This document shows positions 1 through 64,000 of a DNA stretch of 64,000 bases, one piece after another (within the stretch, counting starts at the first letter, position 1; each line of letters starts with the position of its first letter). The position numbers and the translations under genes were made by a program. Origin of the DNA: Cyclobacteriaceae bacterium (GTDB taxonomy: Bacteria; Bacteroidota; Bacteroidia; Cytophagales; Cyclobacteriaceae); assembly GCA_016787645.1 (NCBI GenBank), contig JAEUUF010000013.1, positions 1-64,000 on the forward strand. Reading direction: 5' to 3'. The notes below the pieces were generated by a model that saw only the letters and a program-made list of their open reading frames with translations, was not told the origin of the DNA and made no database searches.

Positions 1-903
1 GTGCTCGTCGTCAGCACCGGCAAGGTCTGTACATTGTTCACCACCACACTCACCGGCGCCGATACGCAACCCGTAATCGTGTGTGTGCTCGTCGCTGTGT
101 ACGCTGTCGCTCCACCATTGAGTTGATCATATACGTTGGCCGCGGCTACTCCAGGACCCATTCCGCCACCGAAGGCAAATGTGTAGTCCGTCAAGGCACC
201 AATCTGGTTGGTCACGGTTGCTGTCACTTTCCCGCTGAACGTCTTGGCCGGTACCGTCAACGCCGGATTGCATATCCCGTTGTCAACCGTAGCCAGCGTG
301 ATCACCGGAAGCACCTTGGCATCCGCCACATTCAACGCCTGGCTGGTCTGGCAGCCGTTCCCCTGGTTGGTCACCAGGACCGTATAGTTATAGCCTGCTC
401 CTCCCTGCACCTTGATCAGCCTGGCTGTGTTCGCGTTGTTAGTCGGGTTGTTTACCGGGAAGGCCGGCGCCACGGATCCGGTCCACGCATACGTGTAACC
501 CGTCGCCACACCTACTCCCGTCCCGTCCACCGTCAGCACTTCGGCTACTCCGTTCTCCAATCCTACCGCGCAGTTCGTTGAAGCCGTCGTGCTCGTCGTC
601 AGCACCGGCAAGGTCTGTGCATTGTTCACCACCACACTCACCGGCGCCGATACGCAACCCGTAATGGTATGCGTGCTCGTCGCTGTGTACGCCGTCGCTC
701 CACCATTGAGTTGATCATATACGTTGGCCGCGGCTACTCCAGGACCCATTCCACCACCGAAGGCAAATGTGTAGTCCGTCAGTGCACCGATCTGGTTGGT
801 CACGGTTGCTGTCACTTTCCCGCTGAACGTCTTGGCCGGTACCGTCAAGGCCGGATTGCATATCCCGTTGTCAACCGTAGCCAGCGTGATCACCGGAAGC
901 ACG
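1..903 (-). repeat. In-frame 588-bp tandem repeat inside the giant adhesin gene
   Basis: Bases 1-315 and 589-903 are almost identical, differing at a handful of positions, and are offset by exactly 588 bp, which is 196 codons. The unit is a pair of Ig-like modules of about 97 residues. The first module of the pair is near-identical between copies, while the second (315-588 against 903-1178) is clearly related but diverged. This is what recent duplication or gene conversion of part of the unit would leave. More copies may follow to the left of the window. Confidence 0.9.
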
Positions 904-3900
904 CGAGAATCCGGAACATTGACAAACTGGGTAGACTGACAGCCGGTTACTTTGTTGGTTGACAAAACAGAGTAATCATACCCGGGGCCACCCTGGACTT
1001 TGATGATCTTGTTGGTGTTCGAATTATTGGCGGCCGGTGTGACCGGGAATGCAGGAGCAGCAGGACCGGTCCACGCAAATGTGTATCCAGGGTTAGTGCC
1101 CGGCAGACCATCCACCGTGGTCACCTCCGCTGTTCCATCTTCTTTGCCGGGAACACAATTCTTGGAGCCTACTGGCGTGAGTACCATGGCAGGAAGCACA
1201 AACGCATTCGCGACTGCTACAGTCGTCGGCACCGACTTACACGCGAGGGTCAGGTGCTCCAGGGTCACCGTGTAATTTCCGCCATTCAGTTGGGCGAGCG
1301 AAGGCAACTTGTCATTGGCCACGGGAATGGTTGGATCTGAGGTAAGCGATCCACTGTGCCATACAAACTTGTAGTTCGTGAAATCAACAATCGGAGAGCC
1401 GGCGAAGGTCGCTGTGGCAGAAACGGTTCCCGTATAATTCGCTGTTCCAAGAACAGGACTACAGGTCGTGTTGCTGGTGGAAGTAAGGGTTACAATGGGA
1501 AGGTTCAGCGATTCCGCAATAATGAACTTGTTAGTAGCAGAACAATTGCTGGGCGTCGTTACCCTCACCGTATAGAAGATCCCTCCACCGGCCACCACGT
1601 TGGCCGTTTCACCTTTGACACCAGACACGTTGGTGTGAAGATTGGCAGGCAGCGTATTATCACCCTTAAACCATTCAAACGTGAAGTCAGTCGGGCTTAC
1701 CAAACCCGGTGCTGAACCCACTGCCGTAAGCACACCATTGGGATTCAGCGGATCGCAGGAAGTTTGCGGGCTAACCTGGTTAATGGTGGCGGTTGGCAAT
1801 ACGCGCTGATCCAGTACCTGGACAACCGGTGTCTGGTTGGCAATACATTGTGAGACATTATCCTTGATCTCTACCTGGTAATAACCTATCGCCAGTCCTG
1901 TACGGGTTGGACCAACACCATTCGCCGGAGGAAGGATGCTTCCACGGGTGGAGGTTGCATTGTTGTAGAAATACCAATTGAATGTATAGCTGGCCGGGTT
2001 TTGCGGTACACCACCAATGACAGCCTGGGCGGTTACCGAACCTGTGTTGGGTGACAAGCAGTCTACCACATTGGCGACCACCGAGGCCTGGGCGTCAGGG
2101 ATTACCGGGCCGTTTACTGTCGCCGGGGCAGAAGTAGTAGAGCAGCCATTTTTGCTGACCACTACCACGTAGTTTCCGGCAAGAAGATTGGTAGCGGTTG
2201 GGCCCGAGATACCCAAAGGAGTCAGGGCAATATCGTACCAATCAAAAGTGTATCCAGCAATGCCACCCGCGATGGTGGCATCGATTCTTCCATTCGGCGG
2301 GCTACAAATGGTTTGATTGGAAGTGACCGTCAGCGTGATCGCCGGGTTAATCTGGCTTAGACCCACATTGCCACTGATCGGTGGACTCGCGCAACCCTTT
2401 TGGGTGTTGGTGACCACAACGGTATAATCACCATCGATTACCGAAGTGAGATGGTACGTGGTACCGCCCGCATGAGGCGTGCCGATACCGATACCGTCAT
2501 ACCATTGAAATGCATACGGGCTATAATCCACCACCTCCACGGCACCCTTGAAAATCCGCGCTCGAATTTCGCCCGTGTAGGGAGGTACATTGGGACCGCA
2601 CTTGATATTGTCCGACACCTTTTCCACGACGACCGTAAATGGATCGGGCGTGACCAGGACATGGTACATATTGTTAGTGATCGAGCATTCCTTCGTGCTC
2701 GGACCTGTCAACACAATGGGCAGGGTCGATCCATCATTATAGAGTACGATGTATAAATCAAATGTGGTTCCCGGACCATTGAAGGAGAGTTGCGGTGTAA
2801 CCAGTTTCTGCCCTACCTGCAGATTGGTTACGGTTAGCGTGCTGTTGAATAACCTGACGGCCGCCGGGTTGGTGGTAGGATCGCCATTGAAGAAGCTAAC
2901 GGGCACGTTATCGCTAATGGGTAAAGACCCGGTGTTGATGATATTGAAGAATGCCTTGATCGTGACGTCACCGCATATGGGTGGAGTGACCACGACCGTA
3001 GGAGTATACACTCCGTCACCATCACTGTCCACCCCGGGGTTATCCGGATCATCGCCGAAGAATGTTAGGTCAGGTGCAGGAAATTCTGGACAACCACTCG
3101 CACTAAGGCGAGGGACCTGGTTCATAAAGATATTGAATGGCCGTTGAGGACCTGGAAGCCCATTGGGACAAGGCGCATTGCTAAAGATCATACTCGGATC
3201 CAACTGCGGGAAAGGCAACGTCAGGTTGTCGTTGATGTTGGTGACATAGTAGGGATGCTGGTTCCATACTTTGCGCGTGGGGAGCCATGAGTTCGTATTT
3301 GAGAAATACATTCGCGTTTGTCCGAGCGATTGTTGTTGAGGTGTGGCTTTTGTTACATCAAAAGAACCTGCATTCGTATAGCAAGGAACGCAGATATCCG
3401 TGCCGCCATCTCCATTTACATCCGCGATCACCGGACCTTCCGTAAACGTGTGCGACTGGCAAACCGCTGACCACAGCTTCGTGGCACCCGTCAAACCGTC
3501 CACCACCGCCAATTCGTTAGCATCCCGGTAAACTACTTCTGGTTTACCATTATTATCGAAATCATACACAGTTACGGACAGGATCCCGGAGAGCGAGTCA
3601 TTGATTGTTCGAATCCAAACAACGGTGAGATTCCCACCGGACAGCGTAAGGCAGAAAAGTTTGTTGCCTGCCACAAACAATGCGTCGAGTTTACCATCCC
3701 CCGTGGCGTCACCAAGGTTGATGCGCCCCGTTCCCCACGCCCAACCTGTTGCCGGTGTCACGGCATCCGGAGGAGCGTAGGTCCTCACCGTATTGTTCTG
3801 CACATCCCAGTAAAAAATCGTTGTGATATTAGTGCCACATGGTACGGCTTCATTACCGGAGCAATTGATGGAGCCGGTCATCAGCACATCGAGGAACCCG

Positions 3901-4991
3901 TCGCCATTAAAGTCAGCGGTACTGGTGCTGCTGGCTTGATCCACTCCAAACTCGTTTACATCATTATAACCTTTGGGATAGTAGGTAACTCCCAAGGTGT
4001 TCATGTCCTTCGCTACGGTGAGTGCCTGGAGTGTGCGGGAAGCCAGGCTCGGTACGGAATAGATGATAGGGCCGCAGACAAGTTCGAGTTTGTTATCCCC
4101 AAGAATATTCACGGCCACCGGGCCTGCATTCACAGTCCGGTCCCAGTTCCCGCCACCGTCGGCAAGCAATACGCCGGACTCTGCTGCATAGATGCGGTTT
4201 CTTAAATAGACTTCAGCCTTACCATCGCCATCGAAGTCAGCCACGCCAATACTTCCTGGCCGATCCGTACTGAGGAAAACTGCGTTGAACAGTGGAACCA
4301 AGGTGTTATTGGCATACCGAAATCCGCACAAGTAGAACTTAGTAGGTTTATTGTTCGGGCTTCCGCCCCGTTCACTGGCTATGACGTAGAGCTCACCAAT
4401 CTTGTCTTTGTTGATATCGGCAATGGCTGTTTCATGCTCAAAGACGTATTTTGATCCGGCCAGCGGAAAAATATTGGAGCCGGGAGTACGAAAGTCGCCC
4501 ATGATATCCCCGGGCTGAAATCCTCCCACGTTCGCTGTGGCCACTACTTGCACGGTGCTGTTCCATTTCGACGTGATCACAATGTCAGGCATCCCGTCAT
4601 TGTTCATGTCGCCTACGGAAATTTTGGCCGGCGTGTCCGCCGTGTTTTGAGCGGACGTTTGTGGCGGGGCCATCGAAGTGAATGGATTGCCTCCGGGCGG
4701 GGTGATGGAGCACGAAGAACCTGCGCCTACAAATGACAAACCATAGTAGGTTGCGCAATCGGGATCGGCTGAATCTTTTTTACCATCTCCGTCGTTGTCG
4801 ATCGCGTCAAAACAACGGCATCCTTTTTCAACGTTGGCCGCAAAATTACAGAACGGGTCCGCGCAATCGATCAACCCGTTGCCATCGTTGTCAATGCCGT
4901 CATTACAGATCTCATTCACCTGGGCCTGGGCCACCGACACCCACCCGGTAATGAATAGCAAAACCACCAGGGTGACTACCGATTTACCCAT
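1..4991 (-). CDS. Giant secreted Ig-like repeat protein with FG-GAP region, partial (C-terminus beyond the window)
   Basis: An open frame without a stop runs from the start codon to base 1, so about 1,660 residues are seen and the end lies outside. I chose the ATG at 4991 because it gives a clean signal peptide (MGKSVVTLVVLLF...AQAQ); ATGs at 5030 and 5036 are in frame and would add 13-15 residues. After the signal comes a calcium-binding-like motif (DGIDNDGNGLIDC, about residues 28-40), then a FG-GAP/VCBS-type region (about 110-570) and from about residue 630 onward consecutive ~95-residue Ig-like modules with a recurring central Cys. Large proteins of this build in Bacteroidota are cell-surface adhesins exported by the type IX system, SprB being the model. 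The position directly after a type B cargo gene and a PorP/SprF gene supports that. The sorting domain itself is not visible, so type IX export is inference. Confidence 0.85.
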   Translation of the reverse strand, partial: MGKSVVTLVVLLFITGWVSVAQAQVNEICNDGIDNDGNGLIDCADPFCNFAANVEKGCRCFDAIDNDGDGKKDSADPDCATYYGLSFVGAGSSCSITPPGGNPFTSMAPPQTSAQNTADTPAKISVGDMNNDGMPDIVITSKWNSTVQVVATANVGGFQPGDIMGDFRTPGSNIFPLAGSKYVFEHETAIADINKDKIGELYVIASERGGSPNNKPTKFYLCGFRYANNTLVPLFNAVFLSTDRPGSIGVADFDGDGKAEVYLRNRIYAAESGVLLADGGGNWDRTVNAGPVAVNILGDNKLELVCGPIIYSVPSLASRTLQALTVAKDMNTLGVTYYPKGYNDVNEFGVDQASSTSTADFNGDGFLDVLMTGSINCSGNEAVPCGTNITTIFYWDVQNNTVRTYAPPDAVTPATGWAWGTGRINLGDATGDGKLDALFVAGNKLFCLTLSGGNLTVVWIRTINDSLSGILSVTVYDFDNNGKPEVVYRDANELAVVDGLTGATKLWSAVCQSHTFTEGPVIADVNGDGGTDICVPCYTNAGSFDVTKATPQQQSLGQTRMYFSNTNSWLPTRKVWNQHPYYVTNINDNLTLPFPQLDPSMIFSNAPCPNGLPGPQRPFNIFMNQVPRLSASGCPEFPAPDLTFFGDDPDNPGVDSDGDGVYTPTVVVTPPICGDVTIKAFFNIINTGSLPISDNVPVSFFNGDPTTNPAAVRLFNSTLTVTNLQVGQKLVTPQLSFNGPGTTFDLYIVLYNDGSTLPIVLTGPSTKECSITNNMYHVLVTPDPFTVVVEKVSDNIKCGPNVPPYTGEIRARIFKGAVEVVDYSPYAFQWYDGIGIGTPHAGGTTYHLTSVIDGDYTVVVTNTQKGCASPPISGNVGLSQINPAITLTVTSNQTICSPPNGRIDATIAGGIAGYTFDWYDIALTPLGISGPTATNLLAGNYVVVVSKNGCSTTSAPATVNGPVIPDAQASVVANVVDCLSPNTGSVTAQAVIGGVPQNPASYTFNWYFYNNATSTRGSILPPANGVGPTRTGLAIGYYQVEIKDNVSQCIANQTPVVQVLDQRVLPTATINQVSPQTSCDPLNPNGVLTAVGSAPGLVSPTDFTFEWFKGDNTLPANLHTNVSGVKGETANVVAGGGIFYTVRVTTPSNCSATNKFIIAESLNLPIVTLTSTSNTTCSPVLGTANYTGTVSATATFAGSPIVDFTNYKFVWHSGSLTSDPTIPVANDKLPSLAQLNGGNYTVTLEHLTLACKSVPTTVAVANAFVLPAMVLTPVGSKNCVPGKEDGTAEVTTVDGLPGTNPGYTFAWTGPAAPAFPVTPAANNSNTNKIIKVQGGPGYDYSVLSTNKVTGCQSTQFVNVPDSRVLPVITLATVDNGICNPALTVPAKTFSGKVTATVTNQIGALTDYTFAFGGGMGPGVAAANVYDQLNGGATAYTATSTHTITGCVSAPVSVVVNNAQTLPVLTTSTTASTNCAVGLENGVAEVLTVDGTGVGVATGYTYAWTGSVAPAFPVNNPTNNANTARLIKVQGGAGYNYTVLVTNQGNGCQTSQALNVADAKVLPVITLATVDNGICNPALTVPAKTFSGKVTATVTNQIGALTDYTFAFGGGMGPGVAAANVYDQLNGGATAYTATSTHTITGCVSAPVSVVVNNVQTLPVLTTS

Positions 4992-5039
4992 ACCCTTCCA
5001 TACATCAAATCGAGCGTTTACCTCACTCATTCTCATGCG

Positions 5040-8006
5040 CTATCGTGCCAATAAAAAATGCCCCGTGGTGGTGCCTCCCGTTGGACAGGTAATCACATAA
5101 TAATAGGTACCTGGCGGAGCAGGCGATCCACTGAAGTTCCCGTTCCAGATAACCGGAGTCCCTTGTTCCTCAAATACTTTGCGTCCGGCCGGATCATACA
5201 CCGACACGGTACAAGTGCCTTCCGGGGTAATCACATACCATTCGTCGTTGGTGCCGTCCCCATTAGGTGTAAACACATTGGGGATATCCATCGTAGACGG
5301 CGGCACCCCGGTGACATCCACGGTAACCGTAGCTGTACCCGTACATCCATTGTCAGTTCCCACCACTGTATAAGTAGTCGAGACAATAGGAGATGCAAAG
5401 GGATTATCGATGGATGTGCTGGAAAGCCCGTCGGGTGGTGACCAGGCGTAACTGGTTGCTCCGGAGGCGGTTAGCTGGACAGACGCCCCTGACGTAATGG
5501 TCGCCGAGGGTGGAGTAATTACCACCGTTGGCGCCGGGCTTACGATTGTACTTTTCGCAACGTTACTCGAACAACCGGTGATGCCGGAATAGCTGAGTGT
5601 CAATGAAGGATTAAATGTGTTGGCCGTCGTGTAGGCGTGCGTTGGGCTTGTCGCGCTGGAAGTACCTGCATCTCCAAAATCCCAGGCATACACCGCCGTG
5701 GCCAATGGATCCTTCGTGGAGGTGTCGGTAAAGGTAAGTACCTCGTTGACACATGCCGTAGCATTTACGGTAAAGTTGGCCACTGGCATGGTACGCACTG
5801 CGACATTAACCGCAGGGGATGTGGTGAGCGAACAGCCGATCCCGGTGTTTGTAACTTTCACGGTGTAGGCACCCGCCTGCGTAACCAGCAACGTGGTACC
5901 GGTCTGACCCGCGATGTTGGTCCCGTCCTTGATCCATTGATAGGTATGCCCGGGCTGGGAAGTAACGGTAAGCGTCAGGTTACCGCCCTGGCAAATGGTG
6001 TTGAAGGGCACGGAAGTTCCGACCGTGAAGACGGCCATATTTGCAATGTCCACTTGCGTCGTCGACGTATTGCTGAAGCAGGTACCATTGGAAAGCTGCA
6101 GTGAATAGATACCCGCATTGGCCGTGGTCACGTTGAGGATCAGCGGATCTTCAACGGACGAAGTGAACCCATTCGGTCCGGTCCAGATGTACGTGACTCC
6201 CGCCACGGTTGGTCCATTCAAGAAGAGGTTTTGACCCGGAATACTGCACAAAGGAGAGTTGGATGAAATGACCGGGTCGGCGGGTACAGTTCCCAGTCCT
6301 GAATTCACAACAATCGAATTTGATATTTTGACACAACCTCCCCCTTCGCTGGTGGCCGTCACGGTGTAGGTTCCCGCGGCCGTGATATCCAGAAAAGCAT
6401 TCGCTCCACTCGCAACGGTCACACCATCTTTTTTCCAATCGTAATTGGATACTCCTAAACCCGGAACCGCATTGAGCCGGATGGTCTGCGTAGCGCAGAT
6501 GGTCATCGGACTGCTGTTGAGAATGGTTGGTACAGAACAATTGGTGCTTCGGACAATGTCCAGGGAGTTGCCGGCATCGGAAGTAAATGCAAAATCCGGT
6601 TTCGCATCGCCATCAAAATCTCCCACGCGAACGTTTCTCGACTTCTTGCCGGTTGTGATCGTTACTGCGGTGAACGCCAACGCATTGTTCACCCCGTTGC
6701 TCTTGAAGAGTGTCATCCCCGTGACCCCCGCGCCACGGGTCCCAACCAGAAGATCCACATCGCCATCACCATCGGCATCGGTGGCATTGATGCCCCAAGG
6801 GAATGTTCCTGTAGTAAGGTTTATCGCGCTCGCAAAAGCGATCGATCCAGGGCCGGTGCTTTGATTTAATAATACGATAGCCCGGTTGTCAAACGAACTG
6901 GTCGTGGCCAAATCAAGTTTTCCGTCCTCATTGAAATCGGCGGAAGTCAGCTCCACCAAGTTGGCTCCGAGGTTGATTTGCTGGGATGGCGCGAACGAGA
7001 CTGTACCGGCACTTGTATTTTTCAGCACATAAATATTGCTGGTCGTGAAGGGATTGATAATGATCTCGGGCTTACTGTCGCCATCCAGGTCCTGCACATC
7101 GAGACCATAGCTAGTATTTGAACCTGTGACCGTAAGCTTCAGGGGCGCAGCAAAACTGATTGACCCAACGGTGGATTGGTTCGGATAAACATAAACCGTG
7201 TTATCCGTGCTGACCGGGTCGTCAAATGCGTTGGTCACGATGACTTCCGGCTTGCCATCGCCATTCAGATCCCGGATGGCCACGCGGAAAGCCAGGTGTC
7301 CAACATCCATCAGCAGCGCGGGCAGCGAGGTGAACGTGATGGAGCCCACCGTGCTGGTATTGCGCAAAACAAAAATCTCATTGCGGGTTGCGCCACCGCG
7401 GGAAGCAATAAGATCCGGTTTACCATCTCCATCCAGGTCACCGCAAGCCAGGTTGAAGGTCGGTGCCGTCACCGCCACGGTTGAAGACACAAAGGACGGT
7501 GTGCCCATTACACTGGTATTGCGAAGGATCATGAGGGTGGTCGCCGTGCCTTGCTTCGAACCGGCCAGGTCGGGCTTGCCGTCACCGTCCAGGTCACAGG
7601 CACATACATCAAACACCTCTTCCGTGGCAGCAAAAGAAAGGGGCGCGCCGACGGCTGCCGGGTTAAAGTCTTCACCACTGTAGGCCGGTACAAACTTCAA
7701 CGGCGACTTACCTGAAAGTCCGGAGACGAGGTTAATCACCTCCACATTGGAGAGCCTGGCCTGCGGTGGTACCGTCACTTCGATCGACAGCACCGTGGAG
7801 GCCGTAATGGTGCCCGCGACATGATCGAATAATACTTTCAATTGTGCAGGGTTGCTGCTAAACCCGGAGCCGCTGATCAGCACCTTGTTACCTGAATAGG
7901 TGCTTATGGGTGTTACCGCACCAATGATCGGCGTCTGTGCGGCGGCGATCCCAACGGACAAGAAAATTAATCCCGCTATGACGAACAGCTTCCTCATGTT
8001 ATTCAT
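5040..8006 (-). CDS. Secreted IPT/FG-GAP/PKD protein with type IX (type B) C-terminal sorting domain
   Basis: 988 residues. Order of parts: signal peptide (1-23, ending AAAQ); an IPT/TIG fold (about 25-110); repeated FG-GAP/VCBS blades marked by DLDGDGKPDL-type calcium loops (about 115-480); Ig-like modules (about 490-890) including a PKD domain with the sequence WDFGDAG; and a C-terminal domain starting near NVFTPNGDGTNDEW and ending in a short strand, the pattern of the gliding-motility-associated (type B) sorting domain. This domain sends proteins through the type IX system to the cell surface. The start overlaps the porP-like stop by 8 bp; an ATG at 7997 would abut it instead. The stop is 4 bp from the earliest possible start of the giant adhesin, so the three genes are very likely cotranscribed. 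Ligand unknown; an adhesin role is inference. Confidence 0.9.
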   Translation of the reverse strand: MNNMRKLFVIAGLIFLSVGIAAAQTPIIGAVTPISTYSGNKVLISGSGFSSNPAQLKVLFDHVAGTITASTVLSIEVTVPPQARLSNVEVINLVSGLSGKSPLKFVPAYSGEDFNPAAVGAPLSFAATEEVFDVCACDLDGDGKPDLAGSKQGTATTLMILRNTSVMGTPSFVSSTVAVTAPTFNLACGDLDGDGKPDLIASRGGATRNEIFVLRNTSTVGSITFTSLPALLMDVGHLAFRVAIRDLNGDGKPEVIVTNAFDDPVSTDNTVYVYPNQSTVGSISFAAPLKLTVTGSNTSYGLDVQDLDGDSKPEIIINPFTTSNIYVLKNTSAGTVSFAPSQQINLGANLVELTSADFNEDGKLDLATTSSFDNRAIVLLNQSTGPGSIAFASAINLTTGTFPWGINATDADGDGDVDLLVGTRGAGVTGMTLFKSNGVNNALAFTAVTITTGKKSRNVRVGDFDGDAKPDFAFTSDAGNSLDIVRSTNCSVPTILNSSPMTICATQTIRLNAVPGLGVSNYDWKKDGVTVASGANAFLDITAAGTYTVTATSEGGGCVKISNSIVVNSGLGTVPADPVISSNSPLCSIPGQNLFLNGPTVAGVTYIWTGPNGFTSSVEDPLILNVTTANAGIYSLQLSNGTCFSNTSTTQVDIANMAVFTVGTSVPFNTICQGGNLTLTVTSQPGHTYQWIKDGTNIAGQTGTTLLVTQAGAYTVKVTNTGIGCSLTTSPAVNVAVRTMPVANFTVNATACVNEVLTFTDTSTKDPLATAVYAWDFGDAGTSSATSPTHAYTTANTFNPSLTLSYSGITGCSSNVAKSTIVSPAPTVVITPPSATITSGASVQLTASGATSYAWSPPDGLSSTSIDNPFASPIVSTTYTVVGTDNGCTGTATVTVDVTGVPPSTMDIPNVFTPNGDGTNDEWYVITPEGTCTVSVYDPAGRKVFEEQGTPVIWNGNFSGSPAPPGTYYYVITCPTGGTTTGHFLLAR

Positions 8007-9489
8007 GCACCGTTAACAACCACGCATCGCGGAAAATCCGGAGCTTTCTGAACTCATCCCTTCGCTTTCTTGCCTCTTCTATATCATCTGACCCCGAAAT
8101 GTGAACGTACCACAACTTGTGATCTGACAAATACCCGTAATCAATGTCCGGAAAGCCCATTTTCTTGAGACCCTCAGAATATTTCCTGGCATTCTCTTCA
8201 GACCGGAACACACCCGCAATGATGTAGTCACCGAGGGGCATCTCAGAAGTATGGTTACCCCGCTTCACAAATTCATGTCGCTCGGCGTGAGGATGGTGGG
8301 TTTCATTATGAGTTTCCAACGGGTTGTCGGCATGCACATCCAACCGGCTGATCTTCTCCTGCTCTTCATGATGCTGGGCATCGACAACAGGTGCGGCGGC
8401 TACCGGGGCGGGTGCTGGGGTGACGGGCTTGGTCTCTGTGGGCTGAGGCTTGGCAGGCGCCGGCTTGGTGGGCGCAGGTTTGGTCGGCGTGGTCTTCTTT
8501 ACCACCAATTGAGGTTCTCTCGCCGTTTTCTTTTGCTTGATTTCGGTATCGACAAAAGAGTACAACTGAACTACCTCTTTGCGCGGTTTTCCAAACAGGA
8601 AAGCCAGCTGGATCTCATGCGAGGCGCGGCCAATGGAGTTTTCTCCGGATGCCGGCAAACTGTACGAGTAACCAACGGCAAGAATCTTGTTCATTTTAAA
8701 ACCAACCAGCCCGGACATTCCATATTCCTGGCGATAGGATGCACCAATCCATCCAAGATGTTGATAGTGAAAAAGGGCCGCGATTTCAAATTGCCCGGGT
8801 AACCCTTTAGACAAGCGATAGACCACGTAGGGCTCCACCGCGTTCTTTCCTTTCTGCAACATGAAACGATTGCTGGCGTGGATTACGATATTGTCAATCG
8901 GCTTGAAGTTCGCACCAAACGAACTCGAGGACAGATAAACTGGCTGAAACAAGGTGGGCAATGCGATTCCACCATGAAAACCTTTGTTATGATAGGATAC
9001 TCCAAGGTTCCCGGCCATTTGAATCGTAGTCCCAGCGAGGTTGGCCAGCATGGGGTCATTGGGGAAATTTATTCCCGGAGCTGAACCGAAGTTTAGTTTT
9101 GCCACATCCACCTGCGTGGACGCCGCTCCGATCGACATACCGAAGCGAATAAAGTTATCCGTAGCGAGAGGCAACGTGTAACCTCCTGAAACGAGAGCGG
9201 CTGAACTGGAAACCAGTCCCATTTGCGTGTTACTGAGATTCAACCCAAGGTTTACCCGATTGGGCAGAGCCGTCTGAACACTAAAGTTCATGACTTGAGG
9301 ACTGCCTTCAATACCCACCCACTGCTTCCTGTACGAAAGAAAAGCCGCGGGCCGACCCTCCACGCCAACATACGAGGGATTCAATAATGCAGGATTGACG
9401 AAGAATTGAGTGAAGCCGACCTCCTGCGCCCGAGCCACCAGGCTGAGTAACCATAGACCAGTGAATACGAGTACCTTATGAGAATTCAA
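7999..9489 (-). CDS. PorP/SprF-family type IX secretion membrane protein with C-terminal SPOR domain
   Basis: 496 residues. Signal peptide 1-21 (ending ARAQ), then a PorP/SprF-like beta-barrel (about 23-300) opening with the family pattern FFVNPALLNPSYVG. A Lys/Pro/Ala-rich linker (about 325-375) resembles a periplasmic spacer. The C-terminus (about 418-496) has the SPOR pattern YIIAGVFRSEENARKY, a domain that binds denuded glycan strands of peptidoglycan. PorP/SprF proteins are needed for export and attachment of type B cargo; here the cargo genes follow directly. The start codon is TTG: an in-frame TGA lies two codons upstream and no ATG precedes the signal peptide. The SPOR fusion suggests the barrel is anchored to the cell wall. 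First gene of the operon. Confidence 0.88.
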   Translation of the reverse strand: MNSHKVLVFTGLWLLSLVARAQEVGFTQFFVNPALLNPSYVGVEGRPAAFLSYRKQWVGIEGSPQVMNFSVQTALPNRVNLGLNLSNTQMGLVSSSAALVSGGYTLPLATDNFIRFGMSIGAASTQVDVAKLNFGSAPGINFPNDPMLANLAGTTIQMAGNLGVSYHNKGFHGGIALPTLFQPVYLSSSSFGANFKPIDNIVIHASNRFMLQKGKNAVEPYVVYRLSKGLPGQFEIAALFHYQHLGWIGASYRQEYGMSGLVGFKMNKILAVGYSYSLPASGENSIGRASHEIQLAFLFGKPRKEVVQLYSFVDTEIKQKKTAREPQLVVKKTTPTKPAPTKPAPAKPQPTETKPVTPAPAPVAAAPVVDAQHHEEQEKISRLDVHADNPLETHNETHHPHAERHEFVKRGNHTSEMPLGDYIIAGVFRSEENARKYSEGLKKMGFPDIDYGYLSDHKLWYVHISGSDDIEEARKRRDEFRKLRIFRDAWLLTVHE

Positions 9490-9502
9490 AGTTCACGATG
9501 GG

Positions 9503-9531
9503 TTACGGGTAATACCAAATAAGTATTTTTG
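9503..9531 (+). promoter_or_regulatory. Possible sigma-A promoter of the barrel protein gene
   Basis: TATTTTTG at 9524-9531 fits the Bacteroidota -7 box TAnnTTTG. A TTA at 9503-9505 stands 18 bp upstream, close to the expected TTG. The start codon follows at 9558. The gap also serves the divergent porP-like operon, for which I see no clear box. Confidence 0.35.
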
Positions 9532-9557
9532 TTCAGAGCCAGGTCCAGACACACTAC

Positions 9558-10436
9558 ATGTTCAAAGCACTAAATTCGTTAATTTTCTGCATTGTAACCA
9601 CTTTTTTGCCAGTGGTTACCGTCGTGGGTCAGGAATTGGAGACTCCCAAGGAATCACCCTTTGACGTGCATTCGTATGAGAAATTCCTGTGGGGATTTCG
9701 TGCAGGGCTCAATATGACCACCCCCCATTTTGAAGACCCGGATGCCCGTAAAGCTCTTGACGGCCAGCCAACCATAGGATGGACCATCGGAGCGCTCGGT
9801 CAATTCAAATTAACTAACCGATACGCATTTCAGGCCGAGCTGGGATACTCCAAAAAAACCAGCCGCTTTACCTATGACGGTGGGGCCTCGGAGAACCGGA
9901 TGGACATGGATTTTGTTGATCTTTCCCTCCTTCTTCGCCGCCGCTATATGTTTGAGTGGGGCAAAAACATCCGCTCCGATGTCTTTATCGGCGTTGGTCC
10001 GAACATCAACTATTGGCTGAGCGCACAAGGAACCTTCAATAACCCATCCGGAAGCACAGAATATAACATCATCATGGATGGCACTCCAGATGCCAACTAT
10101 AACAACATGTATCTAAACGGCGTCAATCGTTGGCTATTCGGTATTGACCTTGGAGTAGGCATCAACGCGCCGATCACTCCACATCAAAAGATATTCATTG
10201 AATTTCGTGCCACACTCGGTCAAACCAACCTTGGAGGCTCCGGCAGCGAAGCGTTCATTAACCTGGTGGGATTCAACGGAAGTACTTTTCAGCAAAACCT
10301 GTTGAAGTCCAACCTGAAAACGTTTTCCATCACGGCAGCGTACACCTTCTCGACCAACTACCTGGAATCGAAGATGGGACACAGCAACAAGGACAACATG
10401 ATCAAGAAGCGGAAGACCAAACGCCGCAAAAGATAA
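9558..10436 (+). CDS. Outer-membrane beta-barrel protein (PorT-like fold)
   Basis: 292 residues. A signal peptide (1-24, ending VVGQ) is followed by a domain that starts with the typical FRAGLNMTTPHF strand and alternates short amphipathic strands to the C-terminus, as in the small eight-stranded outer-membrane barrels of Bacteroidota. The last ~20 residues are strongly basic (KKRKTKRRKR), which is unusual for a barrel that should end in an aromatic residue. It is transcribed divergently from the type IX cargo operon, 68 bp away, and converges with the nucleoside transporter gene. Specific function unknown. Confidence 0.75.
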   Translation: MFKALNSLIFCIVTTFLPVVTVVGQELETPKESPFDVHSYEKFLWGFRAGLNMTTPHFEDPDARKALDGQPTIGWTIGALGQFKLTNRYAFQAELGYSKKTSRFTYDGGASENRMDMDFVDLSLLLRRRYMFEWGKNIRSDVFIGVGPNINYWLSAQGTFNNPSGSTEYNIIMDGTPDANYNNMYLNGVNRWLFGIDLGVGINAPITPHQKIFIEFRATLGQTNLGGSGSEAFINLVGFNGSTFQQNLLKSNLKTFSITAAYTFSTNYLESKMGHSNKDNMIKKRKTKRRKR

Positions 10437-10452
10437 TCCCGGAATTAGCCGA

Positions 10453-11763
10453 TTAGAAGATCGCACCCGCGATCGTGGCCGTCATCAGGGTAGCCAGCGA
10501 CGCCGCCAACATCGCCCGAAATCCCAATCTCGCCAAGTCTCCAGTCCGGGTAGGCGCCATACCCCCTATTCCACCAATCTGGATGGCAATCGAACTGAAG
10601 TTCGCGAAACCGCAGAGCGCGTAGGTGGCAATCCGGATCGACTTTTCACTTAACACCCCCGCATGCTTCATGTTGGCAAGGTCAAGGTAAGCCACAAACT
10701 CATTGATGACCATCTTCTGACCCAGTAAAGAGCCTACCTGCAACGACTCGTCCCAGCTTACTCCGATACAAAAGGCAAAGACCCTGAAAACTTGCCCGAG
10801 GATATATTGCATCGAGAAACCCTGGTAGGCGCCATTGGTGGACTGCTGCACAAATTCATTAAGCCCGGTAAGCGCTCCCACAAAATCCACGAGAATCCAG
10901 TTGATCGCATAGATGACAGCGATGAAGGCCAACAACATTCCGCCAATGTTCAGGGCCAGCTTCAATCCATCCGATGCACCGTTGGCGAGGGCCTCCACCA
11001 CACTGGTGCCGATCTGCTCTTTGTTGACCTGCAAGGACCGGTCAATTTTGTCACGCTCTGTTTCCGGGTAAAACATTTTGGACAAGACAATAGCTGCGGG
11101 CGCATTCATGATGGACGCACTCAGCAAATAGGTGGCATATTTTGCCTGTTCCGCGGGATCGCCGCCTCCCAGAAAAGAAACGTAAGCTGCCAGCACACTT
11201 CCGGCCAGCGTGGCCATACCACCGACCATGACACAATGCAACTCGGATTGCGTCATTCGTGCGATAAACGGCTTGATGAGAAGCGGTGCCTCCGTTTGTC
11301 CCATGAAGATGTTAGCCGAAGCCGACAAACTCTCGGAACCGGATAGCCGCATGGTTTTGGCCATCACCCACGCAAAACCAAAAACTACTTTTTGGAGAAT
11401 TCCCAGGTAGTAAAGACCGCTGGTAATGGATGAAAAGAAAATCACCGTAGGAAGTGCCTGGAAAACAAACAGGAATCCCAGGTTATGCCGCACACCGGTC
11501 GTCCCTTCACTATTCTTGGCCAGGTCGCCATAGAGAAACTCAGCTCCCTTTTGTGCGAAACTCAGGAACTTGACAAACTTTTCGCTGATCCAGATAAAAC
11601 CCTGCTGGGCGAACTCGACCTTACCAATGAGCAATCCAAAGATCAACTGAATAATCACGCCGATCACGACCAGGCGCCAGTCAATGGACTTGCGGTTGGC
11701 CGACAGCAGAAACGCAATGAAGATAATCAGCAAAAGTCCCGCAAAGCCTCGGAGGTACTCCAT
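10453..11763 (-). CDS. Concentrative nucleoside transporter (CNT/NupC family)
   Basis: 436 residues, the usual CNT length. The N-terminus carries three hydrophobic segments (CNT N domain), then a gate domain around residues 95-190 and the long C-terminal nucleoside-transport domain with GANGASDGLKLALNIGGML and, near the end, a YALCGFANFSSIAIQIGG stretch that forms part of the substrate and sodium site in the family. It should import nucleosides by cation symport across the inner membrane. The start is 41 bp after the DUF151 gene, so cotranscription is plausible. Confidence 0.9.
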   Translation of the reverse strand: MEYLRGFAGLLLIIFIAFLLSANRKSIDWRLVVIGVIIQLIFGLLIGKVEFAQQGFIWISEKFVKFLSFAQKGAEFLYGDLAKNSEGTTGVRHNLGFLFVFQALPTVIFFSSITSGLYYLGILQKVVFGFAWVMAKTMRLSGSESLSASANIFMGQTEAPLLIKPFIARMTQSELHCVMVGGMATLAGSVLAAYVSFLGGGDPAEQAKYATYLLSASIMNAPAAIVLSKMFYPETERDKIDRSLQVNKEQIGTSVVEALANGASDGLKLALNIGGMLLAFIAVIYAINWILVDFVGALTGLNEFVQQSTNGAYQGFSMQYILGQVFRVFAFCIGVSWDESLQVGSLLGQKMVINEFVAYLDLANMKHAGVLSEKSIRIATYALCGFANFSSIAIQIGGIGGMAPTRTGDLARLGFRAMLAASLATLMTATIAGAIF

Positions 11764-11804
11764 GATCGTGTTAAAAGGAAGTGTGGATTCGGCGGAAGTG
11801 TCCG

Positions 11805-12422
11805 TTAATTGCGTTTGCCTAATTCGTCGCGGATCTTGGCAGCCTTTTCATAATCCTCCTTCTCGATCGCGCTCTTCAATAATTCATTGAGTTTTTCTAC
11901 GGAATAGCTTTTGTAGTCATCCCCCTTTTTGGTCGGCTCCTTCTTTACTTTAACCTTCGATTCGGTTTTTTCCGTTTTCTCCTCCTTCTCCTCTTCTTCC
12001 TCTTCGTCGGTCAGCACGATACCGGCCTCCGCCAGGATATTCTCGAAGGTGAAAATGGGTGCGTCAAAACGAAGGCCCACCGCGATGGCGTCCGATGGCC
12101 GGGCATCAATTTCTGATTTCTTGAGACCATCCGTACAAACAATCTTGGCAAAGAAAACGCCTTCCTTGAGATCAGAGATGACGATTTCCTCCACATGAAA
12201 ATGGAAGGAATTGGCAAATGACTTGAACAAGTCGTGGGTCATTGGCCGGTTGGGAACGATCTTTTCAATCTCGATGGCGATGGCCTGGGCCTCAAACATT
12301 CCAATGATAATGGGCAGCCGACGATTTCCTTCCGCCTCACCCAGGACCAGCGCGAATGAGCCAGTCTGCGATTGGCTTGATGAAAGTCCCAGGATCTCCA
12401 GTTTGATTTTTTTCAGCGCCAC
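11805..12422 (-). CDS. DUF151 bifunctional-nuclease-family protein with C-terminal UVR motif
   Basis: 205 residues, starting with GTG. Residues 1-135 form the DUF151 (bifunctional nuclease) domain with LPIIIGMFEAQAIAIE and the ARPSDAIAVGLR signature. A Glu/Lys-rich linker follows (about 138-165), then a UvrB/UvrC (UVR) motif with DYEKAAKIRDEL. This two-domain form is common in Bacteroidota. Nuclease activity has been reported for some members of the family, but the physiological role is not settled. It sits between the transporter gene and the etf genes on the same strand with a 61-bp gap to etfA. Confidence 0.88.
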   Translation of the reverse strand: MALKKIKLEILGLSSSQSQTGSFALVLGEAEGNRRLPIIIGMFEAQAIAIEIEKIVPNRPMTHDLFKSFANSFHFHVEEIVISDLKEGVFFAKIVCTDGLKKSEIDARPSDAIAVGLRFDAPIFTFENILAEAGIVLTDEEEEEEKEEKTEKTESKVKVKKEPTKKGDDYKSYSVEKLNELLKSAIEKEDYEKAAKIRDELGKRN

Positions 12423-12483
12423 GAGTTCTTACCTGTTTGCGATATTACCAAAATTTTGATGCCCTGAGGGTAAATTTGGAAAA

Positions 12484-13437
12484 TTATTTGGCTGCCTTCA
12501 GGGCTTGGGTCAGCTTGGGAACAACGTCAAAAGCATCACCCACAATTCCATAGTCTGCCGCTTTAAAAAACGGCGCGTCCGCATCCTTGTTAATCACCAC
12601 GATGCACTTCGACGAATTGACACCTGCCAGGTGCTGAATTGCTCCCGATATTCCTACCGCCACATACAATTGGGGTGCCACTTTCACCCCTGTCTGGCCA
12701 ACGTGCTCGTGGTGCGGACGCCAGCCCATATCGGAAACTGGTTTGCTGCACCCGGTGGCCGCGCCGAGCGTGGCCGCCAACTCTTCAAGGATGCCCCAAT
12801 GTTCAGGTCCTTTCATGCCTCGACCACCGGAAACCACAATATTTGCCTCTGGCAGCGACACCGCAGTCGCAGCCTTGTGGGTGGAGAGCACTTTGGTATT
12901 GAAATCCTTTTCGTCAAGGGTAGGGCTAAACGGATCGGGTGATACAGGAGCACCAGTCTCCTTGATTTCAGCGGCGTTCTTCTTGATGGCGATTACCTTC
13001 TTGTCAGATTTCATCTCGACCCAGGCAAACGCTTTGCCGGTATAGATACTTCGCCGCACCATGAATCCGGACGATGTATTGGGCAGTTCAACCACGTTCG
13101 AAGCAAATGCGGCGCCATTGCGGATGGCCACCTTGGCTGCAACCGGAGATCCCAGCGGCGAATTGGCCAACACGAGGTTGTTGCACCCTTCCTGCAGCAT
13201 GGCCTGCATCACAACGGAAGCCACTACCTGGATAATAGGATGATCCAACTTGGTGTCGGCAGCATGGAGCACCTTGGAGGCGCCAAACTTTCCGGCCTCC
13301 GCCAGGGCCCCTGAATCGAGCGTGCCGATGGCCAGAGCGGTTACTTCGCCACCCATCGCCTTGGCATAACAAATGGCCTCCACAGAGGTACGCTTTATTT
13401 TCCCTTCCGAATGTTCAACCAATACCAGCGTCTTCAT
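12484..13437 (-). CDS. etfA: Electron transfer flavoprotein, alpha subunit
   Basis: 317 residues. The N-terminal alpha/beta domain begins KTLVLVEHSEGKIK; the C-terminal FAD domain carries VSGGRGMKGPEHW, then SDMGWRPHHEHVGQTGVKVAP, and ends with INKDADAPFFKAADYGIVGD, all hallmarks of the FixB/EtfA FAD-binding region. With EtfB it passes electrons from acyl-CoA dehydrogenases to the membrane quinone pool through ETF dehydrogenase. It follows etfB with a 44-bp gap, giving an etfB-etfA operon. Confidence 0.96.
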   Translation of the reverse strand: MKTLVLVEHSEGKIKRTSVEAICYAKAMGGEVTALAIGTLDSGALAEAGKFGASKVLHAADTKLDHPIIQVVASVVMQAMLQEGCNNLVLANSPLGSPVAAKVAIRNGAAFASNVVELPNTSSGFMVRRSIYTGKAFAWVEMKSDKKVIAIKKNAAEIKETGAPVSPDPFSPTLDEKDFNTKVLSTHKAATAVSLPEANIVVSGGRGMKGPEHWGILEELAATLGAATGCSKPVSDMGWRPHHEHVGQTGVKVAPQLYVAVGISGAIQHLAGVNSSKCIVVINKDADAPFFKAADYGIVGDAFDVVPKLTQALKAAK

Positions 13438-13481
13438 GATGTCGTGTGCTAAAATGATTACTGATTCTCTTCCTCGTTCAA

Positions 13482-14213
13482 TTACAACACTTTGGCCTCT
13501 CCCTTCAAACGGTCCACCAACTCAGCCACGTTGTCGGCTGAAATCATTTTTACAGAACCTTTGGGAGGAAGCAATTCAAACTTCTGTGTCTTGACGGCAC
13601 CCTCGGCCGCTTTGGGCTCTACCACCTTGAGCGGCTTGGTGCGCGCACTCATGATACCGCGCATGTTCGGTATTTTCCATTCTGCAATAGGCTCCTGGCA
13701 ACCCGCCACCAACGGAAGGCTTGCCTCCACAGATTCGGTCCCCCCCTCGATTTCCTTGGTCATCTTGACGGTAGTGCCTTCAATGTCGAGCTTCATAACG
13801 GGTGACACGGAAGCGACGCCGAGCATTTCAGCCACCATCGCGTGTACCACGCCGCCATTAAAGTCGATGGATTCACGGCCCATCAATACAAGATCAAACC
13901 CTTTGGCGTGCTCCGCAATCTGGGAGGCCACAAAAAATGAATCGGCAGGCTCGGCGTTCACACGGATCGCATCATCCGCCCCGATGGCCAGTGCCTTGCG
14001 CAAGGTAGGATCGGATTCAGCCAGGCCGACATTGATCACCGTTACGGAAGCACCCAGGCTTTCTTTCAATTCCACAGCGCGGGCCAGCGCATAGTCGTCA
14101 TAAGGGCCGATGATAAACTGGACACCGGTCGTGTCAAACTTCGTATTATTGTCAATAAAATTGATTCGCGAAGTAGTGTCCGGAACGTGCGTAATGCACA
14201 CTAAAATCTTCAT
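13482..14213 (-). CDS. etfB: Electron transfer flavoprotein, beta subunit
   Basis: 243 residues from the ATG at 14213; a TTG two codons upstream is in frame but less likely. The protein opens with MKILVCITHVPDT and contains FIIGPYDDYALARAVELKE, GADDAIRV and GRESIDFNGG, the pattern of the FixA/EtfB family that binds AMP and pairs with EtfA. Dimer with the etfA product, acting in beta-oxidation and amino-acid breakdown. Confidence 0.95.
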   Translation of the reverse strand: MKILVCITHVPDTTSRINFIDNNTKFDTTGVQFIIGPYDDYALARAVELKESLGASVTVINVGLAESDPTLRKALAIGADDAIRVNAEPADSFFVASQIAEHAKGFDLVLMGRESIDFNGGVVHAMVAEMLGVASVSPVMKLDIEGTTVKMTKEIEGGTESVEASLPLVAGCQEPIAEWKIPNMRGIMSARTKPLKVVEPKAAEGAVKTQKFELLPPKGSVKMISADNVAELVDRLKGEAKVL

Positions 14214-14296
14214 AGCCAAGTGGTTAATACAATGTCAAAAAATGACGGGGCAAGATACAAAAAGACCCGGTTTCTCCTTGTGCTTATTTCCCTCTC

Positions 14297-14614
14297 ATGA
14301 CGCGTATTGAACAACTCCAGCAGTTTATGTTGGATGATCCTTCCGATCCTTTCTCCTACTATGCGCTTGCCCTGGAATTGCTGCACCATGAACCCGCGCA
14401 AGCAAGGGAACAGTTTGAAAAACTATTGACCGAATTCCCGGAATATCTTCCCACCTACTACCCCGCCGCCCACTTACTGATTGACCTGGGAGACCAGGAC
14501 GGAGCTGAGAAACTTTTTCAGCTGGGGATTGAAAAGGCCAAAGCACAAGGCAATCGCAAAACGGAATTGGAACTTCGTCAAGCCCTTGAGCAGTGGCAGT
14601 TTGATCGCAGCTAG
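14297..14614 (+). CDS. Small TPR-like protein
   Basis: 105 residues without a signal peptide. The sequence consists of paired helices with TPR spacing (DPFSYYALALELLHH, then LPTYYPAAHLLIDLGDQDGAEKLFQLGIEKA). Short proteins like this are common in Bacteroidota and have no assigned partner. The gene is divergent from etfB (83 bp between start codons) and its stop is 2 bp from the stop of the oxidoreductase on the other strand. Confidence 0.75.
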   Translation: MTRIEQLQQFMLDDPSDPFSYYALALELLHHEPAQAREQFEKLLTEFPEYLPTYYPAAHLLIDLGDQDGAEKLFQLGIEKAKAQGNRKTELELRQALEQWQFDRS

Positions 14615-14616
14615 CT

Positions 14617-15609
14617 TTAAATCTGAAAAACGATTTTCCCTACTTTGTCCGGCAACAGGATGTCGGCAAACGACTCCGGCAGTTTGACAAATGGCCGGAT
14701 GCTGTCTACCATGGGTCGGATCTGGTGCTTCCCCACAAACGAAAGCATCTCCATGAATTCATGATCATTTCCCATGGTTGTGCCCTGAAGAGTCAGGTGA
14801 TTCCAGAACATCCGGTACAGATCCACCTTGGAGGGCAGGCCATTGGTAGCACCGTAGAACACAATCTTGCCGCAAGGCTTAAGGATCTTGATGAAGTTGT
14901 TGATCTGGTCACCACCCGCGCTGTCAATCACCAGGTCAAACCCGCCTTTGGTCTTCCACAGCTCACTGTAGTTGTTTTCCTTCTTGTAATTGTACGCCCC
15001 TTTGGCTCCCAACTTGAGTGCCCTGGCAATTTTGGTGTCACTGCCTGAAGTTACATACACGTTAGCACCGGCTGCCTGAGCGAAGAGGAAACAAAACTGG
15101 GCCACGCCGCCGCCAAAACCAGACACCAGTACATTTTGCCCTGCTTTCAGCCCGCCCTGGCGGAACAGCGCCCGGAAGGCGGTCAATCCACCCAACGGCA
15201 ACGCGGCTGCATGAACAATGTCCAGGTGAAACGGCTTGGGCTGCAACCGGTCGGTGTCTGCCAGGCAATACTCCGCAAAAGTTCCGTTCACTGGCATACC
15301 CAGGATACTGTAGCTCTTGGATTGTACATCGGGGTCGGGTCCCCAGTTGACGTTGGGATTAATAACAACTTCCTTGCCCACCCAATCCTTGTCCTTATCA
15401 TCGCCCACGGCCTCCACCACACCTGAGCCATCAGAGCCGAGGATACCACCGTAACGTATGTTGGGATACTTGCCCTCCTTGATCCATTCGTCGCGGCGGT
15501 TCAGCGAGCAAGCTTTCATTTTAACAAGTGCTTTGCCGGGGCTGGCTACCGGCTTCTCAAATTCCCGCCATTCAATCTGGCCGGGCCCTGCTAGTACAAG
15601 TCCTTTCAC
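14617..15609 (-). CDS. Zinc-type alcohol dehydrogenase / quinone oxidoreductase family protein
   Basis: 330 residues, starting with GTG. Medium-chain dehydrogenase layout: a GroES-like N-terminal half (residues 1-140, with SLNRRDEWIKEGKYP and GSDGSGVVEAVG) and a Rossmann half with VSGFGGGVAQFCFLFAQAAGANVYV for NADP(H). The cysteines that hold the structural zinc in true alcohol dehydrogenases are absent, which favours the quinone oxidoreductase-like branch. Substrate not predictable. The frame stays open about 19 codons upstream of the GTG but contains no other usable start codon before a TGA. Confidence 0.82.
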   Translation of the reverse strand: MKGLVLAGPGQIEWREFEKPVASPGKALVKMKACSLNRRDEWIKEGKYPNIRYGGILGSDGSGVVEAVGDDKDKDWVGKEVVINPNVNWGPDPDVQSKSYSILGMPVNGTFAEYCLADTDRLQPKPFHLDIVHAAALPLGGLTAFRALFRQGGLKAGQNVLVSGFGGGVAQFCFLFAQAAGANVYVTSGSDTKIARALKLGAKGAYNYKKENNYSELWKTKGGFDLVIDSAGGDQINNFIKILKPCGKIVFYGATNGLPSKVDLYRMFWNHLTLQGTTMGNDHEFMEMLSFVGKHQIRPMVDSIRPFVKLPESFADILLPDKVGKIVFQI

Positions 15610-15686
15610 TGGGGGTGTTTTTTTGACTTCATCAATAAAGGAAAAGCGGCCCGCTTTGCCAAAGGTTGTTCATTCAAAATCTTGGA

Positions 15687-17615
15687 TCAACCAGGCTGTT
15701 CAGGGAGGGTGAGATAAATGGTATTTCCTTCATTCGGTCTGCTTTCTATAAAGAGATCGCCGCCGTTTCGACGGATGAGGCTTCGGCACATCGACAATCC
15801 TATGCCCTTGTCGCGTTCATCACCGGAAACGGGATGACCATTCAACAATTGCCGCTGCTTTTCCGCAGAGAGGGCAGTCCCATGATCTTTCACCCCGATC
15901 GCGACCAGTTGTTCTTTTCGCCCGCTGAAAACAGTCACAATCTGACCCTCCGGGCTGCAGCGCAGTGCCTGGTAAACCAACGTTCGCAAAACCACCAGGA
16001 TCATCGACCGGTCACCATAGGCGGTTTGTGTTTCCGGGATGAGAAAACTAAGGGTAACGCCATGCTCCTCTGCGATCGGCCGGAGATCCTCCTCAATGGA
16101 AGTTGCCAACTGTCGGCAACTAAATGTCTCCGGTCGAAATGGAACAGTGCCTGAATGCGCAATTGCCCAATCCAACAGTTCATTCAAGGAATGTCTTACC
16201 TCCGTAGTCACTGATGCCAGTTGGCGAAGAAGCTCGATCCGCTCCTCCGTGGTTGCCTGTGCGAGCTGGGGTGCGATGCTCCTGGCCAGGTTGCTGAAGG
16301 TGACCACAGGCACCTGCAGATCGTGGGCGACCACCGTAAAGAGCTTTTCATTCCTGGCCTCCAGCGCATTAACTTTTTCCCGGTTTTCCCGCCTCATTTC
16401 ATCCATGGAAACACGGGTGCGATACCATAGGAATACAAAAAGAAGAACGAGCATGGCTGCACCACCAGCGATGGAGAAGAGGTAGTACTTCTGACGCTCG
16501 AATGCTTCGTGGCTGTCGTTCAGCTTTGCCTGAAGATCCGCCGTGCGTACGGAAGCCTCACTGGCACCCAGGATTAGTTCATCCCGTACATTCTGCACCC
16601 GGCGGTTCGCTTCACGTTCTTTCACCGAATCATCATATTGCCGGTACCGCACGTGGTACACGAATGCGGCAGCAGTGTCCTTCGACTTCTCCGCCAACTG
16701 GTATCTCAATTGAAAACAGTCACGGAGAGTAGCCGCATCACCCGATTTCAATGCGGCCACCTCGGCACTGTCGGCATACCGGGCAGCCGTATCAAGCACA
16801 TTCAGTTGAGTATAGATACGGACCAAGGATTGGTACTCCTTCAACGGCGCTCCTTGCTTGCGGTCAAAATTCACCGCAAGCCCGTAATAAGTGATTGCCT
16901 TTCGAAGATTTTGTCTCTCTTCCTCAAGACGACCAAGTTCTCCATAAACCACCGACCGTTTAGCACTATCCTTGCCGCTGGATTTCAAGGTTCTAACCAG
17001 AAATTCTTCCGCCTTCGGAAATGCATGCATGTCACGGTATGTCTTCGCCATCTCAAAGACTATTTGGTTGCGGATGATGGTGTCACCCAACTGTGCAGTC
17101 AGGTTAAGTGCACGCTGGTATTGATCGATCGCTTCCGGGTAGCGGCCGAGACGGGATTGAATGGATCCCAATTGTTTGCATGCTGTCAGAATACCCGGGG
17201 AGTCCTGCAATTGCACCGAAAGATTCAGGGCGCGGCCATAGAAGCCTTCTGCCCTTTCGACCGCCTCCTTGCGAATAGCCACCAGGCCCAACGTTTGATA
17301 AGCGCGCGAACATAAGGCCTTGTTGCCTGGTGCGAGCCTGAGAACATGCCAGGCGTGCACTGCCGCGGAATCAAATACCCCTGTCTCACGGTAAGCCCAT
17401 GAAATGCGGTCATGGATCCACGCCCGGTCGTCAGGGTCCTCATACCTGCTTACCCTGTCAGATAGTAGTAAGATTACTGATTCGGGAAGCCGGGAAGGGT
17501 CATCCGCCTTCGACAGAAGGCTATCAAGGCTGGGTTTGCGTTGAGCTTGTGCGCTTGACAACAGTCCAACGAGGAGGATGAGAGCAGATGCAAACTTGAA
17601 CAACTTAACGGCCAT
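15687..17615 (-). CDS. TPR sensor histidine kinase with degenerate ATP-binding boxes
   Basis: 642 residues. Signal peptide or N-terminal anchor (1-24), an exported TPR region (about 30-350), one transmembrane helix near 377-399, a short coiled coil, a HisKA-like dimer helix with the likely phospho-acceptor His in VAHDLQVPV (about residue 430), and a HATPase domain (about 510-640). The G2 box GIGLSMC is intact. The N box, normally N-x-x-x-N-A, reads RTLVYQALR, and the D/G1 box, normally DxGxG, reads DHGTA. So Mg-ATP contacts are altered and kinase activity may be weak or lost. No response regulator gene is adjacent. It is followed by an unrelated oxidoreductase. Confidence 0.85.
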   Translation of the reverse strand: MAVKLFKFASALILLVGLLSSAQAQRKPSLDSLLSKADDPSRLPESVILLLSDRVSRYEDPDDRAWIHDRISWAYRETGVFDSAAVHAWHVLRLAPGNKALCSRAYQTLGLVAIRKEAVERAEGFYGRALNLSVQLQDSPGILTACKQLGSIQSRLGRYPEAIDQYQRALNLTAQLGDTIIRNQIVFEMAKTYRDMHAFPKAEEFLVRTLKSSGKDSAKRSVVYGELGRLEEERQNLRKAITYYGLAVNFDRKQGAPLKEYQSLVRIYTQLNVLDTAARYADSAEVAALKSGDAATLRDCFQLRYQLAEKSKDTAAAFVYHVRYRQYDDSVKEREANRRVQNVRDELILGASEASVRTADLQAKLNDSHEAFERQKYYLFSIAGGAAMLVLLFVFLWYRTRVSMDEMRRENREKVNALEARNEKLFTVVAHDLQVPVVTFSNLARSIAPQLAQATTEERIELLRQLASVTTEVRHSLNELLDWAIAHSGTVPFRPETFSCRQLATSIEEDLRPIAEEHGVTLSFLIPETQTAYGDRSMILVVLRTLVYQALRCSPEGQIVTVFSGRKEQLVAIGVKDHGTALSAEKQRQLLNGHPVSGDERDKGIGLSMCRSLIRRNGGDLFIESRPNEGNTIYLTLPEQPG

Positions 17616-17685
17616 GCATGATTACCGGCGGGCCCGGGATGGCTAAAGCTACCGGTTTACCCAGAAACTTGAAATGAACCGACTA

Positions 17686-19200
17686 TCAGAATGGCATGTC
17701 TTCATCATTCCGGGGTGGCGGCGGTGGCAGTTCGTCGCGGAATGTGTTCAGCCGGCTTTCCCGGGTGATACTACCAAAGGAGGACTCGCCGGAAGGGCCG
17801 TCGAAGTCGGCAAATTTGGTATACTTCCCTATGAACTTGAGACGTACCGTATCGAGCGATCCATTGCGGTGTTTGGCCACAATTACCTCAGCCATCCCAT
17901 TAGTCGGCAACCCTTCTTCGTCGACCGTGATCTTGTAGTACTCCGGCCGGTAGAGGAACATAACAATGTCAGCATCCTGCTCGATGGAACCAGATTCCCT
18001 CAGGTCAGACAATTGGGGCCGTTTATCGCCGCCCCGGGTTTCAACACCCCGGCTCAATTGAGACAGTGCGATAACCGGCACATCCAATTCTTTGGCGATT
18101 CCCTTCAGTGCCCTGGAAATGGAGGCTATCTCCTGCTCCCGGTTTCCCTGGCTATCACCCTTCATAAGTTGCAGATAATCAACCACAATCAGCTGAATGT
18201 TATGTTCTGCCTTGAGCCTTCTGCACTTGGCCCGCAATTCCAGGATGGAAAGCGCGGGGGTGTCATCAATAAATATTGGAGCTGAAGAAAGCCGGTTCGT
18301 GCGGTGTACCAGTTGCTGCCATTCGAACTCGGCCAGGTTACCGCGCTTGATCTTTTCCGATTCCAACTCGGCCTCGGCCGAAATCAGGCGGTTGACCAAC
18401 TGGAGGGAAGCCATTTCCAGCGAAAAAATGGCTACCGGGTGATTGAAGTCAACGGCGGCGTTGCGAAGGGCCGACACCACAAAGGCCGTCTTACCCATGC
18501 CGGGACGGGCGGCTATTATAATAAGGTCTGACCGCTGCCAGCCGCTGAGGATCCTGTCCAGCTTCGTAAATCCGCTGGGCACACCCGTCAAACCATCCTT
18601 GTGATCTTTCCTCTTCTGAAGCTCACTTACTGCCCTGTACATCAGGGACTTCATCGTATCGTAGTTCTTGCGAAGGTTCGAGTCAGAAATCGAAAAAATG
18701 GACTGCTCGGTCTTGTCCAGCAGGTCGAACACATCCGTCGTGTCCTCGTAGGCATCTTGCTGGATCTGGGACGAAATCTGGATCAGATCCCGTTTGATGG
18801 CCATCTCAATGATGATCCTGGCGTGGTACTCGATATTAGCCGCTGAGCTCACTTTGGAGGTCAGTTCAGCGATATAGTAGGCGCCCCCCACCACTTCCAA
18901 TTTGCCGTTCTTTCGAAGCTGGGCCACCACGGTGCGCATGTCCACTGGTTCCGAGGCCTTGAAGAGGTCAGTGATAGCCGAATAGATTTCCTTGTGCTGC
19001 TCGGTATAAAAATGTTCAGGCCTCAGGTATTCAATTACCGCGGTTAACGCGTTCTTTTCCAGCATCAAAGCACCCAGTACTGATTCTTCCAGATCAAGCG
19101 CCTGAGGCGGCAGCTTGCCGAGGTTCTCCGAGATATCCCGGGGAACCAGTTTGGCAATTTTGGTGCTGCCTGACCTCAAAGACGTTGATCGTTGCTCCAT
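17686..19200 (-). CDS. dnaB: Replicative DNA helicase DnaB
   Basis: 504 residues. The N-terminal helical domain begins with PPQALDLEESVLGALMLEKN, which matches the start of DnaB in nearly all bacteria. The RecA-like motor domain has the Walker A RPGMGKTAF (near residue 230), Walker B LIVVDYLQLM, SQLSRGVE and the RESGSIEQDADIVMFLYR motif. It forms the hexamer that unwinds DNA ahead of the replication fork. Nothing interrupts it, and no intein is present. Confidence 0.97.
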   Translation of the reverse strand: MEQRSTSLRSGSTKIAKLVPRDISENLGKLPPQALDLEESVLGALMLEKNALTAVIEYLRPEHFYTEQHKEIYSAITDLFKASEPVDMRTVVAQLRKNGKLEVVGGAYYIAELTSKVSSAANIEYHARIIIEMAIKRDLIQISSQIQQDAYEDTTDVFDLLDKTEQSIFSISDSNLRKNYDTMKSLMYRAVSELQKRKDHKDGLTGVPSGFTKLDRILSGWQRSDLIIIAARPGMGKTAFVVSALRNAAVDFNHPVAIFSLEMASLQLVNRLISAEAELESEKIKRGNLAEFEWQQLVHRTNRLSSAPIFIDDTPALSILELRAKCRRLKAEHNIQLIVVDYLQLMKGDSQGNREQEIASISRALKGIAKELDVPVIALSQLSRGVETRGGDKRPQLSDLRESGSIEQDADIVMFLYRPEYYKITVDEEGLPTNGMAEVIVAKHRNGSLDTVRLKFIGKYTKFADFDGPSGESSFGSITRESRLNTFRDELPPPPPRNDEDMPF

Positions 19201-19238
19201 ACTTCGTGGTTGTTGGACGCAGGTTTCTGTTGGAGGAA

Positions 19239-19246
19239 CAAACCTA
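19239..19246 (-). promoter_or_regulatory. Possible -7 box for dnaB
   Basis: On the minus strand this reads TAGGTTTG, a perfect TAnnTTTG. It lies 38 bp before the dnaB start codon. A TTG is present upstream but at 15 bp rather than about 19 bp, so only the -7 element is well supported. The remainder of the 259-bp dnaB/Mur-ligase gap shows no gene. Confidence 0.35.
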
Positions 19247-19459
19247 GCGGTTGAAACACTTCAAAAAATCCTCCACGTCCACAACTTCTAAACAATCTAC
19301 AAACATCAACATGGACTTCTGTGAATAAATTTCAAGTGAGCCAAACTTTTTTCTCAACCATTAACACGGCACCTCCCTGGTTCCTTTCTGTAATTCACTA
19401 ATGATGAAGCCTTTCACCAGATAAACATTTTACCTTAACTTGAAGCCCGAAAGCAATAG

Positions 19460-20386
19460 ATGGGCAACAAGAGAAAAATCCATTTCACGGGCATCAGCCA
19501 CCCCATCCTTTGCGACCTGGCCGCTTCGCTCCGGTCATCCGGAAATGATATCACCGGCTCTGATTCAACTGTCCTTGATCCAAAGCAGCAAGCTAAGCTT
19601 GGTTCAATCCCTTTGCAGTCCAGCTGGAATCCTGGCCAATTGACCGCCGGTCTTGACGCGCTGGTGATCAGCCCAACCATAACCCGCGACAATCCAGAAC
19701 TGCATCGGGCCCTGGAACTCAAGGTTCCTGTTTATTCCTATCCCGAATTCATCCACCTGGAGTGCCGCAACAAGCATCGCGTAGTGGTGACGGGGAGCCA
19801 TGGCAAGACCATGATTACCTCGCTGATTCTTCATGTGCTCAATTATCACAATCGCTCGTTCGACTATGTAATCAGCCGGGCGTCTGGTGGACTAACCACC
19901 TCAGTTAAACTCACTAACGCACCTGTGATCATCATCGAGGGTCAGGATGGCCTGGCTTCCGCTCTCGATCCGACAACCATTTTCCTGAAGTACCAACACC
20001 ACATCGGCATCATCTGCGGTATTGAATGGATCGCCTCCCCTTCCTATCCGACCAAAGAAGAATACACGCGTCAATTCAGCCAGTTTGAACTGTCGACCCC
20101 CAAGGGCGGCGTCTTGATTTACTTCGACCTTGAACCTGTGGTGACCGCCCTTTCCAAGGTCAACCAGCCGGATGTTCTTTACATACCTTATAAGACCCAT
20201 CCAAGTGTCCAGGAAGGCGGACAGGAATTCCTGGTGGAATCTTCTAATGAACGGCACCGGATCAAACTTTCCGGCAAGGTGAACATGCAAAACATCGCCG
20301 CTGCCAAGGAGACCCTCAAGAAACTCGGCATCACTACGCCCATGTTCTATGCCGCCCTCCAGGATTTTGGCGGGGATGCCCTCTGA
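19460..20386 (+). CDS. Mur ligase family protein (Mpl/MurC-like) lacking the C-terminal domain
   Basis: 308 residues; full-length relatives are around 450. The N-terminal Rossmann part opens KIHFTGISHPILCDLA, the central ATP domain has VVTGSHGKTMITSL (Walker-type P-loop, about residues 112-125), and ITRDNPEL resembles the UDP-MurNAc-peptide ligase Mpl. The reading frame ends after FYAALQDFGGDAL, just where Mpl-like proteins pass into the third (amino-acid-binding) domain. No remnant of that domain lies downstream: the next gene starts 25 bp later. The family joins amino acids or peptides to UDP-MurNAc; this copy may be inactive, or its job may have changed. Confidence 0.8.
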   Translation: MGNKRKIHFTGISHPILCDLAASLRSSGNDITGSDSTVLDPKQQAKLGSIPLQSSWNPGQLTAGLDALVISPTITRDNPELHRALELKVPVYSYPEFIHLECRNKHRVVVTGSHGKTMITSLILHVLNYHNRSFDYVISRASGGLTTSVKLTNAPVIIIEGQDGLASALDPTTIFLKYQHHIGIICGIEWIASPSYPTKEEYTRQFSQFELSTPKGGVLIYFDLEPVVTALSKVNQPDVLYIPYKTHPSVQEGGQEFLVESSNERHRIKLSGKVNMQNIAAAKETLKKLGITTPMFYAALQDFGGDAL

Positions 20387-20411
20387 TTTCCACCCGTTTT
20401 CTTTCCCAATA

Positions 20412-21215
20412 ATGAAACTCAACCTGAAAATTCCGCTCTGCTTCTTTGACCTTGAAACAACAGGCACCAACATCTCCCAGGATCGAATTGTGGAGATTGC
20501 CGTGGTCAAAGTTATGCCCAGCGGCGAGACGCTTGAAAAATACAATCTCGTTAACCCAACGATTCCCATCCCCGCCGGCTCAAGCGCCATCCATGGGATC
20601 ACGGATGAGCATGTAAAAGACAAGCCGACATTCAAAGAACTGGCCAAGGAGTACGCCAGGTTCATGGAAGGTGCCGACCTCAGCGGCTTCAATATCCTCA
20701 AGTTTGACATCCCCTTGCTGGTGGAAGAATTCCTCCGCGCCGACGTGGAGTTCGATTATAGCCGCAAACGAATTATCGACTCCCAGCGCATCTACCACCT
20801 GATGGAGAAGAGAAATTTGTCAGCTGCCTACAAGTTCTATTGCGACAAAGATCTCGCCGACTCGCATTCGGCTGCAGCCGATACCAGGGCCTCCGTGGAA
20901 GTGCTGCTGGCGCAAATTGTGCGGTATGAACATCAGTCCGTCACCGACCCCATGGGCAACCCGATCGGAACGATCAAGAACGACATGGATGAATTGAATC
21001 GACTCACCGCATCGGATATGGTTGACCTTGCCGGCCGCATGGTTCTTGACGAAAGTCGTGAAGCGATCTTCAACTTCGGCAAACACAAAGGAAAGAAAGT
21101 CATCAAGGTGTTCAAGGATGAACCCTCCTACTATGACTGGATGATGAATGGGGACTTTTCGTTGGATACGAAAAGGAAGCTCACGGAGATTAAGCTTAGT
21201 ATGATGAGGAAGTGA
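20412..21215 (+). CDS. DnaQ-like 3'-5' exonuclease with ExoX-like C-terminal domain
   Basis: 267 residues from the ATG at 20412, the start that puts the first exonuclease strand (LCFFDLETTG) in its usual place; a longer frame from 20349 would overlap the Mur-ligase gene. DEDDh catalytic residues are visible: D13 and E15 in DLET, an Asp in NILKFDIPLL, and the His/Asp pair in HSAAADTRAS. Residues from about 218 on, with FNFGKHKGKKV and YYDWMMNGDF, match the small domain found at the end of ExoX-type exonucleases. It should degrade DNA 3'-5' in proofreading or repair. It follows the Mur-ligase gene by 25 bp. Confidence 0.9.
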   Translation: MKLNLKIPLCFFDLETTGTNISQDRIVEIAVVKVMPSGETLEKYNLVNPTIPIPAGSSAIHGITDEHVKDKPTFKELAKEYARFMEGADLSGFNILKFDIPLLVEEFLRADVEFDYSRKRIIDSQRIYHLMEKRNLSAAYKFYCDKDLADSHSAAADTRASVEVLLAQIVRYEHQSVTDPMGNPIGTIKNDMDELNRLTASDMVDLAGRMVLDESREAIFNFGKHKGKKVIKVFKDEPSYYDWMMNGDFSLDTKRKLTEIKLSMMRK

Positions 21216-21239
21216 GGAGGAAGGGAGTTGAGAGGTAGA

Positions 21240-21302
21240 AGTTAGGAGTTAGGAGTTAGGAGTTAGGAGTTAGGAGTTAGGAGTCAGCAGTTAGGGAGTT
21301 AC
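21240..21302 (+). repeat. 7-bp tandem repeat, unit AGTTAGG
   Basis: Six perfect copies of AGTTAGG run from 21240 to 21281 (21240-21246 to 21275-21281), followed by one changed copy (AGTCAGC) and a further perfect one at 21289-21295. It lies between the stop of the exonuclease gene (21215) and the stop of the DUF2452 gene on the other strand (21299). Confidence 0.9.
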
Positions 21303-22087
21303 ACTTCTTTCCAGGTGTGATCGGCCAGGAGCTTAACGGCAGCTACGAAGGCTTTGAACGGGATTTTCGCTCCCCATTCAGCAGGGCTCACCATCGACAC
21401 CAAGTGAGCGCCGTCGTCTTTTTGATACAGGTAGTAAGTCTGACCGATTACCGGGTTGAAACTCAACTTGGCGTCGTAGATAATCATCGACAATTCCTTC
21501 CTCTGCTGAATCTCCTTCGCCTGGATGGCGAGCAGCTCAATTTGCTGTCGAATCTGGGTCAACTGCATGTTGGTCTGCTCTTCCATGGCCGTCAAGGCAT
21601 GATGACGAATCATACCCTCCTCATTGGGCCGGATCAATGCCCCCGAAACGGAAGCCGAGTAAGGCAGTACACTTAACTGCTTGTGATAGAATTCCACGTT
21701 CGTGCGTACTTCTCCCTCGGGCTGAGTAAAACGCTGCGTGACTTTCAGGTAGCCCTGTGGGGTAATTTCGTGGGCAACTTCAAGCGCTACCGAACCGGAC
21801 TTATGAAAAACAACCTGAAAATGGGTTGAGTCGGGGAAACTGGCCAAAACGGAATCAGCAATCTCGGGATCAGTGAATGAGTGCTCTTCTCCATCCGCTA
21901 CGAGGGCATATTCTGAGGAGAACGCATGATCCTCGAGGGTGACCCAGTTCATGGTGATCAGGATCTCCTTCTGCGTGTTGTTAAATGCTATCCGATATAT
22001 CCCGGACTTGGGCCGGGTGCCGTGTTCATAACTGCCCCGCTCCGGGAAGAGTTGCCATGCCGCCAGAAAGTTGTACGCTTCGGTCAT
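21299..22087 (-). CDS. DUF2452-like protein
   Basis: 262 residues, no signal peptide. The C-terminal half has a helix rich in Gln (QLTQIRQQIELLAIQAKEIQ) followed by the patterns FNPVIGQTYYLYQK and LVSMVSPAEWG, which I recognise from the DUF2452 family of Bacteroidota and some Proteobacteria. The N-terminal half (about 1-135) looks like a beta-rich lipocalin-type fold, with GIYRIAF and LITMNWVTLED, and could be a separate domain. Function unknown. Transcribed towards the exonuclease gene, with the heptad repeat between. Confidence 0.65.
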   Translation of the reverse strand: MTEAYNFLAAWQLFPERGSYEHGTRPKSGIYRIAFNNTQKEILITMNWVTLEDHAFSSEYALVADGEEHSFTDPEIADSVLASFPDSTHFQVVFHKSGSVALEVAHEITPQGYLKVTQRFTQPEGEVRTNVEFYHKQLSVLPYSASVSGALIRPNEEGMIRHHALTAMEEQTNMQLTQIRQQIELLAIQAKEIQQRKELSMIIYDAKLSFNPVIGQTYYLYQKDDGAHLVSMVSPAEWGAKIPFKAFVAAVKLLADHTWKEV

Positions 22088-22135
22088 ACAGAACGCGAAT
22101 CAAACGCGCCAGCTGACAACAATGTTTCGTCCCCT

Positions 22136-22164
22136 TCCAACTTCTAACTTCTATCTCCTCTCTC
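22136..22164 (-). repeat. Degenerate 7-bp repeat after the M48 gene
   Basis: Read on the plus strand as CTTCCAA, CTTCTAA, CTTCTAT, CTCCTCT, CTCCTAC: a 7-bp period with drift. On the minus strand it begins directly after the M48 stop codon and is purine-rich. Confidence 0.65.
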
Positions 22165-22965
22165 CTACTTCTTATAATACTGCATCGCCTCCGGAATCCA
22201 TCCTTTCAGGTCTGCAATCCGCGTTTCGTGGGAAGGGTGAGTAGAAAGGAACTCCGGGGGCTGCTGACCGCCGCTCATGGTGGCCATGCGTTCCCAGAAG
22301 AGCGGCGCCTGGTTTGGATCATAGCCCGCCATCGACATGAAGATCAACCCCATGTGATCCGCTTCCGATTCATGGGCGCGACTGAACTTCAGCATGCCAA
22401 TTTCTGTGCCCGCGCCAACCGCTTGCATAAGTAATTGCTGAGACCCTGTCGGGTTTTGACCCAGGGCCACACTTAATACATTGATGCCCATTTGCGCAGC
22501 CATCTGTTGGCTCATCCGTTCGCGGCCATGGTTGGCGATGGCATGCGCTACCTCGTGGCCCATCACGATCGCCACACCGGTTTCATCTTTCCAGATGGGG
22601 AGGATTGCGGTATAGAACGCAACCTTTCCACCGGGCATACACCACGCATTGACGGTCTTGGGGTCATCGATCAGGTTGAATTCCCAACTGAAACCCGTCA
22701 ACTCCGACGACTTGCCTGCATTGGCCATATATTTTTCCACTGCCTTCTGGATGGAAACGCCCACCCGGCGGATCATCGCTGTTTGTTCTGCATTTTTTGA
22801 CAAAGGGCCTTTGGCAATCACCTCCGAATATTGTTGTGCTGCCATGGGAATCAACTCCTCGTTGGAAATCAGGTTTAACTGCTGGCGGCCAGTAACGGCT
22901 ACGGTGGCACAGCCCGCTATCAAGAGCAGACCTGCCAGGAAAAGGGTTGTACGGGTTATCTTCAT
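22165..22965 (-). CDS. M48 family metallopeptidase, lipoprotein
   Basis: 266 residues. A lipoprotein signal peptide (LLLIAGC, Cys at about 19) places it on the periplasmic side of a membrane. The zinc site is complete: VMGHEVAHAIANHGRERM with HExxH near residue 137, and the third ligand in SRAHESEADHMGLIFM. The build matches the LoiP/YcaL/BepA-like periplasmic M48 proteases that act in outer-membrane protein quality control. No TPR domain follows, so it is the short form. Divergent from the FAH gene across an 80-bp gap. Confidence 0.92.
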   Translation of the reverse strand: MKITRTTLFLAGLLLIAGCATVAVTGRQQLNLISNEELIPMAAQQYSEVIAKGPLSKNAEQTAMIRRVGVSIQKAVEKYMANAGKSSELTGFSWEFNLIDDPKTVNAWCMPGGKVAFYTAILPIWKDETGVAIVMGHEVAHAIANHGRERMSQQMAAQMGINVLSVALGQNPTGSQQLLMQAVGAGTEIGMLKFSRAHESEADHMGLIFMSMAGYDPNQAPLFWERMATMSGGQQPPEFLSTHPSHETRIADLKGWIPEAMQYYKK

Positions 22966-23020
22966 AGGATCACAAACGCACGAAGTTAAATAGGATTACA
23001 AATAATCCTCCTTTTGTTAA

Positions 23021-23028
23021 TAGCTTTG
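23021..23028 (+). promoter_or_regulatory. Possible -7 box for the FAH-M23 gene pair
   Basis: TAGCTTTG is a perfect TAnnTTTG and stands 17 bp before the ATG at 23046. No TTG lies at the expected distance upstream. Confidence 0.35.
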
Positions 23029-23045
23029 CAAAAAACGGACCATTC

Positions 23046-23660
23046 ATGCGGATTTTTGCCATCGGCCGGAACTATGTGGAGCATATCCAGGAGCTGAATA
23101 ACGAGCGCCCGGATGAGCCAGTGATCTTTACCAAGCCGGATACCGCCATCCTCCGCAACAATGCCCCTTTTTATTACCCTTCCTTCTCAACCGACATCCA
23201 TCATGAGGTGGAACTGGTGCTCCGGATCTCCAAGGAAGGAAAGAACATCGAAGAGAAATTTGCCTCACGCTATTATGACGCCATTGGGGTAGGCATTGAT
23301 TTCACCGCCCGTGACCTTCAGCAAAAAGCCAAGGACAAAGGCCTGCCCTGGGACATCGCCAAGGGATTCAATGGCTCCGCCCCCATCAGCGACAGCTTTT
23401 TGCCAGTCGACAAGTTTGCCGACGTCAAGAATATCAATTTCAAACTGGAGGTAAACGGAAAACTAAAACAGCAGGGTAATACCAGTCTCATGCTTTTTCC
23501 GTTTGACTATATTATCGCCTACCTATCCAAATTTTTTACACTTAAGACAGGGGACTTGATTTTTACGGGAACTCCCAAGGGCGTTGGCCCTGTTACTCCC
23601 GGCGACACCCTGTCGGCTTACATTGAAAATGAAAAACTGCTGGAATTTCAGGTTAAGTAG
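23046..23660 (+). CDS. Fumarylacetoacetate hydrolase family protein (acylpyruvase-like)
   Basis: 204 residues, the short single-domain form. It begins MRIFAIGRNYVEH and contains HHEVELVLRI and GVGIDFTARDLQ, which supply the metal-binding Glu, Glu and Asp of the FAH fold, plus FTGTPKGVGPV near the end. Relatives such as YcgM and FAHD1 hydrolyse acylpyruvates or decarboxylate oxaloacetate. The gene for the M23 peptidase starts inside its last codons, so the two are translated from one message. Confidence 0.9.
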   Translation: MRIFAIGRNYVEHIQELNNERPDEPVIFTKPDTAILRNNAPFYYPSFSTDIHHEVELVLRISKEGKNIEEKFASRYYDAIGVGIDFTARDLQQKAKDKGLPWDIAKGFNGSAPISDSFLPVDKFADVKNINFKLEVNGKLKQQGNTSLMLFPFDYIIAYLSKFFTLKTGDLIFTGTPKGVGPVTPGDTLSAYIENEKLLEFQVK

Positions 23661-25545
23661 CTTTTTTCTCTTGCTGGCCCTTCCGGGCATGCTGCAGGCT
23701 CAATCCGGAGACCCGGAAACCTCGCGGGCAAGTGAGTCCACCGGTTATTTGTTCCCTATTAACCCCGGTCAAGCAAACTACCTGGCCGGCACGATGGGTG
23801 AATTGCGCAGCAGCCACTTTCACGGCGGCATAGATATCCGCACCAACAACCGCATTGGAATTCCCGTCCTGGCGACAATGGATGGTTACGTTTCCAAGGC
23901 ACAGGTCAGCACTTCAGGGTATGGAACCGTACTTTACCTTACCCACCCCGACGGCCGCGTTTCTGTCTATGGTCACCTCGACAAGATTACCGGCAAGCTC
24001 GGAACTTTTGTCAAGCGGGAGCAGTACAAGCGCAAGACTTATGAAGTGGCGTTCTCGTTTGACAAGAACGAATTCCGCGTGAAGCGAGGTGATACTATCG
24101 CGCTTTCAGGTAACACGGGCTCATCACAAGGGCCTCATCTCCATTTCGAAATCCGCGAAGGCAACCATGTACTCAACCCGCTGAAGTTTGGGTTCACCGA
24201 AATCCAGGATAACATCCCTCCTGCTGGCCAGAAGATCGCTCTGCGAACCCTCGACATCAACTCCCGTATCAACGACCGGTTCGGCCGGTTTGAATTCACC
24301 CTGGTAAAACGATCCGGTTCGGAATACGTCCTCCCCTTCCCCATCCTGGCGTATGGAAAGATCGGGGTGGAATTACTGGGCAACGACCGCATGGATGCTT
24401 CCCCCGGGCGGTGCGGCATCAACTACATTGAGATGTTTGTCGACAGTCAACGGGTATTCTCCCAGTATATCGAGAAAGTTGACCTTGAGGAGACCCGTGG
24501 AATCCTTGCACTGATGGATTACAAGTCATCGGAAGTCCGGGGCAAGCGCTACAATAAGTTGTATGTGGATGAAGGCAACCGGCTGCCCTTCTACCAAACC
24601 ACAAACAGTGGGTTTGTCCAGGTGAAAGACAAAGATCGAAAAGTGGTGGTGTCGCTGAAAGATGAATTTGGGAATAACAGTTTCGTACGATTCCAGCTCA
24701 AGAAAATGCCGGTGACCGACGAGATCAAACTATCTACCTCACGAACTCCCAAGTTGGAATATGAAGTGTTGGAGAATACACTGGTTATCTCATCCAGGCC
24801 CTGCGAATCCAATGAAGTCACCCTCTTTTCCAAGGGAAGAAAAACAACCCTCCGCTATTCGTACCGAAGCACACAACAGACTGTTTACCTCATTGACCTT
24901 CGCAAGCAACAGCCCGATTCCCTGGCCACTTGCACGGGCAGCCTCGCCTTTCATTTCAAAGACGTCGTGCCGTCGACCACTGACTATACCTTCTACAGTG
25001 ATCATGCCGATGTAAGTTTCCCAGCCGAGGCACTCTACGACACACTTTTCCTGAATGTCAATAATCAGATTGAAAATGGCCGGGAGATCTTCACTGTTGG
25101 GAGCCGGCTAACCCCCCTGCATCGTTCCATCTTCGTGGTGCTGAAACCACAGATACCCTTGCCTCCGGCAAAGAACCTGGCCGTTTATCGGCGCGAAGGT
25201 GGCTCGTACCACTACCTGGGTGGCGACTGGGTGAACGATAAGGTTCGTTTCCATACCCAGGAATTGGGTGAGTTTACTTTTCTCACCGATACATTATCCC
25301 CGTCCATCAACCGCATTCGCCTGGACCGGAATACCGCCCGCTTCCGCATTCGCGACGGCCGTTCAGGGATCGCTTACTACGAAGCGAATGTGAATGGACA
25401 GTGGTTGCTGATGAGTTATGATTTCAAAACCGGCATCCTCCAATCCGACAAACTGGATCCAAAGCAACCGTTCAAGGGAGATTTTGAACTTAAAGTGGTT
25501 GACCGTGCAGGAAATGAGCGTATTTTCAAACAAAAAATTGAATAA
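23629..25545 (+). CDS. M23 family metallopeptidase, exported
   Basis: 638 residues from the ATG at 23629, which gives a proper signal peptide (MKNCWNFRLSSFFLLLALPG...LQAQ); the frame is open 15 codons further upstream. The LytM domain (about residues 50-200) has the zinc residues in SSHFHGGIDIRT and PHLHFEIR. The remaining ~430 residues are beta-rich and unassigned. M23 enzymes cut peptide bridges in peptidoglycan or regulate amidases; the long C-terminal part is common in Bacteroidota homologues. The start overlaps the FAH gene by 32 bp. Confidence 0.9.
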   Translation: MKNCWNFRLSSFFLLLALPGMLQAQSGDPETSRASESTGYLFPINPGQANYLAGTMGELRSSHFHGGIDIRTNNRIGIPVLATMDGYVSKAQVSTSGYGTVLYLTHPDGRVSVYGHLDKITGKLGTFVKREQYKRKTYEVAFSFDKNEFRVKRGDTIALSGNTGSSQGPHLHFEIREGNHVLNPLKFGFTEIQDNIPPAGQKIALRTLDINSRINDRFGRFEFTLVKRSGSEYVLPFPILAYGKIGVELLGNDRMDASPGRCGINYIEMFVDSQRVFSQYIEKVDLEETRGILALMDYKSSEVRGKRYNKLYVDEGNRLPFYQTTNSGFVQVKDKDRKVVVSLKDEFGNNSFVRFQLKKMPVTDEIKLSTSRTPKLEYEVLENTLVISSRPCESNEVTLFSKGRKTTLRYSYRSTQQTVYLIDLRKQQPDSLATCTGSLAFHFKDVVPSTTDYTFYSDHADVSFPAEALYDTLFLNVNNQIENGREIFTVGSRLTPLHRSIFVVLKPQIPLPPAKNLAVYRREGGSYHYLGGDWVNDKVRFHTQELGEFTFLTDTLSPSINRIRLDRNTARFRIRDGRSGIAYYEANVNGQWLLMSYDFKTGILQSDKLDPKQPFKGDFELKVVDRAGNERIFKQKIE

Positions 25546-25547
25546 CC

Positions 25548-26102
25548 ATGGCACTAACTGTTGGCACGAAAGCACCCGATTTCAAAAGTAAAGACCAGGA
25601 TGGCAACGAAGTTTCGCTGGCAAGCCTGAAGGGCAAGAAGTTCGTCCTCTATTTCTACCCCAAGGACATGACTCCAGGCTGTACAGCAGAAGCCTGCAAC
25701 CTGAGGGATAATTATTCCTCCCTGAAAAAGGCCGGATATGAAATCTTTGGAATCAGCAGCGACGATGAAAAATCACACAAGAAGTTTATCGCGAAAGAAA
25801 AACTTCCCTTCCGGCTGCTCGCTGACACTGACAAAACCGTACATCAGAAGTTCGGAACCTGGGTGGAGAAATCCATGTACGGACGCAAGTATATGGGCAC
25901 CGCGCGGGTTACCTATGTGATCGATGGCAACGGGGTGATCGAGAACGTGATTGACAAGGTGGATACGAAGGATCACGCCGCTCAGATTCTCGGCAAGCCC
26001 TCCAGCGCGACGAAGGCGGTGGCCCCTTCCAGCAAGAAGACCCCGGTCAAGAAGGCGAAGAAGACTCCGGCGAAGAAGAAAGCCGTGAAGAAAAAGAAAT
26101 AA
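25548..26102 (+). CDS. bcp: Thioredoxin-dependent peroxiredoxin (BCP type) with Lys-rich tail
   Basis: 184 residues. Residues 1-148 are a BCP/PrxQ peroxiredoxin with the active site TPGCTAEAC, giving peroxidatic Cys45 and resolving Cys50, and an Arg in TARVTYVID. From about residue 150 a low-complexity basic tail follows, built on KKTPVKK and KKTPAKK motifs as in histone H1. BCP enzymes reduce hydroperoxides with electrons from thioredoxin. The tail is not part of the family and could bind DNA or RNA. The gene starts 2 bp after the M23 stop, so it probably belongs to the same transcript, which ends at the terminator at 26125. Confidence 0.92.
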   Translation: MALTVGTKAPDFKSKDQDGNEVSLASLKGKKFVLYFYPKDMTPGCTAEACNLRDNYSSLKKAGYEIFGISSDDEKSHKKFIAKEKLPFRLLADTDKTVHQKFGTWVEKSMYGRKYMGTARVTYVIDGNGVIENVIDKVDTKDHAAQILGKPSSATKAVAPSSKKTPVKKAKKTPAKKKAVKKKK

Positions 26103-26124
26103 TTCAACCAGGTACTTGATAAAT

Positions 26125-26154
26125 AGCCCGGGACGACAAGCTCCGGGCTTTTTT
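26125..26154 (+). terminator. Rho-independent terminator after the peroxiredoxin gene
   Basis: A 7-bp GC-rich stem (AGCCCGG with CCGGGCT), an 11-nt loop and a run of six T follow the stop codon by 22 bp. It closes the FAH-M23-bcp transcript. Confidence 0.88.
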
Positions 26155-26202
26155 ATTTCCGTGTTTTTCGTACTTTTTGTCTTCCATACCTAATCTCCAC
26201 CC

Positions 26203-27642
26203 ATGAAAACACTTTCGACTGCCATCCTGATTTTCGCCAGTATTCTCTCCTCCCTGGCGCAGACTCCCGATTATGATATTGTCTTGAAAAACGGACGAGT
26301 GATCGATCCGGAGACCGGTCTTGATGCGGTCAGGAATGTGGGCATCCGCGGCAATCGCATTGTGGAGATCTCGTCAGCGCCGTTGAGCGGGAAAGAGGTG
26401 ATCGATGTATCCAACCTGGTGGTCTCGCCCGGTTTTATTGATCCGCACGTACACGGCATGACCAACAAAGAGCATGAGTACCAGGCCCACGACGGTGTCA
26501 CCACTGCACTGGAACTGGAGGGAGGCATTGAAGACATTGGTACCTGGCTGGCCTCCCAGCACAACAAAACGATCATCAACTATGGCGCCAGCGCCTGTCA
26601 CCCTTGGGCTCGGGCAGAACTGATGTATCAAAGTGCACAAGCCAAAGGAAACAAAGAACTGGAACACGGAAGCTACAAGTTCAACTATATGCCAGTAACT
26701 CCGGAAGAGATGGACGGAAGCCTGGTGTTGCTGGACAAAGAACTTAAGGCCGGCGCGTTGGGCATTGGCGTTCCCATAGGCTACTACCCGGGGGCGACAC
26801 GCGAAGAAATATATAATGTGTACGAATTTGCCGCGGCGCGTAAAACAATGATCTTTTCGCATGTCCGGGAAGGTAAAGCGCTGGCTATCCAGCAGGTGAT
26901 CGCAGATGCCGCTACAACCGGTGCCGCTTTGCACATCGTTCACCTCAACAGCATGTCGCTGGATGAAATCGGCCTGACTTCCCGAATGATTGCCAGCGCG
27001 CAGAAACAAGGGCTGGATATCACCACCGAGTTGTACCCCTACACCGCAGGCTCGACCAGCCTGGAGTCAGCCATCTTCGACGAGGGCTGGCAACAACGAT
27101 TAGGCATTACCTACAAGGATCTGCAATGGGTGGAGACCGGCGAGCGATTGACCGAAGAGACGTTTGCCACCTACCGGAAGAAAGGGGGTGTCGTTATTCT
27201 TCACAGCATGCGCCCGGAATGGATTGACACGGGCCTCCTTTCTGCGGTTACAATGATTGGTTCTGATGGGATGCCTTATTCCCGGCTCGCACACCCACGT
27301 ACCGCAGGAACTTACGCGCGGATACTGGGCGTTTATGTGCGTGAGCGCAAGGTACTGACACTCATGCAGGCGTTGCGTAAAATGACCATCATGCCTGCCC
27401 AGCGACTGGAGACCATTTCTCCGATGATGCGCCTCAAAGGACGCCTTCAAGTTGGCGCCGATGCCGACATAACGATATTCGATCCCAACACTATCCTCGA
27501 CAAAGCTACCTTTGAAGGTGGTCTCAAATTCTCGGAAGGCATTCATCATGTACTGGTGAACGGGACCTTCGTGGTCAAGGGCGGAAAAACCATCGGCAAT
27601 GTATTCCCGGGTCAGCCGATCTACGGAAAGTTGAAGCAGTAG
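26203..27642 (+). CDS. Exported amidohydrolase, D-aminoacylase-like
   Basis: 479 residues with a signal peptide (1-20, ending SLAQ). The amidohydrolase pattern is clear: VLKNGRVIDPETG, the metal site PGFIDPHVHG, a further His in MIFSHVREG and HIVHLNS, and HPRTAGTYARILGVYVRE, which is typical of N-acyl-D-amino-acid deacylases. A short beta domain closes the protein (GRLQVGADADITIFDP). It likely hydrolyses N-acyl amino acids or a related amide outside the cytoplasm. Exact substrate not predictable. Confidence 0.85.
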   Translation: MKTLSTAILIFASILSSLAQTPDYDIVLKNGRVIDPETGLDAVRNVGIRGNRIVEISSAPLSGKEVIDVSNLVVSPGFIDPHVHGMTNKEHEYQAHDGVTTALELEGGIEDIGTWLASQHNKTIINYGASACHPWARAELMYQSAQAKGNKELEHGSYKFNYMPVTPEEMDGSLVLLDKELKAGALGIGVPIGYYPGATREEIYNVYEFAAARKTMIFSHVREGKALAIQQVIADAATTGAALHIVHLNSMSLDEIGLTSRMIASAQKQGLDITTELYPYTAGSTSLESAIFDEGWQQRLGITYKDLQWVETGERLTEETFATYRKKGGVVILHSMRPEWIDTGLLSAVTMIGSDGMPYSRLAHPRTAGTYARILGVYVRERKVLTLMQALRKMTIMPAQRLETISPMMRLKGRLQVGADADITIFDPNTILDKATFEGGLKFSEGIHHVLVNGTFVVKGGKTIGNVFPGQPIYGKLKQ

Positions 27643-27661
27643 ATGAAGCGCTTCGTATGGC

Positions 27662-27691
27662 TTGCAGGCTAAAACATTTTATCTAATCTTC
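27662..27691 (+). promoter_or_regulatory. Possible promoter of the split transketolase operon
   Basis: TTG at 27662-27664, a 19-bp spacer, then TAATCTTC at 27684-27691, a two-mismatch fit to TAnnTTTG. The ATG follows at 27708, so the leader would be very short. Confidence 0.35.
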
Positions 27692-27707
27692 GCAGCAAAC
27701 ATTCTGA

Positions 27708-28556
27708 ATGCCCACCCTCGACCTGCCCCACCTCCAGAAACTCTGCACCCAAATTCGCCGCGACATCGTTCGCCAGGTTTACAACTGTCAGTCCGGGCAC
27801 CCGGGTGGCTCGCTTGGATGCACGGAATTATTTGTCGCTCTGTACTTTCACCTCATGAAGCGAAACCCTGGCTTTAACATGGAGGGCAAAGGCGAGGATC
27901 TCTTCTTCCTTTCCAACGGGCACATCTCCCCGGCATGGTATGCTACACTGGCACGTGCAGGGTACTTCGATGTAAAAGAATTGGCCACCTTCCGACAGAT
28001 CAATTCACGGCTCCAGGGCCATCCTGCCACCCATGAACACCTCCCCGGCGTCCGCGTAGCCTCGGGTTCTTTGGGCCAGGGACTTTCAGTAGCCATCGGA
28101 GCCGCGCTTTCCAAGAAACTTAACAAGGATCCCCATACGGTTTATGTCCTGATGGGTGACGGCGAACAACAGGAAGGCCAGGTCTGGGAAGCCAGCATGT
28201 TTGCTGCACACCACAAAGTAGACAACCTCATCGCCACAATCGATTATAACGGCCAGCAGATCGATGGGCCGGTCGACCAGGTGATGTCGCTGAAGAACCT
28301 GAAGGCGAAATGGGAGTCCTTCGGCTGGACGGTACTGGAATGCAACGGTAATAACCTCCCGGAGTTGATCACCACTATGGAGAAAGCCAAGTCCTTGTTA
28401 GGCCAAGGCAAGCCGGTTCTGAACCTGATGAAGACCGTGATGGGTTACGGCGTTGACTTTATGATGGGTTCACACAAGTGGCATGGCGTGGCACCGAATG
28501 AAGAAGAGTTTAAGAAGGCGATGTCGCAGTTAGAGGAGACGATGGGGGATTTCTAG
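27708..28556 (+). CDS. Transketolase, N-terminal (TPP-binding) subunit
   Basis: 282 residues. It carries the thiamine-diphosphate half of transketolase: SGHPGGSLGCTELFVALYF, LSNGHISPAWYA, ASGSLGQGLSVAIGAAL and the TPP motif MGDGEQQEGQVWEA ending near IDYNGQQ. The pyrimidine-binding half is encoded by the next gene. Together they would form the enzyme of the non-oxidative pentose phosphate pathway. Split transketolases are known in archaea and various bacteria. Confidence 0.94.
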   Translation: MPTLDLPHLQKLCTQIRRDIVRQVYNCQSGHPGGSLGCTELFVALYFHLMKRNPGFNMEGKGEDLFFLSNGHISPAWYATLARAGYFDVKELATFRQINSRLQGHPATHEHLPGVRVASGSLGQGLSVAIGAALSKKLNKDPHTVYVLMGDGEQQEGQVWEASMFAAHHKVDNLIATIDYNGQQIDGPVDQVMSLKNLKAKWESFGWTVLECNGNNLPELITTMEKAKSLLGQGKPVLNLMKTVMGYGVDFMMGSHKWHGVAPNEEEFKKAMSQLEETMGDF

Positions 28557-28557
28557 C

Positions 28558-28583
28558 CACGGATTACACGGATTTACACGGAT
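28558..28583. repeat. Short direct repeat CACGGATT(T)A
   Basis: Three copies of CACGGAT at 11-12-bp spacing lie directly after the stop codon of the first transketolase gene. Repeats of this wording occur between genes in many bacterial genomes. Confidence 0.6.
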
Positions 28584-28595
28584 AAATACAAGAGC

Positions 28596-29549
28596 ATGGT
28601 GAAGTTTACGGCGAACGAGAAGAAAGACACACGCAGCGGGTTTGGAGTGGGGTTGCATGAGTTGGGGAAGCAAAACCCGAACGTGGTGGCGCTTTGTGCT
28701 GACTTGCTTGGGTCGCTGAAGATGGATGCGTTCAAGAAAGATTTTCCCGAACGGTTCTTCCAGGTGGGCATCGCAGAAGCGAACATGATGGGGCTGGCCG
28801 CCGGGTTGGCTACCGGAGGCAAGATTCCATTTACCGGCACCTTCGCAAACTTTTCTACTGGCCGTGTCTATGACCAGATTCGCCAGTCGATCGCCTATTC
28901 GGAAAAGAATGTAAAAATTTGCGCGTCTCATGCCGGGCTCACGCTTGGAGAAGACGGTGCAACACACCAAATCCTCGAGGATATCGGTATGATGAAGATG
29001 CTGCCGGGGATGACCGTGGTCGTTCCTGCAGATTATGAACAGACCAGGGTAGCCACCATAGCGCTTGCCTCCCATGTGGGTCCTGCCTATTTGCGCTTCG
29101 GCCGACCGGCATGGCCAATCTTTACAACAGGCCGGCCCTTTACGATTGGAAAAGCTGATCGGATGATTGAAGGGAAAGATGTTACCCTCTTTGCGTGCGG
29201 CCATATGGTGTGGCAGGCGATCGAGGCTGAAAGCATTCTCGCCGATAAGGGGATCAGCGCCGAAGTGATCAATGTTCATACGATCAAGCCATTGGATGTG
29301 GAAACCATCCTGGCATCCGCAAACAAGACAGGCTGCGTGGTCACTTGTGAAGAGCACCAGATCAACGGCGGACTCGGTGATTCCGTTGCGCAGTGCCTCA
29401 GTCGCTTCCATCCCGTTCCGGTTGAAATGATTGCAGTAAACGACAGCTTCGGCGAAAGTGGAAAACCGCTTGACTTGCTTAAGAAATATGGGCTTTCACC
29501 CGAAAACATTGTGAAAGCGGCAGAGAAAGCGATCAGCCGGAAAAAATGA
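28596..29549 (+). CDS. Transketolase, C-terminal (pyrimidine-binding) subunit
   Basis: 317 residues. It contains [33 protein letters not shown] (with the catalytic Glu that activates thiamine), [20 protein letters not shown] and the C-terminal transketolase domain ([17 protein letters not shown]). Partner of the preceding gene, 39 bp away. The stop overlaps the start of the creatininase gene (ATGA). Confidence 0.94.
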
Positions 29550-30625
29550 AGGCAGGCGTCACAAGCTTTCTTGTCTTGTGCCTGTTGCTTTTCCCTGGCC
29601 TGGCTTCAGCCCAGGATGATTCAAACAAAGCCATTTTCATTGAAACCAAACCGTGGACGGAAGCCAGAAAGCTTCTCGCCGACACCACCATAGTGGTCAT
29701 TCCCCTCGGAGCACAGTCCAAGGAACATGGACCGCACTTGCAGCTAAGAAACGATTTTCTCATTGCCGAGTACCTGAAAAACAGAATCGCCCGGACACAA
29801 CCCGTGGCCATCTATCCAACGATCAACTACCACTATTACCCAGCCTTTCTTGAGTACGCTGGCTCAACATCACTGCAACTTGAAACTTCCTATTCGATGA
29901 TCATCGACATCTGTCGTGTGATCTCCGCTCATGGTCCGAGGAAGTTCTACATACTGAATACCGGCGTTTCAACCTTACTGCCTCTGAAGATTGCGCAGGA
30001 GTCGCTCGCCCGGCAGGGAATCCAGATGACGTATACCGACATTCTAAATGTGGCCGGGGAAGCAGAAAAAAGAATCAAGCAGCAACCTGCCGGAACCCAC
30101 GCCGATGAGATTGAAACTTCCATGATGCTCTACATGTACCCGGAGACGGTCGACATGTCCAAGGCGGCCAAAGACATTCCGTCGGTTGACGGACCCGGAC
30201 CGCTTACGCTGGATCCCAAAAATCAGAATGGTCGCTACTCCCCCACCGGAATTTATGGCGATGCCACGCTGGCCAGTGCGGAAAAGGGAAAGATCGTCGT
30301 CGAAGCCATGGTGGAAGGCATTAACCGGGAAATCAACTCACTGCGCGGATTGCCCATTCCGGTTCAGCAAAGAGTGCCAGCTGATTATGCAAAAATGACC
30401 GGCACATACCGTCTCTCTGCTACCGAAAAGATTGTGGTCAGCGTCGAATCAGGCCGTTTGATGGTTGAAGGGAAAGGACCACGGAAGGTCGAATTAGTCA
30501 CGCAATCAGAAAACTCTTTTAGCGCGGGCACCCGTGGGCGACTGGTTTTCTTTCGCGATGAAAATGGTGGGTACAGTACCGTCTATCTCAACTGGGAAGG
30601 GAAAGACTTCCTGGGCAGAAAGTAG
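29546..30625 (+). CDS. Exported creatininase-family amidohydrolase with extra C-terminal domain
   Basis: 359 residues with a signal peptide (1-22). Residues 35-260 follow the creatininase fold: [21 protein letters not shown] gives the metal-binding Glu, His and Asp, and [14 protein letters not shown] supplies the second Glu. The last ~75 residues (from about 283) form a separate beta domain like the small DUF3471-type domains. Family members hydrolyse cyclic amides or formamides; the true substrate is unknown. Translationally coupled to the transketolase subunit, although the pathways have no obvious link. Confidence 0.82.
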
Positions 30626-30646
30626 TTGGTGATATATTCCACCAAC
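30625..30646 (+). other. Hairpin at the 3' end of the creatininase gene
   Basis: A 7-bp perfect stem (GTTGGTG with CACCAAC) and 8-nt loop start at the last base of the stop codon. There is no T run, so it is a weak terminator at best; it may protect the message end. Confidence 0.4.
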
Positions 30647-30699
30647 GGGGTCCCAGTTTCCGGGCGTCAGGGTATCTTGCCCACACATTTCCAATTACC

Positions 30700-32934
30700 A
30701 TGAAATCCATCCTTTACGCACTTTGCCTGCTTGTCCCGGCAGTAGCCGTTGCGCAGCAGAAATCCCTTACCGGTTTCACCAAAGAAAATGCAGAAGCCGA
30801 GTACAAACTGGAAGAGAAATTTGACGCCCAACTGAAGGCGGAGAACCTGGACCAGTGGCTGAAGAAGCTGACCCTGCGTCCGCACCATGTAGGTTCGGCC
30901 TATGGGAAGGCCAATGCAGAATTCATGCGCGATCTTCTTCGCAGCTGGGGCTATGATGCTCAGATCGAATCCTACCAAATCCTTTTTCCGACACCCAAGG
31001 TGCGCATACTCGAGATGACCGCCCCGGACAAGTTTACGGCGAAACTGGCTGAACCGCCCCTCAAAGAAGACCCTACAGCCGCGATCGGCGCGGATCAGCT
31101 GCCTGTCTACAATGCCTGGTCCGCCGACGGTGACGTCACGGCCGACCTCGTATTCGTCAACTACGGCATCCCCGACGACTACGAACAGCTTGAGCGAATG
31201 GGCATCAGCGTGAAAGGGAAGATTGTCATTGCCAAGTACGGCGGATCGTGGCGCGGCATCAAACCGAAAGTTGCACAGGAACATGGTGCTATAGGTTGCC
31301 TCATTTACTCCGATCCTATGGAAGACGGCTACGTTCAGGGCGATGTGTATCCCAAAGGAGGCTTCCGCCCCAAAGACGGTGCCCAGCGCGGATCGGTGAT
31401 GGACATGCCTATCTACCCCGGCGATCCTCTCACGCCCAATGTGGGCTCCACACCCGATGCCAAACGACTCAACCGCTCCGAAGTAACCAATCTTATCAAG
31501 ATCCCTGTGCTCCCAATTTCATATGGAGATGCCCAACCGTTGCTGGCCGCATTGGCCGGACCGGTGGCTCCATCACGCTGGAGAGGTGGTCTTCCCATCA
31601 CCTATCACATTGGCCCCGGTCCTGCGAAAGTGCACTTGAAAGTTGAATCAAACTGGACGACGGTGGATGCGCTTAATGTAATCGCCAAACTGAAAGGCAG
31701 TGAATTTCCGGACGAATGGGTCGTTCGTGGCAATCACCACGACGGATGGAACAACGGTGCTTCCGATCCGCTCAGCGGCATGGTGGCCGAACTGGAAGAA
31801 GCCCGTGCCATCGGCGAACTTGTAAAGACCGGTTGGAAGCCGAAGCGCACAATAGTCTATTGCGCGTGGGACGCCGAAGAACCGGGTCTCATGGGTTCCA
31901 CGGAATGGGTAGAACATCACGCTGCTGAATTACAGCAGAAAGTTGTAGCCTACATTAACTCAGATGGTAACGGTCGGGGATTCCTTGGTGCTGCCGGATC
32001 GCACACCCTTGAAGTCCTTATGACGGAAATTGCCCGTGATGTGAAAGATCCCGAGACTGGAGTGACTCTTCTTGAGCGCGGCAAGTCGTTTGCAGCAGCC
32101 AACGCAGCCAGTGCAAAAGCAAAAAAAGAGATTCTTGCTCGGCGTTCGTTGACCCTGGGCGCCCTCGGCTCCGGGTCTGACTACACACCATTTATTCAGC
32201 ACCTTGGCATACCCGCCCTCAACATCGGTTTTGGCGGGGAAGGTGGCGGCGGCGTATACCACAGCATGTACGACACCTATGATCATTACAAGCGATTTGG
32301 TGATCCAAAGTTTGATTATGGGGTGGCGCTGGCCAAGACAGCGGGTCGCACCACACTGCGGTTGGTGAACGCCGACGTGCTTCCCTTTGACTTCAAAGGT
32401 TTTCACCGGACAGTAAACAGTTACATGGGCGAAGTGACCAGCCTGCTCGAGTCGATGCGTGAAGCCACGGAAGTGGAAAACCAGATGATCCGGGAGAACC
32501 GTTACGTGCAGGCCGCTGACCCGTTCAAGACTTATGTTCCCCCCACAGCGGCTGAACCCGTTCCCTTCTTGAATTTCTCCAGCTTGCAGAATGCCCTGAC
32601 CGCACTCGAGAAGTCTGCAACACAATATGCTGAACTCGCGGCGGCCAATCCAAAACCCAACACCAACCTCGTACAGCTGAATCAGCTTCTTTTCCAGGCT
32701 GAGCAGAAACTGCTTTCCGCGAATGGACTTCCCCGCAGACCTTGGTTTCGCCACACGATCTACGCTCCTGGTTTCTACACTGGTTATGGAGTAAAAACCT
32801 TGCCCGGTATCCGGGAAGCTATCGAGCAACGCAATTGGAAAGAAGCCCAGGAACAAATCGAGATTGCCGCGACTACGATTGGTGAATACACCAAGCAGGT
32901 GGATGCAGCAAATAAGATATTGATGATGAGGTGA
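30700..32934 (+). CDS. M28 family peptidase (glutamate carboxypeptidase II-like)
   Basis: 744 residues with a signal peptide (1-19, ending AVAQ). Order: N-terminal part, a PA domain (about 130-260), the M28 catalytic domain (about 310-570) and a helical dimerisation domain at the end, as in human PSMA and its bacterial relatives. Di-zinc ligands are visible in GNHHDGWNNGASDP, WDAEEPGLMGS, YINSDGNGRG and GGVYHSMYDTYDHY. It should remove C-terminal or N-terminal residues from peptides in the periplasm. Part of a run of exported hydrolases on this strand. Confidence 0.93.
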   Translation: MKSILYALCLLVPAVAVAQQKSLTGFTKENAEAEYKLEEKFDAQLKAENLDQWLKKLTLRPHHVGSAYGKANAEFMRDLLRSWGYDAQIESYQILFPTPKVRILEMTAPDKFTAKLAEPPLKEDPTAAIGADQLPVYNAWSADGDVTADLVFVNYGIPDDYEQLERMGISVKGKIVIAKYGGSWRGIKPKVAQEHGAIGCLIYSDPMEDGYVQGDVYPKGGFRPKDGAQRGSVMDMPIYPGDPLTPNVGSTPDAKRLNRSEVTNLIKIPVLPISYGDAQPLLAALAGPVAPSRWRGGLPITYHIGPGPAKVHLKVESNWTTVDALNVIAKLKGSEFPDEWVVRGNHHDGWNNGASDPLSGMVAELEEARAIGELVKTGWKPKRTIVYCAWDAEEPGLMGSTEWVEHHAAELQQKVVAYINSDGNGRGFLGAAGSHTLEVLMTEIARDVKDPETGVTLLERGKSFAAANAASAKAKKEILARRSLTLGALGSGSDYTPFIQHLGIPALNIGFGGEGGGGVYHSMYDTYDHYKRFGDPKFDYGVALAKTAGRTTLRLVNADVLPFDFKGFHRTVNSYMGEVTSLLESMREATEVENQMIRENRYVQAADPFKTYVPPTAAEPVPFLNFSSLQNALTALEKSATQYAELAAANPKPNTNLVQLNQLLFQAEQKLLSANGLPRRPWFRHTIYAPGFYTGYGVKTLPGIREAIEQRNWKEAQEQIEIAATTIGEYTKQVDAANKILMMR

Positions 32935-32962
32935 GAGAAAGCGCCGGGTTCTTGGCCGCAGG

Positions 32963-33012
32963 CACTGGTTACTGGTCACTGGTTACAGGTCACCGGTCAC
33001 TATTCACTGTAG
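32963..33012 (+). repeat. 7-bp tandem repeat, unit ACTGGTC
   Basis: Seven units in phase: ACTGGTT, ACTGGTC, ACTGGTT, ACAGGTC, ACCGGTC, ACTATTC, ACTGTAG. It starts 30 bp after the M28 stop and ends 17 bp before the next ATG, which argues that the open frame passing through it is not translated. Confidence 0.85.
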
Positions 33013-33029
33013 ACAAACTAAATGAGCTT

Positions 33030-34250
33030 ATGAAAAGAAGTATTTTCTTTCTCCTCGCCATTTGCAGCTTTGCCTCTTGGGGTCAGCTACCTCAGAAGAA
33101 TTACGCGCTGACCAATGTCAATTTATTCAATGGCGTAGATAACCGAATTATCACCGGATCGGTGATCTATGTTAATGGGAAGATCGAGAAGATCGGCAAA
33201 GCCGGGGAAGCGATCCCTAAGGAGTACGAAATCATCGATTGCCAGAATAATTACGCCATTCCGGGGATGATGGACGCGCATACGCATATCAACAACCTCG
33301 AAAGTGCCAAGCGAGCACTGATGTCGGGGGTGACAACCTTCAGAACCGCGGGCGTTTCCGCTTACCAGGATGTTTCGTTGCGCGATCTTGCCAAAAGTGG
33401 TCGGATTGCGGGTCCTGTTGTGATACCCGCCGGAGTGTTTGTTACCCCTAATCCGGGCGAAACGATCCTGGCTGATCCGCGGCTCGGCGTCCTGATCAAT
33501 GGAGTCAATACGGATGATGAATTGAAATTACTGGTTAACGTAAATATTGATCGCGGTGCAGAAGTCATCAAGACCCGCGGTACTGAGCGTGCCGGCCTTC
33601 CGGAAACTGATCCTCGGCAACAATCGTACACCCAACGACAACTCAAAGTCATCATTGACGAAGCCGCCAAGCGGAATGTGCCTGTCATGATTCACGCCCA
33701 TGGCGATGAAGGTGCAAGGGCCGCCGTGGCCGCCGGAGCACGCAGTATCGAACACGGCACCTTCCTGAGCGACGAGACCCTGAAGCTCATGAAAGAAAAG
33801 GGTTGTTTCCTGGTACCCACGTACATCACGCTTGAAGATCTTACCAAACCTGGCGGCGATTATTCTGGCGCTGTACTGGAGTTGCGTGGACGATTTATGA
33901 TGCCCGCCGCCGAGAAAGTATTCAAGAAAGCCCACGCGCTGGGAGTCAAGATTGCCACCGGCGCCGACAACGACTATACCCCCGTCAGCACGAGCCGAAT
34001 CTCCCTCGAATGCGAGCATTACGTACGTATGGGTATGACAAACTTCGAAGCTATCCAATCAGCAACTGTCGTGGCTGCAGAATTACTGAGGATCCAGGAC
34101 AAGACCGGCAGAATCCAACCGGGCTTTGAGGCAGACATCGTTATCATCCCTGGCAACCCGCTGGAAGATATCCGGGCTCTGCAAGATGCCTTGATCGTGA
34201 TGAGCAACGGACACGTCGCTTTGAAGCGATTGCCGTTCGGGAAAGAGTAG
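33030..34250 (+). CDS. Exported amidohydrolase (imidazolonepropionase-like)
   Basis: 406 residues from the ATG at 33030, which opens a signal peptide (MKRSIFFLLAICSFASWGQ); the frame extends 33 codons upstream through the heptad repeat and is not used. Metal residues lie in MMDAHTHI, PVMIHAHGDEG, SIEHGTFL and ATGADNDY. A Lys that could be carboxylated is present in EVIKTRG. The relatives include secreted Xaa-Pro dipeptidase-like and organophosphate-hydrolysing amidohydrolases; substrate not predictable. Confidence 0.87.
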   Translation: MKRSIFFLLAICSFASWGQLPQKNYALTNVNLFNGVDNRIITGSVIYVNGKIEKIGKAGEAIPKEYEIIDCQNNYAIPGMMDAHTHINNLESAKRALMSGVTTFRTAGVSAYQDVSLRDLAKSGRIAGPVVIPAGVFVTPNPGETILADPRLGVLINGVNTDDELKLLVNVNIDRGAEVIKTRGTERAGLPETDPRQQSYTQRQLKVIIDEAAKRNVPVMIHAHGDEGARAAVAAGARSIEHGTFLSDETLKLMKEKGCFLVPTYITLEDLTKPGGDYSGAVLELRGRFMMPAAEKVFKKAHALGVKIATGADNDYTPVSTSRISLECEHYVRMGMTNFEAIQSATVVAAELLRIQDKTGRIQPGFEADIVIIPGNPLEDIRALQDALIVMSNGHVALKRLPFGKE

Positions 34251-34388
34251 GAATTAGGGGTCAGGGGTCAGGGACGAGGGGCTGGGGAAAAGGAGTAGGT
34301 GCTGGAGTCTGGGTAAGACAAGTGGCTTGCCATCCTGATGCCTCCAAAGAACAAACTTCTGACCCCTGACCCCCGACCCCTGATCCCT
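34251..34388 (+). repeat. Inverted pair of 7-bp repeats (GGGGTCA and TGACCCC)
   Basis: Left arm 34255-34283: AGGGGTC twice, then AGGGACG and AGGGGCT. Right arm 34358-34388: TGACCCC twice, then CGACCCC and TGATCCC. The arms can pair over about 25 bp with a ~75-nt loop. It lies directly after the amidohydrolase stop. Confidence 0.85.
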
Positions 34389-34394
34389 TTTCTC

Positions 34395-34402
34395 TAACTT
34401 TG
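34395..34402 (+). promoter_or_regulatory. Possible -7 box for the SerB-SerA fusion
   Basis: TAACTTTG is a perfect TAnnTTTG, 21 bp before the ATG at 34424. The upstream -33 position is occupied by the C-rich repeat and has no TTG. Confidence 0.4.
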
Positions 34403-34423
34403 CCACCTTCCAATTCAAGGATA

Positions 34424-36313
34424 ATGGCAAACCGCTACTACGTAATCGATTTCGACAGCACTTTTACCAAGGTCGAGGCCTTTGATGTCCTGGCCGATAT
34501 CGCATTGGCCGGGCACCCGGAGCTACCCCTGCGGAAGAAACAGATCGAAGAGATCACCAAGCAGGGCATGGACGGTGCCATCTCTTTTCGCGAATCCCTG
34601 GAGCAGCGGCTTGCTCTCCTTCCCATCTCCCGACCGCACTTGCAGACACTGGTCAGCCAACTGAAATCGAAAGTTTCTGAATCGTTCAAGCGCAACAAAG
34701 AGTTCTTTTCTACCTACGCCGACCAGATTTATATCATCTCGAATGGATTCCGCGAGTTTATTGAGCCGGTAGTGACCGAATACGGTATCAAGCCTGCAAA
34801 TATTCTCGCCAACGAATTTGTGTTTGATGCCCAGGGCAATGTCATCGGCTTCGACAAAAACAATCCATTGTCGGCCAATGGAGGAAAGTCAGAACGACTC
34901 AAGAACCTGAACCTTCCGGGTGATGTTTACGTCATCGGTGACGGCTACACGGACTACGAAATCAAGCATGCAGGTTTGGCGAACAAGTTCTTCGCCTTCA
35001 CGGAAAACGTGGAGCGCCACAGCGTTGCCAGCAAAGCCGACCACATCGCCCCCAGCCTGGATGAGTTCCTTTACCTCAACAAGTTGAACACAGCTATCTC
35101 CTACCCCAAGAACCGCATCAGCGTACTCCTGCTGGAGAATGTGCACCCGATTGCCATCGAACTGATGAAATCGGAAGGTTTTGCGGTCGAGACCTATCCC
35201 GCCGGGCTGGAAGAAGCGGAGCTTTGCGAGAAGATAAAGAACGTATCGGTGCTCGGTATCCGTTCCAAGACGCAGGTGACCGCCAAGGTGCTTGATCACG
35301 CCAATCGGTTGATGGCCATTGGAGCGTTCTGCATCGGCACCAACCAGATCAACCTTACCGAGGCGACCAAAAAAGGAGTGGCCGTCTTCAACGCACCCTT
35401 TTCCAACACCCGCTCGGTGGTGGAACTCGCCATTGGTGAGATCATCATCCTCATTCGGCGCATCGCGGACAAGAGCCTGAAGATGCATGAGGGACGATGG
35501 GATAAGTCGGCGAAAGGCAGTTTTGAAATCCGTGGAAAGAAACTCGGCATTATTGGCTATGGCAACATCGGCGCCCAATTGTCGGTGATCGCCGAAAGCC
35601 TTGGGATGAAGGTCTACTACTATGACCGCGAGGAAAAGCTAGCCTTGGGGAATGCCACCAAGTGCCGCAGCATGAACGAACTGCTGGCCCTCTCCGACGT
35701 TGTCACGCTCCATGTAGACGGTCGCGAGTCAAACAAGAACCTGATAGCCGCCGACCAGTTCGCGAAAATGAAGAACGGGGTGATCTTCCTGAACCTGAGT
35801 CGCGGTCACGTGGTTGACATTAAGGCCCTTCGCGAGAATATTCTTTCCGGCAAGGTGGCTGGTTGCGCTGTGGATGTGTTCCCCTATGAGCCCATCGACA
35901 ACAACGAGGAGTTTGTTTCTGAACTACGTGGACTGCCCAACACCATCCTCACGCCCCACATCGGCGGGAGTACGGCGGAAGCGCAGGAGAACATAGGCAT
36001 GTTTGTTCCGGGCAAACTCATGGATTACATCAACACGGGCAGCACCAGCAACAGCGTGAACTTCCCCAACCTGACGCTGCCTACCCTGGAGAACGCCCAT
36101 CGCCTGATCCATATACACAACAACGTCCCCGGTATCCTCGCCCGTATCAACCAGGTCCTCGCTGACCACGGCATCAACATTGTTGGTCAATATTTAAAAA
36201 CCAATGAACTGATCGGTTACGTGATCACCGACATCAACAAAGGGTACGACCAGGAAGTTATCAAGAAGCTGAGGGCGATTGAGCAGACGATTAAGTTCAG
36301 GGTGCTTTATTGA
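34424..36313 (+). CDS. serA: Phosphoserine phosphatase-like HAD domain fused to 3-phosphoglycerate dehydrogenase
   Basis: 629 residues from the ATG at 34424, after the -7 box. Residues 1-222 are a SerB-like HAD phosphatase with all four motifs: DFDST (Asp9 and Asp11), IISNGF, NGGKSERL and GDGYTDYE, and a cap with FRESLEQRL. Residues about 228-545 are D-3-phosphoglycerate dehydrogenase: NAD site GYGNIG near 378, Arg in LSRGHVVD, Glu in VFPYEP and the catalytic His in TPHIGGS near 512. Residues from about 555 are an ACT domain, the usual serine sensor. The enzyme would therefore catalyse the first and third steps of serine synthesis. The phosphoserine aminotransferase step is not adjacent. Confidence 0.93.
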   Translation: MANRYYVIDFDSTFTKVEAFDVLADIALAGHPELPLRKKQIEEITKQGMDGAISFRESLEQRLALLPISRPHLQTLVSQLKSKVSESFKRNKEFFSTYADQIYIISNGFREFIEPVVTEYGIKPANILANEFVFDAQGNVIGFDKNNPLSANGGKSERLKNLNLPGDVYVIGDGYTDYEIKHAGLANKFFAFTENVERHSVASKADHIAPSLDEFLYLNKLNTAISYPKNRISVLLLENVHPIAIELMKSEGFAVETYPAGLEEAELCEKIKNVSVLGIRSKTQVTAKVLDHANRLMAIGAFCIGTNQINLTEATKKGVAVFNAPFSNTRSVVELAIGEIIILIRRIADKSLKMHEGRWDKSAKGSFEIRGKKLGIIGYGNIGAQLSVIAESLGMKVYYYDREEKLALGNATKCRSMNELLALSDVVTLHVDGRESNKNLIAADQFAKMKNGVIFLNLSRGHVVDIKALRENILSGKVAGCAVDVFPYEPIDNNEEFVSELRGLPNTILTPHIGGSTAEAQENIGMFVPGKLMDYINTGSTSNSVNFPNLTLPTLENAHRLIHIHNNVPGILARINQVLADHGINIVGQYLKTNELIGYVITDINKGYDQEVIKKLRAIEQTIKFRVLY

Positions 36314-36324
36314 ACCTCCTGAAT

Positions 36325-36359
36325 TAGCGCCTCACCCCCCTGCCCCCTCTCCGTAGGAC
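36325..36359 (-). repeat. C-rich 7-bp-like repeat after the decarboxylase gene
   Basis: On the plus strand CTCACCC, CCCTGCC, CCCTCTC; on the minus strand it is G-rich and begins next to the stop codon of the decarboxylase gene. Confidence 0.5.
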
Positions 36360-37745
36360 TCAGAGGGAGTAGTTCGTCAACTGATCATTTAGCTGCTCCA
36401 CCACTCGATCGAGATGTTCTTCCGTTGTATGGAAACTGGTCACGCACGCCCTAAGGACTTTTCCATGACGAGGAAGGGGTACTGTAGAAAGCCAGAATTC
36501 ACCTCCCAATTCTAGTCTGTTTCGCAAGTCGTCGGCAGAAATGAGTCCTGACAACACCTGCGGATGGGTAAAATTGAGCACACCTACCGGGCTGTCATTT
36601 ACAATCTTCCAGCCGCTTGCAGTTAATCGGTCTCTTAAATGTCCTGTCAATTTGCATTGGTATTCCATCTGGGCGATCAGGGCTTCCTCTCCCTTTTCTG
36701 CCAGTGTCATGAAGAGCTTTAGTCCAATGCAACGTCTGCTCCACTGGAGAGTTGTAGCATAGGGTTCGGTTTGTGCCTGGGAGGGCATGTAAACGGCCGG
36801 GATACCGAACGCCACTTGCACAGCCTCCGGATGTCGTGTAAAAAACATCCCTGCACCCATGGCGACCGAGAACCACTTGTGCGCATCGATGGTAACCGAA
36901 TCCGACAACTCAATGCCACTGAGGTGGTGACGGAGGGCTTTGGACAAGACTGCAGCACCTGCCCATGCCGCATCCACATGAAACCACATATTGTATTTTT
37001 TCGCCAGCGCTGCCAACTCAGGTAAGGAATCGATGGCGCCACTTGCCGTTGTTCCTGCCGTCCCGATAATCACTGCCGGCCTGAAGCCTGCGCTAATGTC
37101 GCTCTCTATCTGTGACTCCAGCGTGGCAAGGTTTATCCGCCATGTGTCATCCGTTTCAATCTTGCGCAGAGATTTCAGTCCAAGCCCGATATTCTTGACA
37201 ATCTTATCGAACGAATTGTGTCCCGCAACTGACATATAGACCATCGGCCGCCTTTCCAGAGAGCACACTCCTTCATTCACATACGCAGGGACTTGCTTGG
37301 CCAACGCCACCAACAGCGCGGTATGATTGGCTTCCGATCCTCCAGAGGTAAAATTGCTGAAGGTCTCCGGCTCTGGATATCCGATTTTTCCGGAAATGTA
37401 TTTCAGCACATGACTTTCTATCTCATTGGCTGCCGGGGCGTGCGACCACACGGCCAGCTGAGGATTGTACAGGGCCACCAACGCATCTGCTACAACGGAA
37501 GCTTCTGTGGTTGCCGGGATGAATAATCCCAAATACCCGGGATGTGACACGTGCAAACTCCATTTCGAAAAGAGGTCACTTACTTCCTGGGTAAGCAAGT
37601 CGAGGGGAAGAGGCTTCCCAAAATCATACTTCTTCAACGATTCCCTGATGACCTCAGGAGCGACCTGATTAGAAATAGATGCTGACGAAAGTCCGCCCGG
37701 GTACGCCCTTACAATCTCTTCAAGTACGTTCCACGTAGTCTTCAT
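36360..37745 (-). CDS. PLP-dependent decarboxylase (group II, aromatic amino acid decarboxylase-like)
   Basis: 461 residues. The fold-type I decarboxylase pattern is clear: HVSHPGYLGLFIPATTEASV, FTSGGSEANHTALLVAL, GTAGTTASGAIDSL, FHVDAAWAGAAVL and SVTIDAHKWFSV, where the Lys holds PLP. Group II members decarboxylate tryptophan, tyrosine, DOPA, glutamate or diaminobutyrate; I cannot pick one. Its start overlaps the stop of the hydrolase gene by 4 bp, so the two are translationally coupled. Confidence 0.9.
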   Translation of the reverse strand: MKTTWNVLEEIVRAYPGGLSSASISNQVAPEVIRESLKKYDFGKPLPLDLLTQEVSDLFSKWSLHVSHPGYLGLFIPATTEASVVADALVALYNPQLAVWSHAPAANEIESHVLKYISGKIGYPEPETFSNFTSGGSEANHTALLVALAKQVPAYVNEGVCSLERRPMVYMSVAGHNSFDKIVKNIGLGLKSLRKIETDDTWRINLATLESQIESDISAGFRPAVIIGTAGTTASGAIDSLPELAALAKKYNMWFHVDAAWAGAAVLSKALRHHLSGIELSDSVTIDAHKWFSVAMGAGMFFTRHPEAVQVAFGIPAVYMPSQAQTEPYATTLQWSRRCIGLKLFMTLAEKGEEALIAQMEYQCKLTGHLRDRLTASGWKIVNDSPVGVLNFTHPQVLSGLISADDLRNRLELGGEFWLSTVPLPRHGKVLRACVTSFHTTEEHLDRVVEQLNDQLTNYSL

Positions 37746-38623
37746 TCCATCCTGTTTGGTGTTTTAATCCTTTCTGCTATTCTTCCGAATTGGTTGCACA
37801 ACACAGATAAGTGCGCCTCCCCTTTGAACGTGATGAGCTTCGCATTTGGAATTTGGCCAACATGGACTCGTACCAGCTCCACTGGAAGGTTTTTGTCCTG
37901 TTCACCATGAAAGAAAGTTATTGGAAACGTGATATCGCTAAAGCTGAAGCCAAACGCGGCAACGAACAATCTTAAATCCCACGTAACCCCTCTCATGCTC
38001 CGCAGCGATTCATTTACTGCCTGCTCCAGAACTTCCAGACGGTTGCTATCCATGATTGCTTGATAATCCGGCAGAGGCATCATCCGCTGTGGGCGCTTCG
38101 GTCTTTTCTCTCTTGGTTCGGTTGCCGGGCTTCTCATGGCATTTAGCAGGATCGGTAAAAGAAAAGGAAACTTTTCCGTCACGATCCAAAAAAGGTTGAA
38201 TGGAAATTGCAGGTAACGCCTGGTTTGAGGGAGGTTCATCTGCCAACCACCAGATACCACGACAGCGGATAGTAATCGCTCCGGTATCCGAGTCGCACAG
38301 GCGGTTACATAAGGTCCTCCCCCCGAGTTACCCAGCAAAGAGAAGTTTTCCAGCTTCAAATGGTCCGCCAAGGAAATAACGTCAGACGGCCAATCCATGA
38401 ATTTCCGGCTGACCTGAAAATCAGAGTGCCCTATGCCTGGTCGGTTTGGTGCGATGATCCGGAGACCATGCCTGCAAAATGCTTCTTCGCCAACCAGCAA
38501 AGGTTCCAGGCAGGAAGAAGGAGCTCCATGGAAATAAAATACTGGCATTCCATCGCCCTTCCCGAATTCCATATAGCTCAGCCGGCGGCCACCCGCGAGT
38601 GTGATGTATTTCATGTGCGTCAT
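37742..38623 (-). CDS. Alpha/beta hydrolase
   Basis: 293 residues from the ATG at 38623; a TTG at 38635 and an ATG at 38614 are in frame. The oxyanion strand FYFHGAPSS, the nucleophile elbow GNSGGGP, an Asp in FFHGEQDKNLPVE and a His in KGEAHLSVL give a full catalytic triad. Substrate unknown. Coupled with the decarboxylase, which suggests they act on related molecules. Confidence 0.85.
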   Translation of the reverse strand: MTHMKYITLAGGRRLSYMEFGKGDGMPVFYFHGAPSSCLEPLLVGEEAFCRHGLRIIAPNRPGIGHSDFQVSRKFMDWPSDVISLADHLKLENFSLLGNSGGGPYVTACATRIPERLLSAVVVSGGWQMNLPQTRRYLQFPFNLFWIVTEKFPFLLPILLNAMRSPATEPREKRPKRPQRMMPLPDYQAIMDSNRLEVLEQAVNESLRSMRGVTWDLRLFVAAFGFSFSDITFPITFFHGEQDKNLPVELVRVHVGQIPNAKLITFKGEAHLSVLCNQFGRIAERIKTPNRME

Positions 38624-38649
38624 CGCGAAAGACAACTCTTCTTCACAGC

Positions 38650-38826
38650 TCAGGACTTTTCACCGGTAGAACTCTTTTTCAGGTTGTCAGCCAGGAGGAA
38701 TACAATTCCAATGGCTGCCCAAAAGGCAGACTTCATCCAGTTAGCCGATTGAAAAGCTTCAAGTGCCGCGACGCCAAAGAAGAGCAGGAATACTGCAACG
38801 TTTGAGCTCAGTCTCACTCTTTTCAT
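38650..38826 (-). CDS. Small membrane protein, 58 residues
   Basis: An ATG at 38826 opens a short frame (MKRVRLSSNVAVFLLFFGVAA... ending KSSTGEKS) with two hydrophobic stretches, about 10-23 and 34-46, and a basic start. It fills the gap between the alpha/beta hydrolase and the permease gene on the same strand, 24 bp before the earliest ATG considered for the hydrolase. No family recognised. Codon use looks like that of its neighbours. Confidence 0.55.
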   Translation of the reverse strand: MKRVRLSSNVAVFLLFFGVAALEAFQSANWMKSAFWAAIGIVFLLADNLKKSSTGEKS

Positions 38827-38855
38827 GTCCTTACCTCAAGGCTATCATTCTTCGC

Positions 38856-41270
38856 TTACTCGTGCCTCAGCCATTTTATGGGATTCGATGCGGCCACCCT
38901 GATGGTTTGTGACCAAACGGTAACCAGGCCCAATCCGGTAATGATCGCGACGGAGAAAATGATCAGCACGGGAGTGATTTGAATACGGTATGGGTATTCT
39001 TCCAAGAACATGTTCCCCAGCAGGATGCTCGCGGGAACGCCAATCACGACGGCAATCCCAATCAACACGAGGTAAGTCTTGCTCAGCAACATCACCATGC
39101 CCGTGACGGTGGCACCCATGACTTTTCGTATGCCTACTTCTTTGGCCCTGATTTGCGAGGCATACATCGCCATGCCTATCATACCAAGGCAAGCAAGCGA
39201 AACCACAAGAAATGCGACATAACCCACGATCATCGGCATGTCGCTTAGACCGGTCTGGCGGTACGCGTCATCTATTTCCTGCTCCATCATGGAAAGCTCA
39301 ATTGGATGTGCGGGGTCATTCTTCTTCCATAGGGCTTTAATCGATGCAATTGTCGACTCACGCTGTGAAGCATGAATCCTGACGCCCAGGTAATTCAGTC
39401 TACGGGGGTTCTTTCGCAAAGCGAGGGGTCCAATCTTATTGCTTAACGGGCGGAAGTGAAAATCCCTTACCACACCCACTACTTGCAGCGCGATGGTGTC
39501 GTCGGCATACACTGTCTGTCCAAGTGCATCCATCGGACCCTTGAAACCAAATTGGGCCAGGGCTGATTCATTGAGAATCACGTTCCTTTCTTTGGATCCC
39601 TGATCACCCGCATCAAAGTTCCTACCGGCCACAAATACCATCTCCAGGTTCTCCACGTAGTTCTCCTCCAGCACAAAATCACTCATCACAAAAGGTTTGT
39701 CGCTTCGGCTCCGCTTATATTGACTTGAACCGTCCTCCCATGTACCCAGCTTATGCGACACGCCACCAACCCGTTCCACTCCCGGCAAGTTTCCTATTTC
39801 ACTTGCCAATTTCTCAAACCGCTCCCCTTGTAAGCTGATCAAAAGGTTATCCTTCTGCGCAATGCCATAATCGGCCGTAAGCATGAAATCAACCTGACGG
39901 TAAACCACCAGCACCAGGATCACGAAGACGACCGACAAGGTGAATTGTATAAGCATCAATGCTTTTCTGAACGTCAGTCGCGCATAGTATTTTACTTGTT
40001 GCAGATCTTTTAAGACCGTTGATGGCTTGAAGGCCGACAGGTAAGTAGCTGGCAGAACACCAGCCATAATGCCAACACCAATCGCAAACACGATAAAGAG
40101 AGCATATAACGTTACATCCTCATTCATATCCAGGCGAAAGTCCTGGCTGAAGGATAATCCCGCAAATCCTAGCTTGAGTAATTGAAGCATGAGGTAGGAC
40201 AAGGTCACAGCAACCAGGGCAAATACCACTGCTTCACCAACAAACTGTACAAACACCTGCAGGCGACTCGCACCCACCACTTTCCGCACACCAATCTCCC
40301 GGGCACGCGATAACGATTTGGCAATGGTAAGGTTACTGAAATTGAACAGCGACATCAGCAAGACCACACCGGCCAAGACGCTGAGGAACATCAAAAACGA
40401 TGCAGGCATTCCTTTCCCCATTTGATCAGCCAATTCCGGACCCGGCGTAATCGCCGCCAATGGCTGGAGCGAAAAGGCAGCATACCGTATATCTCGTCCA
40501 TCGGATTTGAGACCAACGCCATGTTTCTTGTTTATTTCTGTGAGCGACTCTTCCGCTTGACTCGCGCTGATACCGGGTCTCAGTTTTACATACACATAGT
40601 TATTATAGTAACTACTCCAATTCTCAAGCGTTTTGCCCACAGCCCCACTGAGCTCGAGGCCAGGCAGTGTCGAAAAGGAACATAGGACCTCAAATTCAAA
40701 GTGCGTCTTCCCAGGAAATTCCTTCAGGACACCTGTAATTGTAAAATCACCCAGTCCCTTTATTGAAATCATCTGCCCGACAGGCTGTGCGGAACCAAAA
40801 AGCTTCAGGGCCATTGGTGCAGACAAGACCAGGCTATTGGGCAGCAGGAGCGCAGAAGCAGGATCACCTTCTGCCAATGGAAAATTAAAGACCTTCAGAA
40901 AGGATGGATCCACCAGCAATCCCTGCAACGGTAAACTCCGACTGCCATACGTTGCCTCTCCGTATAACTGTCTGCTTACCCGGACCACTGCTTCGGTAAA
41001 CGAATACTCCTCCTCAAGGACCCGTCCAATAGACAAGGGACTTGAAGCAAAATCGACCATTCCCCAATCGGGATGAACCACTCTGGAGTTCACCCGGTAA
41101 ACGCGGTCACTTTCAGGGTGGAAATTGTCGAATGTAAACTGATCCTTGATAATCAGCAAGATTAGCATGCCCAATGACATGCTGACCGAAAGGCCAAGAA
41201 GGTTAATAAAGGAGAAACTCTTGTGGCGCAGAAGGTTTCTTAATGATGTGATCAGGATGTTTTTGAGCAT
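38856..41270 (-). CDS. ABC transporter permease of MacB/FtsX type without a cognate ATPase gene
   Basis: 804 residues. N-terminal helix, a periplasmic MacB-like domain (about 50-240), an FtsX domain with three helices (about 280-400), a second periplasmic domain (about 430-640) and a second FtsX domain at the C-terminus. VRKVVGASRLQVFVQFVGEA and IRKVMGATVTGMVMLLSKTY are the coupling-helix patterns of the two halves. Duplicated orphan permeases of this kind (ADOP-like) are frequent in Bacteroidota. They are assumed to work with an ATPase encoded elsewhere. No ATP-binding protein is encoded nearby. Confidence 0.88.
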   Translation of the reverse strand: MLKNILITSLRNLLRHKSFSFINLLGLSVSMSLGMLILLIIKDQFTFDNFHPESDRVYRVNSRVVHPDWGMVDFASSPLSIGRVLEEEYSFTEAVVRVSRQLYGEATYGSRSLPLQGLLVDPSFLKVFNFPLAEGDPASALLLPNSLVLSAPMALKLFGSAQPVGQMISIKGLGDFTITGVLKEFPGKTHFEFEVLCSFSTLPGLELSGAVGKTLENWSSYYNNYVYVKLRPGISASQAEESLTEINKKHGVGLKSDGRDIRYAAFSLQPLAAITPGPELADQMGKGMPASFLMFLSVLAGVVLLMSLFNFSNLTIAKSLSRAREIGVRKVVGASRLQVFVQFVGEAVVFALVAVTLSYLMLQLLKLGFAGLSFSQDFRLDMNEDVTLYALFIVFAIGVGIMAGVLPATYLSAFKPSTVLKDLQQVKYYARLTFRKALMLIQFTLSVVFVILVLVVYRQVDFMLTADYGIAQKDNLLISLQGERFEKLASEIGNLPGVERVGGVSHKLGTWEDGSSQYKRSRSDKPFVMSDFVLEENYVENLEMVFVAGRNFDAGDQGSKERNVILNESALAQFGFKGPMDALGQTVYADDTIALQVVGVVRDFHFRPLSNKIGPLALRKNPRRLNYLGVRIHASQRESTIASIKALWKKNDPAHPIELSMMEQEIDDAYRQTGLSDMPMIVGYVAFLVVSLACLGMIGMAMYASQIRAKEVGIRKVMGATVTGMVMLLSKTYLVLIGIAVVIGVPASILLGNMFLEEYPYRIQITPVLIIFSVAIITGLGLVTVWSQTIRVAASNPIKWLRHE

Positions 41271-41321
41271 AGGGTAATTTTAGCGTCCGTTAAACTTCTT
41301 CGTCTCTTCTCGTAATTCGCC

Positions 41322-41951
41322 TCATGCATTCCACGGTGAAAGAAATTCATAGCATGAAGCCAGAAAAAACAAGGGAATAGCAAGAAGGTAGATCAATGCC
41401 AAATCACGCAGGCTCTCCTTCTGAAATCGGTATTTTCCAATCGACCAACTGTTTATCTTGTTATGCACATAGAAATCGATTCCGCATTTGACCCCAGCAC
41501 CGATAACGAGTGAATACGGAATAAACTGAAGCAGAAGCACCAGGAGGTAATAACAGGCCGATTGAAACAACCGAAGTCTGCTCTTGTGATCTGCATCGAC
41601 TGAAACGATTCCTCCCATCCAACCCTGGATGGAGACGGATACCAGGGGAATCACCACACCGAATCCCATCAGCGTTTGTGGAATGGCTCCAAAAACTAAA
41701 TTTTCACCAAAATCAATCACTGCGGCCGTAAACCTGTTGCCGAGCCCATAATGAATGGATGCCTTGTCTGTCGCCAGGGCATGCTGCACCATATTGTCTC
41801 TGTAGGAAAGTGCGTATTGATTTCCCTGATGAACCATAATCATCCCTACCAAACCAGAGAGCCAATAGATAACAAACACAGAAAGAACAAAGACTTTGCA
41901 TCTTCGCAATGCCTCCTGAATCATGCCAACTAAGTTTTTGATCCTGATCAC
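41322..41951 (-). CDS. SpoIIM-like integral membrane protein
   Basis: 209 residues with about five hydrophobic helices. The closing sequence ACYEFLSPW and GFGVVIPLVSVSIQGWMGG resemble the stage II sporulation protein M (DUF95) family, which in non-sporulating bacteria has no fixed role. The start is GTG; an internal ATG at 41924 is possible. It is in the middle of a minus-strand membrane-protein cluster. Confidence 0.65.
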   Translation of the reverse strand: MIRIKNLVGMIQEALRRCKVFVLSVFVIYWLSGLVGMIMVHQGNQYALSYRDNMVQHALATDKASIHYGLGNRFTAAVIDFGENLVFGAIPQTLMGFGVVIPLVSVSIQGWMGGIVSVDADHKSRLRLFQSACYYLLVLLLQFIPYSLVIGAGVKCGIDFYVHNKINSWSIGKYRFQKESLRDLALIYLLAIPLFFLASCYEFLSPWNA

Positions 41952-41993
41952 TGGCTAATTCACAAACTGTTGTTCATTCCACACTTACAAGCA

Positions 41994-42725
41994 TTAGGAT
42001 ACCTGGACCTTGGGTACTATCGGGTTCACCGGAATGCCCTTTACCAACAGCCACAAGGCCATCGACATTTCACCAACGAAAGCCGGTAACAGGACATAAG
42101 GGAAAAGCTGGGACGCCAGCGGTGGGAAAAGAAACCAGGAAAGGCTGTTGAGCAAATATCCGGCGCCGGCAAGTGCATAGAGTATACCCAAAGCCCGTGG
42201 CAGAAAACCACACTTGAAAACCAGCCAGCCAATCAAGGGAAAATAGAAAGCAAACAGAAAAAGACTGATGTTATACCCTTGCGACTGAAGGTTGAGGTAA
42301 AAAAGGGATTGCGTTTGCAGTTGTTCAAGGGTAAATGCTTTCAGGTAACTGTTGTTGTGCAGAAGCAGAAGTGGTGCTTGCTGATGGAGCAGGTTGACTG
42401 CCATTACTGCGCCCGCGGTTATTGAGAATATCAAAGCGAGCAGGGCCACATGCCTGTTCACCGGCTTGAAAAGCTGGTAAAAAATAAGGGAAAGAAATGT
42501 GCCGCAAACCAGGCAGAGAAGATCGGCGACAAAACCAACCCGATACAGTTGCTCGGAGGCAAGGATGTTCTTCGCCGTTTCCACGGCGTTCCCATACACG
42601 GTTAAGCCTCCCCTGACAAAGGCTTCAGCGAAACCTCCGGAAATAATCATGATCAGGTAAAGTACGCCGGCGACTTTAGCCCATTGGTTAGTTGAATCCA
42701 TTTCTTTTAGGGTCATGTCCTTCAT
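41994..42725 (-). CDS. DUF4386 membrane protein (copy 1)
   Basis: 243 residues with six or so transmembrane helices. Family marks: AKVAGVLYLIMIISGGFAE near the start, TAKNILASEQLYRVGFVADLL and KCGFLPRALGILYALAGAGYL. DUF4386 proteins are common in Bacteroidota and Actinobacteria and have no known function. Two paralogues are encoded within 6 kb. The start is 13 bp after the VOC gene stop. Confidence 0.88.
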   Translation of the reverse strand: MKDMTLKEMDSTNQWAKVAGVLYLIMIISGGFAEAFVRGGLTVYGNAVETAKNILASEQLYRVGFVADLLCLVCGTFLSLIFYQLFKPVNRHVALLALIFSITAGAVMAVNLLHQQAPLLLLHNNSYLKAFTLEQLQTQSLFYLNLQSQGYNISLFLFAFYFPLIGWLVFKCGFLPRALGILYALAGAGYLLNSLSWFLFPPLASQLFPYVLLPAFVGEMSMALWLLVKGIPVNPIVPKVQVS

Positions 42726-42738
42726 CTAGTTCTACTTA

Positions 42739-43173
42739 CTAATTGTCTGTGGGTTCCCATAATTCAATCTTGTTGCCTTCGTTGTCCATGAGGTGAACAA
42801 ATTTTCCGTAGTCATACTCCGCTATGTTGTCCAGCACGTTTACACCATTCGCGCGAAGCCTTTCTACCAGTAATTCAATATGCTGCACACGGTAGTTGAT
42901 CATGAACTCCTTCTTGGAGGGTAAGAAATACTCATCACCTTTCCTGAACGGGGTCCACTGAAGTGAATTGACCTGATCTGGCCGGGCAAGATCCCTGGAC
43001 TCAAAGCCCGAAGAGCCCCATTCATTCATCTGGAATCCCAAATTCTGGGCATACCAATTCCTCGTTTCCGCCGGATCATCGGAGAAAAAGAAAATCCCTC
43101 CAATTCCCGTCACCCTGGGTGCACCATCACCTGAAGCCGCTGATGTGTCACTTTTACCCTCTTCGTCTTTCAT
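42739..43173 (-). CDS. VOC (glyoxalase-like) family protein
   Basis: 144 residues. The first 20 or so are polar and disordered. The rest is a single vicinal-oxygen-chelate domain with GIGGIFFFSDDPAETRNWYAQNLGF and the closing FVHLMDNEGNKIELWEP. It may be a dimeric enzyme or a binding protein; ligand unknown. Located between two DUF4386 genes. Confidence 0.85.
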   Translation of the reverse strand: MKDEEGKSDTSAASGDGAPRVTGIGGIFFFSDDPAETRNWYAQNLGFQMNEWGSSGFESRDLARPDQVNSLQWTPFRKGDEYFLPSKKEFMINYRVQHIELLVERLRANGVNVLDNIAEYDYGKFVHLMDNEGNKIELWEPTDN

Positions 43174-43253
43174 TTAGTTTGTGTTAATTATAGAATTCAA
43201 CCTTGGCGGTCATTTCAATACATGCTCCTGGCACCCATCACAAGGGCTGTTAT

Positions 43254-43964
43254 CTATGCCGCCCGTTCCTGGATTGCCACGGGCTCCTTCGCTCCAACAA
43301 TCAACAGCCACAGCATGAATACCAGTTCTCCCAGCATGGCGGGAAATGCGTACTTGAACAGGACAGCATAGTACCCCGGAAACAAAATCCCGGCAACGCT
43401 TAACACCACATAGGTCACTCCGGTGATCAGCAGCCAAATACCCAGAAAGCGCGGCAGGAAACCGGATCTAATGATGAGCATGGCCAACGGGAAGAGCCAC
43501 AGACCCCAGTACATCTCCAAGACAAGGTTTCCATAGTCACCAATCTTCAGAAACAAAAAGGCAATGTCTTGCCGCTGACTTAGTTCAAAGGATTTCAAAA
43601 TATCTCCCTTCAAGATCATTAACGTAGCCACATTGAATCCCCCCATAACAAATACAACTGGTATTTGCACAAACACCATAGCGACCAGCAACCTTGCATG
43701 ACGCAGGTGTACTTGTTCGAATAAACGATAAAGAGCCAACGCCAGGAATATCCAAAGCACGCTGCTGAACAGATCATTCATTATTCCCGTTCGAAATAAA
43801 AACTCATTGGCAAGAATCTTCTCAGCAGTGGCCGCCACATCATTCTTTACAACCGTCTTCTCCGGAAGGTACATAAGGCCATAGAGGCCTGTGAGTGTCC
43901 AAAAAAAGTAAAGGACGCCTGCAAGGCGGGAGATCTTCTTCACTGAGGCTATTTCGGTTTGCAT
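43254..43964 (-). CDS. DUF4386 membrane protein (copy 2)
   Basis: 236 residues from the ATG at 43964 (MQTEIASVKKISRLAGVLYFF); the frame is open 46 codons further but that part has no family match. It shares with the other copies AATAEKILANEFLFRTGIMNDLF and RSGFLPRFLGIWLLITGVTYV. Multi-pass inner-membrane protein, function unknown. Confidence 0.88.
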   Translation of the reverse strand: MQTEIASVKKISRLAGVLYFFWTLTGLYGLMYLPEKTVVKNDVAATAEKILANEFLFRTGIMNDLFSSVLWIFLALALYRLFEQVHLRHARLLVAMVFVQIPVVFVMGGFNVATLMILKGDILKSFELSQRQDIAFLFLKIGDYGNLVLEMYWGLWLFPLAMLIIRSGFLPRFLGIWLLITGVTYVVLSVAGILFPGYYAVLFKYAFPAMLGELVFMLWLLIVGAKEPVAIQERAA

Positions 43965-44067
43965 TGTATTGAATGAGGGTTGACTATTCGATAAACGAGG
44001 ATAGACTAACGTGCTTTTAACTCTTTGAAAGGACTCCACGGCAATTTCAAAAAGGCAACAATTCGGC

Positions 44068-44868
44068 TCACTTTGAAATTCTCTCCAAGCCTTCCTGTGC
44101 ACCTTTCAATTTATTGTCAAGCTTGAGGGCCACCTCATAGTTTTTCCTCGCCTCCGCCTTCCTTCCTTGCTTCTCATTGATTTGACCCAATCGCATATAC
44201 GCCGCCGCGAGGGAAGGTTCATCACCGCTCGGTGTGTGTGTCAAATATTTCTGAAGTGAGGCCTCGCCCTTATCCAGCTTCAGCCCGGTAATGGCTGATG
44301 ACTTACCGTACCAATAATGGTATAAGTAGTTTTCCGGTGTGTTCTTGAGCGCTTCATCCAAAAGCGCAAGCACTTCGGCCCCAACGGCCTTTGCCTTTTC
44401 TTCACCCCCACCCATAAAGGCGGGCGCCATCATGTACGAACTCACCAGTGACGCACGTGCGCTAATATTCTTTGGGTCAAGTTTCGCAGCCTTTTCCCAG
44501 GCCCTCAAGGCTTTGGGCCCAACCGACATCTGTGTGAAAAAACCAGCTTTGCTTCCAATGCCTGAATACGCGTCACCCAGCCAGGCAAAGTAATCCCCAT
44601 TGCCAGGATCGGCTTCGGTTGATTTTTCAAAATAATCAGCCGCATCATCATACTCCTTTTTGTCATAGGCGATACGTCCGAGATAATACTGAGCGGCTGC
44701 AAAGTCGGGTGAATTCTTTTGAACAGCCTGAAATACGTTTTCCGCCTCCTTGTACTTCTTGGAAGAATACAGTTCCTTTCCTTTATCAATATTGGGTTGG
44801 GCTACTGCTTGTGTGGTGAGCATCATCATCACAACCAGCAAGAAGCAGATGGTAGGGCTTTTGGTCAT
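44068..44868 (-). CDS. Exported TPR protein
   Basis: 266 residues with a signal peptide (1-23). Consecutive TPR units include GKELYSSKKYKEAENVFQAV, AAQYYLGRIAYDKKEYDDAADYFEKS and RLGQINEKQGRKAEARKNYEVAL. The family acts as a protein-protein scaffold. It lies 46 bp downstream of the large permease gene on the same strand and may work with it in the periplasm. Confidence 0.8.
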   Translation of the reverse strand: MTKSPTICFLLVVMMMLTTQAVAQPNIDKGKELYSSKKYKEAENVFQAVQKNSPDFAAAQYYLGRIAYDKKEYDDAADYFEKSTEADPGNGDYFAWLGDAYSGIGSKAGFFTQMSVGPKALRAWEKAAKLDPKNISARASLVSSYMMAPAFMGGGEEKAKAVGAEVLALLDEALKNTPENYLYHYWYGKSSAITGLKLDKGEASLQKYLTHTPSGDEPSLAAAYMRLGQINEKQGRKAEARKNYEVALKLDNKLKGAQEGLERISK

Positions 44869-44914
44869 TTCTTTGAGGTAACTATAATCCGATTTTCTAC
44901 AACACGAAGTCCAC

Positions 44915-47521
44915 TTACTCCACTTTCAATCCATTCACTGGGTTTGATTTTGAAATTCTCCGGATTTGGCTGTAGACGGTCAGCAACAGAATGAGAACCA
45001 AGATCACCACTGCACCGCTTGCACTAAACAGGTTGACCGGGATATGGTACGGGAAAGCAAAATCAAACAGGGACTTGGTAATCAGGTAACCCGCAGGAGC
45101 GCCGATCAACAAGGCTACGGTGAGCAAGACCAGGTATTGCCTGGTAATGTTTAGGGCTATATCGCGCGTGCCCGCACCCAACACCTTCCGAACACTGAAT
45201 TCCTTAACCCTTCCCGCCACATTAAGGGTAATAAGTCCATACAATCCGAGGCTTGCCAGGGAAACCGCGATAAAGGAAAACACCAGCCAGACGATATCGA
45301 AAATACGCATGGACTCAAAGTAACCTGTCCAGGTATCCTCCTGGAGACCTCCTTCAAATGGTATTTCAGGGAAGAGCTGAATCCATTTTGCCTGCACCTC
45401 TTTTAAGGTCTTAATCTCCGTGCCCGGGCGAACCCGGAGGGACAAGTACCGATACTCATTTCGGTCGGTCACCCTGAAAATGGTGGGGCGAAGCGGCTTG
45501 GCAAAGCTGTAGCTGTGGAAGTCCTTGACTACACCAACCACTTCATATTGCACACTGTCGATACTGAAGTGTTGTCCGATGGCACTCTCCCAGGCCAGGT
45601 TCTTAACGAGGAGCTCATTGACAATAACCGCTTGCTTGTCGCTTCCTTCATGCGGGTTAAAGACGCGGCCCTGGGTCAAGTGCAGGCCCATGGTCTCAAA
45701 ATAATTCGCATCGACCGACAATTGGTCCACCTCATATTCGCGCTCTGGGAAATGTAAAACTGCCGTTGTGTGGCTCTTACCGAGGTGGTGAGTGGAACCT
45801 GAGACGGAAATCACATCCGGATCCCGGGAAAGCAGCGCATTCAACTCTTCGTAAGCGTCGTGGTCAGGGACGTTGGCATATAAGGTCTCCGCCTGATTGT
45901 ACCCCCAACTCCGCGTTGCCATGTAGCTGTTGTTCTGGGTGAAGGTGGTGGCAATCGTAATGAAGATACAGCCCAGTGCCAGCTGCATGCCCAGGAATAT
46001 CCGGGTCAACGGATTTTTCTGGCCAAATTTTACCGAACCTTTGAGGATTCCAACGACCTGGAATCTTGAGATATAGAAAGCAGGATAAATGCCCGACGCC
46101 AGGCTCGTGAGAAGCAACACAGCAGGCAAATAGATCCAAAGAGCAGGATCATTAAGCGTGAAACCCATGCTGAAATGCCACAGCCCTTCAAAACCGGGGA
46201 TAAAAAATGCATAGCCCAGAAAAAGTCCAAAAATCAGAGCAAAACAGGTCACTACGATGTTTTCGGTCAAAAACTGCACAATCACCACCCGCCGGGTAGC
46301 CCCGATTGATTTCCGCACACCAATTTCTTTCAGTCGTTTCGCGGCGGTGGCAATGGCAATATTGATGTAGTTGAAGCAGGCGAGCGCCAGGATGAATATG
46401 GCGATGATCACCATAAACATGATCGTCTTGTAGTTTGAACTGGAGCTTCGGGAAATATCATCTCTGATGTATTCCGATCGCTCATGAAGAGTTGCCAGCG
46501 GTTCGAAACCAAATGAAGAGAGCGCCCAGTCTTGTTGCACCGCTTCATTTTGTAACTTCTTGTATTTGTCCATCCCCTGTTCAATGTCCTTCAAATCGGA
46601 TGGCTGGTCAATCTCAATGAACGTGGCATCAACGAAGGCATTCCAGTCATGCATGTCGTAACCCGGCTCACTGGTCCTTAGGTTTTCAAGGTTGATCAGA
46701 AAATCGAAACTGATGGTCCGGGCCTTTGGAAATTCCTTAGCCACCCCGGAAATCTTGAATGACTTGCTGCGACCTTTTCCAAATACCACCTGGATATCCA
46801 GGCCAACCGGGTTTGCCTCACCAAAATATTTGACCGACATATCTTCACTGAGAATTATGCTGTTCACATCGGCCAGGGATTTCGAAGTCCCCCACTTCAA
46901 TGGGAAGGTGAACATTTCCAAAAACTCCGGGTCGGTGTAGCGGACACGTTCGTGAAAGACGTTATCCTCATATTTCATAACCACATTCCGGTCCTCCACG
47001 CGGCACACCTTTTTGATATGCGCCAAATCGTTCCTTAGCATTTCGCCCAACGGTCGTGGCGTTCTCCCAAATTGCTGAGCGGCACCGTCCCGATTGGCGA
47101 AGAAGGTAACCAGGTAGACTTCCTGCTTATGCTCATGGAACTGGTCGGTGCTGTAGGTCCATCGAGTGAACGCGTAGGCGAAAACGCAGATGCCAATTGC
47201 AGCCGACAGACCAAAAATATTGATGAATGAGTTCAGCGGGTTCTTCATGAGGCCCCGGATGGAAACCTTGAAGTAGTTGGAGAACATGGGGAGCTCATTC
47301 ATAGTTTGAAGCAGTTCAAGGTTACGGACCAGGTTAGGCCTGAGCAGTTTGATCATCTCCCACGTATAGAGCCGGTTGGCCTTGCGGACAGAAAACCGTT
47401 CAGCATTCTCGCGGAAGATTTCCTCCATGTCGCCTTCAATTTCTTCGAGGTAGTCCGTTTTGAGGAAGAACCGAAGAAACTTAAGCGGCCATTTCGGAGG
47501 ATGAAGAAGGCGGGGCTCCAT
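44915..47521 (-). CDS. Orphan MacB/FtsX permease with N-terminal prefix domain
   Basis: 868 residues. Residues 1-70 are the permease prefix domain 2 (PPKWPLKFLRFFL, then YLEEIEGDMEEIF), which is found only in such permeases and is typically encoded next to a PadR regulator. Then two MacB periplasmic domains and two FtsX membrane domains, with VRKSIGATRRVVIVQFLTEN and VRKVLGAGTRDIALNITRQY at the coupling helices. It starts directly after the padR stop (TAA then ATG), so the two are translationally coupled. No ATPase gene nearby. Confidence 0.9.
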   Translation of the reverse strand: MEPRLLHPPKWPLKFLRFFLKTDYLEEIEGDMEEIFRENAERFSVRKANRLYTWEMIKLLRPNLVRNLELLQTMNELPMFSNYFKVSIRGLMKNPLNSFINIFGLSAAIGICVFAYAFTRWTYSTDQFHEHKQEVYLVTFFANRDGAAQQFGRTPRPLGEMLRNDLAHIKKVCRVEDRNVVMKYEDNVFHERVRYTDPEFLEMFTFPLKWGTSKSLADVNSIILSEDMSVKYFGEANPVGLDIQVVFGKGRSKSFKISGVAKEFPKARTISFDFLINLENLRTSEPGYDMHDWNAFVDATFIEIDQPSDLKDIEQGMDKYKKLQNEAVQQDWALSSFGFEPLATLHERSEYIRDDISRSSSSNYKTIMFMVIIAIFILALACFNYINIAIATAAKRLKEIGVRKSIGATRRVVIVQFLTENIVVTCFALIFGLFLGYAFFIPGFEGLWHFSMGFTLNDPALWIYLPAVLLLTSLASGIYPAFYISRFQVVGILKGSVKFGQKNPLTRIFLGMQLALGCIFITIATTFTQNNSYMATRSWGYNQAETLYANVPDHDAYEELNALLSRDPDVISVSGSTHHLGKSHTTAVLHFPEREYEVDQLSVDANYFETMGLHLTQGRVFNPHEGSDKQAVIVNELLVKNLAWESAIGQHFSIDSVQYEVVGVVKDFHSYSFAKPLRPTIFRVTDRNEYRYLSLRVRPGTEIKTLKEVQAKWIQLFPEIPFEGGLQEDTWTGYFESMRIFDIVWLVFSFIAVSLASLGLYGLITLNVAGRVKEFSVRKVLGAGTRDIALNITRQYLVLLTVALLIGAPAGYLITKSLFDFAFPYHIPVNLFSASGAVVILVLILLLTVYSQIRRISKSNPVNGLKVE

Positions 47522-47860
47522 TTAGACTACATTTAGACTTTGGGCGAGATTGGGCATGGCCTTCCACAAGCTTGCGCGGATGTCCCTCATTTCTTCAAGC
47601 ACTCTCCGCCCATGCGAAGTGGTGGCGTAAATGCGCTTCCGCTTACCTCCCCTTTTTTGAGTTGGTTCTCCGAATTGGGAGGTAAGGAACCCTTTATCTT
47701 CCATGCGTTTCAGCGCAGATTGAATGGACCCCACGCTGAGTCTTTCTTTAAGCCTTGACTCCAGCTCACGCTTGATTTCTACTCCATAAGCATCGCCTTG
47801 AAGCGTTGCCACAGTAAGCAGTACGAGTTCTTCAAATTCTCCGAGTTTCGTTTTCTTCAT
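47522..47860 (-). CDS. PadR family transcriptional regulator
   Basis: 112 residues. It begins with GEFEELVLLTVATLQGDAYGVEI, followed by the winged-helix segment SVGSIQSALKRMEDKGFL, typical of PadR. The basic wing contains KRGGKRKRIY. PadR regulators usually repress their own operon and are released by a small ligand. It follows the third DUF4386 gene by 3 bp and precedes the permease, so it most likely controls this cluster. Confidence 0.92.
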   Translation of the reverse strand: MKKTKLGEFEELVLLTVATLQGDAYGVEIKRELESRLKERLSVGSIQSALKRMEDKGFLTSQFGEPTQKRGGKRKRIYATTSHGRRVLEEMRDIRASLWKAMPNLAQSLNVV

Positions 47861-47863
47861 AGG

Positions 47864-48592
47864 TTAAGATGGGATAGTCGTTGGTGTAGTCGTGCTTACG
47901 TTATGCTGTTCATGGAGGCCCTTGACCAGGAACCAGAGCATGGTCAGCGGCAAACCAATAAACGTGTATCGGGCAAACTGCCGCACCAGCAGGTAATCCG
48001 TGGATTGAAGAAGCACATAGGCGACTGCTTCCGTTACATATCCAATTCCATTCAGGATAAGCAGGACACTGAAGAGCTGAGGGATGAATCCTGAACGCTT
48101 AATCAGCATGCCAAAGGGAAATAGCCACAACCCCCAAAAGAGCTGCGCTGCTCCAATGCCGTATCCATGCATTCGAAGCAGAAAATAGGACAATTCCTGC
48201 CGCTCGGTAAAATTCAGGGTCATCCACGGCTGCCCTTTAAGGGTCATGAGGGCAGCGATGTGAAAGCATTCAAGCAAGAATACGATCGGCAATTGAATGA
48301 GAACCGGTACCACCATGAGCCGCGAGAGGTGCTTGTCTACAGGCCTGAAAAGCCGATAAAGCATGAGCACCATTACGGTGATGGCTGTTGTACTGATCAG
48401 GTGGCAGAGAATCCCGGCTCGATAGAGGAATTCATTGGCGAGAATATTATTGGCGGTGGCGACTACATCATCACGGGCGATGATTTTGGAAGGCACGTAC
48501 CCCATACCAAAAGAAGCCACGATCACCAGTGAAAAATACACTACAGCGGCGCGCCTGGCTGTCGTTTTGTTCGAGTTGGGGATTTCTTCCAT
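47864..48592 (-). CDS. DUF4386 membrane protein (copy 3)
   Basis: 242 residues, multi-pass. Family marks: RRAAVVYFSLVIVASFGMGY, ATANNILANEFLYRAGILCHL and KRSGFIPQLFSVLLILNGIGYV. First gene of the padR-permease operon. It aligns with copy 2 more closely than with copy 1 by eye. Confidence 0.88.
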   Translation of the reverse strand: MEEIPNSNKTTARRAAVVYFSLVIVASFGMGYVPSKIIARDDVVATANNILANEFLYRAGILCHLISTTAITVMVLMLYRLFRPVDKHLSRLMVVPVLIQLPIVFLLECFHIAALMTLKGQPWMTLNFTERQELSYFLLRMHGYGIGAAQLFWGLWLFPFGMLIKRSGFIPQLFSVLLILNGIGYVTEAVAYVLLQSTDYLLVRQFARYTFIGLPLTMLWFLVKGLHEQHNVSTTTPTTIPS

Positions 48593-48620
48593 GAATAGAG
48601 TGTACCAGGCACTATGGTAA

Positions 48621-48707
48621 CTCTGATATTAATCGTAATTGCAGTAGAAATAGTTGCACTATTTCAGTCGTAATTGCAGTTTTTATGTAAATAGTTGAAT
48701 ATCAGAG
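48621..48707. repeat. 87-bp element with 10-bp perfect inverted ends and internal direct repeats
   Basis: Ends: CTCTGATATT (48621-48630) and its exact reverse complement (48698-48707). Inside, TCGTAATTGCAGT occurs twice (48633-48645 and 48668-48680), AAATAGTTG occurs twice (48648 and 48689), and AAATAG/CTATTT forms a small palindrome. It is AT-rich and lies 29 bp upstream of the DUF4386-padR-permease operon, where a PadR operator is expected. A miniature mobile element is the alternative; no target-site duplication is seen. Confidence 0.6.
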
Positions 48708-48797
48708 GTTGAAAGAAGCCATTTGAGCCACTTCCGCGTGCGACGGGTTAAGGACTTGGGCATTGCTTCGCCCTAACGGAGAAGGATCCAGACGTGC

Positions 48798-49520
48798 TTA
48801 ATCCACCGATTTTAAATACACGTAAGCCTTGTTAGAAACATTGACAATGCTGATTGGAACGCCGTCCCGATTAGCCATGGAAACAAATTCATAGCCGGCC
48901 ATCAAGGCCTCATATCGCTCTTCCGGAGTACCGTGATGGGTCGGGTCATTAAAATTATAATCACCCCTGCTCATGAATGCCTCTATCACTTCCGGAACAA
49001 AAACACCGCCGAAGTTGACTTCGCGGTGACGCATGTAGGCCCCCGCGAGGTAGTCAGCGTATAACTCGTCCTTCTTGTTGTTGTACCGGATGCGCCGCGA
49101 AGTTCCCGGCACGGTACTTCTGAAATACGCGTAGGTATGCGCAAATTCATGCGCTATAATTATGGGAAGCACCGTACAATCGGTATACAGCTCCTGACAC
49201 TCCTTTAGAACAAGGTTCCATCCAATCTTGATGTGGCCATCCATCAATGGATTGGTCTTTAGTGAAGAGGACATTGCATTGGGGTTGGGCCCATCATCAA
49301 AATAAAAGACGGCTGGGTTGACTGACCACAATTGCCTGAGCAGATTAATCTCAATCGTTATGGCGGCATCCAGGTTCGGATAGGGCGATTGATCGAAAAT
49401 CGCGCCCCCGTCCGGGGCCATAGTAGTCAACGACCGGCATTGACCGATGGAACTCCGTACATTGATCGTCATCAATCCAATGGTCAGTATGAGACAACCT
49501 ATTGACGTTGCTGGCCTCAT
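48798..49520 (-). CDS. Exported protein with HExxH metallopeptidase motif
   Basis: 240 residues with a signal peptide (about 1-26). IIAHEFAHTYAYF carries HExxH at residues 124-128, and DELYADYLAGAYM supplies Glu152 (ExxxD) 24 residues later, the spacing of M48-like zinc peptidases. Rest of the sequence is not recognised. The last part has HGTPEERYEALMAGYE. Its start is 8 bp downstream of the stop of the small exported protein. Confidence 0.65.
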   Translation of the reverse strand: MRPATSIGCLILTIGLMTINVRSSIGQCRSLTTMAPDGGAIFDQSPYPNLDAAITIEINLLRQLWSVNPAVFYFDDGPNPNAMSSSLKTNPLMDGHIKIGWNLVLKECQELYTDCTVLPIIIAHEFAHTYAYFRSTVPGTSRRIRYNNKKDELYADYLAGAYMRHREVNFGGVFVPEVIEAFMSRGDYNFNDPTHHGTPEERYEALMAGYEFVSMANRDGVPISIVNVSNKAYVYLKSVD

Positions 49521-49528
49521 GCTTATCT

Positions 49529-49942
49529 TCAGTTGTTAGACAATATACTTTTCAATTCCTTTTCAGTGGGGACCTTTGATAGGTAATCATTTGCCTCCTT
49601 GGTAAGGACCACATATCTGCCAGTCTGAATACATCCAGAAGTTTCTTTCATTTTTCCGACCTTAATTGATTCAGTACCCATGTTCCAGTCTCCGCTTTCC
49701 CTCTCTGTGGCCCACCAAACATCTACCGCCTTTGTGCACTTGTTGGTAAGCTTCAACATGTAGCCGCACCCGGATAAATATTTCTGCTCAATGGTGATGC
49801 AGTCCCGGTACTTACCGAGGTCCTCAAACTTAGCGACCTTAAGTACCCGGCTTGAGACGTCACCCTCAACCACCTTTAACTCCTGGGCCTGGATTGATGC
49901 AGCGACCAGAAAGAAAGCAACTGACAAAATGTAAGTTTTCAT
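49529..49942 (-). CDS. Small exported protein of unknown function
   Basis: 137 residues with a signal peptide (MKTYILSVAFFLVAASIQAQ). The mature part has four cysteines (in DCITIE, SGCGYML, NKCTKAV and SGCIQTG) that could form two disulfides, and a beta-rich pattern. No family recognised. It is the first gene of a two-gene unit with the HExxH protein and may be its partner or inhibitor; that is a guess. Confidence 0.7.
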   Translation of the reverse strand: MKTYILSVAFFLVAASIQAQELKVVEGDVSSRVLKVAKFEDLGKYRDCITIEQKYLSGCGYMLKLTNKCTKAVDVWWATERESGDWNMGTESIKVGKMKETSGCIQTGRYVVLTKEANDYLSKVPTEKELKSILSNN

Positions 49943-50283
49943 AGAATTGAATTTAGGTAATTTTTTTCGCTTGCCAGAACAGCAAATATGATGCGCTAAC
50001 CTTCCAAAACCCCCTCCCTACTCGTTTAACCAACGCCTTATTCATGGAATTACCCGAAGGAGGATCAGGGGTGTATTTAGACGGGGTAGATCCACTTCAA
50101 AAATTGGATCCCACTTTGTCTAAAGTGGTTAATGTAGCAGGTCCTAAGTCACTTATTCATTGCCACTTACCTATCGTTGATCAAGTTGGTTATCAGACTG
50201 TTACAAGAAAAATTGTATACAGAAAGTTTGGTTGACCGAATTATAATCGCCTAATTTGTTCGTGCCGACCCCATAAAATCAAA

Positions 50284-50304
50284 AGAGGACCTTTCGGGTC
50301 CTCT
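50284..50304 (-). terminator. Terminator hairpin of the small RNA
   Basis: Perfect 8-bp stem with a 5-nt loop. On the minus strand it is followed by TTTTGATTTT; on the plus strand no T run follows, which sets the direction. Confidence 0.6.
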
Positions 50305-50402
50305 CAAGATAGTTTGGAAGTCAGCCTCGGTGTGTGCTAAGCAATGTCCCGCAAGACCTTGTAATCACCACACCGGGGATACTTCCTCAAGGCTAATTAA
50401 AT
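50284..50402 (-). ncRNA. Structured small RNA candidate (6S-like?)
   Basis: Read on the minus strand, about 118 nt. A long irregular hairpin can form: GGAAGU with ACUUCC, then CGGUGUG with CACACCG, CAA with UUG and GUC with GAC, with internal loops between. AGCCU and AGGCU offer a competing outer stem. At the 3' end is a perfect 8-bp terminator stem (AGAGGACC with GGTCCTCT on the plus strand, 50284-50304), followed on the minus strand by a T-rich tail. A TTG-19-bp-TATTCGTA promoter-like pair lies just upstream. The size and long bulged hairpin recall 6S RNA; I did not recognise a sequence signature of any family. Confidence 0.45.
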
Positions 50403-50432
50403 TACGAATACTTTACAACACTTTGTATACAA
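50403..50432 (-). promoter_or_regulatory. Possible promoter of the small RNA
   Basis: Minus strand: TTG (50432-50430), 19-bp spacer, TATTCGTA (50410-50403). Spacing is that of Bacteroidota sigma-A promoters; the -7 box matches only in part. Confidence 0.35.
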
Positions 50433-50615
50433 TTTTGAGTTCGTTGTTTGATCTTGAACCAGAATGGGCTCAGGCTTCTTGAATTTGACCAAAATTGATC
50501 TAGTCTGCAGAGCCCTATATTTTTCCAGGTTAACCTAAGTCAGCATGCATTCAGTTCTGTTTCGAAGAACAGCCAGGTGAATCCGCCTTCTTGGTTGTTG
50601 AGAGCCCCACACTTG

Positions 50616-50654
50616 AAACACTGACTGACCCCTGACCCCCAGCCCCCGACCCCT
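50616..50654 (-). repeat. 7-bp repeat, unit TGACCCC (plus strand)
   Basis: TGACCCC twice, then CAGCCCC, CGACCCC. G-rich on the minus strand, directly beyond the T run of the second RNA candidate. Confidence 0.75.
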
Positions 50655-50658
50655 CAAT

Positions 50659-50768
50659 AAAAAAACCCACCCAGATTGGAGAGGTGTTTCTGAACCTCAA
50701 TTATGACAAGTTTTGAGCTGCTTCCAGCCGCAACCTTCCGCTGTTAACCTGCTTTTTGGGCGAGGTCC
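50659..50768 (-). ncRNA. Second structured RNA candidate, unassigned
   Basis: Read on the minus strand, about 110 nt. GACCUC near the 5' end pairs with GAGGUU about 70 nt later, enclosing CAGGUUAACAGCGGAAGG and GGAAGCAGC, which recall parts of the SRP RNA domain IV loop without matching it fully. A hairpin with CACC/GGTG and a run of seven T ends it at 50659. The direction is also supported by the G-rich minus-strand heptad repeat that follows, as seen after genes here. Confidence 0.3.
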
Positions 50769-50789
50769 CGTCCCGATATGATCGGGACG
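50769..50789. repeat. Perfect 9-bp hairpin CGTCCCGAT
   Basis: CGTCCCGAT, 3-nt loop, ATCGGGACG. No T run on either side. It borders the second RNA candidate. Confidence 0.7.
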
Positions 50790-51077
50790 TGGATGCGGCC
50801 TGATTTTGACTGGTCACTTCGCTCGGTATTGTTTTAACGTTAGGTTCAGCAAACGTGTCCCAAATCCGAGTGGATTTCTTGATTCAAACGTATGCAAAAG
50901 TTCGGCGGTGTCAAGTATTGATTTTAGTATAGTTTTTTTGTACTCCCGAAAAAATGATCCGTGCGCCGAAGTATCAAAGTGTGAACGTGCCCGGGCGCAA
51001 ACTAAATAGTGTGCCAAAGTTTTGACCGGGATGTTGGTGATGGAACCGCTATCTTTATGGCCAAATCAAGATCAATC

Positions 51078-51494
51078 ATGGCTATCAAACGCACAGCAAA
51101 TGCCGTCTGGAACGGACCGGGCAAAACCGGCAACGGAACGGTCTCCACACAGAGTGGAATCCTGGACAAAACACAATACAGCTACCTTTCTCGCTTTGAG
51201 AGCGGAACAGGTACCAACCCGGAAGAGCTGGTGGCTGCCGCCCATGCCGGGTGCTTTTCCATGAAGCTCGCCTTCAACCTCCAGGCTGCAGGTTTCACCG
51301 CCACTGAAATCAAGACCAACTGCGAAATTGTGCTCGAAGACGGTACGATCACTGCGTCCAACCTGACGCTCGATGCCAGCATTCCGAACATTACCAAAGA
51401 AAAGTTCGAGGAACTGGCGAAGGACGCGGAACTCAATTGCCCAATCTCCAAACTTCTGAAGACTAAAATCAACCTGAAAGCCACACTCCGGTAA
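51078..51494 (+). CDS. OsmC family peroxiredoxin
   Basis: 138 residues from the ATG at 51078 (MAIKRTANAVWNGPGKTG); an ATG at 51057 is also in frame. OsmC patterns: YSYLSRFESGTGTNPEELVAA, HAGCFSMKLAFNL with the first active Cys, and ELNCPISKLL with the second Cys. The family reduces organic hydroperoxides, usually with lipoyl or thiol donors. Probably monocistronic. Confidence 0.92.
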   Translation: MAIKRTANAVWNGPGKTGNGTVSTQSGILDKTQYSYLSRFESGTGTNPEELVAAAHAGCFSMKLAFNLQAAGFTATEIKTNCEIVLEDGTITASNLTLDASIPNITKEKFEELAKDAELNCPISKLLKTKINLKATLR

Positions 51495-51554
51495 TCGGCG
51501 GGATGACGTGAGCATCAACCCATCTAAAAATTTTCAAATCTTCAAATTTTCAAC

Positions 51555-52622
51555 TTGAACTTCACTCCCGGCCCCTCCGAACTCTATTTCACAGTTCCGG
51601 ACCACTTGCGCCGCGGCATCCGGGATGGCGTTGCCTCCCTCTCACACCGCAGCACTCCATTTGAAAGAATCTTCCGCGAGGCCACTGAAGGCCTGAGGGA
51701 ACTGCTTGGGCTCCCCCATGGGTTCCATATCGCGTTCACCGCGTCAGCCACGGAAACGTGGGAACGCAGCATTCAAAGCCTTGTGGGAGAAACCTCGTAC
51801 CACCTTGTCAACGGTGCCTTCTCGAAGCGTTTCTTTGAAATCAGTCAACAATTGGGGAAGAAGGCCACCGCGCTGACCGTACCTGAAGGCAGTGGCTTCG
51901 AAGCAGTCAACTTGCCACCCGGGCAAGAACTTTTTGCGCTTACCCACAATGAAACAAGCACAGGTGTTTCGCTCACGCCAGCCATTCTCGGCGCAGCAAG
52001 GAAACAGCATCCGGAATCCCTGGTCATTGTCGATGCCGTGAGCTCACTGCCCTACGTCGACCTTGACTATTCGGCGATTGACTCGGTCTTCTTCTCCGTC
52101 CAAAAAGGATTCGGTCTCCCCGCGGGACTCGGGGTGTGGATCTATAACGAGCGGTGTGTGGAGAAAGCCCATCAATTACAATCGAGGGGTAAATCAATCG
52201 GTACCTACCATAGCCTCATCACGCTTCACAGCTTTGCCCGCAAGTACCAGACACCCGAGACGCCCAACGTTCTTGCTATCTTCCTCCTTGGCCAGGTGGT
52301 AAGAGATTTTCTCCGCCGTGGCATCCAGGTGATCCGCAAGGAGACCGAATACAAAGCCGCGGTCCTGTACGGCGTGATGGATCGACGGGAGGATATCTCC
52401 CCTCTGGTCACATCACCTGAACACCGATCTAATACCGTGATCACCATATCCTGCCCGGGCTGCCTCAACGAACTCAAGGCCCACCTCGAATCCCAGGGAC
52501 TGCAACCCGGGGATGGCTATGGCGCCGGTAAAACAACGCAGTTGAGGTTTGCGAATTTTCCAGCACACTCGAAGGAAACCTATGAGATGCTGGCCGACGC
52601 GGTCGAACAGTTTAAAGTCTAA
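51555..52622 (+). CDS. Class V aminotransferase (phosphoserine aminotransferase-like)
   Basis: 355 residues, starting with TTG: the sequence NFTPGPSELYF follows at once and no ATG precedes it. Fold-type I class V: FTASATETWERSI, VDAVSSLPYVDLDYS with the PLP-binding Asp, and SVQKGFGLPAGLGVW with the PLP Lys. It closes with GYGAGKTTQLRFANFPAHS. The family includes SerC and alanine-glyoxylate aminotransferases; SerC would supply the step missing from the SerB-SerA fusion, but the assignment is not firm. Confidence 0.85.
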   Translation: MNFTPGPSELYFTVPDHLRRGIRDGVASLSHRSTPFERIFREATEGLRELLGLPHGFHIAFTASATETWERSIQSLVGETSYHLVNGAFSKRFFEISQQLGKKATALTVPEGSGFEAVNLPPGQELFALTHNETSTGVSLTPAILGAARKQHPESLVIVDAVSSLPYVDLDYSAIDSVFFSVQKGFGLPAGLGVWIYNERCVEKAHQLQSRGKSIGTYHSLITLHSFARKYQTPETPNVLAIFLLGQVVRDFLRRGIQVIRKETEYKAAVLYGVMDRREDISPLVTSPEHRSNTVITISCPGCLNELKAHLESQGLQPGDGYGAGKTTQLRFANFPAHSKETYEMLADAVEQFKV

Positions 52623-52683
52623 GGTTTAAAGTTGAAGATACCTCTCACCGACCTTAAACTTTCGACTTTAGACTTTAGACTAG
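52616..52683 (+). repeat. Inverted pair of 7-bp repeats (GTTTAAA and TTTAGAC)
   Basis: Left arm: GTTTAAA, GTCTAAG, GTTTAAA, GTTGAAG, overlapping the stop codon of the aminotransferase gene. Right arm: CTTAAAC, TTTCGAC, TTTAGAC, TTTAGAC. The arms can pair as an imperfect hairpin that could serve as a terminator. Confidence 0.8.
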
Positions 52684-52740
52684 TTTCGACCCTTTTAAAC
52701 TTTTACTCCTTATAATTGTCTAAGTCATAACCTTTCCCCC

Positions 52741-53280
52741 TTGCAGGACGCCGAGTTGTTGGCCAAGATCCGGAACCCGGAGACGAGAAACTATGGGTTC
52801 AACATGCTGGTACGGACCTACCAGCAAAAGGTCTATTGGCTGGCACGCAAGATGGTGATCGATCACGACGATGCCGACGATGTGACGCAGGAAGTGTTCA
52901 TCAAGGTCCACAAGGCAATCGACGGCTTCCGGGAAGACGCCCAGTTGTATACCTGGCTCTACCGGATCGCCACCAACGAGTGCCTCACGTTCATGAAGAA
53001 AAAACGGCGACGGTTCTTCCTGCCCATCGGCGATGCGGAAGATGAACTGTCGGAGAAGATTGAGGCAACCCCTTCCGTCTCGGGCGATGAGGTCCAGAAA
53101 AAGTTGCAGAAGGCCCTGCTAACACTGCCGGACAAACAGCGGCTCGTATTCAACCTGAAGTATTACGAAGACATGTCGTACGAGCAAATGGCGGAGGTGA
53201 CCGGCACCTCGGAGGGAGCGCTGAAAGCCAGCTACCACCACGCCGTAAAAAAGATCGAAGATTTCCTGAACCGGGATTAA
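52741..53280 (+). CDS. ECF-type RNA polymerase sigma factor
   Basis: 179 residues, starting with TTG. Region 2 is seen in YGFNMLVRTYQQKVYWLARK and DADDVTQEVFIKVHK; region 4 in LPDKQRLVFNLKYYEDMSYEQMAEV and EGALKASYHHAVKKI. It belongs to the RpoE/SigW-like ECF group. The next gene encodes a one-helix membrane protein that probably regulates it. The regulated genes cannot be told from the window. Confidence 0.94.
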   Translation: MQDAELLAKIRNPETRNYGFNMLVRTYQQKVYWLARKMVIDHDDADDVTQEVFIKVHKAIDGFREDAQLYTWLYRIATNECLTFMKKKRRRFFLPIGDAEDELSEKIEATPSVSGDEVQKKLQKALLTLPDKQRLVFNLKYYEDMSYEQMAEVTGTSEGALKASYHHAVKKIEDFLNRD

Positions 53281-53315
53281 ACCTTCAACGACACCTGAAG
53301 TCAAAGGAACAAGCT

Positions 53316-53726
53316 ATGATCCGCTTAGACGAAATACCGAAAAAGACGCCGTTTGAGGCCCCGGAAGGCTATTTTGACAAGCTTCCTGGTCGTATCCAGG
53401 CCCGCATCGCTACTCCCGAGCCAGCCATGGCCTGGGGTCGTATGGCACTACGGTATGCCCTGCCGGTGACCGTGCTGGCCGTGGCCGCCTTCTTCCTGTG
53501 GTCGCGCCCCGAGCTCTCCCCCGAAGAAATGCTCGCCCGCGTCGACTCCGAACAACTGGTGGCTTACCTCCAGGAGGCGGACCTCAATACGGATGACCTG
53601 CTTGAAGCGGTTCCCCTTGAACCCGCGGAGGCGGAAGCTATCGAGCAGGGAACTATGGAAGAGATTACGTTGGACGACCTCGATCTTGACTTGCTCATTG
53701 ATGAATTTGATAGCGTGGGGAAATGA
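53316..53726 (+). CDS. Single-pass membrane protein, likely anti-sigma partner
   Basis: 136 residues. A cytoplasmic start (IRLDEIPKKTPFEAPEGYFDKLP) is followed by one transmembrane helix (about 46-65) and an acidic C-terminal part of short hydrophobic motifs. The segment PEGYFDKLPGRIQARI is common in Bacteroidota proteins encoded after ECF sigma genes. No zinc-binding anti-sigma motif is present. Role inferred from position. Confidence 0.7.
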   Translation: MIRLDEIPKKTPFEAPEGYFDKLPGRIQARIATPEPAMAWGRMALRYALPVTVLAVAAFFLWSRPELSPEEMLARVDSEQLVAYLQEADLNTDDLLEAVPLEPAEAEAIEQGTMEEITLDDLDLDLLIDEFDSVGK

Positions 53727-53760
53727 GGGGCGAGGGGTCAGGGGTTAGGGGTTAGGGAAT
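53726..53760 (+). repeat. 7-bp repeat, unit AGGGGTT
   Basis: GCGAGGGG, then TCAGGGG, TTAGGGG, TTAGGGA in phase with a 7-bp period, beginning at the stop codon of the anti-sigma-like gene. Confidence 0.85.
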
Positions 53761-53798
53761 AGTGAGAGTCTTAAGTTTCAAACTTTGAACGTGAAATA

Positions 53799-54326
53799 AT
53801 GGTGGTCATGAAGAATATAAAATACCTTATCGTTGCTGCTGTCCTGCTGGCCAGCGCAACGGTTGTTCGCGCCCAGGAAGATCCCGATGTGCCACCGCAG
53901 CAGATGGACCCGAAAGTCCGTGAGCGCGTGGAGGCGGCCCGCATCGCGTTGATCACCAACCGACTCGGACTCACTCCTGACCAGGCGGAAAAGTTCTGGC
54001 CTATCTACCGCGAGTTTGCCACCAAGCGTGGCGAAATGCGCCAGGAATGGAAACAGGCACAGCGTGGACTCGACCCCAACAACCCCGACCCCGCCAAACA
54101 GCAGGAACTCATCAACATGGGCCTACAGCTCAAGCAACGGGAACTGGATCTTGAAAAAGACTACAGCGGCAGAATCCTGCGAGTGATCAGCGCACAGCAG
54201 CTGATGAACCTGCGCCGCGCCGAACAGGATTTCCGACAAATGGTACTCAACCAGCTGCAGCAGCGAAGGGCGCTACAGCAACGGCGGGAGCAATTCCGCG
54301 AAAATCAGCGGCTGAAGCGCAACTGA
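53799..54326 (+). CDS. Spy/CpxP-like periplasmic protein
   Basis: 175 residues with a signal peptide (about 1-25, ending VVRAQ). The mature part is helical and rich in Gln, Arg and Glu, with RLGLTPDQAEKFWPIY as in the LTxxQ-type Spy/CpxP relatives of Bacteroidota, and a C-terminal run of QQRR and REQFREN. Such proteins act as periplasmic chaperones or as sensors for ECF systems. It is the third gene of the sigma operon. Confidence 0.75.
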   Translation: MVVMKNIKYLIVAAVLLASATVVRAQEDPDVPPQQMDPKVRERVEAARIALITNRLGLTPDQAEKFWPIYREFATKRGEMRQEWKQAQRGLDPNNPDPAKQQELINMGLQLKQRELDLEKDYSGRILRVISAQQLMNLRRAEQDFRQMVLNQLQQRRALQQRREQFRENQRLKRN

Positions 54327-54339
54327 AAAGCCGCCCTGA

Positions 54340-55305
54340 TTGAAACCCTCCCTCACCCTGCTCCTGATCACCTGGTCAGCGTGCCTGGCCGTCGCACAGA
54401 CGCCGCGCGCTGATACGGTCGTTACGCGGAAGCCAGACATACTCGACTCGCTTTCGGAGGTTCTAAGCGCGGAAGACTCCCTGGCCATCTTTGATCTCAT
54501 CGACAGCATGCTGCTGGCGGACCCTTCTCTCTTCGGGATAAAGGAGAAATCACAAATGGCCGTGCGACTGGGCTACAACAGCAACATCACCGCCGACAAC
54601 CGTACGTTCAACATCAGCCAGTTCGGCCTGGCACCGGGTCTTTCTTACTATCACAAGTCAGGCGCTTACGTCGATGCGACCACCTACTGGAGCAATGAAT
54701 ACAAACCCAGTTTTTACCTGACCGTCGCCTCAGCCGGCTACCTGCACACGTTCAGCAAACATTATTCGTTGTTGGCCGAATACAGTCATTACTTCTATAA
54801 CCAGCCCTCCGATAGCACGGTATCCATCCCGTACACCAATAATGTAGGAGTCAGCAATTATTTTGAGTTTAAGCCAGTAATGCTGCGACTGGACTACTAC
54901 CTCTACTTTGGCGAACGCACGGCACACCGGATTATGCCAAGTGTAGGGTTGAACCTGGTGAAACGCAACTTCCTTGGATTCGACCGGGTGATGTTCTTTC
55001 CCATGTTCGCCGTGATGTTCGGGTCGGAACAAATTACTACGTACGGATTATATCCCAATACCCTCCTTCGGATCCTTTACAACCGGACCCATGTGAGGAA
55101 AGTGCCCCTGTATTATGAAGAGCACAACACGGAATTTGGTGTCATGAACTATGGCTTCACCATCCCACTCTCTTTTACCAAGAAGAACTGGTCTTTTCTT
55201 CTTAGCTATGCCTATAATATCCCAAAGGCGCTTCCCGGCGAGACGCTTTCACTGGAAAATACAGGGTACCTTTCATTTTCCATCACGAAGTACTTCGACT
55301 TCTGA
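54340..55305 (+). CDS. Exported outer-membrane-type beta-barrel protein
   Basis: 321 residues, starting with TTG 13 bp after the previous stop; the next residues form a signal peptide (KPSLTLLLITWSACLAVAQ). The mature protein alternates strands of aromatic residues (LSYYHKSGAYVDATTYWSNEYK, YLLAEYSHYFYNQ-like segments) and ends SFSITKYFDF with a terminal Phe, as outer-membrane barrels do. No family recognised. Last gene of the sigma operon, so its expression may depend on envelope stress. Confidence 0.75.
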   Translation: MKPSLTLLLITWSACLAVAQTPRADTVVTRKPDILDSLSEVLSAEDSLAIFDLIDSMLLADPSLFGIKEKSQMAVRLGYNSNITADNRTFNISQFGLAPGLSYYHKSGAYVDATTYWSNEYKPSFYLTVASAGYLHTFSKHYSLLAEYSHYFYNQPSDSTVSIPYTNNVGVSNYFEFKPVMLRLDYYLYFGERTAHRIMPSVGLNLVKRNFLGFDRVMFFPMFAVMFGSEQITTYGLYPNTLLRILYNRTHVRKVPLYYEEHNTEFGVMNYGFTIPLSFTKKNWSFLLSYAYNIPKALPGETLSLENTGYLSFSITKYFDF

Positions 55306-55378
55306 CCGGCCGCAGGTATAAAACCCGGTGGAGTGATTCGGGGAATTTGATACTTTGGCGGCACTTTAATCCGCTTTC

Positions 55379-57241
55379 ATGTTCCGCCTTCGACTTCCTC
55401 TCCTCGCCCTTTTGATGTTTATCACCGTCTACGCAACTGCCCAGGATTACCGGTGGCAGCAACGCGTGGAGTACACGATGAATGCTTCACTGGATGTAAC
55501 TACCCATCGCGTCAACGGCAAGCAGAAACTGGTCTACTATAATAACTCGCCGGATACGCTGACCAAAGTCTATTACCACCTCTACTTCAATGCCTTCCAG
55601 CCGGGCAGCATGATGGATGAACGTTCTCGTGCCATCAAAGACCCGGACCGCCGGGTGACGGATCGCATCTCGAAGCTTACAGAAACTGAAATCGGTTACC
55701 AGAAAGTTCTCTCCCTCAAACAGGATGGCAAGGATACACGGTATGCCGCGGAAGGCACGGTACTCACCGTGATCTTGGACAAACCCTTGCTCCCGAAAAG
55801 CAAATCAGTTTTTGAAATGACCTTTGAATCGCAAGTGCCTGTACAGATCCGCCGCAGCGGCCGCAACAACAAGGAAGGGATCGCCTATTCAATGACACAA
55901 TGGTATCCCAAGATGGCCGAGTACGATTTCCAGGGGTGGCACGCGTATCCTTATGTCGCGAGAGAATTCCATAGCGTGTGGGGCGATTTTGATGTGACCC
56001 TGTCGCTGGACCCTTCGTATGTGGTCGCCGCAACCGGCAAACTGATGAACCCTGAACAAGTTGGCTACGGCTACGAGAAACCAGGTACAGCCGTGAAGCG
56101 GCCAACAGGAAACCTCGTGTGGCATTTTGCAGCGAAGAACGTTCTCGACTTTGCGTGGGCGGCTGACCCTGATTACACCCATGACATCGCCAAAGTTCCG
56201 GATGGGCCCGTGGTTCACTTTTTCTACCAGAAGAATGAGAAGACCGCCGACACCTGGTTGAAAATGCAGGATAGCGCTGTGAAAACGTTCACATTCCTCA
56301 ATAAGACATTCGGAAAATATCCATACGACTCCTATTCGATCATTCAAGGCGGCGATGGAGGCATGGAGTATTCCATGTGCACACTCATTCTGGGTGAAGG
56401 CAACACCGACGGTGTTATAGGTACGATGGTGCATGAAGTCACGCATAGCTGGTTCCAGCACGCGCTCGCAAACAATGAGTCGCTTTATCCCTGGATGGAC
56501 GAGGGCTTCACCGTGTTTGCCGCCAGCGAAGCCATCGCGTCTATCCGGGGCACAAAGGATCCGCATGCCGGAAGTTACAAGGCTTATTTTGCGCTGGTAG
56601 CCAGCGGGTTGCAGGAGCCCATCAGCCAGCATTCCGACCACTACAACACCAACCGGGCTTACTCCACTTCGGCTTATTCAATGGGCGCCGTCTTCCTTGA
56701 ACAGCTTAAATACCTGGTCGGTGAAAAAGCATTTTACGCGGGCATGCTTCGCTACTTTAGCACCTGGAAGATGCGGCACCCGGAACCGAATGATTTCATA
56801 CGCGTGATGGAGAAGGCTTCCGGGCTTCAGCTCCATTGGTACCTGCGCTACTGGACGATGACGACCAAACACATTGACTACGGCGTCAGGGAGGTGCAGG
56901 CCTCCGAGGGTTCGACCTTCGTTACGCTGGAGCGCATCGGGGAATTTCCAATGCCCCTGGACGTGATGGTCACGTACACAGACGGCTCGCAGGAACTATT
57001 TTATGTTCCGATGAACGAACTGCTTGGAAGCAAACCTAACGAGAATAATGGCATTCCCCGGGCAGACAGCCCTGGATGGCCGTGGGTAAATCCAACCTAT
57101 CGGTTGACGATCGAAAGTCCATTGAATGAAATCTCCACCATTGAAATTGATCCATCACTGCGACTAGCCGATATCGCCCGTGCCAACAACCTATGGAATG
57201 TTGCCGAGCGCGCTAAAGAAGTAAAAGAGGGAGATCGGTAG
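55379..57241 (+). CDS. M1 family metallopeptidase, exported
   Basis: 620 residues with a signal peptide (1-21, ending TAQD). An N-terminal beta domain is followed by the gluzincin catalytic domain: HEVTHSWFQ at about residue 352 and the third ligand in WMDEGFTVFAASE (Glu near 375). The substrate-anchor motif GAMEN is replaced by GGMEY, as in many Bacteroidota M1 proteins. It cleaves N-terminal residues from peptides outside the cytoplasm. It ends 1 bp from the stop of the convergent gene. Confidence 0.93.
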   Translation: MFRLRLPLLALLMFITVYATAQDYRWQQRVEYTMNASLDVTTHRVNGKQKLVYYNNSPDTLTKVYYHLYFNAFQPGSMMDERSRAIKDPDRRVTDRISKLTETEIGYQKVLSLKQDGKDTRYAAEGTVLTVILDKPLLPKSKSVFEMTFESQVPVQIRRSGRNNKEGIAYSMTQWYPKMAEYDFQGWHAYPYVAREFHSVWGDFDVTLSLDPSYVVAATGKLMNPEQVGYGYEKPGTAVKRPTGNLVWHFAAKNVLDFAWAADPDYTHDIAKVPDGPVVHFFYQKNEKTADTWLKMQDSAVKTFTFLNKTFGKYPYDSYSIIQGGDGGMEYSMCTLILGEGNTDGVIGTMVHEVTHSWFQHALANNESLYPWMDEGFTVFAASEAIASIRGTKDPHAGSYKAYFALVASGLQEPISQHSDHYNTNRAYSTSAYSMGAVFLEQLKYLVGEKAFYAGMLRYFSTWKMRHPEPNDFIRVMEKASGLQLHWYLRYWTMTTKHIDYGVREVQASEGSTFVTLERIGEFPMPLDVMVTYTDGSQELFYVPMNELLGSKPNENNGIPRADSPGWPWVNPTYRLTIESPLNEISTIEIDPSLRLADIARANNLWNVAERAKEVKEGDR

Positions 57242-57242
57242 G

Positions 57243-59030
57243 CTATTTTATCGGCTTACCATCGCGATCGAATACGATGGCAAAAACTTCGCCGATAGAG
57301 CTCTTCGTTTTAATGATGATCTCGGAGCTCTCTTTGGTAAAGACCAACTCGATGGGCAACTGGTCCAGCTCCAGGTTAACGCTCCACGCAAGTCCTTCGA
57401 CTTTATAGATCTTGGTCAGCGTGGCCTGGTACTTGTCCTTCATTTTCGTTTCCTGGTAGGTAAGCACAAAGAAGACAAGTCCAAGTTCATCCTGGATGGC
57501 CATGGCTTTGGTTACCGGGAGATAGCGCTTCTTAAACGCATCCGGGTTTACTTTATAAGTCGCCTTTACCGCCACTTTGCGCGATGGCGAAATGGTGTAG
57601 AAATATCCGGTTCCCAAAGAATCAGCAAAGGTCAATCCCGAGGTGAACTTCTCTTCCTGCTGAACCAGTGGTTTGAACTTGCTTTGCTCAGGAGCAGGTG
57701 ACATCAGCGGGATGGAATCTGCCCCATCCACAATCCACTGCAGTGCATCCGTCTTGCGCTTGATCGCGGACTCCCGGCGAATGATTTCGCGCAGCGCCAA
57801 TTCGCGTGTACCTCGAATCAGGCTTTTCAGAACTGCAGTACTTCCGTAGGCGGTGTTCACAAAATGCCGATAGTTGGCCAACTCCGCCTCTACATCCCGC
57901 TCCACCAGGTAGTTGGCGATGCTGTCCAATCGGTGGGCCAGCGCGATCTCCTTTTTCAATCCTGCCACTTGCAGCGCTAAACTCGCGGAGTCTCTCAGCG
58001 GCCGGTTTTCCGAAACTTGTGATCCAAATTCAATTTCAGCTTCCTTCATTTGAAAGACTTGTATCGGCAACGGGTTGGGATCGATTTTCAGCAACTCCGG
58101 AAAACCCTTGCCGCGCAGGATCCGCAAATCCTGGACAACCGATACGGAATCCTTTTTGATTTGCTGCTGCAACTTGTTGAGCTCAGCGTCACGGGCGACC
58201 AACTGGTCCCGAAGAGGTTGAATTTCCTTCCGGATCACTTCTTCCGTAGATAACGCCCAGCGCTTGAAATCCTGGAGCTTGATATCATCTGCATAGAAAT
58301 CAACGGCCGACTGTTGGCGTTTGAAGTCAAGGATGTCCTGCGGATTGAGGTCCTGGTTGTAGCCAATCTTTCCCATGACTTTGGCGGTGGCCTTGTAATC
58401 ATTGAAATGAATGTGGCATGAATCGTATACGGAAGCAAGGTGATTAAGACGGAGGGTAAGCGAATCGTCCGATTGTAGGTAGAGTTGCTTCATGTCGGGG
58501 TAAAGCGCCTGAATTTTTCCATAGAGCCTCAGGCTCTGGAGATAGCTCGCCTCCGCCGCCTTGAACTGCGATTTCAGTTTGAGGGCCAGCTTTGCGCGGT
58601 CTTTGAGTTTCATCCGGGTCTCTATATCGAGGAGCACATCGGAGTGCTTCACACCAAAATTGCCCGTGCGCAGGTCCCGACGGTTGTACATCTGGTAATA
58701 GTCCTCATTCCTGGACACTTCCTTTTCGGTCATACCCTTGTTCGCCAGGGCAAAGTAGAGTACCGCAGAATCGAGCAGGGAGGAATAGCGCTCGGTTTCC
58801 TTCAGGATGTCGGCATGTGCCGCCTTGTCTTCAAGGATGAGGCCCATGTAGAGGTAGGCATTCGGATTATCTGTATTATCCTTGAGGTATTTCTTGAGAA
58901 AGGGTTCCGCTTCGCTGTATTGCTTGGCGCTGAGCAGGACAAAGAGGTCTTTGTACTTAATCTTCTGCCCGGTGGCGGCGGAAGCGACCAGTAGTGCCAG
59001 AATGAGTGAGAGAAGAGTCCGGATTTTCAT
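57243..59030 (-). CDS. Exported TPR and coiled-coil protein
   Basis: 595 residues with a signal peptide (1-21, ending ATGQ). Residues 25-110 form TPR-like helices (LLSAKQYSEAEPFLKKYLKD), the centre (about 120-440) is largely helical with coiled-coil segments (QLVARDAELNKLQQQIKKD), and the last ~130 residues are beta-rich. No family name is known to me. It is probably conserved in Cytophagales with a periplasmic role. Confidence 0.7.
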   Translation of the reverse strand: MKIRTLLSLILALLVASAATGQKIKYKDLFVLLSAKQYSEAEPFLKKYLKDNTDNPNAYLYMGLILEDKAAHADILKETERYSSLLDSAVLYFALANKGMTEKEVSRNEDYYQMYNRRDLRTGNFGVKHSDVLLDIETRMKLKDRAKLALKLKSQFKAAEASYLQSLRLYGKIQALYPDMKQLYLQSDDSLTLRLNHLASVYDSCHIHFNDYKATAKVMGKIGYNQDLNPQDILDFKRQQSAVDFYADDIKLQDFKRWALSTEEVIRKEIQPLRDQLVARDAELNKLQQQIKKDSVSVVQDLRILRGKGFPELLKIDPNPLPIQVFQMKEAEIEFGSQVSENRPLRDSASLALQVAGLKKEIALAHRLDSIANYLVERDVEAELANYRHFVNTAYGSTAVLKSLIRGTRELALREIIRRESAIKRKTDALQWIVDGADSIPLMSPAPEQSKFKPLVQQEEKFTSGLTFADSLGTGYFYTISPSRKVAVKATYKVNPDAFKKRYLPVTKAMAIQDELGLVFFVLTYQETKMKDKYQATLTKIYKVEGLAWSVNLELDQLPIELVFTKESSEIIIKTKSSIGEVFAIVFDRDGKPIK

Positions 59031-59075
59031 TTTGGAATACTAACTTGCACCAAATTTACTTAATAATTGGACGTA

Positions 59076-59687
59076 ATGAGCTACAAAAGTCGCACCAAAG
59101 CGCTCGGCCGTACCATCTTTTCATGGATCAAGCCTGTCCTGGTTGCGGGTATCCTCTTGTTGTTCCTTCGTGTTACCGGGCTAATCGGCGCCGTGTCCCA
59201 TGCGACGCAATGGACGCTCCTGCAGACGGGAATGCGCGACGCCGATGAGGAAGTGGATGAAGCCCCTGCCGTATTTGATTACAATTTCACTATCAAAGAT
59301 CTTGAAGGGAATCGCGTGCCCTTCGGCAGCTTCAAGGGCAAAGTCATTTTCCTCAATATGTGGGCCACCTGGTGCGGACCTTGTCGCGCCGAAATGCCGG
59401 GCATACAAAGCCTTTATGAGAAAGTAGACAAGAAGAAGGTTGTTTTTATCATGCTTTCCATAGACAAAGACAGCGATCTGACTCGGGTGGTAGATTACCT
59501 GGCGGCCAAATCGTTTACATTCGGAGCATTCCTGCCGTCCGGCTATCTGCCCGAACAATTGCAGGTACCTTCCATTCCTACCACTTTCATTATCTCACCC
59601 GAAGGAAAAGTCGTAAAGAAAGAAGTGGGCACCATGCAGTATGATACTCCGGAGTTTCGCAACTTCCTTGAAGGTCTGAGCCGTTAG
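59076..59687 (+). CDS. TlpA-like thioredoxin, membrane-anchored
   Basis: 203 residues from the ATG at 59076; a TTG at 59067 is in frame. One N-terminal membrane helix (about 18-37), then a thioredoxin-like domain (about 70-203) with the active site WATWCGPCRAEMPG and the cis-Pro in IPTTFIISPEGKV. TlpA/ResA proteins reduce disulfides outside the cytoplasm, for example in cytochrome c maturation. No cytochrome genes are nearby. It precedes the lipoprotein gene by 17 bp. Confidence 0.9.
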   Translation: MSYKSRTKALGRTIFSWIKPVLVAGILLLFLRVTGLIGAVSHATQWTLLQTGMRDADEEVDEAPAVFDYNFTIKDLEGNRVPFGSFKGKVIFLNMWATWCGPCRAEMPGIQSLYEKVDKKKVVFIMLSIDKDSDLTRVVDYLAAKSFTFGAFLPSGYLPEQLQVPSIPTTFIISPEGKVVKKEVGTMQYDTPEFRNFLEGLSR

Positions 59688-59704
59688 CCTGGTCTACTCC
59701 CCTG

Positions 59705-60358
59705 ATGAAGCCCTTTGTTGTAGTAGTCCTCCTTTTCTTGTTCGCCTGCCAGGGAGTCTCTGATACTACCTGGAAGAGAGTGCGTACCGAACTTAGCGAC
59801 ATCCAAGAAAAAGACAAGCGATATCGCATTCCGATGGATTCCGTCGCACGCAAGGAGGGATGGAAGTCCAAGCGCATTGAAGAACTTTGGACGAACCAAC
59901 GAATCCTCGACTCCGCCAACCTTGTCGCTGTCGACCGGCTTCTCTCCCGATACGGGTATCCACCGGCGGCCAAGGTAGGTCCATTGAGCCAGGTACCCTT
60001 CGATGTCATCCGTCATGCCGATGACTCTGTCCAGGCAATCTATTGCGAAATCATCGTGGGAGCAGGTAAAAACGGGGACCTCCGTATGTCCGAAGTGGCT
60101 TCCTTCTACGACCAGGTATTGATGATGGAGAGAGTTCCACAGGAATATGGCACCCAGGTGTGGATTGAATACAAAAAAAATCCCGAAACCGGGGAGCGAT
60201 ACGATTCAGTTTACCTTTGGCCTGTGCGTGACATGCCAAATATCGACGCGAAGCGACTCGCGGCTGGGCTCGATTCTTTGTCATCGCACCTGCGCCGGTT
60301 TGGTATTGATCCATCGAAAGGGTACCTCATCCGGAAATCGGGCGGAGCACCCCATTGA
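59705..60358 (+). CDS. Lipoprotein, DUF6624-like
   Basis: 217 residues with a lipobox (LLFLFAC, Cys15). The mature part has ELSDIQEKDKRYR, ELWTNQRILDSANLVAVDRLL and RYGYPPAAKVG, which resemble the DUF6624 family of exported Bacteroidota proteins. Function unknown. Probably cotranscribed with the thioredoxin gene. Confidence 0.65.
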   Translation: MKPFVVVVLLFLFACQGVSDTTWKRVRTELSDIQEKDKRYRIPMDSVARKEGWKSKRIEELWTNQRILDSANLVAVDRLLSRYGYPPAAKVGPLSQVPFDVIRHADDSVQAIYCEIIVGAGKNGDLRMSEVASFYDQVLMMERVPQEYGTQVWIEYKKNPETGERYDSVYLWPVRDMPNIDAKRLAAGLDSLSSHLRRFGIDPSKGYLIRKSGGAPH

Positions 60359-60362
60359 TCCC

Positions 60363-60388
60363 TTGCCCCGGCATTAATGCCGGGGCAA
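60363..60388 (+). repeat. Perfect 26-bp palindrome between the lipoprotein and sirtuin genes
   Basis: TTGCCCCGGCATT and its exact reverse complement form an uninterrupted palindrome starting 4 bp after the lipoprotein stop. It is GC-rich enough for a stable stem but no T run follows. It lies inside the longer sirtuin frame and argues against the upstream TTG start. Confidence 0.8.
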
Positions 60389-60417
60389 AGGAATATGGCA
60401 ACATAATAAAGGGAGGA

Positions 60418-61098
60418 TTGAAAAAACTCGTTGTCTTAACCGGTGCCGGCGTGAGCGCGGAGAGTGGACTGGCCACCTTCCGCGATGCAGGTGGCCTGTG
60501 GGAAGGCTATCGCATTGAAGAGGTCGCTACGCCGGAAGCTTGGCATCGCAACCCGGAAATGGTCCTGGAATTTTATAACCAGCGACGGAAGGCGGCTCTT
60601 AAAGCTGAACCCAATGAAGCGCACCGCATTCTGGCTGAGCTGGAAAAACAATTCAAGGTCACCATCATCACGCAGAATGTCGACGACCTCCACGAAAGGG
60701 CCGGCTCATCTCACGTTGTTCACCTCCATGGAAAGCTGTTTGAATCGCGAAGCACCCTGGATCCTTCACTCGTTTACCCGATTCAAGGCTGGGAACTAAA
60801 GTTGGGCGACCGATGTGAACGAGGCTCTCAACTTCGACCCAACATCGTATGGTTTGGCGAGATGGTTCCGATGATGGACACGGCCGTGGACATCGTCAGC
60901 CAGAGCGATCTTTTCCTGGTCGTTGGCACCTCCCTTGTCGTCTACCCTGCCGCGGGGCTGGTGGACTATGTGCCCAACGGCGTTCCCAAGTACATCGTGG
61001 ATCCGCGCATTCCCGAAGGCCGTTCCGGTCCCGACACGTATTTCATTCCAGAGAAGGCAACAGTGGGGATGAGGATGTTCAGGGAGAAGGTGGGATAG
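60418..61098 (+). CDS. cobB: Sirtuin (Sir2 family), SIRT5/CobB-like protein deacylase
   Basis: 226 residues from the TTG at 60418 (KKLVVLTGAGVSAESG); the frame extends 21 codons upstream through the palindrome. NAD site GAGVSAESG and TQNVDDLHERAG; catalytic His in HLHGK (about 104). Tyr53 and Arg56 in FYNQRR match the residues that let SIRT5 and CobB accept succinyl- and malonyl-lysine. Of the four zinc-binding cysteines usual in the family only one Cys remains (in GDRCERGSQLRP). Confidence 0.9.
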   Translation: MKKLVVLTGAGVSAESGLATFRDAGGLWEGYRIEEVATPEAWHRNPEMVLEFYNQRRKAALKAEPNEAHRILAELEKQFKVTIITQNVDDLHERAGSSHVVHLHGKLFESRSTLDPSLVYPIQGWELKLGDRCERGSQLRPNIVWFGEMVPMMDTAVDIVSQSDLFLVVGTSLVVYPAAGLVDYVPNGVPKYIVDPRIPEGRSGPDTYFIPEKATVGMRMFREKVG

Positions 61099-61323
61099 GG
61101 GTCAGGGACGTGGGTTCAGGGGTTAGGGGTTAGGGATCAGGGCTTTAATTCATCATTCAAAAAATCAGTATCTCACCAAGTGTACTAAGAAGTCTCATCC
61201 CAGTGACTAGTACACAGTAACTAGTACCTAGTGCCCAATTCCAATGCTTGATCGCAACCACCTTAGTCCAAAAACTCACATCTGTGATATCTCCACTAAC
61301 CCCTCGTCCCTAACCCCTGACCC
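61099..61323. repeat. Three blocks of 7-bp repeats between the sirtuin and S9 peptidase genes
   Basis: Block 1 (61099-61140) has AGGGGTC and AGGGGTT units in the sirtuin direction. Block 2 (about 61190-61235) has ACTAGTA, CACAGTA, ACTAGTA, CCTAGTG. Block 3 (61296-61323) has TCCCTAA, CCCCTGA, CCCCTAC, which is G-rich in the direction of the S9 gene and touches its stop. Blocks 1 and 3 can pair. No gene seen. Confidence 0.8.
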
Positions 61324-63372
61324 CTACCCCTTCAGCTTCCTGTCAAAGAAATCCCTTGCCGCTTCAAACACTTGCCGCCAGCTTTCATACCGCAAAAAAC
61401 CGTGAACTTCATCCGGCAATACCAGTATTTCAGTGGGTATTTTCTTTTCTCTTAGTCGCTCAGCCAGGTCTGTCGTTTCCTGGAAAAGTACGTTGCGGTC
61501 GTCGTCGCCGCACACGAGCAACACCGGCGCTGTCCATTTCGATAGGTCACTCACCGGTGAGTTGAGGTATGCCGTTCCCATGTCAGTGCCGGTTATTCCC
61601 CAGCCCCCGCCTGGGGAAAATTCGCGCGCGCGAAAGCTCCAGTCGTGCACACCATGAAGATCGACCCCGGCTTTGAAGAGTTCAGGATTCCGGGCTAATC
61701 CCATGGCGGTCAGGTAACCACCGTATGATCCACCCCAAAGACCAATCTTGGTCACCTCCACTTCGGGAAGCCCCTGGAGGAATTTCCCTGCTGCCACAAT
61801 ATCCTGGTACTCACTGGCTCCCCATGGACCCTGGTCTTTGGCTCTTCTGAAATTTCTTCCATAGCCGATCCCATCGCGATAGTTTACAGCGATGACCGCA
61901 TAACCCACGCTGGCGAGGTATTGATTAAACGCATAGCAATTGCTGTAATAGTTGCTGTAATGAAAGCCAAGAAGCATCTGGCGAATTGGTCCACCATGCA
62001 TGAACACCAGGCCAGGTCGCTTGCCTTTGATGGCCCGGTCGATAAAAAGCTGGCCATGCACCGTCGTACCATCCGGTGATTTGAAAATCACCTGCTCGGG
62101 CCTTACAAATCCCTGGGATGCAAAGGAAGGGCTTGACAGGGCTGAAAGTGATTCGAACTTCCTGGTTTTTTCTTCGTAACGGGTCACCGCGGCGGGTTGG
62201 TTGATGGTAGACCTCATGCAATAAAGCTCCGTCCCCGCCAATGAAGGATACATCTCTATTCCTTCTCCCGATGTTACGGCCAGCACCTTGCCGTCAGCAA
62301 CACCGGACTTCCAGATATGCCTGCGGTCGATGTCCTCGCGATTGCCATCAAAGTAGATGTTGGCACCAGCGGCATCCAGTGTATAGCTCTCGACTTCTCC
62401 ATTGCCGGGCGTAATGTCCCGGATATCTGAGCCGTCCGGACGGATTGAATACACATGATCCCAGCCTTCATGTTCAGAAAAGAACAACAGCCTGTCAGTC
62501 TTTGTCCAGCTCAACAAGGGCGATGGGTACATTTGCGCGAACCCGCCATCATCCGCAGGTGAATTCCAGATGGCGGCTCCTTTTCCTGTGGCGGCGTCAG
62601 CCACCCAAACCGAGAATTTTCTTCCTCCCACAAAACTGATCAGTTCGTCAGCCCTGAGGCCGGGCATCCGGATGAAAGCGATGCGTTTTCCGTCCGGCGA
62701 CCAAACGGGAATCAAGTCCATGCTCACTTCGGGAGAAATCCAACGGATCTTCTTCGTGGCCAACGTGTAGACGCCGATGAAATTATGGTCGCGGCGATAG
62801 CTTACAAAGACGATTTCTTTTCCATCGGGTGAAAAACGAGGGTCGCCATTATTTCCACGGGAGAAAAACAGCTGCGAAGGGACTGATCCTTTTTCCACCG
62901 CGATGGTCTGAATCTGCGGTCCCTTCGAAAACAAAAGGTTCTTTCCATCGGGATAGAATACTGGCTCTGATCCAACCGCCAGCTTATAAATTTCATTGGT
63001 AGCGAGCACAGCACACCAGATCGCCTGGTCCACACCTTCCGCCAGGCTGGAAGGATTGGGGCTATGTCCTTCCCGGCTTTGATCACCACCCCGCACAAAT
63101 ATCAATCGTGATCCGTCTGGGGAGAAAGTGAGTTGAGATAACTCCTGGCCATCGTCCTGATCATAGGAAGTCAATTGCCTGGTCTGACCTGTGGTGTTAC
63201 GGAAGAAGATATTGCGCTTACCCCGTTCATTTAGAATCCATGCCAATTGCTTACCGTCAGCGGAGACCGCCAGGCCGGATGCCGAAGGCGCACTCATAAA
63301 TTGGTCGATGGTGGGCTGCGCTAAACCCTGCAGAAAGAGAAAGGTAAGCGCAAGGGTAACGATCGGTTTCAT
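61324..63372 (-). CDS. S9 family peptidase (dipeptidyl/oligopeptidase type), exported
   Basis: 682 residues from the ATG at 63372 (MKPIVTLALTFLFLQGLAQ, a signal peptide); a start at 63390 is in frame. An N-terminal beta-propeller built of PDGSRL/PDGKEI-type blades (about 25-400) precedes the hydrolase domain (about 420-682). The catalytic triad is visible: Ser in WGGSYGGY (near 552), Asp in CGDDDRN (near 622) and His in DEVHGF (near 660). It cleaves peptides in the periplasm. Confidence 0.92.
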   Translation of the reverse strand: MKPIVTLALTFLFLQGLAQPTIDQFMSAPSASGLAVSADGKQLAWILNERGKRNIFFRNTTGQTRQLTSYDQDDGQELSQLTFSPDGSRLIFVRGGDQSREGHSPNPSSLAEGVDQAIWCAVLATNEIYKLAVGSEPVFYPDGKNLLFSKGPQIQTIAVEKGSVPSQLFFSRGNNGDPRFSPDGKEIVFVSYRRDHNFIGVYTLATKKIRWISPEVSMDLIPVWSPDGKRIAFIRMPGLRADELISFVGGRKFSVWVADAATGKGAAIWNSPADDGGFAQMYPSPLLSWTKTDRLLFFSEHEGWDHVYSIRPDGSDIRDITPGNGEVESYTLDAAGANIYFDGNREDIDRRHIWKSGVADGKVLAVTSGEGIEMYPSLAGTELYCMRSTINQPAAVTRYEEKTRKFESLSALSSPSFASQGFVRPEQVIFKSPDGTTVHGQLFIDRAIKGKRPGLVFMHGGPIRQMLLGFHYSNYYSNCYAFNQYLASVGYAVIAVNYRDGIGYGRNFRRAKDQGPWGASEYQDIVAAGKFLQGLPEVEVTKIGLWGGSYGGYLTAMGLARNPELFKAGVDLHGVHDWSFRAREFSPGGGWGITGTDMGTAYLNSPVSDLSKWTAPVLLVCGDDDRNVLFQETTDLAERLREKKIPTEILVLPDEVHGFLRYESWRQVFEAARDFFDRKLKG

Positions 63373-63463
63373 GGAGGATGGTTTTATCAAGGATGAATAT
63401 AGCCATCCCCCCGATGATAAGCAGGTACTAAATGCTGGAAGGAAACGAGAGATTTCCCGGCGG

Positions 63464-64000
63464 CTATTCCTTCTTCCGAGGGAAAAACCTCCGCTTGCTT
63501 TCAGGAGCCTTTTCGGCTAATGCGAGGCATTCCTCAAGGGTGAGGTCAGCGGGCACTTTGTCTTTCGGTATCTTCACATTCTTCTTACCCGCCTTGATGT
63601 AGGGACCAAAGCGGCCATTGAGCACCTGGATGTCGGTGTTCTCCGCGAAGACCTTAATCGTTTTGTTCCTGTCGGACTCCCGTTTGGCCTGAATCAGTTC
63701 CACAGCTCGCTCGGGGGTAATTGTGTAGGGATCTTCTCCTTTGGGAATGGAGACAAATTTCTTGTCATGCAGCACGTAAGGGCCGAATCGGCCGATATTG
63801 GCAACCACGGGCTTCTCTTCAAACATGCCCAGGTCACGAGGCATCTTCATCAACTCAAGTGCGTCCTCAAGTGTGAGGTTTTCAATAAACTGACCATTGC
63901 GGAGGCTGGCGAACTTGGGCTTTTCAGGGCTTCCATCTTCGGGGTTCTCCCCGATTTGTATATAGGCACCAAAGCGACCCAACTTGGCATAAACCTTCTT
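63464..64000 (-). CDS. topA: DNA topoisomerase I, C-terminal part (start beyond the window)
   Basis: About 178 residues are seen; the frame stays open to base 64000. Three repeats of the topoisomerase C-terminal type occur, each with GRFGAYI or GRFGPYV/GRFGPYI and a following I-P-K-G/D segment, then a basic tail (KRRFFPRKKE). In Bacteroidota TopA these repeats bind DNA after the toprim and core domains. An inner ATG at 63982 is not the real start. Confidence 0.92.
   Translation of the reverse strand, partial: KKVYAKLGRFGAYIQIGENPEDGSPEKPKFASLRNGQFIENLTLEDALELMKMPRDLGMFEEKPVVANIGRFGPYVLHDKKFVSIPKGEDPYTITPERAVELIQAKRESDRNKTIKVFAENTDIQVLNGRFGPYIKAGKKNVKIPKDKVPADLTLEECLALAEKAPESKRRFFPRKKE

Follow-up and report, generated by a model that had tools for sequence, protein, structure and literature searches.

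Tandem arrays of short units, mostly 7 bp long, that are scattered through the intergenic spacers of this genome probably belong to a family of small mobile elements, either as their arms or as derivatives that have no gene. They were examined starting from a contig stretch of 64,000 nucleotides (here called the window), for which the original prediction described a class of strictly 7-bp repeats, different at each locus, placed directly after stop codons in a fixed orientation. That description was partly confirmed: the arrays occur far above chance, but neither the uniqueness of their words nor the strictness of their period held up.

Arrays were counted in 1.24 Mb of the 4.02-Mb genome (110,414 spacer bases plus 1.127 Mb of coding sequence), with dinucleotide shuffles giving the expectation. 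The sampled spacers contained 44 arrays of period 7, 16 of period 8 and 3 of period 9, compared to 0.5, 0.5 and 0.1 in shuffles, so that periods other than 7 are present, though in smaller numbers. Only 3 period-7 arrays were found in the coding sequence. Two arrays of period 10 and none of periods 4 to 6 or 11 to 13 occurred in the 1.24-Mb sample, and little periodicity was found outside the detected arrays. Eleven word families hold most arrays, and 98 of 1128 word pairs were similar where 14.7 were expected by chance. AGTTAGG, AGGGGTC and AGGGGTT, thought to be separate words, fall into one family by single linkage (approximately AGRRGTY; 19 arrays in the sample). No motif is common to all families, and several of them, including TRATTCGR and AATGTAA, contain no G-runs. 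The main families are strictly oriented, and 22 of 68 arrays have an inverted partner and hairpin potential. Wobble-preserving variation was considered and set aside, the 258 transitions and 103 transversions among units being unremarkable, and words showed no significant tendency to spread locally on the chromosome.

In the window, TRF and a self-match scan detected period-7 arrays at most of the predicted places (those beginning at 21224, 32963, 34248, 34359, 52650, 53725 and 61090). Its arrays are listed below; the values in parentheses give the similarity of each word to words flanking PF05635 genes, with its P value.

21224 to 21301, plus strand: AGTTAGG, about 11 copies, period 7, between convergent stops; TRF and self-match scan; AGRRGTY family by linkage (not significant; 0.63, P = 0.41)
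22134 to 22166, minus strand: AGTTAGA on the minus strand, period 7, at the stop of an M48 peptidase gene and in register with it; self-match scan (not significant; 0.52, P = 0.88)
32963 to 33009, plus strand: ACTGGTY, period 7, after an M28 peptidase gene; TRF and self-match scan (resembling the word beside the PF05635 gene C3:191911; 0.66, P = 0.037)
34248 to 34273, plus strand: AGGGGTC, period 7, left arm of an inverted pair, at an amidohydrolase stop; self-match scan (matches the element at C15:788584; 0.77, P = 0.013)
34359 to 34388, minus strand: CTGACCC, inverted partner of the preceding array, with the next start 35 bp on; TRF and self-match scan (0.84, P = 0.040)
50625 to 50653, minus strand: CTGACCC, period 7, in a long spacer with both genes distant; self-match scan (0.80, P = 0.027)
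51528 to 51556, minus strand: period 8, TTGAAAAT directed away from a gene start; self-match scan (not significant; 0.64, P = 0.31)
52615 to 52637, plus strand: left arm of degenerate period 7, AAGTCTAAGGTTTAAAG, with the stop codon inside it; read from the sequence (not significant)
52650 to 52681, minus strand: ACTTTAG, right arm; TRF and self-match scan, inverted partner above shuffles (not significant)
53725 to 53765, plus strand: AGGGGTY, period 7, stop codon in register; TRF and self-match scan (0.74, P = 0.023)
61090 to 61142, plus strand: AGGGGTY, period 7, after a SIR2 gene, stop codon in register; TRF and self-match scan (0.79, P = 0.030 for 61112 to 61142)
61201 to 61227, no strand assigned: weak 14-bp repeat containing ACTAGTA, 1.9 copies, by TRF, where a 7-bp array had been proposed (not significant; 0.56, P = 0.56)
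61296 to 61331, minus strand: CTAACCC, inverted partner of the array at 61090 to 61142, at an S9 peptidase stop; TRF (0.76, P = 0.063)

The predicted proximity to stop codons was borne out overall. Of the 63 arrays whose spacer has a stop edge, 37 lay no more than 30 bp from the stop (null, 26.4 ± 3.0), and of the 53 whose spacer has a start edge, 9 were that close to the start (null, 16.7 ± 3.0); in codirectional spacers alone, 31 of 48 arrays were closer to the stop (P = 0.06). Divergent spacers seldom contained an array (4 of 155); convergent spacers did so in 14 of 88 cases and codirectional spacers in 41 of 433. The G-rich strand was proposed to be the coding strand of the preceding gene, which is true near stops, where 35 of 47 arrays (one tie left out) have it pointing away from the gene closest to them, but near starts it lies on the opposite strand, again pointing away from the nearest gene (18 of 20). 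Since the orientation is the same at starts and stops, it does not represent a rule of transcript 3' ends, which speaks against the suggested role as RNA 3' ends. Furthermore, of the 34 stop-edge arrays, 17 were in register with the stop codon where 4.7 would be expected, an effect carried by arrays that overlap the stop (4 of 20 versus 2.7 expected for gaps of at least 0). Stop codons within the words on the strand pointing away were counted in 14 of 17 period-8 arrays (6.5 expected) and 18 of 48 period-7 arrays (14.9 expected), giving a mixed picture of any general excess.

The origin of the arrays is indicated by genes of the PF05635 family (also S23 or 23S_rRNA_IVP), which encode a small four-helix-bundle protein whose solved relatives have five chains. 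Such genes lie between inverted 7- or 8-mer arrays in Bacteroidota, on cyanobacterial plasmids, in Gemmatirosa and Azospirillum and on viral contigs. Two-sided inverted arrays were found at 19 of 52 PF05635 genes of the same genus, compared to 8 of 992 control genes of the present genome, and at 16 of 24 plasmid loci (near-copies among them) and 11 of 18 viral-contig loci, compared to 1 of 82 control coding sequences. All 7 PF05635 matches of the present genome have an array within 450 bp, 6 of them on both sides, with a different word at each gene. Any array was found at 32 of the 52 same-genus genes, and 20 had none within 400 bp; 8 of the 24 plasmid genes failed the two-sided inverted test, three of these having two-sided arrays that agree better in direct than in inverted orientation. 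The G-rich strand of the flanking arrays points inward in 111 of 122 cases. At the 51 loci with arms on both sides, the full unit has a median length of 507 bp (range, 408 to 779). An arm has a median of 4.4 units, which are 7 bp long, or else 8 bp and in rare cases 9 bp. The gene flanked in these units is PF05635 and not a Y1 (HUH) transposase, and the units contain no known transposase. A single cyanobacterial PF05635 query against phages gave no match. Period changes 7 times on the PF05635 protein tree, compared to 12.3 times in shuffles (0 of 200 as low). Protein identity is correlated with word similarity for period 8 (rho = 0.49; 13 of 2000 permutations as high) and weakly for period 7 (rho = 0.10; 60 of 2000), the likeness of words being found chiefly above 60% protein identity.

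Lone arrays share these words. In all, 23 of 63 matched PF05635 flank words of their own genome, whereas foreign words matched 6.05 (maximum of 11 in 300 draws). The values were 4 of 6 in G023 (0.76 foreign) and 1 of 5 in G024, which is not above foreign words. On the Nostoc plasmid pNsp_a, the plasmid's own word occurs in 9 of 12 lone arrays, and on pNe_5 in 3 of 9, which is equalled by 5 of 69 other loci. In the window, 7 of 13 arrays gave P values of 0.013 to 0.063, uncorrected for 13 tests, and 6, including AGTTAGG, were without a significant match; a search for PF05635 remnants found none convincing (best E = 0.007), and Rfam gave no match within the window. Judged by the shared words, lone arrays and gene-less inverted pairs probably derive from PF05635 elements, and the best reading of the window's arrays is that they are related to S23 elements with stop codons as insertion sites but have no gene themselves.

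Complete units also differ in presence between related plasmids. In a pair of cyanobacterial plasmids that are 98.1% identical, one carries at the upstream gene's stop codon a 428-bp arm-gene-arm unit that the other lacks, with GTAA at both junctions. A second clean pair differs by 417 bp at the upstream stop codon, with TTCTA at the junctions; target duplication and shared microhomology both fit these sequences. Of the two further comparisons among the four made, one has its unit within the upstream gene, by two codons, and in the other the site was not empty. Unit number also changes: in aligned blocks of the sister genomes G013 and G024 (91 to 95% identity), the lengths of three period-7 arrays are unequal, by 21, 14 and 7 bp, all multiples of the unit. 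A full element would comprise about 500 bp, with a G-rich tandem array, the PF05635 gene and the same array inverted, and its insertion site would be a gene's stop codon. Such insertion would explain why stop and first unit often share a register and why the G-rich strand points inward from both ends of a spacer. The PF05635 protein would, we infer, take part in movement; the word would be kept among close relatives of the gene and lost in distant ones, and slippage would alter the number of units.

After the same genes in congeners, arrays were absent at the threshold used from 29 of 29 loci for M48, 29 of 29 for the exonuclease, 5 of 5 for the amidohydrolase and 15 of 15 for M28, and were found at 4 of 29 for SIR2. 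By eye, one sub-threshold period-8 run was spotted at L152. Truncation of genes by invading arrays was considered and rejected, as the end residue is the same in 24 of 29 M48, 5 of 5 amidohydrolase and 14 of 15 M28 orthologues; the SIR2 protein here is 1 to 5 residues shorter than 27 of 29 orthologues, so that slight trimming is possible for SIR2. Ku/NHEJ as a source of end-added repeats was likewise set aside, since Ku is found across much of the genus (31 of 40 genomes) and does not discriminate.

The arrays might instead be plain simple-sequence repeats, in which polymerase slippage preferentially yields units of 7 to 8 bp, the arrays themselves being neutral, selection clears genes and promoters, and PF05635 is an incidental neighbour. 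Whole-unit indels between sister genomes, the exclusion of arrays from coding sequence and divergent spacers, and their absence after the same gene in most congeners all fit this account, as does the slippage proposal for heptamers by Mrazek and colleagues, as quoted in passages of PMC4692102 and PMC4679880. It does not fit words common to many loci, inverted partners at 22 of 68 arrays and strict orientation of the main families, and it is already weakened by the PF05635 association, with two-sided arms across phyla and arm-gene-arm insertions. We therefore regard it as improbable, and the originally suggested spread by slippage, visible in the unit differences, as only part of the picture. 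Slightly less improbable, yet still unlikely, is that the arrays came first and served as landing sites, PF05635 genes settling in the loops of existing inverted pairs. The plasmid locus L410, with both arms and no gene, could be such a pre-entry state, and a third of lone arrays are in inverted pairs; however, the empty member of the cleanest filled/empty pair lacks arms and gene together, some PF05635 genes are armed even in array-poor congeners (G028, G061 and G005, for example), close relatives keep their word, and the period follows the protein tree.

A function at 3' ends, as terminators, protection of mRNA, G-quadruplexes or regulator sites, appears highly improbable. The location after stops and the hairpin potential would suit it, and paired hepta- and octamer sites in Geobacter metallireducens were predicted by their authors to bind a global regulator (PMC2700814, in the portion considered). 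Yet the arrays are not conserved in the M48, exonuclease, amidohydrolase and M28 loci of congeners (SIR2, 4 of 29), start edges obey the same orientation, and the families have no common motif or G-run. The proposed terminator role is unlikely because separate terminator-like hairpin-plus-T stretches were seen by eye 3' of several arrays (C15 258853 and 270245; L034:5000) and because almost every congener examined lacks an array behind the same genes. Nor can G-quadruplexes unite the arrays, given families without G-runs, TRATTCGR and AATGTAA among them. The first interpretation was thus supported in part, and a family of mobile elements with tandem-array arms remains our preferred explanation.

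The orientation rule is real, but it is not new. According to the sections of Rehm et al. 2015 (PMC4692102) compared here, the heptamers GGGAATC and GGGGAYT of Xanthomonas and Nostoc are sense near stops and antisense near starts. These heptamers and the cyanobacterial STRRs share with the present arrays the location in spacers, frequent inverted pairs and a genome-typical word. Unlike the arrays described here, which have any base composition and periods of 7 to 9, are linked to PF05635 and occur on plasmids, they are described there as G-rich only, explained by G-quadruplexes and absent from the plasmids of the studied strains, and the parts compared tie no gene to them. Set against the STRR class, the present arrays are over-represented in spacers and oriented, but the words of several families are not G-quadruplex forming. 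The host here is a Cyclobacteriaceae-like member of the Bacteroidota and not a cyanobacterium.

In REP/RAYT systems, a master gene is flanked by inverted repeats with a lineage-specific word that also occur alone in many spacers; the RAYT protein is a tyrosine (Y1) transposase, and REPs are single imperfect palindromes. The present units likewise have a gene flanked by inverted copies of a dispersed repeat, but the gene is PF05635 and the arms are periodic arrays. In intervening sequences of 23S rRNA, as described in the part of PMC4990558 considered, an S23/PF05635 open reading frame lies in the loop of an inverted-repeat stem; in one species, tandem heptamers precede it in 2 or 3 copies depending on the strain. 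That part cites earlier authors who proposed a mobile element and assigns no function to the protein. Unlike those sequences, the units described here lie between protein genes (21 of 24 plasmid regions; of the rest, two have unannotated neighbours and one has no downstream gene), start at stops and have tandem arrays as both arms. A section of PMC3936711 that does not mention repeats also lists PF05635 among the functions that recur in cas loci, its genes lying between cas6 and cas4 or cmr2 and cmr3. Three PF05635 genes in such positions (L365, L377 and L378) have arrays on one or both flanks, which fits insertion into cas operons.

More tentatively, PF05635/S23 genes may represent a widespread class of mobile elements with no known transposase and stop codons as targets, whose own 7- or 8-mer arms would be recognised by a pentameric ring, each subunit taking one unit (4 to 5 units per arm). 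Cyanobacterial, Xanthomonas, Geobacter and Bacteroidota heptamers and the rRNA intervening sequences would then all be relatives. An RNA route like that of Avd in retroelements is conceivable; the link to Avd of diversity-generating retroelements is drawn from its published likeness to PF05635 (4DWL versus 2GSC), as given in part of PMC10053308.

In a non-exhaustive literature search, we found no published link between PF05635/S23 genes and dispersed heptamer arrays; the bracketing of these genes by inverted 7- or 8-mer arrays is new, while the placement and orientation pattern of heptamers was already known. Heptamer repeats in cyanobacteria, Xanthomonas, Geobacter and other bacteria have no accepted origin, and the link to PF05635 would supply a source. 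It gives the S23 protein a testable partner, its own arms, and offers a reason for the occurrence of S23 genes in cas and conjugation operons. It also suggests a mobile element with stop codons as its targets and no recognised transposase, for which insertion directly 3' of a stop, within one operon, would be a gentle mode of spread.

The genome holding the window (G000; 4.02 Mb in 28 contigs) belongs to a Cyclobacteriaceae-like member of the Bacteroidota, and its M28 peptidase is 75 to 85% identical to those of its nearest named relatives. TRF and a self-match scan recovered period-7 repeats at most of the window positions originally named. In a sample of 1,240,075 bp, comprising the window and 60 further stretches (with 1047 called genes, and 110,414 bases in 676 spacers; genes were called with our own hexamer caller, which may miss genes and left uncalled a 297-codon open frame at window 37742-38635), the self-match scan at a threshold of 10 yielded 44 spacer arrays of period 7, 16 of period 8, 3 of period 9 and 2 of period 10, and none of periods 4 to 6 or 11 to 13. 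Shuffling gave 0.5, 0.5 and 0.1 arrays for periods 7, 8 and 9, and fewer than one at each period to 30. Period 7 is the commonest but not the only one. Inside coding sequence, 3 period-7 arrays were found in 1.127 Mb.

The 68 arrays occupy 59 of the 676 spacers (41 of 433 codirectional, 14 of 88 convergent and 4 of 155 divergent). They tend to be close to stop codons, with 37 of 63 lying within 30 bp of one (null, 26.4 ± 3.0); start-proximal arrays fell below expectation. In 35 of 47 stop-nearest arrays, the G-rich strand points away from the nearest gene, as had been noticed, but the same holds for start-nearest arrays (18 of 20). Orientation away from the gene is strict in AGRRGTY (18 of 19 arrays), period-8 TRATTCGR (8 of 8) and GGTACTAG (4 of 4), and mostly mixed in the remaining families of more than two arrays. 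When each word was extrapolated inward from the part of the array lying beyond the gene, the true phase gave the best fit to the stop codon in 17 of 34 cases, against an expected 4.7. Arrays that overlap the stop account for this effect; among arrays with a gap of at least 0, the count is 4 of 20 (2.7 expected). The rule of placement and orientation is not new as had been supposed, since the relevant passages of Rehm et al. 2015 (PMC4692102) already report a matching pattern for heptamers in Xanthomonas and Nostoc.

Nor does each locus carry its own heptamer: the 68 arrays group into eleven families of at least two, plus three singletons. The word AGGGGTYAGGGGTY is present in G000; a search of 57 relatives, including 35 congeners, found it in none, and congener arrays carry other words than G000. 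No array followed the same gene at congener loci for M48 (0/29), exonuclease (0/29), amidohydrolase (0/5) or M28 (0/15), and SIR2 loci had one in 4 of 29, with other words. At the exonuclease stop of relative G014 (locus L152) starts a degenerate period-8 run, about TGAAGTGT, where G000 has its period-7 AGTTAGG array. The proposed slippage was seen between the sister genomes G013 and G024 in three period-7 arrays, whose lengths are 3, 2 and 1 whole units apart, but not in a period-8 array of unchanged length; another region showed 1-, 7- and 2-bp gaps, and two more comparisons were unreadable through larger rearrangements or gaps. Near the SIR2 gene, both sisters (G013 contig C117, G024 contig C1) carry arrays of one word, CTGGTTTC and its inverse, in consecutive spacers of the same region.

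In array-rich regions, genes of PF05635 (S23), a four-helix-bundle family, were seen between inverted arrays. Among 52 such genes from 23 genomes of the genus, drawn from a longer list and partly from genomes picked as array-rich, 32 had an array of period 7 to 9 within 400 bp and 19 had arrays on both sides, inverted in 19 of 19. The control of 992 G000 genes, which includes PF05635 genes and their neighbors, gave 142, 23 and 8, respectively. G000 has seven PF05635 hits (six above the family cut-off), all with arrays within 450 bp and six with arrays on both sides. A period-8 TRATTCGR inverted pair at C15:149059-149612, at first apparently bare, encloses the sixth gene, and by reading, the element (arm, gene, arm) at C15:788584 fills its whole spacer, the left arm running from a GAGTAG end and the right arm up to an ATG. 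In the window, a DUF2452 gene (21299-22087) lies between related, inverted period-7 arrays (21233-21294 and 22134-22166), so genes other than PF05635 can sit between arms. The ~1.1-kb window spacer 49942-51078, which lacks a called gene, carries a lone C-rich array (50625-50653), and no PF05635 remnant was found in it.

Heptamer STRRs were described from cyanobacteria. A tblastn search with the PF05635 protein returned 36 plasmid records, chiefly cyanobacterial (e.g., Nostoc and Calothrix). The 24 plasmid regions examined comprise 23 taken from these records and one that came from a further search (37 records); three pairs are near-copies. With a uniform flank test allowing periods 4 to 14, an array was found at 23 of 24 plasmid loci (both sides 19, inverted 16) and 17 of 18 viral-contig loci (both sides 11, inverted 11), compared with 30 of 82 control coding sequences from two Nostoc plasmids (both sides 5, inverted 1).

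Flank words of PF05635 genes, each with its inverse on the opposite side
Nostoc: GGGAACA
Calothrix: AGGGTGT
Gemmatirosa: period 8, GAGGGCAG
Azospirillum: GAGGACAGA

Flank periods were chiefly 7/14 and 8, with medians of 4.4 units per array and 507 bp per element (n = 51). Of 122 flank arrays, 111 have the G-rich strand pointing inward; the two arms of an element do not count as independent. Period clusters on the protein tree, many forks of which are poorly resolved. Because word likeness is found mainly among proteins more than about 60% identical, words seem to pass down together with the gene and to change quickly. On three cyanobacterial plasmids (L365, L377, L378), a PF05635 gene with adjoining heptamer or octamer arrays lies between cas6 and cas4 or between cas10/cmr2 and cmr3. 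This may reflect insertion rather than function; the occurrence of such genes at cas loci was already recorded in 2013 (PMC3936711).

Lone arrays, which lack a PF05635 gene, share words with elements. In G000, 13 of 63 carry words of its own elements at similarity 0.75 (column-permuted words, 1.9; maximum, 8), and 23 of 63 do so once arms from a wider scan are added (equal number of foreign words, 6.05; maximum, 11). Genome G023 gave 4 of 6 (foreign words, 0.76) and G024 a nonsignificant 1 of 5. The AGGGGTY arrays of the window resemble the right arm of C15:788584 (similarity, 0.74 to 0.84; five arrays at P = 0.013 to 0.040 and a sixth at 0.063), and the array at 32964 is similar to the C3:191911 element (P = 0.037), all single-test values with 13 arrays tried; six of the 13, including AGTTAGG, had no significant match to PF05635 element words. 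On the Nostoc plasmid pNsp_a, the plasmid's own word is found in 9 of 12 lone arrays, a score matched by 1 of 69 other loci; on pNe_5 the figure is 3 of 9, and 5 of 69 loci match it.

Four filled loci were searched against plasmids for relatives having both flanks and less between, one relative being compared per locus. In the best pair, aligned over 1591 bases at 98.1% identity, a 428-bp arm-gene-arm unit is inserted at the stop codon of the upstream gene, and GTAA, containing that stop, stands at both junctions; by match listing, five further records have the same coverage as the empty relative. In the second pair (91.7%), the insertion at the stop codon measures 417 bp and has TTCTA at each junction. 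The third, less clean, has the insertion two codons inside the upstream gene, and the fourth relative was not empty but occupied by both arms without a PF05635 gene. The junction repeats of the first two pairs may be target duplications or shared microhomology. Plasmid locus L375 (about 162-292) has 50- and 74-bp stretches that carry the plasmid's own word and are absent from its Nostoc relative L412, so gene-less arrays come and go too.

Lone arrays would be descendants of full elements after gene loss, with the PF05635 protein as the putative binder of the arms. Five chains are present in each of the solved structures of its relatives, 2gsc (Xanthomonas XCC0516) and 2rld, and XCC0516 is described as a homopentamer in a section of PMC4990558; a hypothetical pentameric ring reading 4 to 5 units per arm is an attractive guess. 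The likening of Avd to PF05635 in a passage of PMC10053308 hints at a possible RNA route of movement. According to parts of PMC4990558, 23S rRNA intervening sequences hold the same protein family within a stem formed by inverted repeats, with heptamers ahead of the ORF in one species. Their location differs from that of the elements here, and REP/RAYT systems involve a RAYT transposase, whereas here a PF05635 gene is flanked. No link between S23 genes, dispersed heptamers and stop-codon insertion was found in the open-access literature searched. Since, among the kinds considered, the former fail on location and the latter on the transposase, we class these units, with their inward arms, period, stop-codon sites, words shared with lone arrays and slippage in unit number, as a new category whose component parts are each known; if all S23 elements are counted as one kind, they may be a variant of it.
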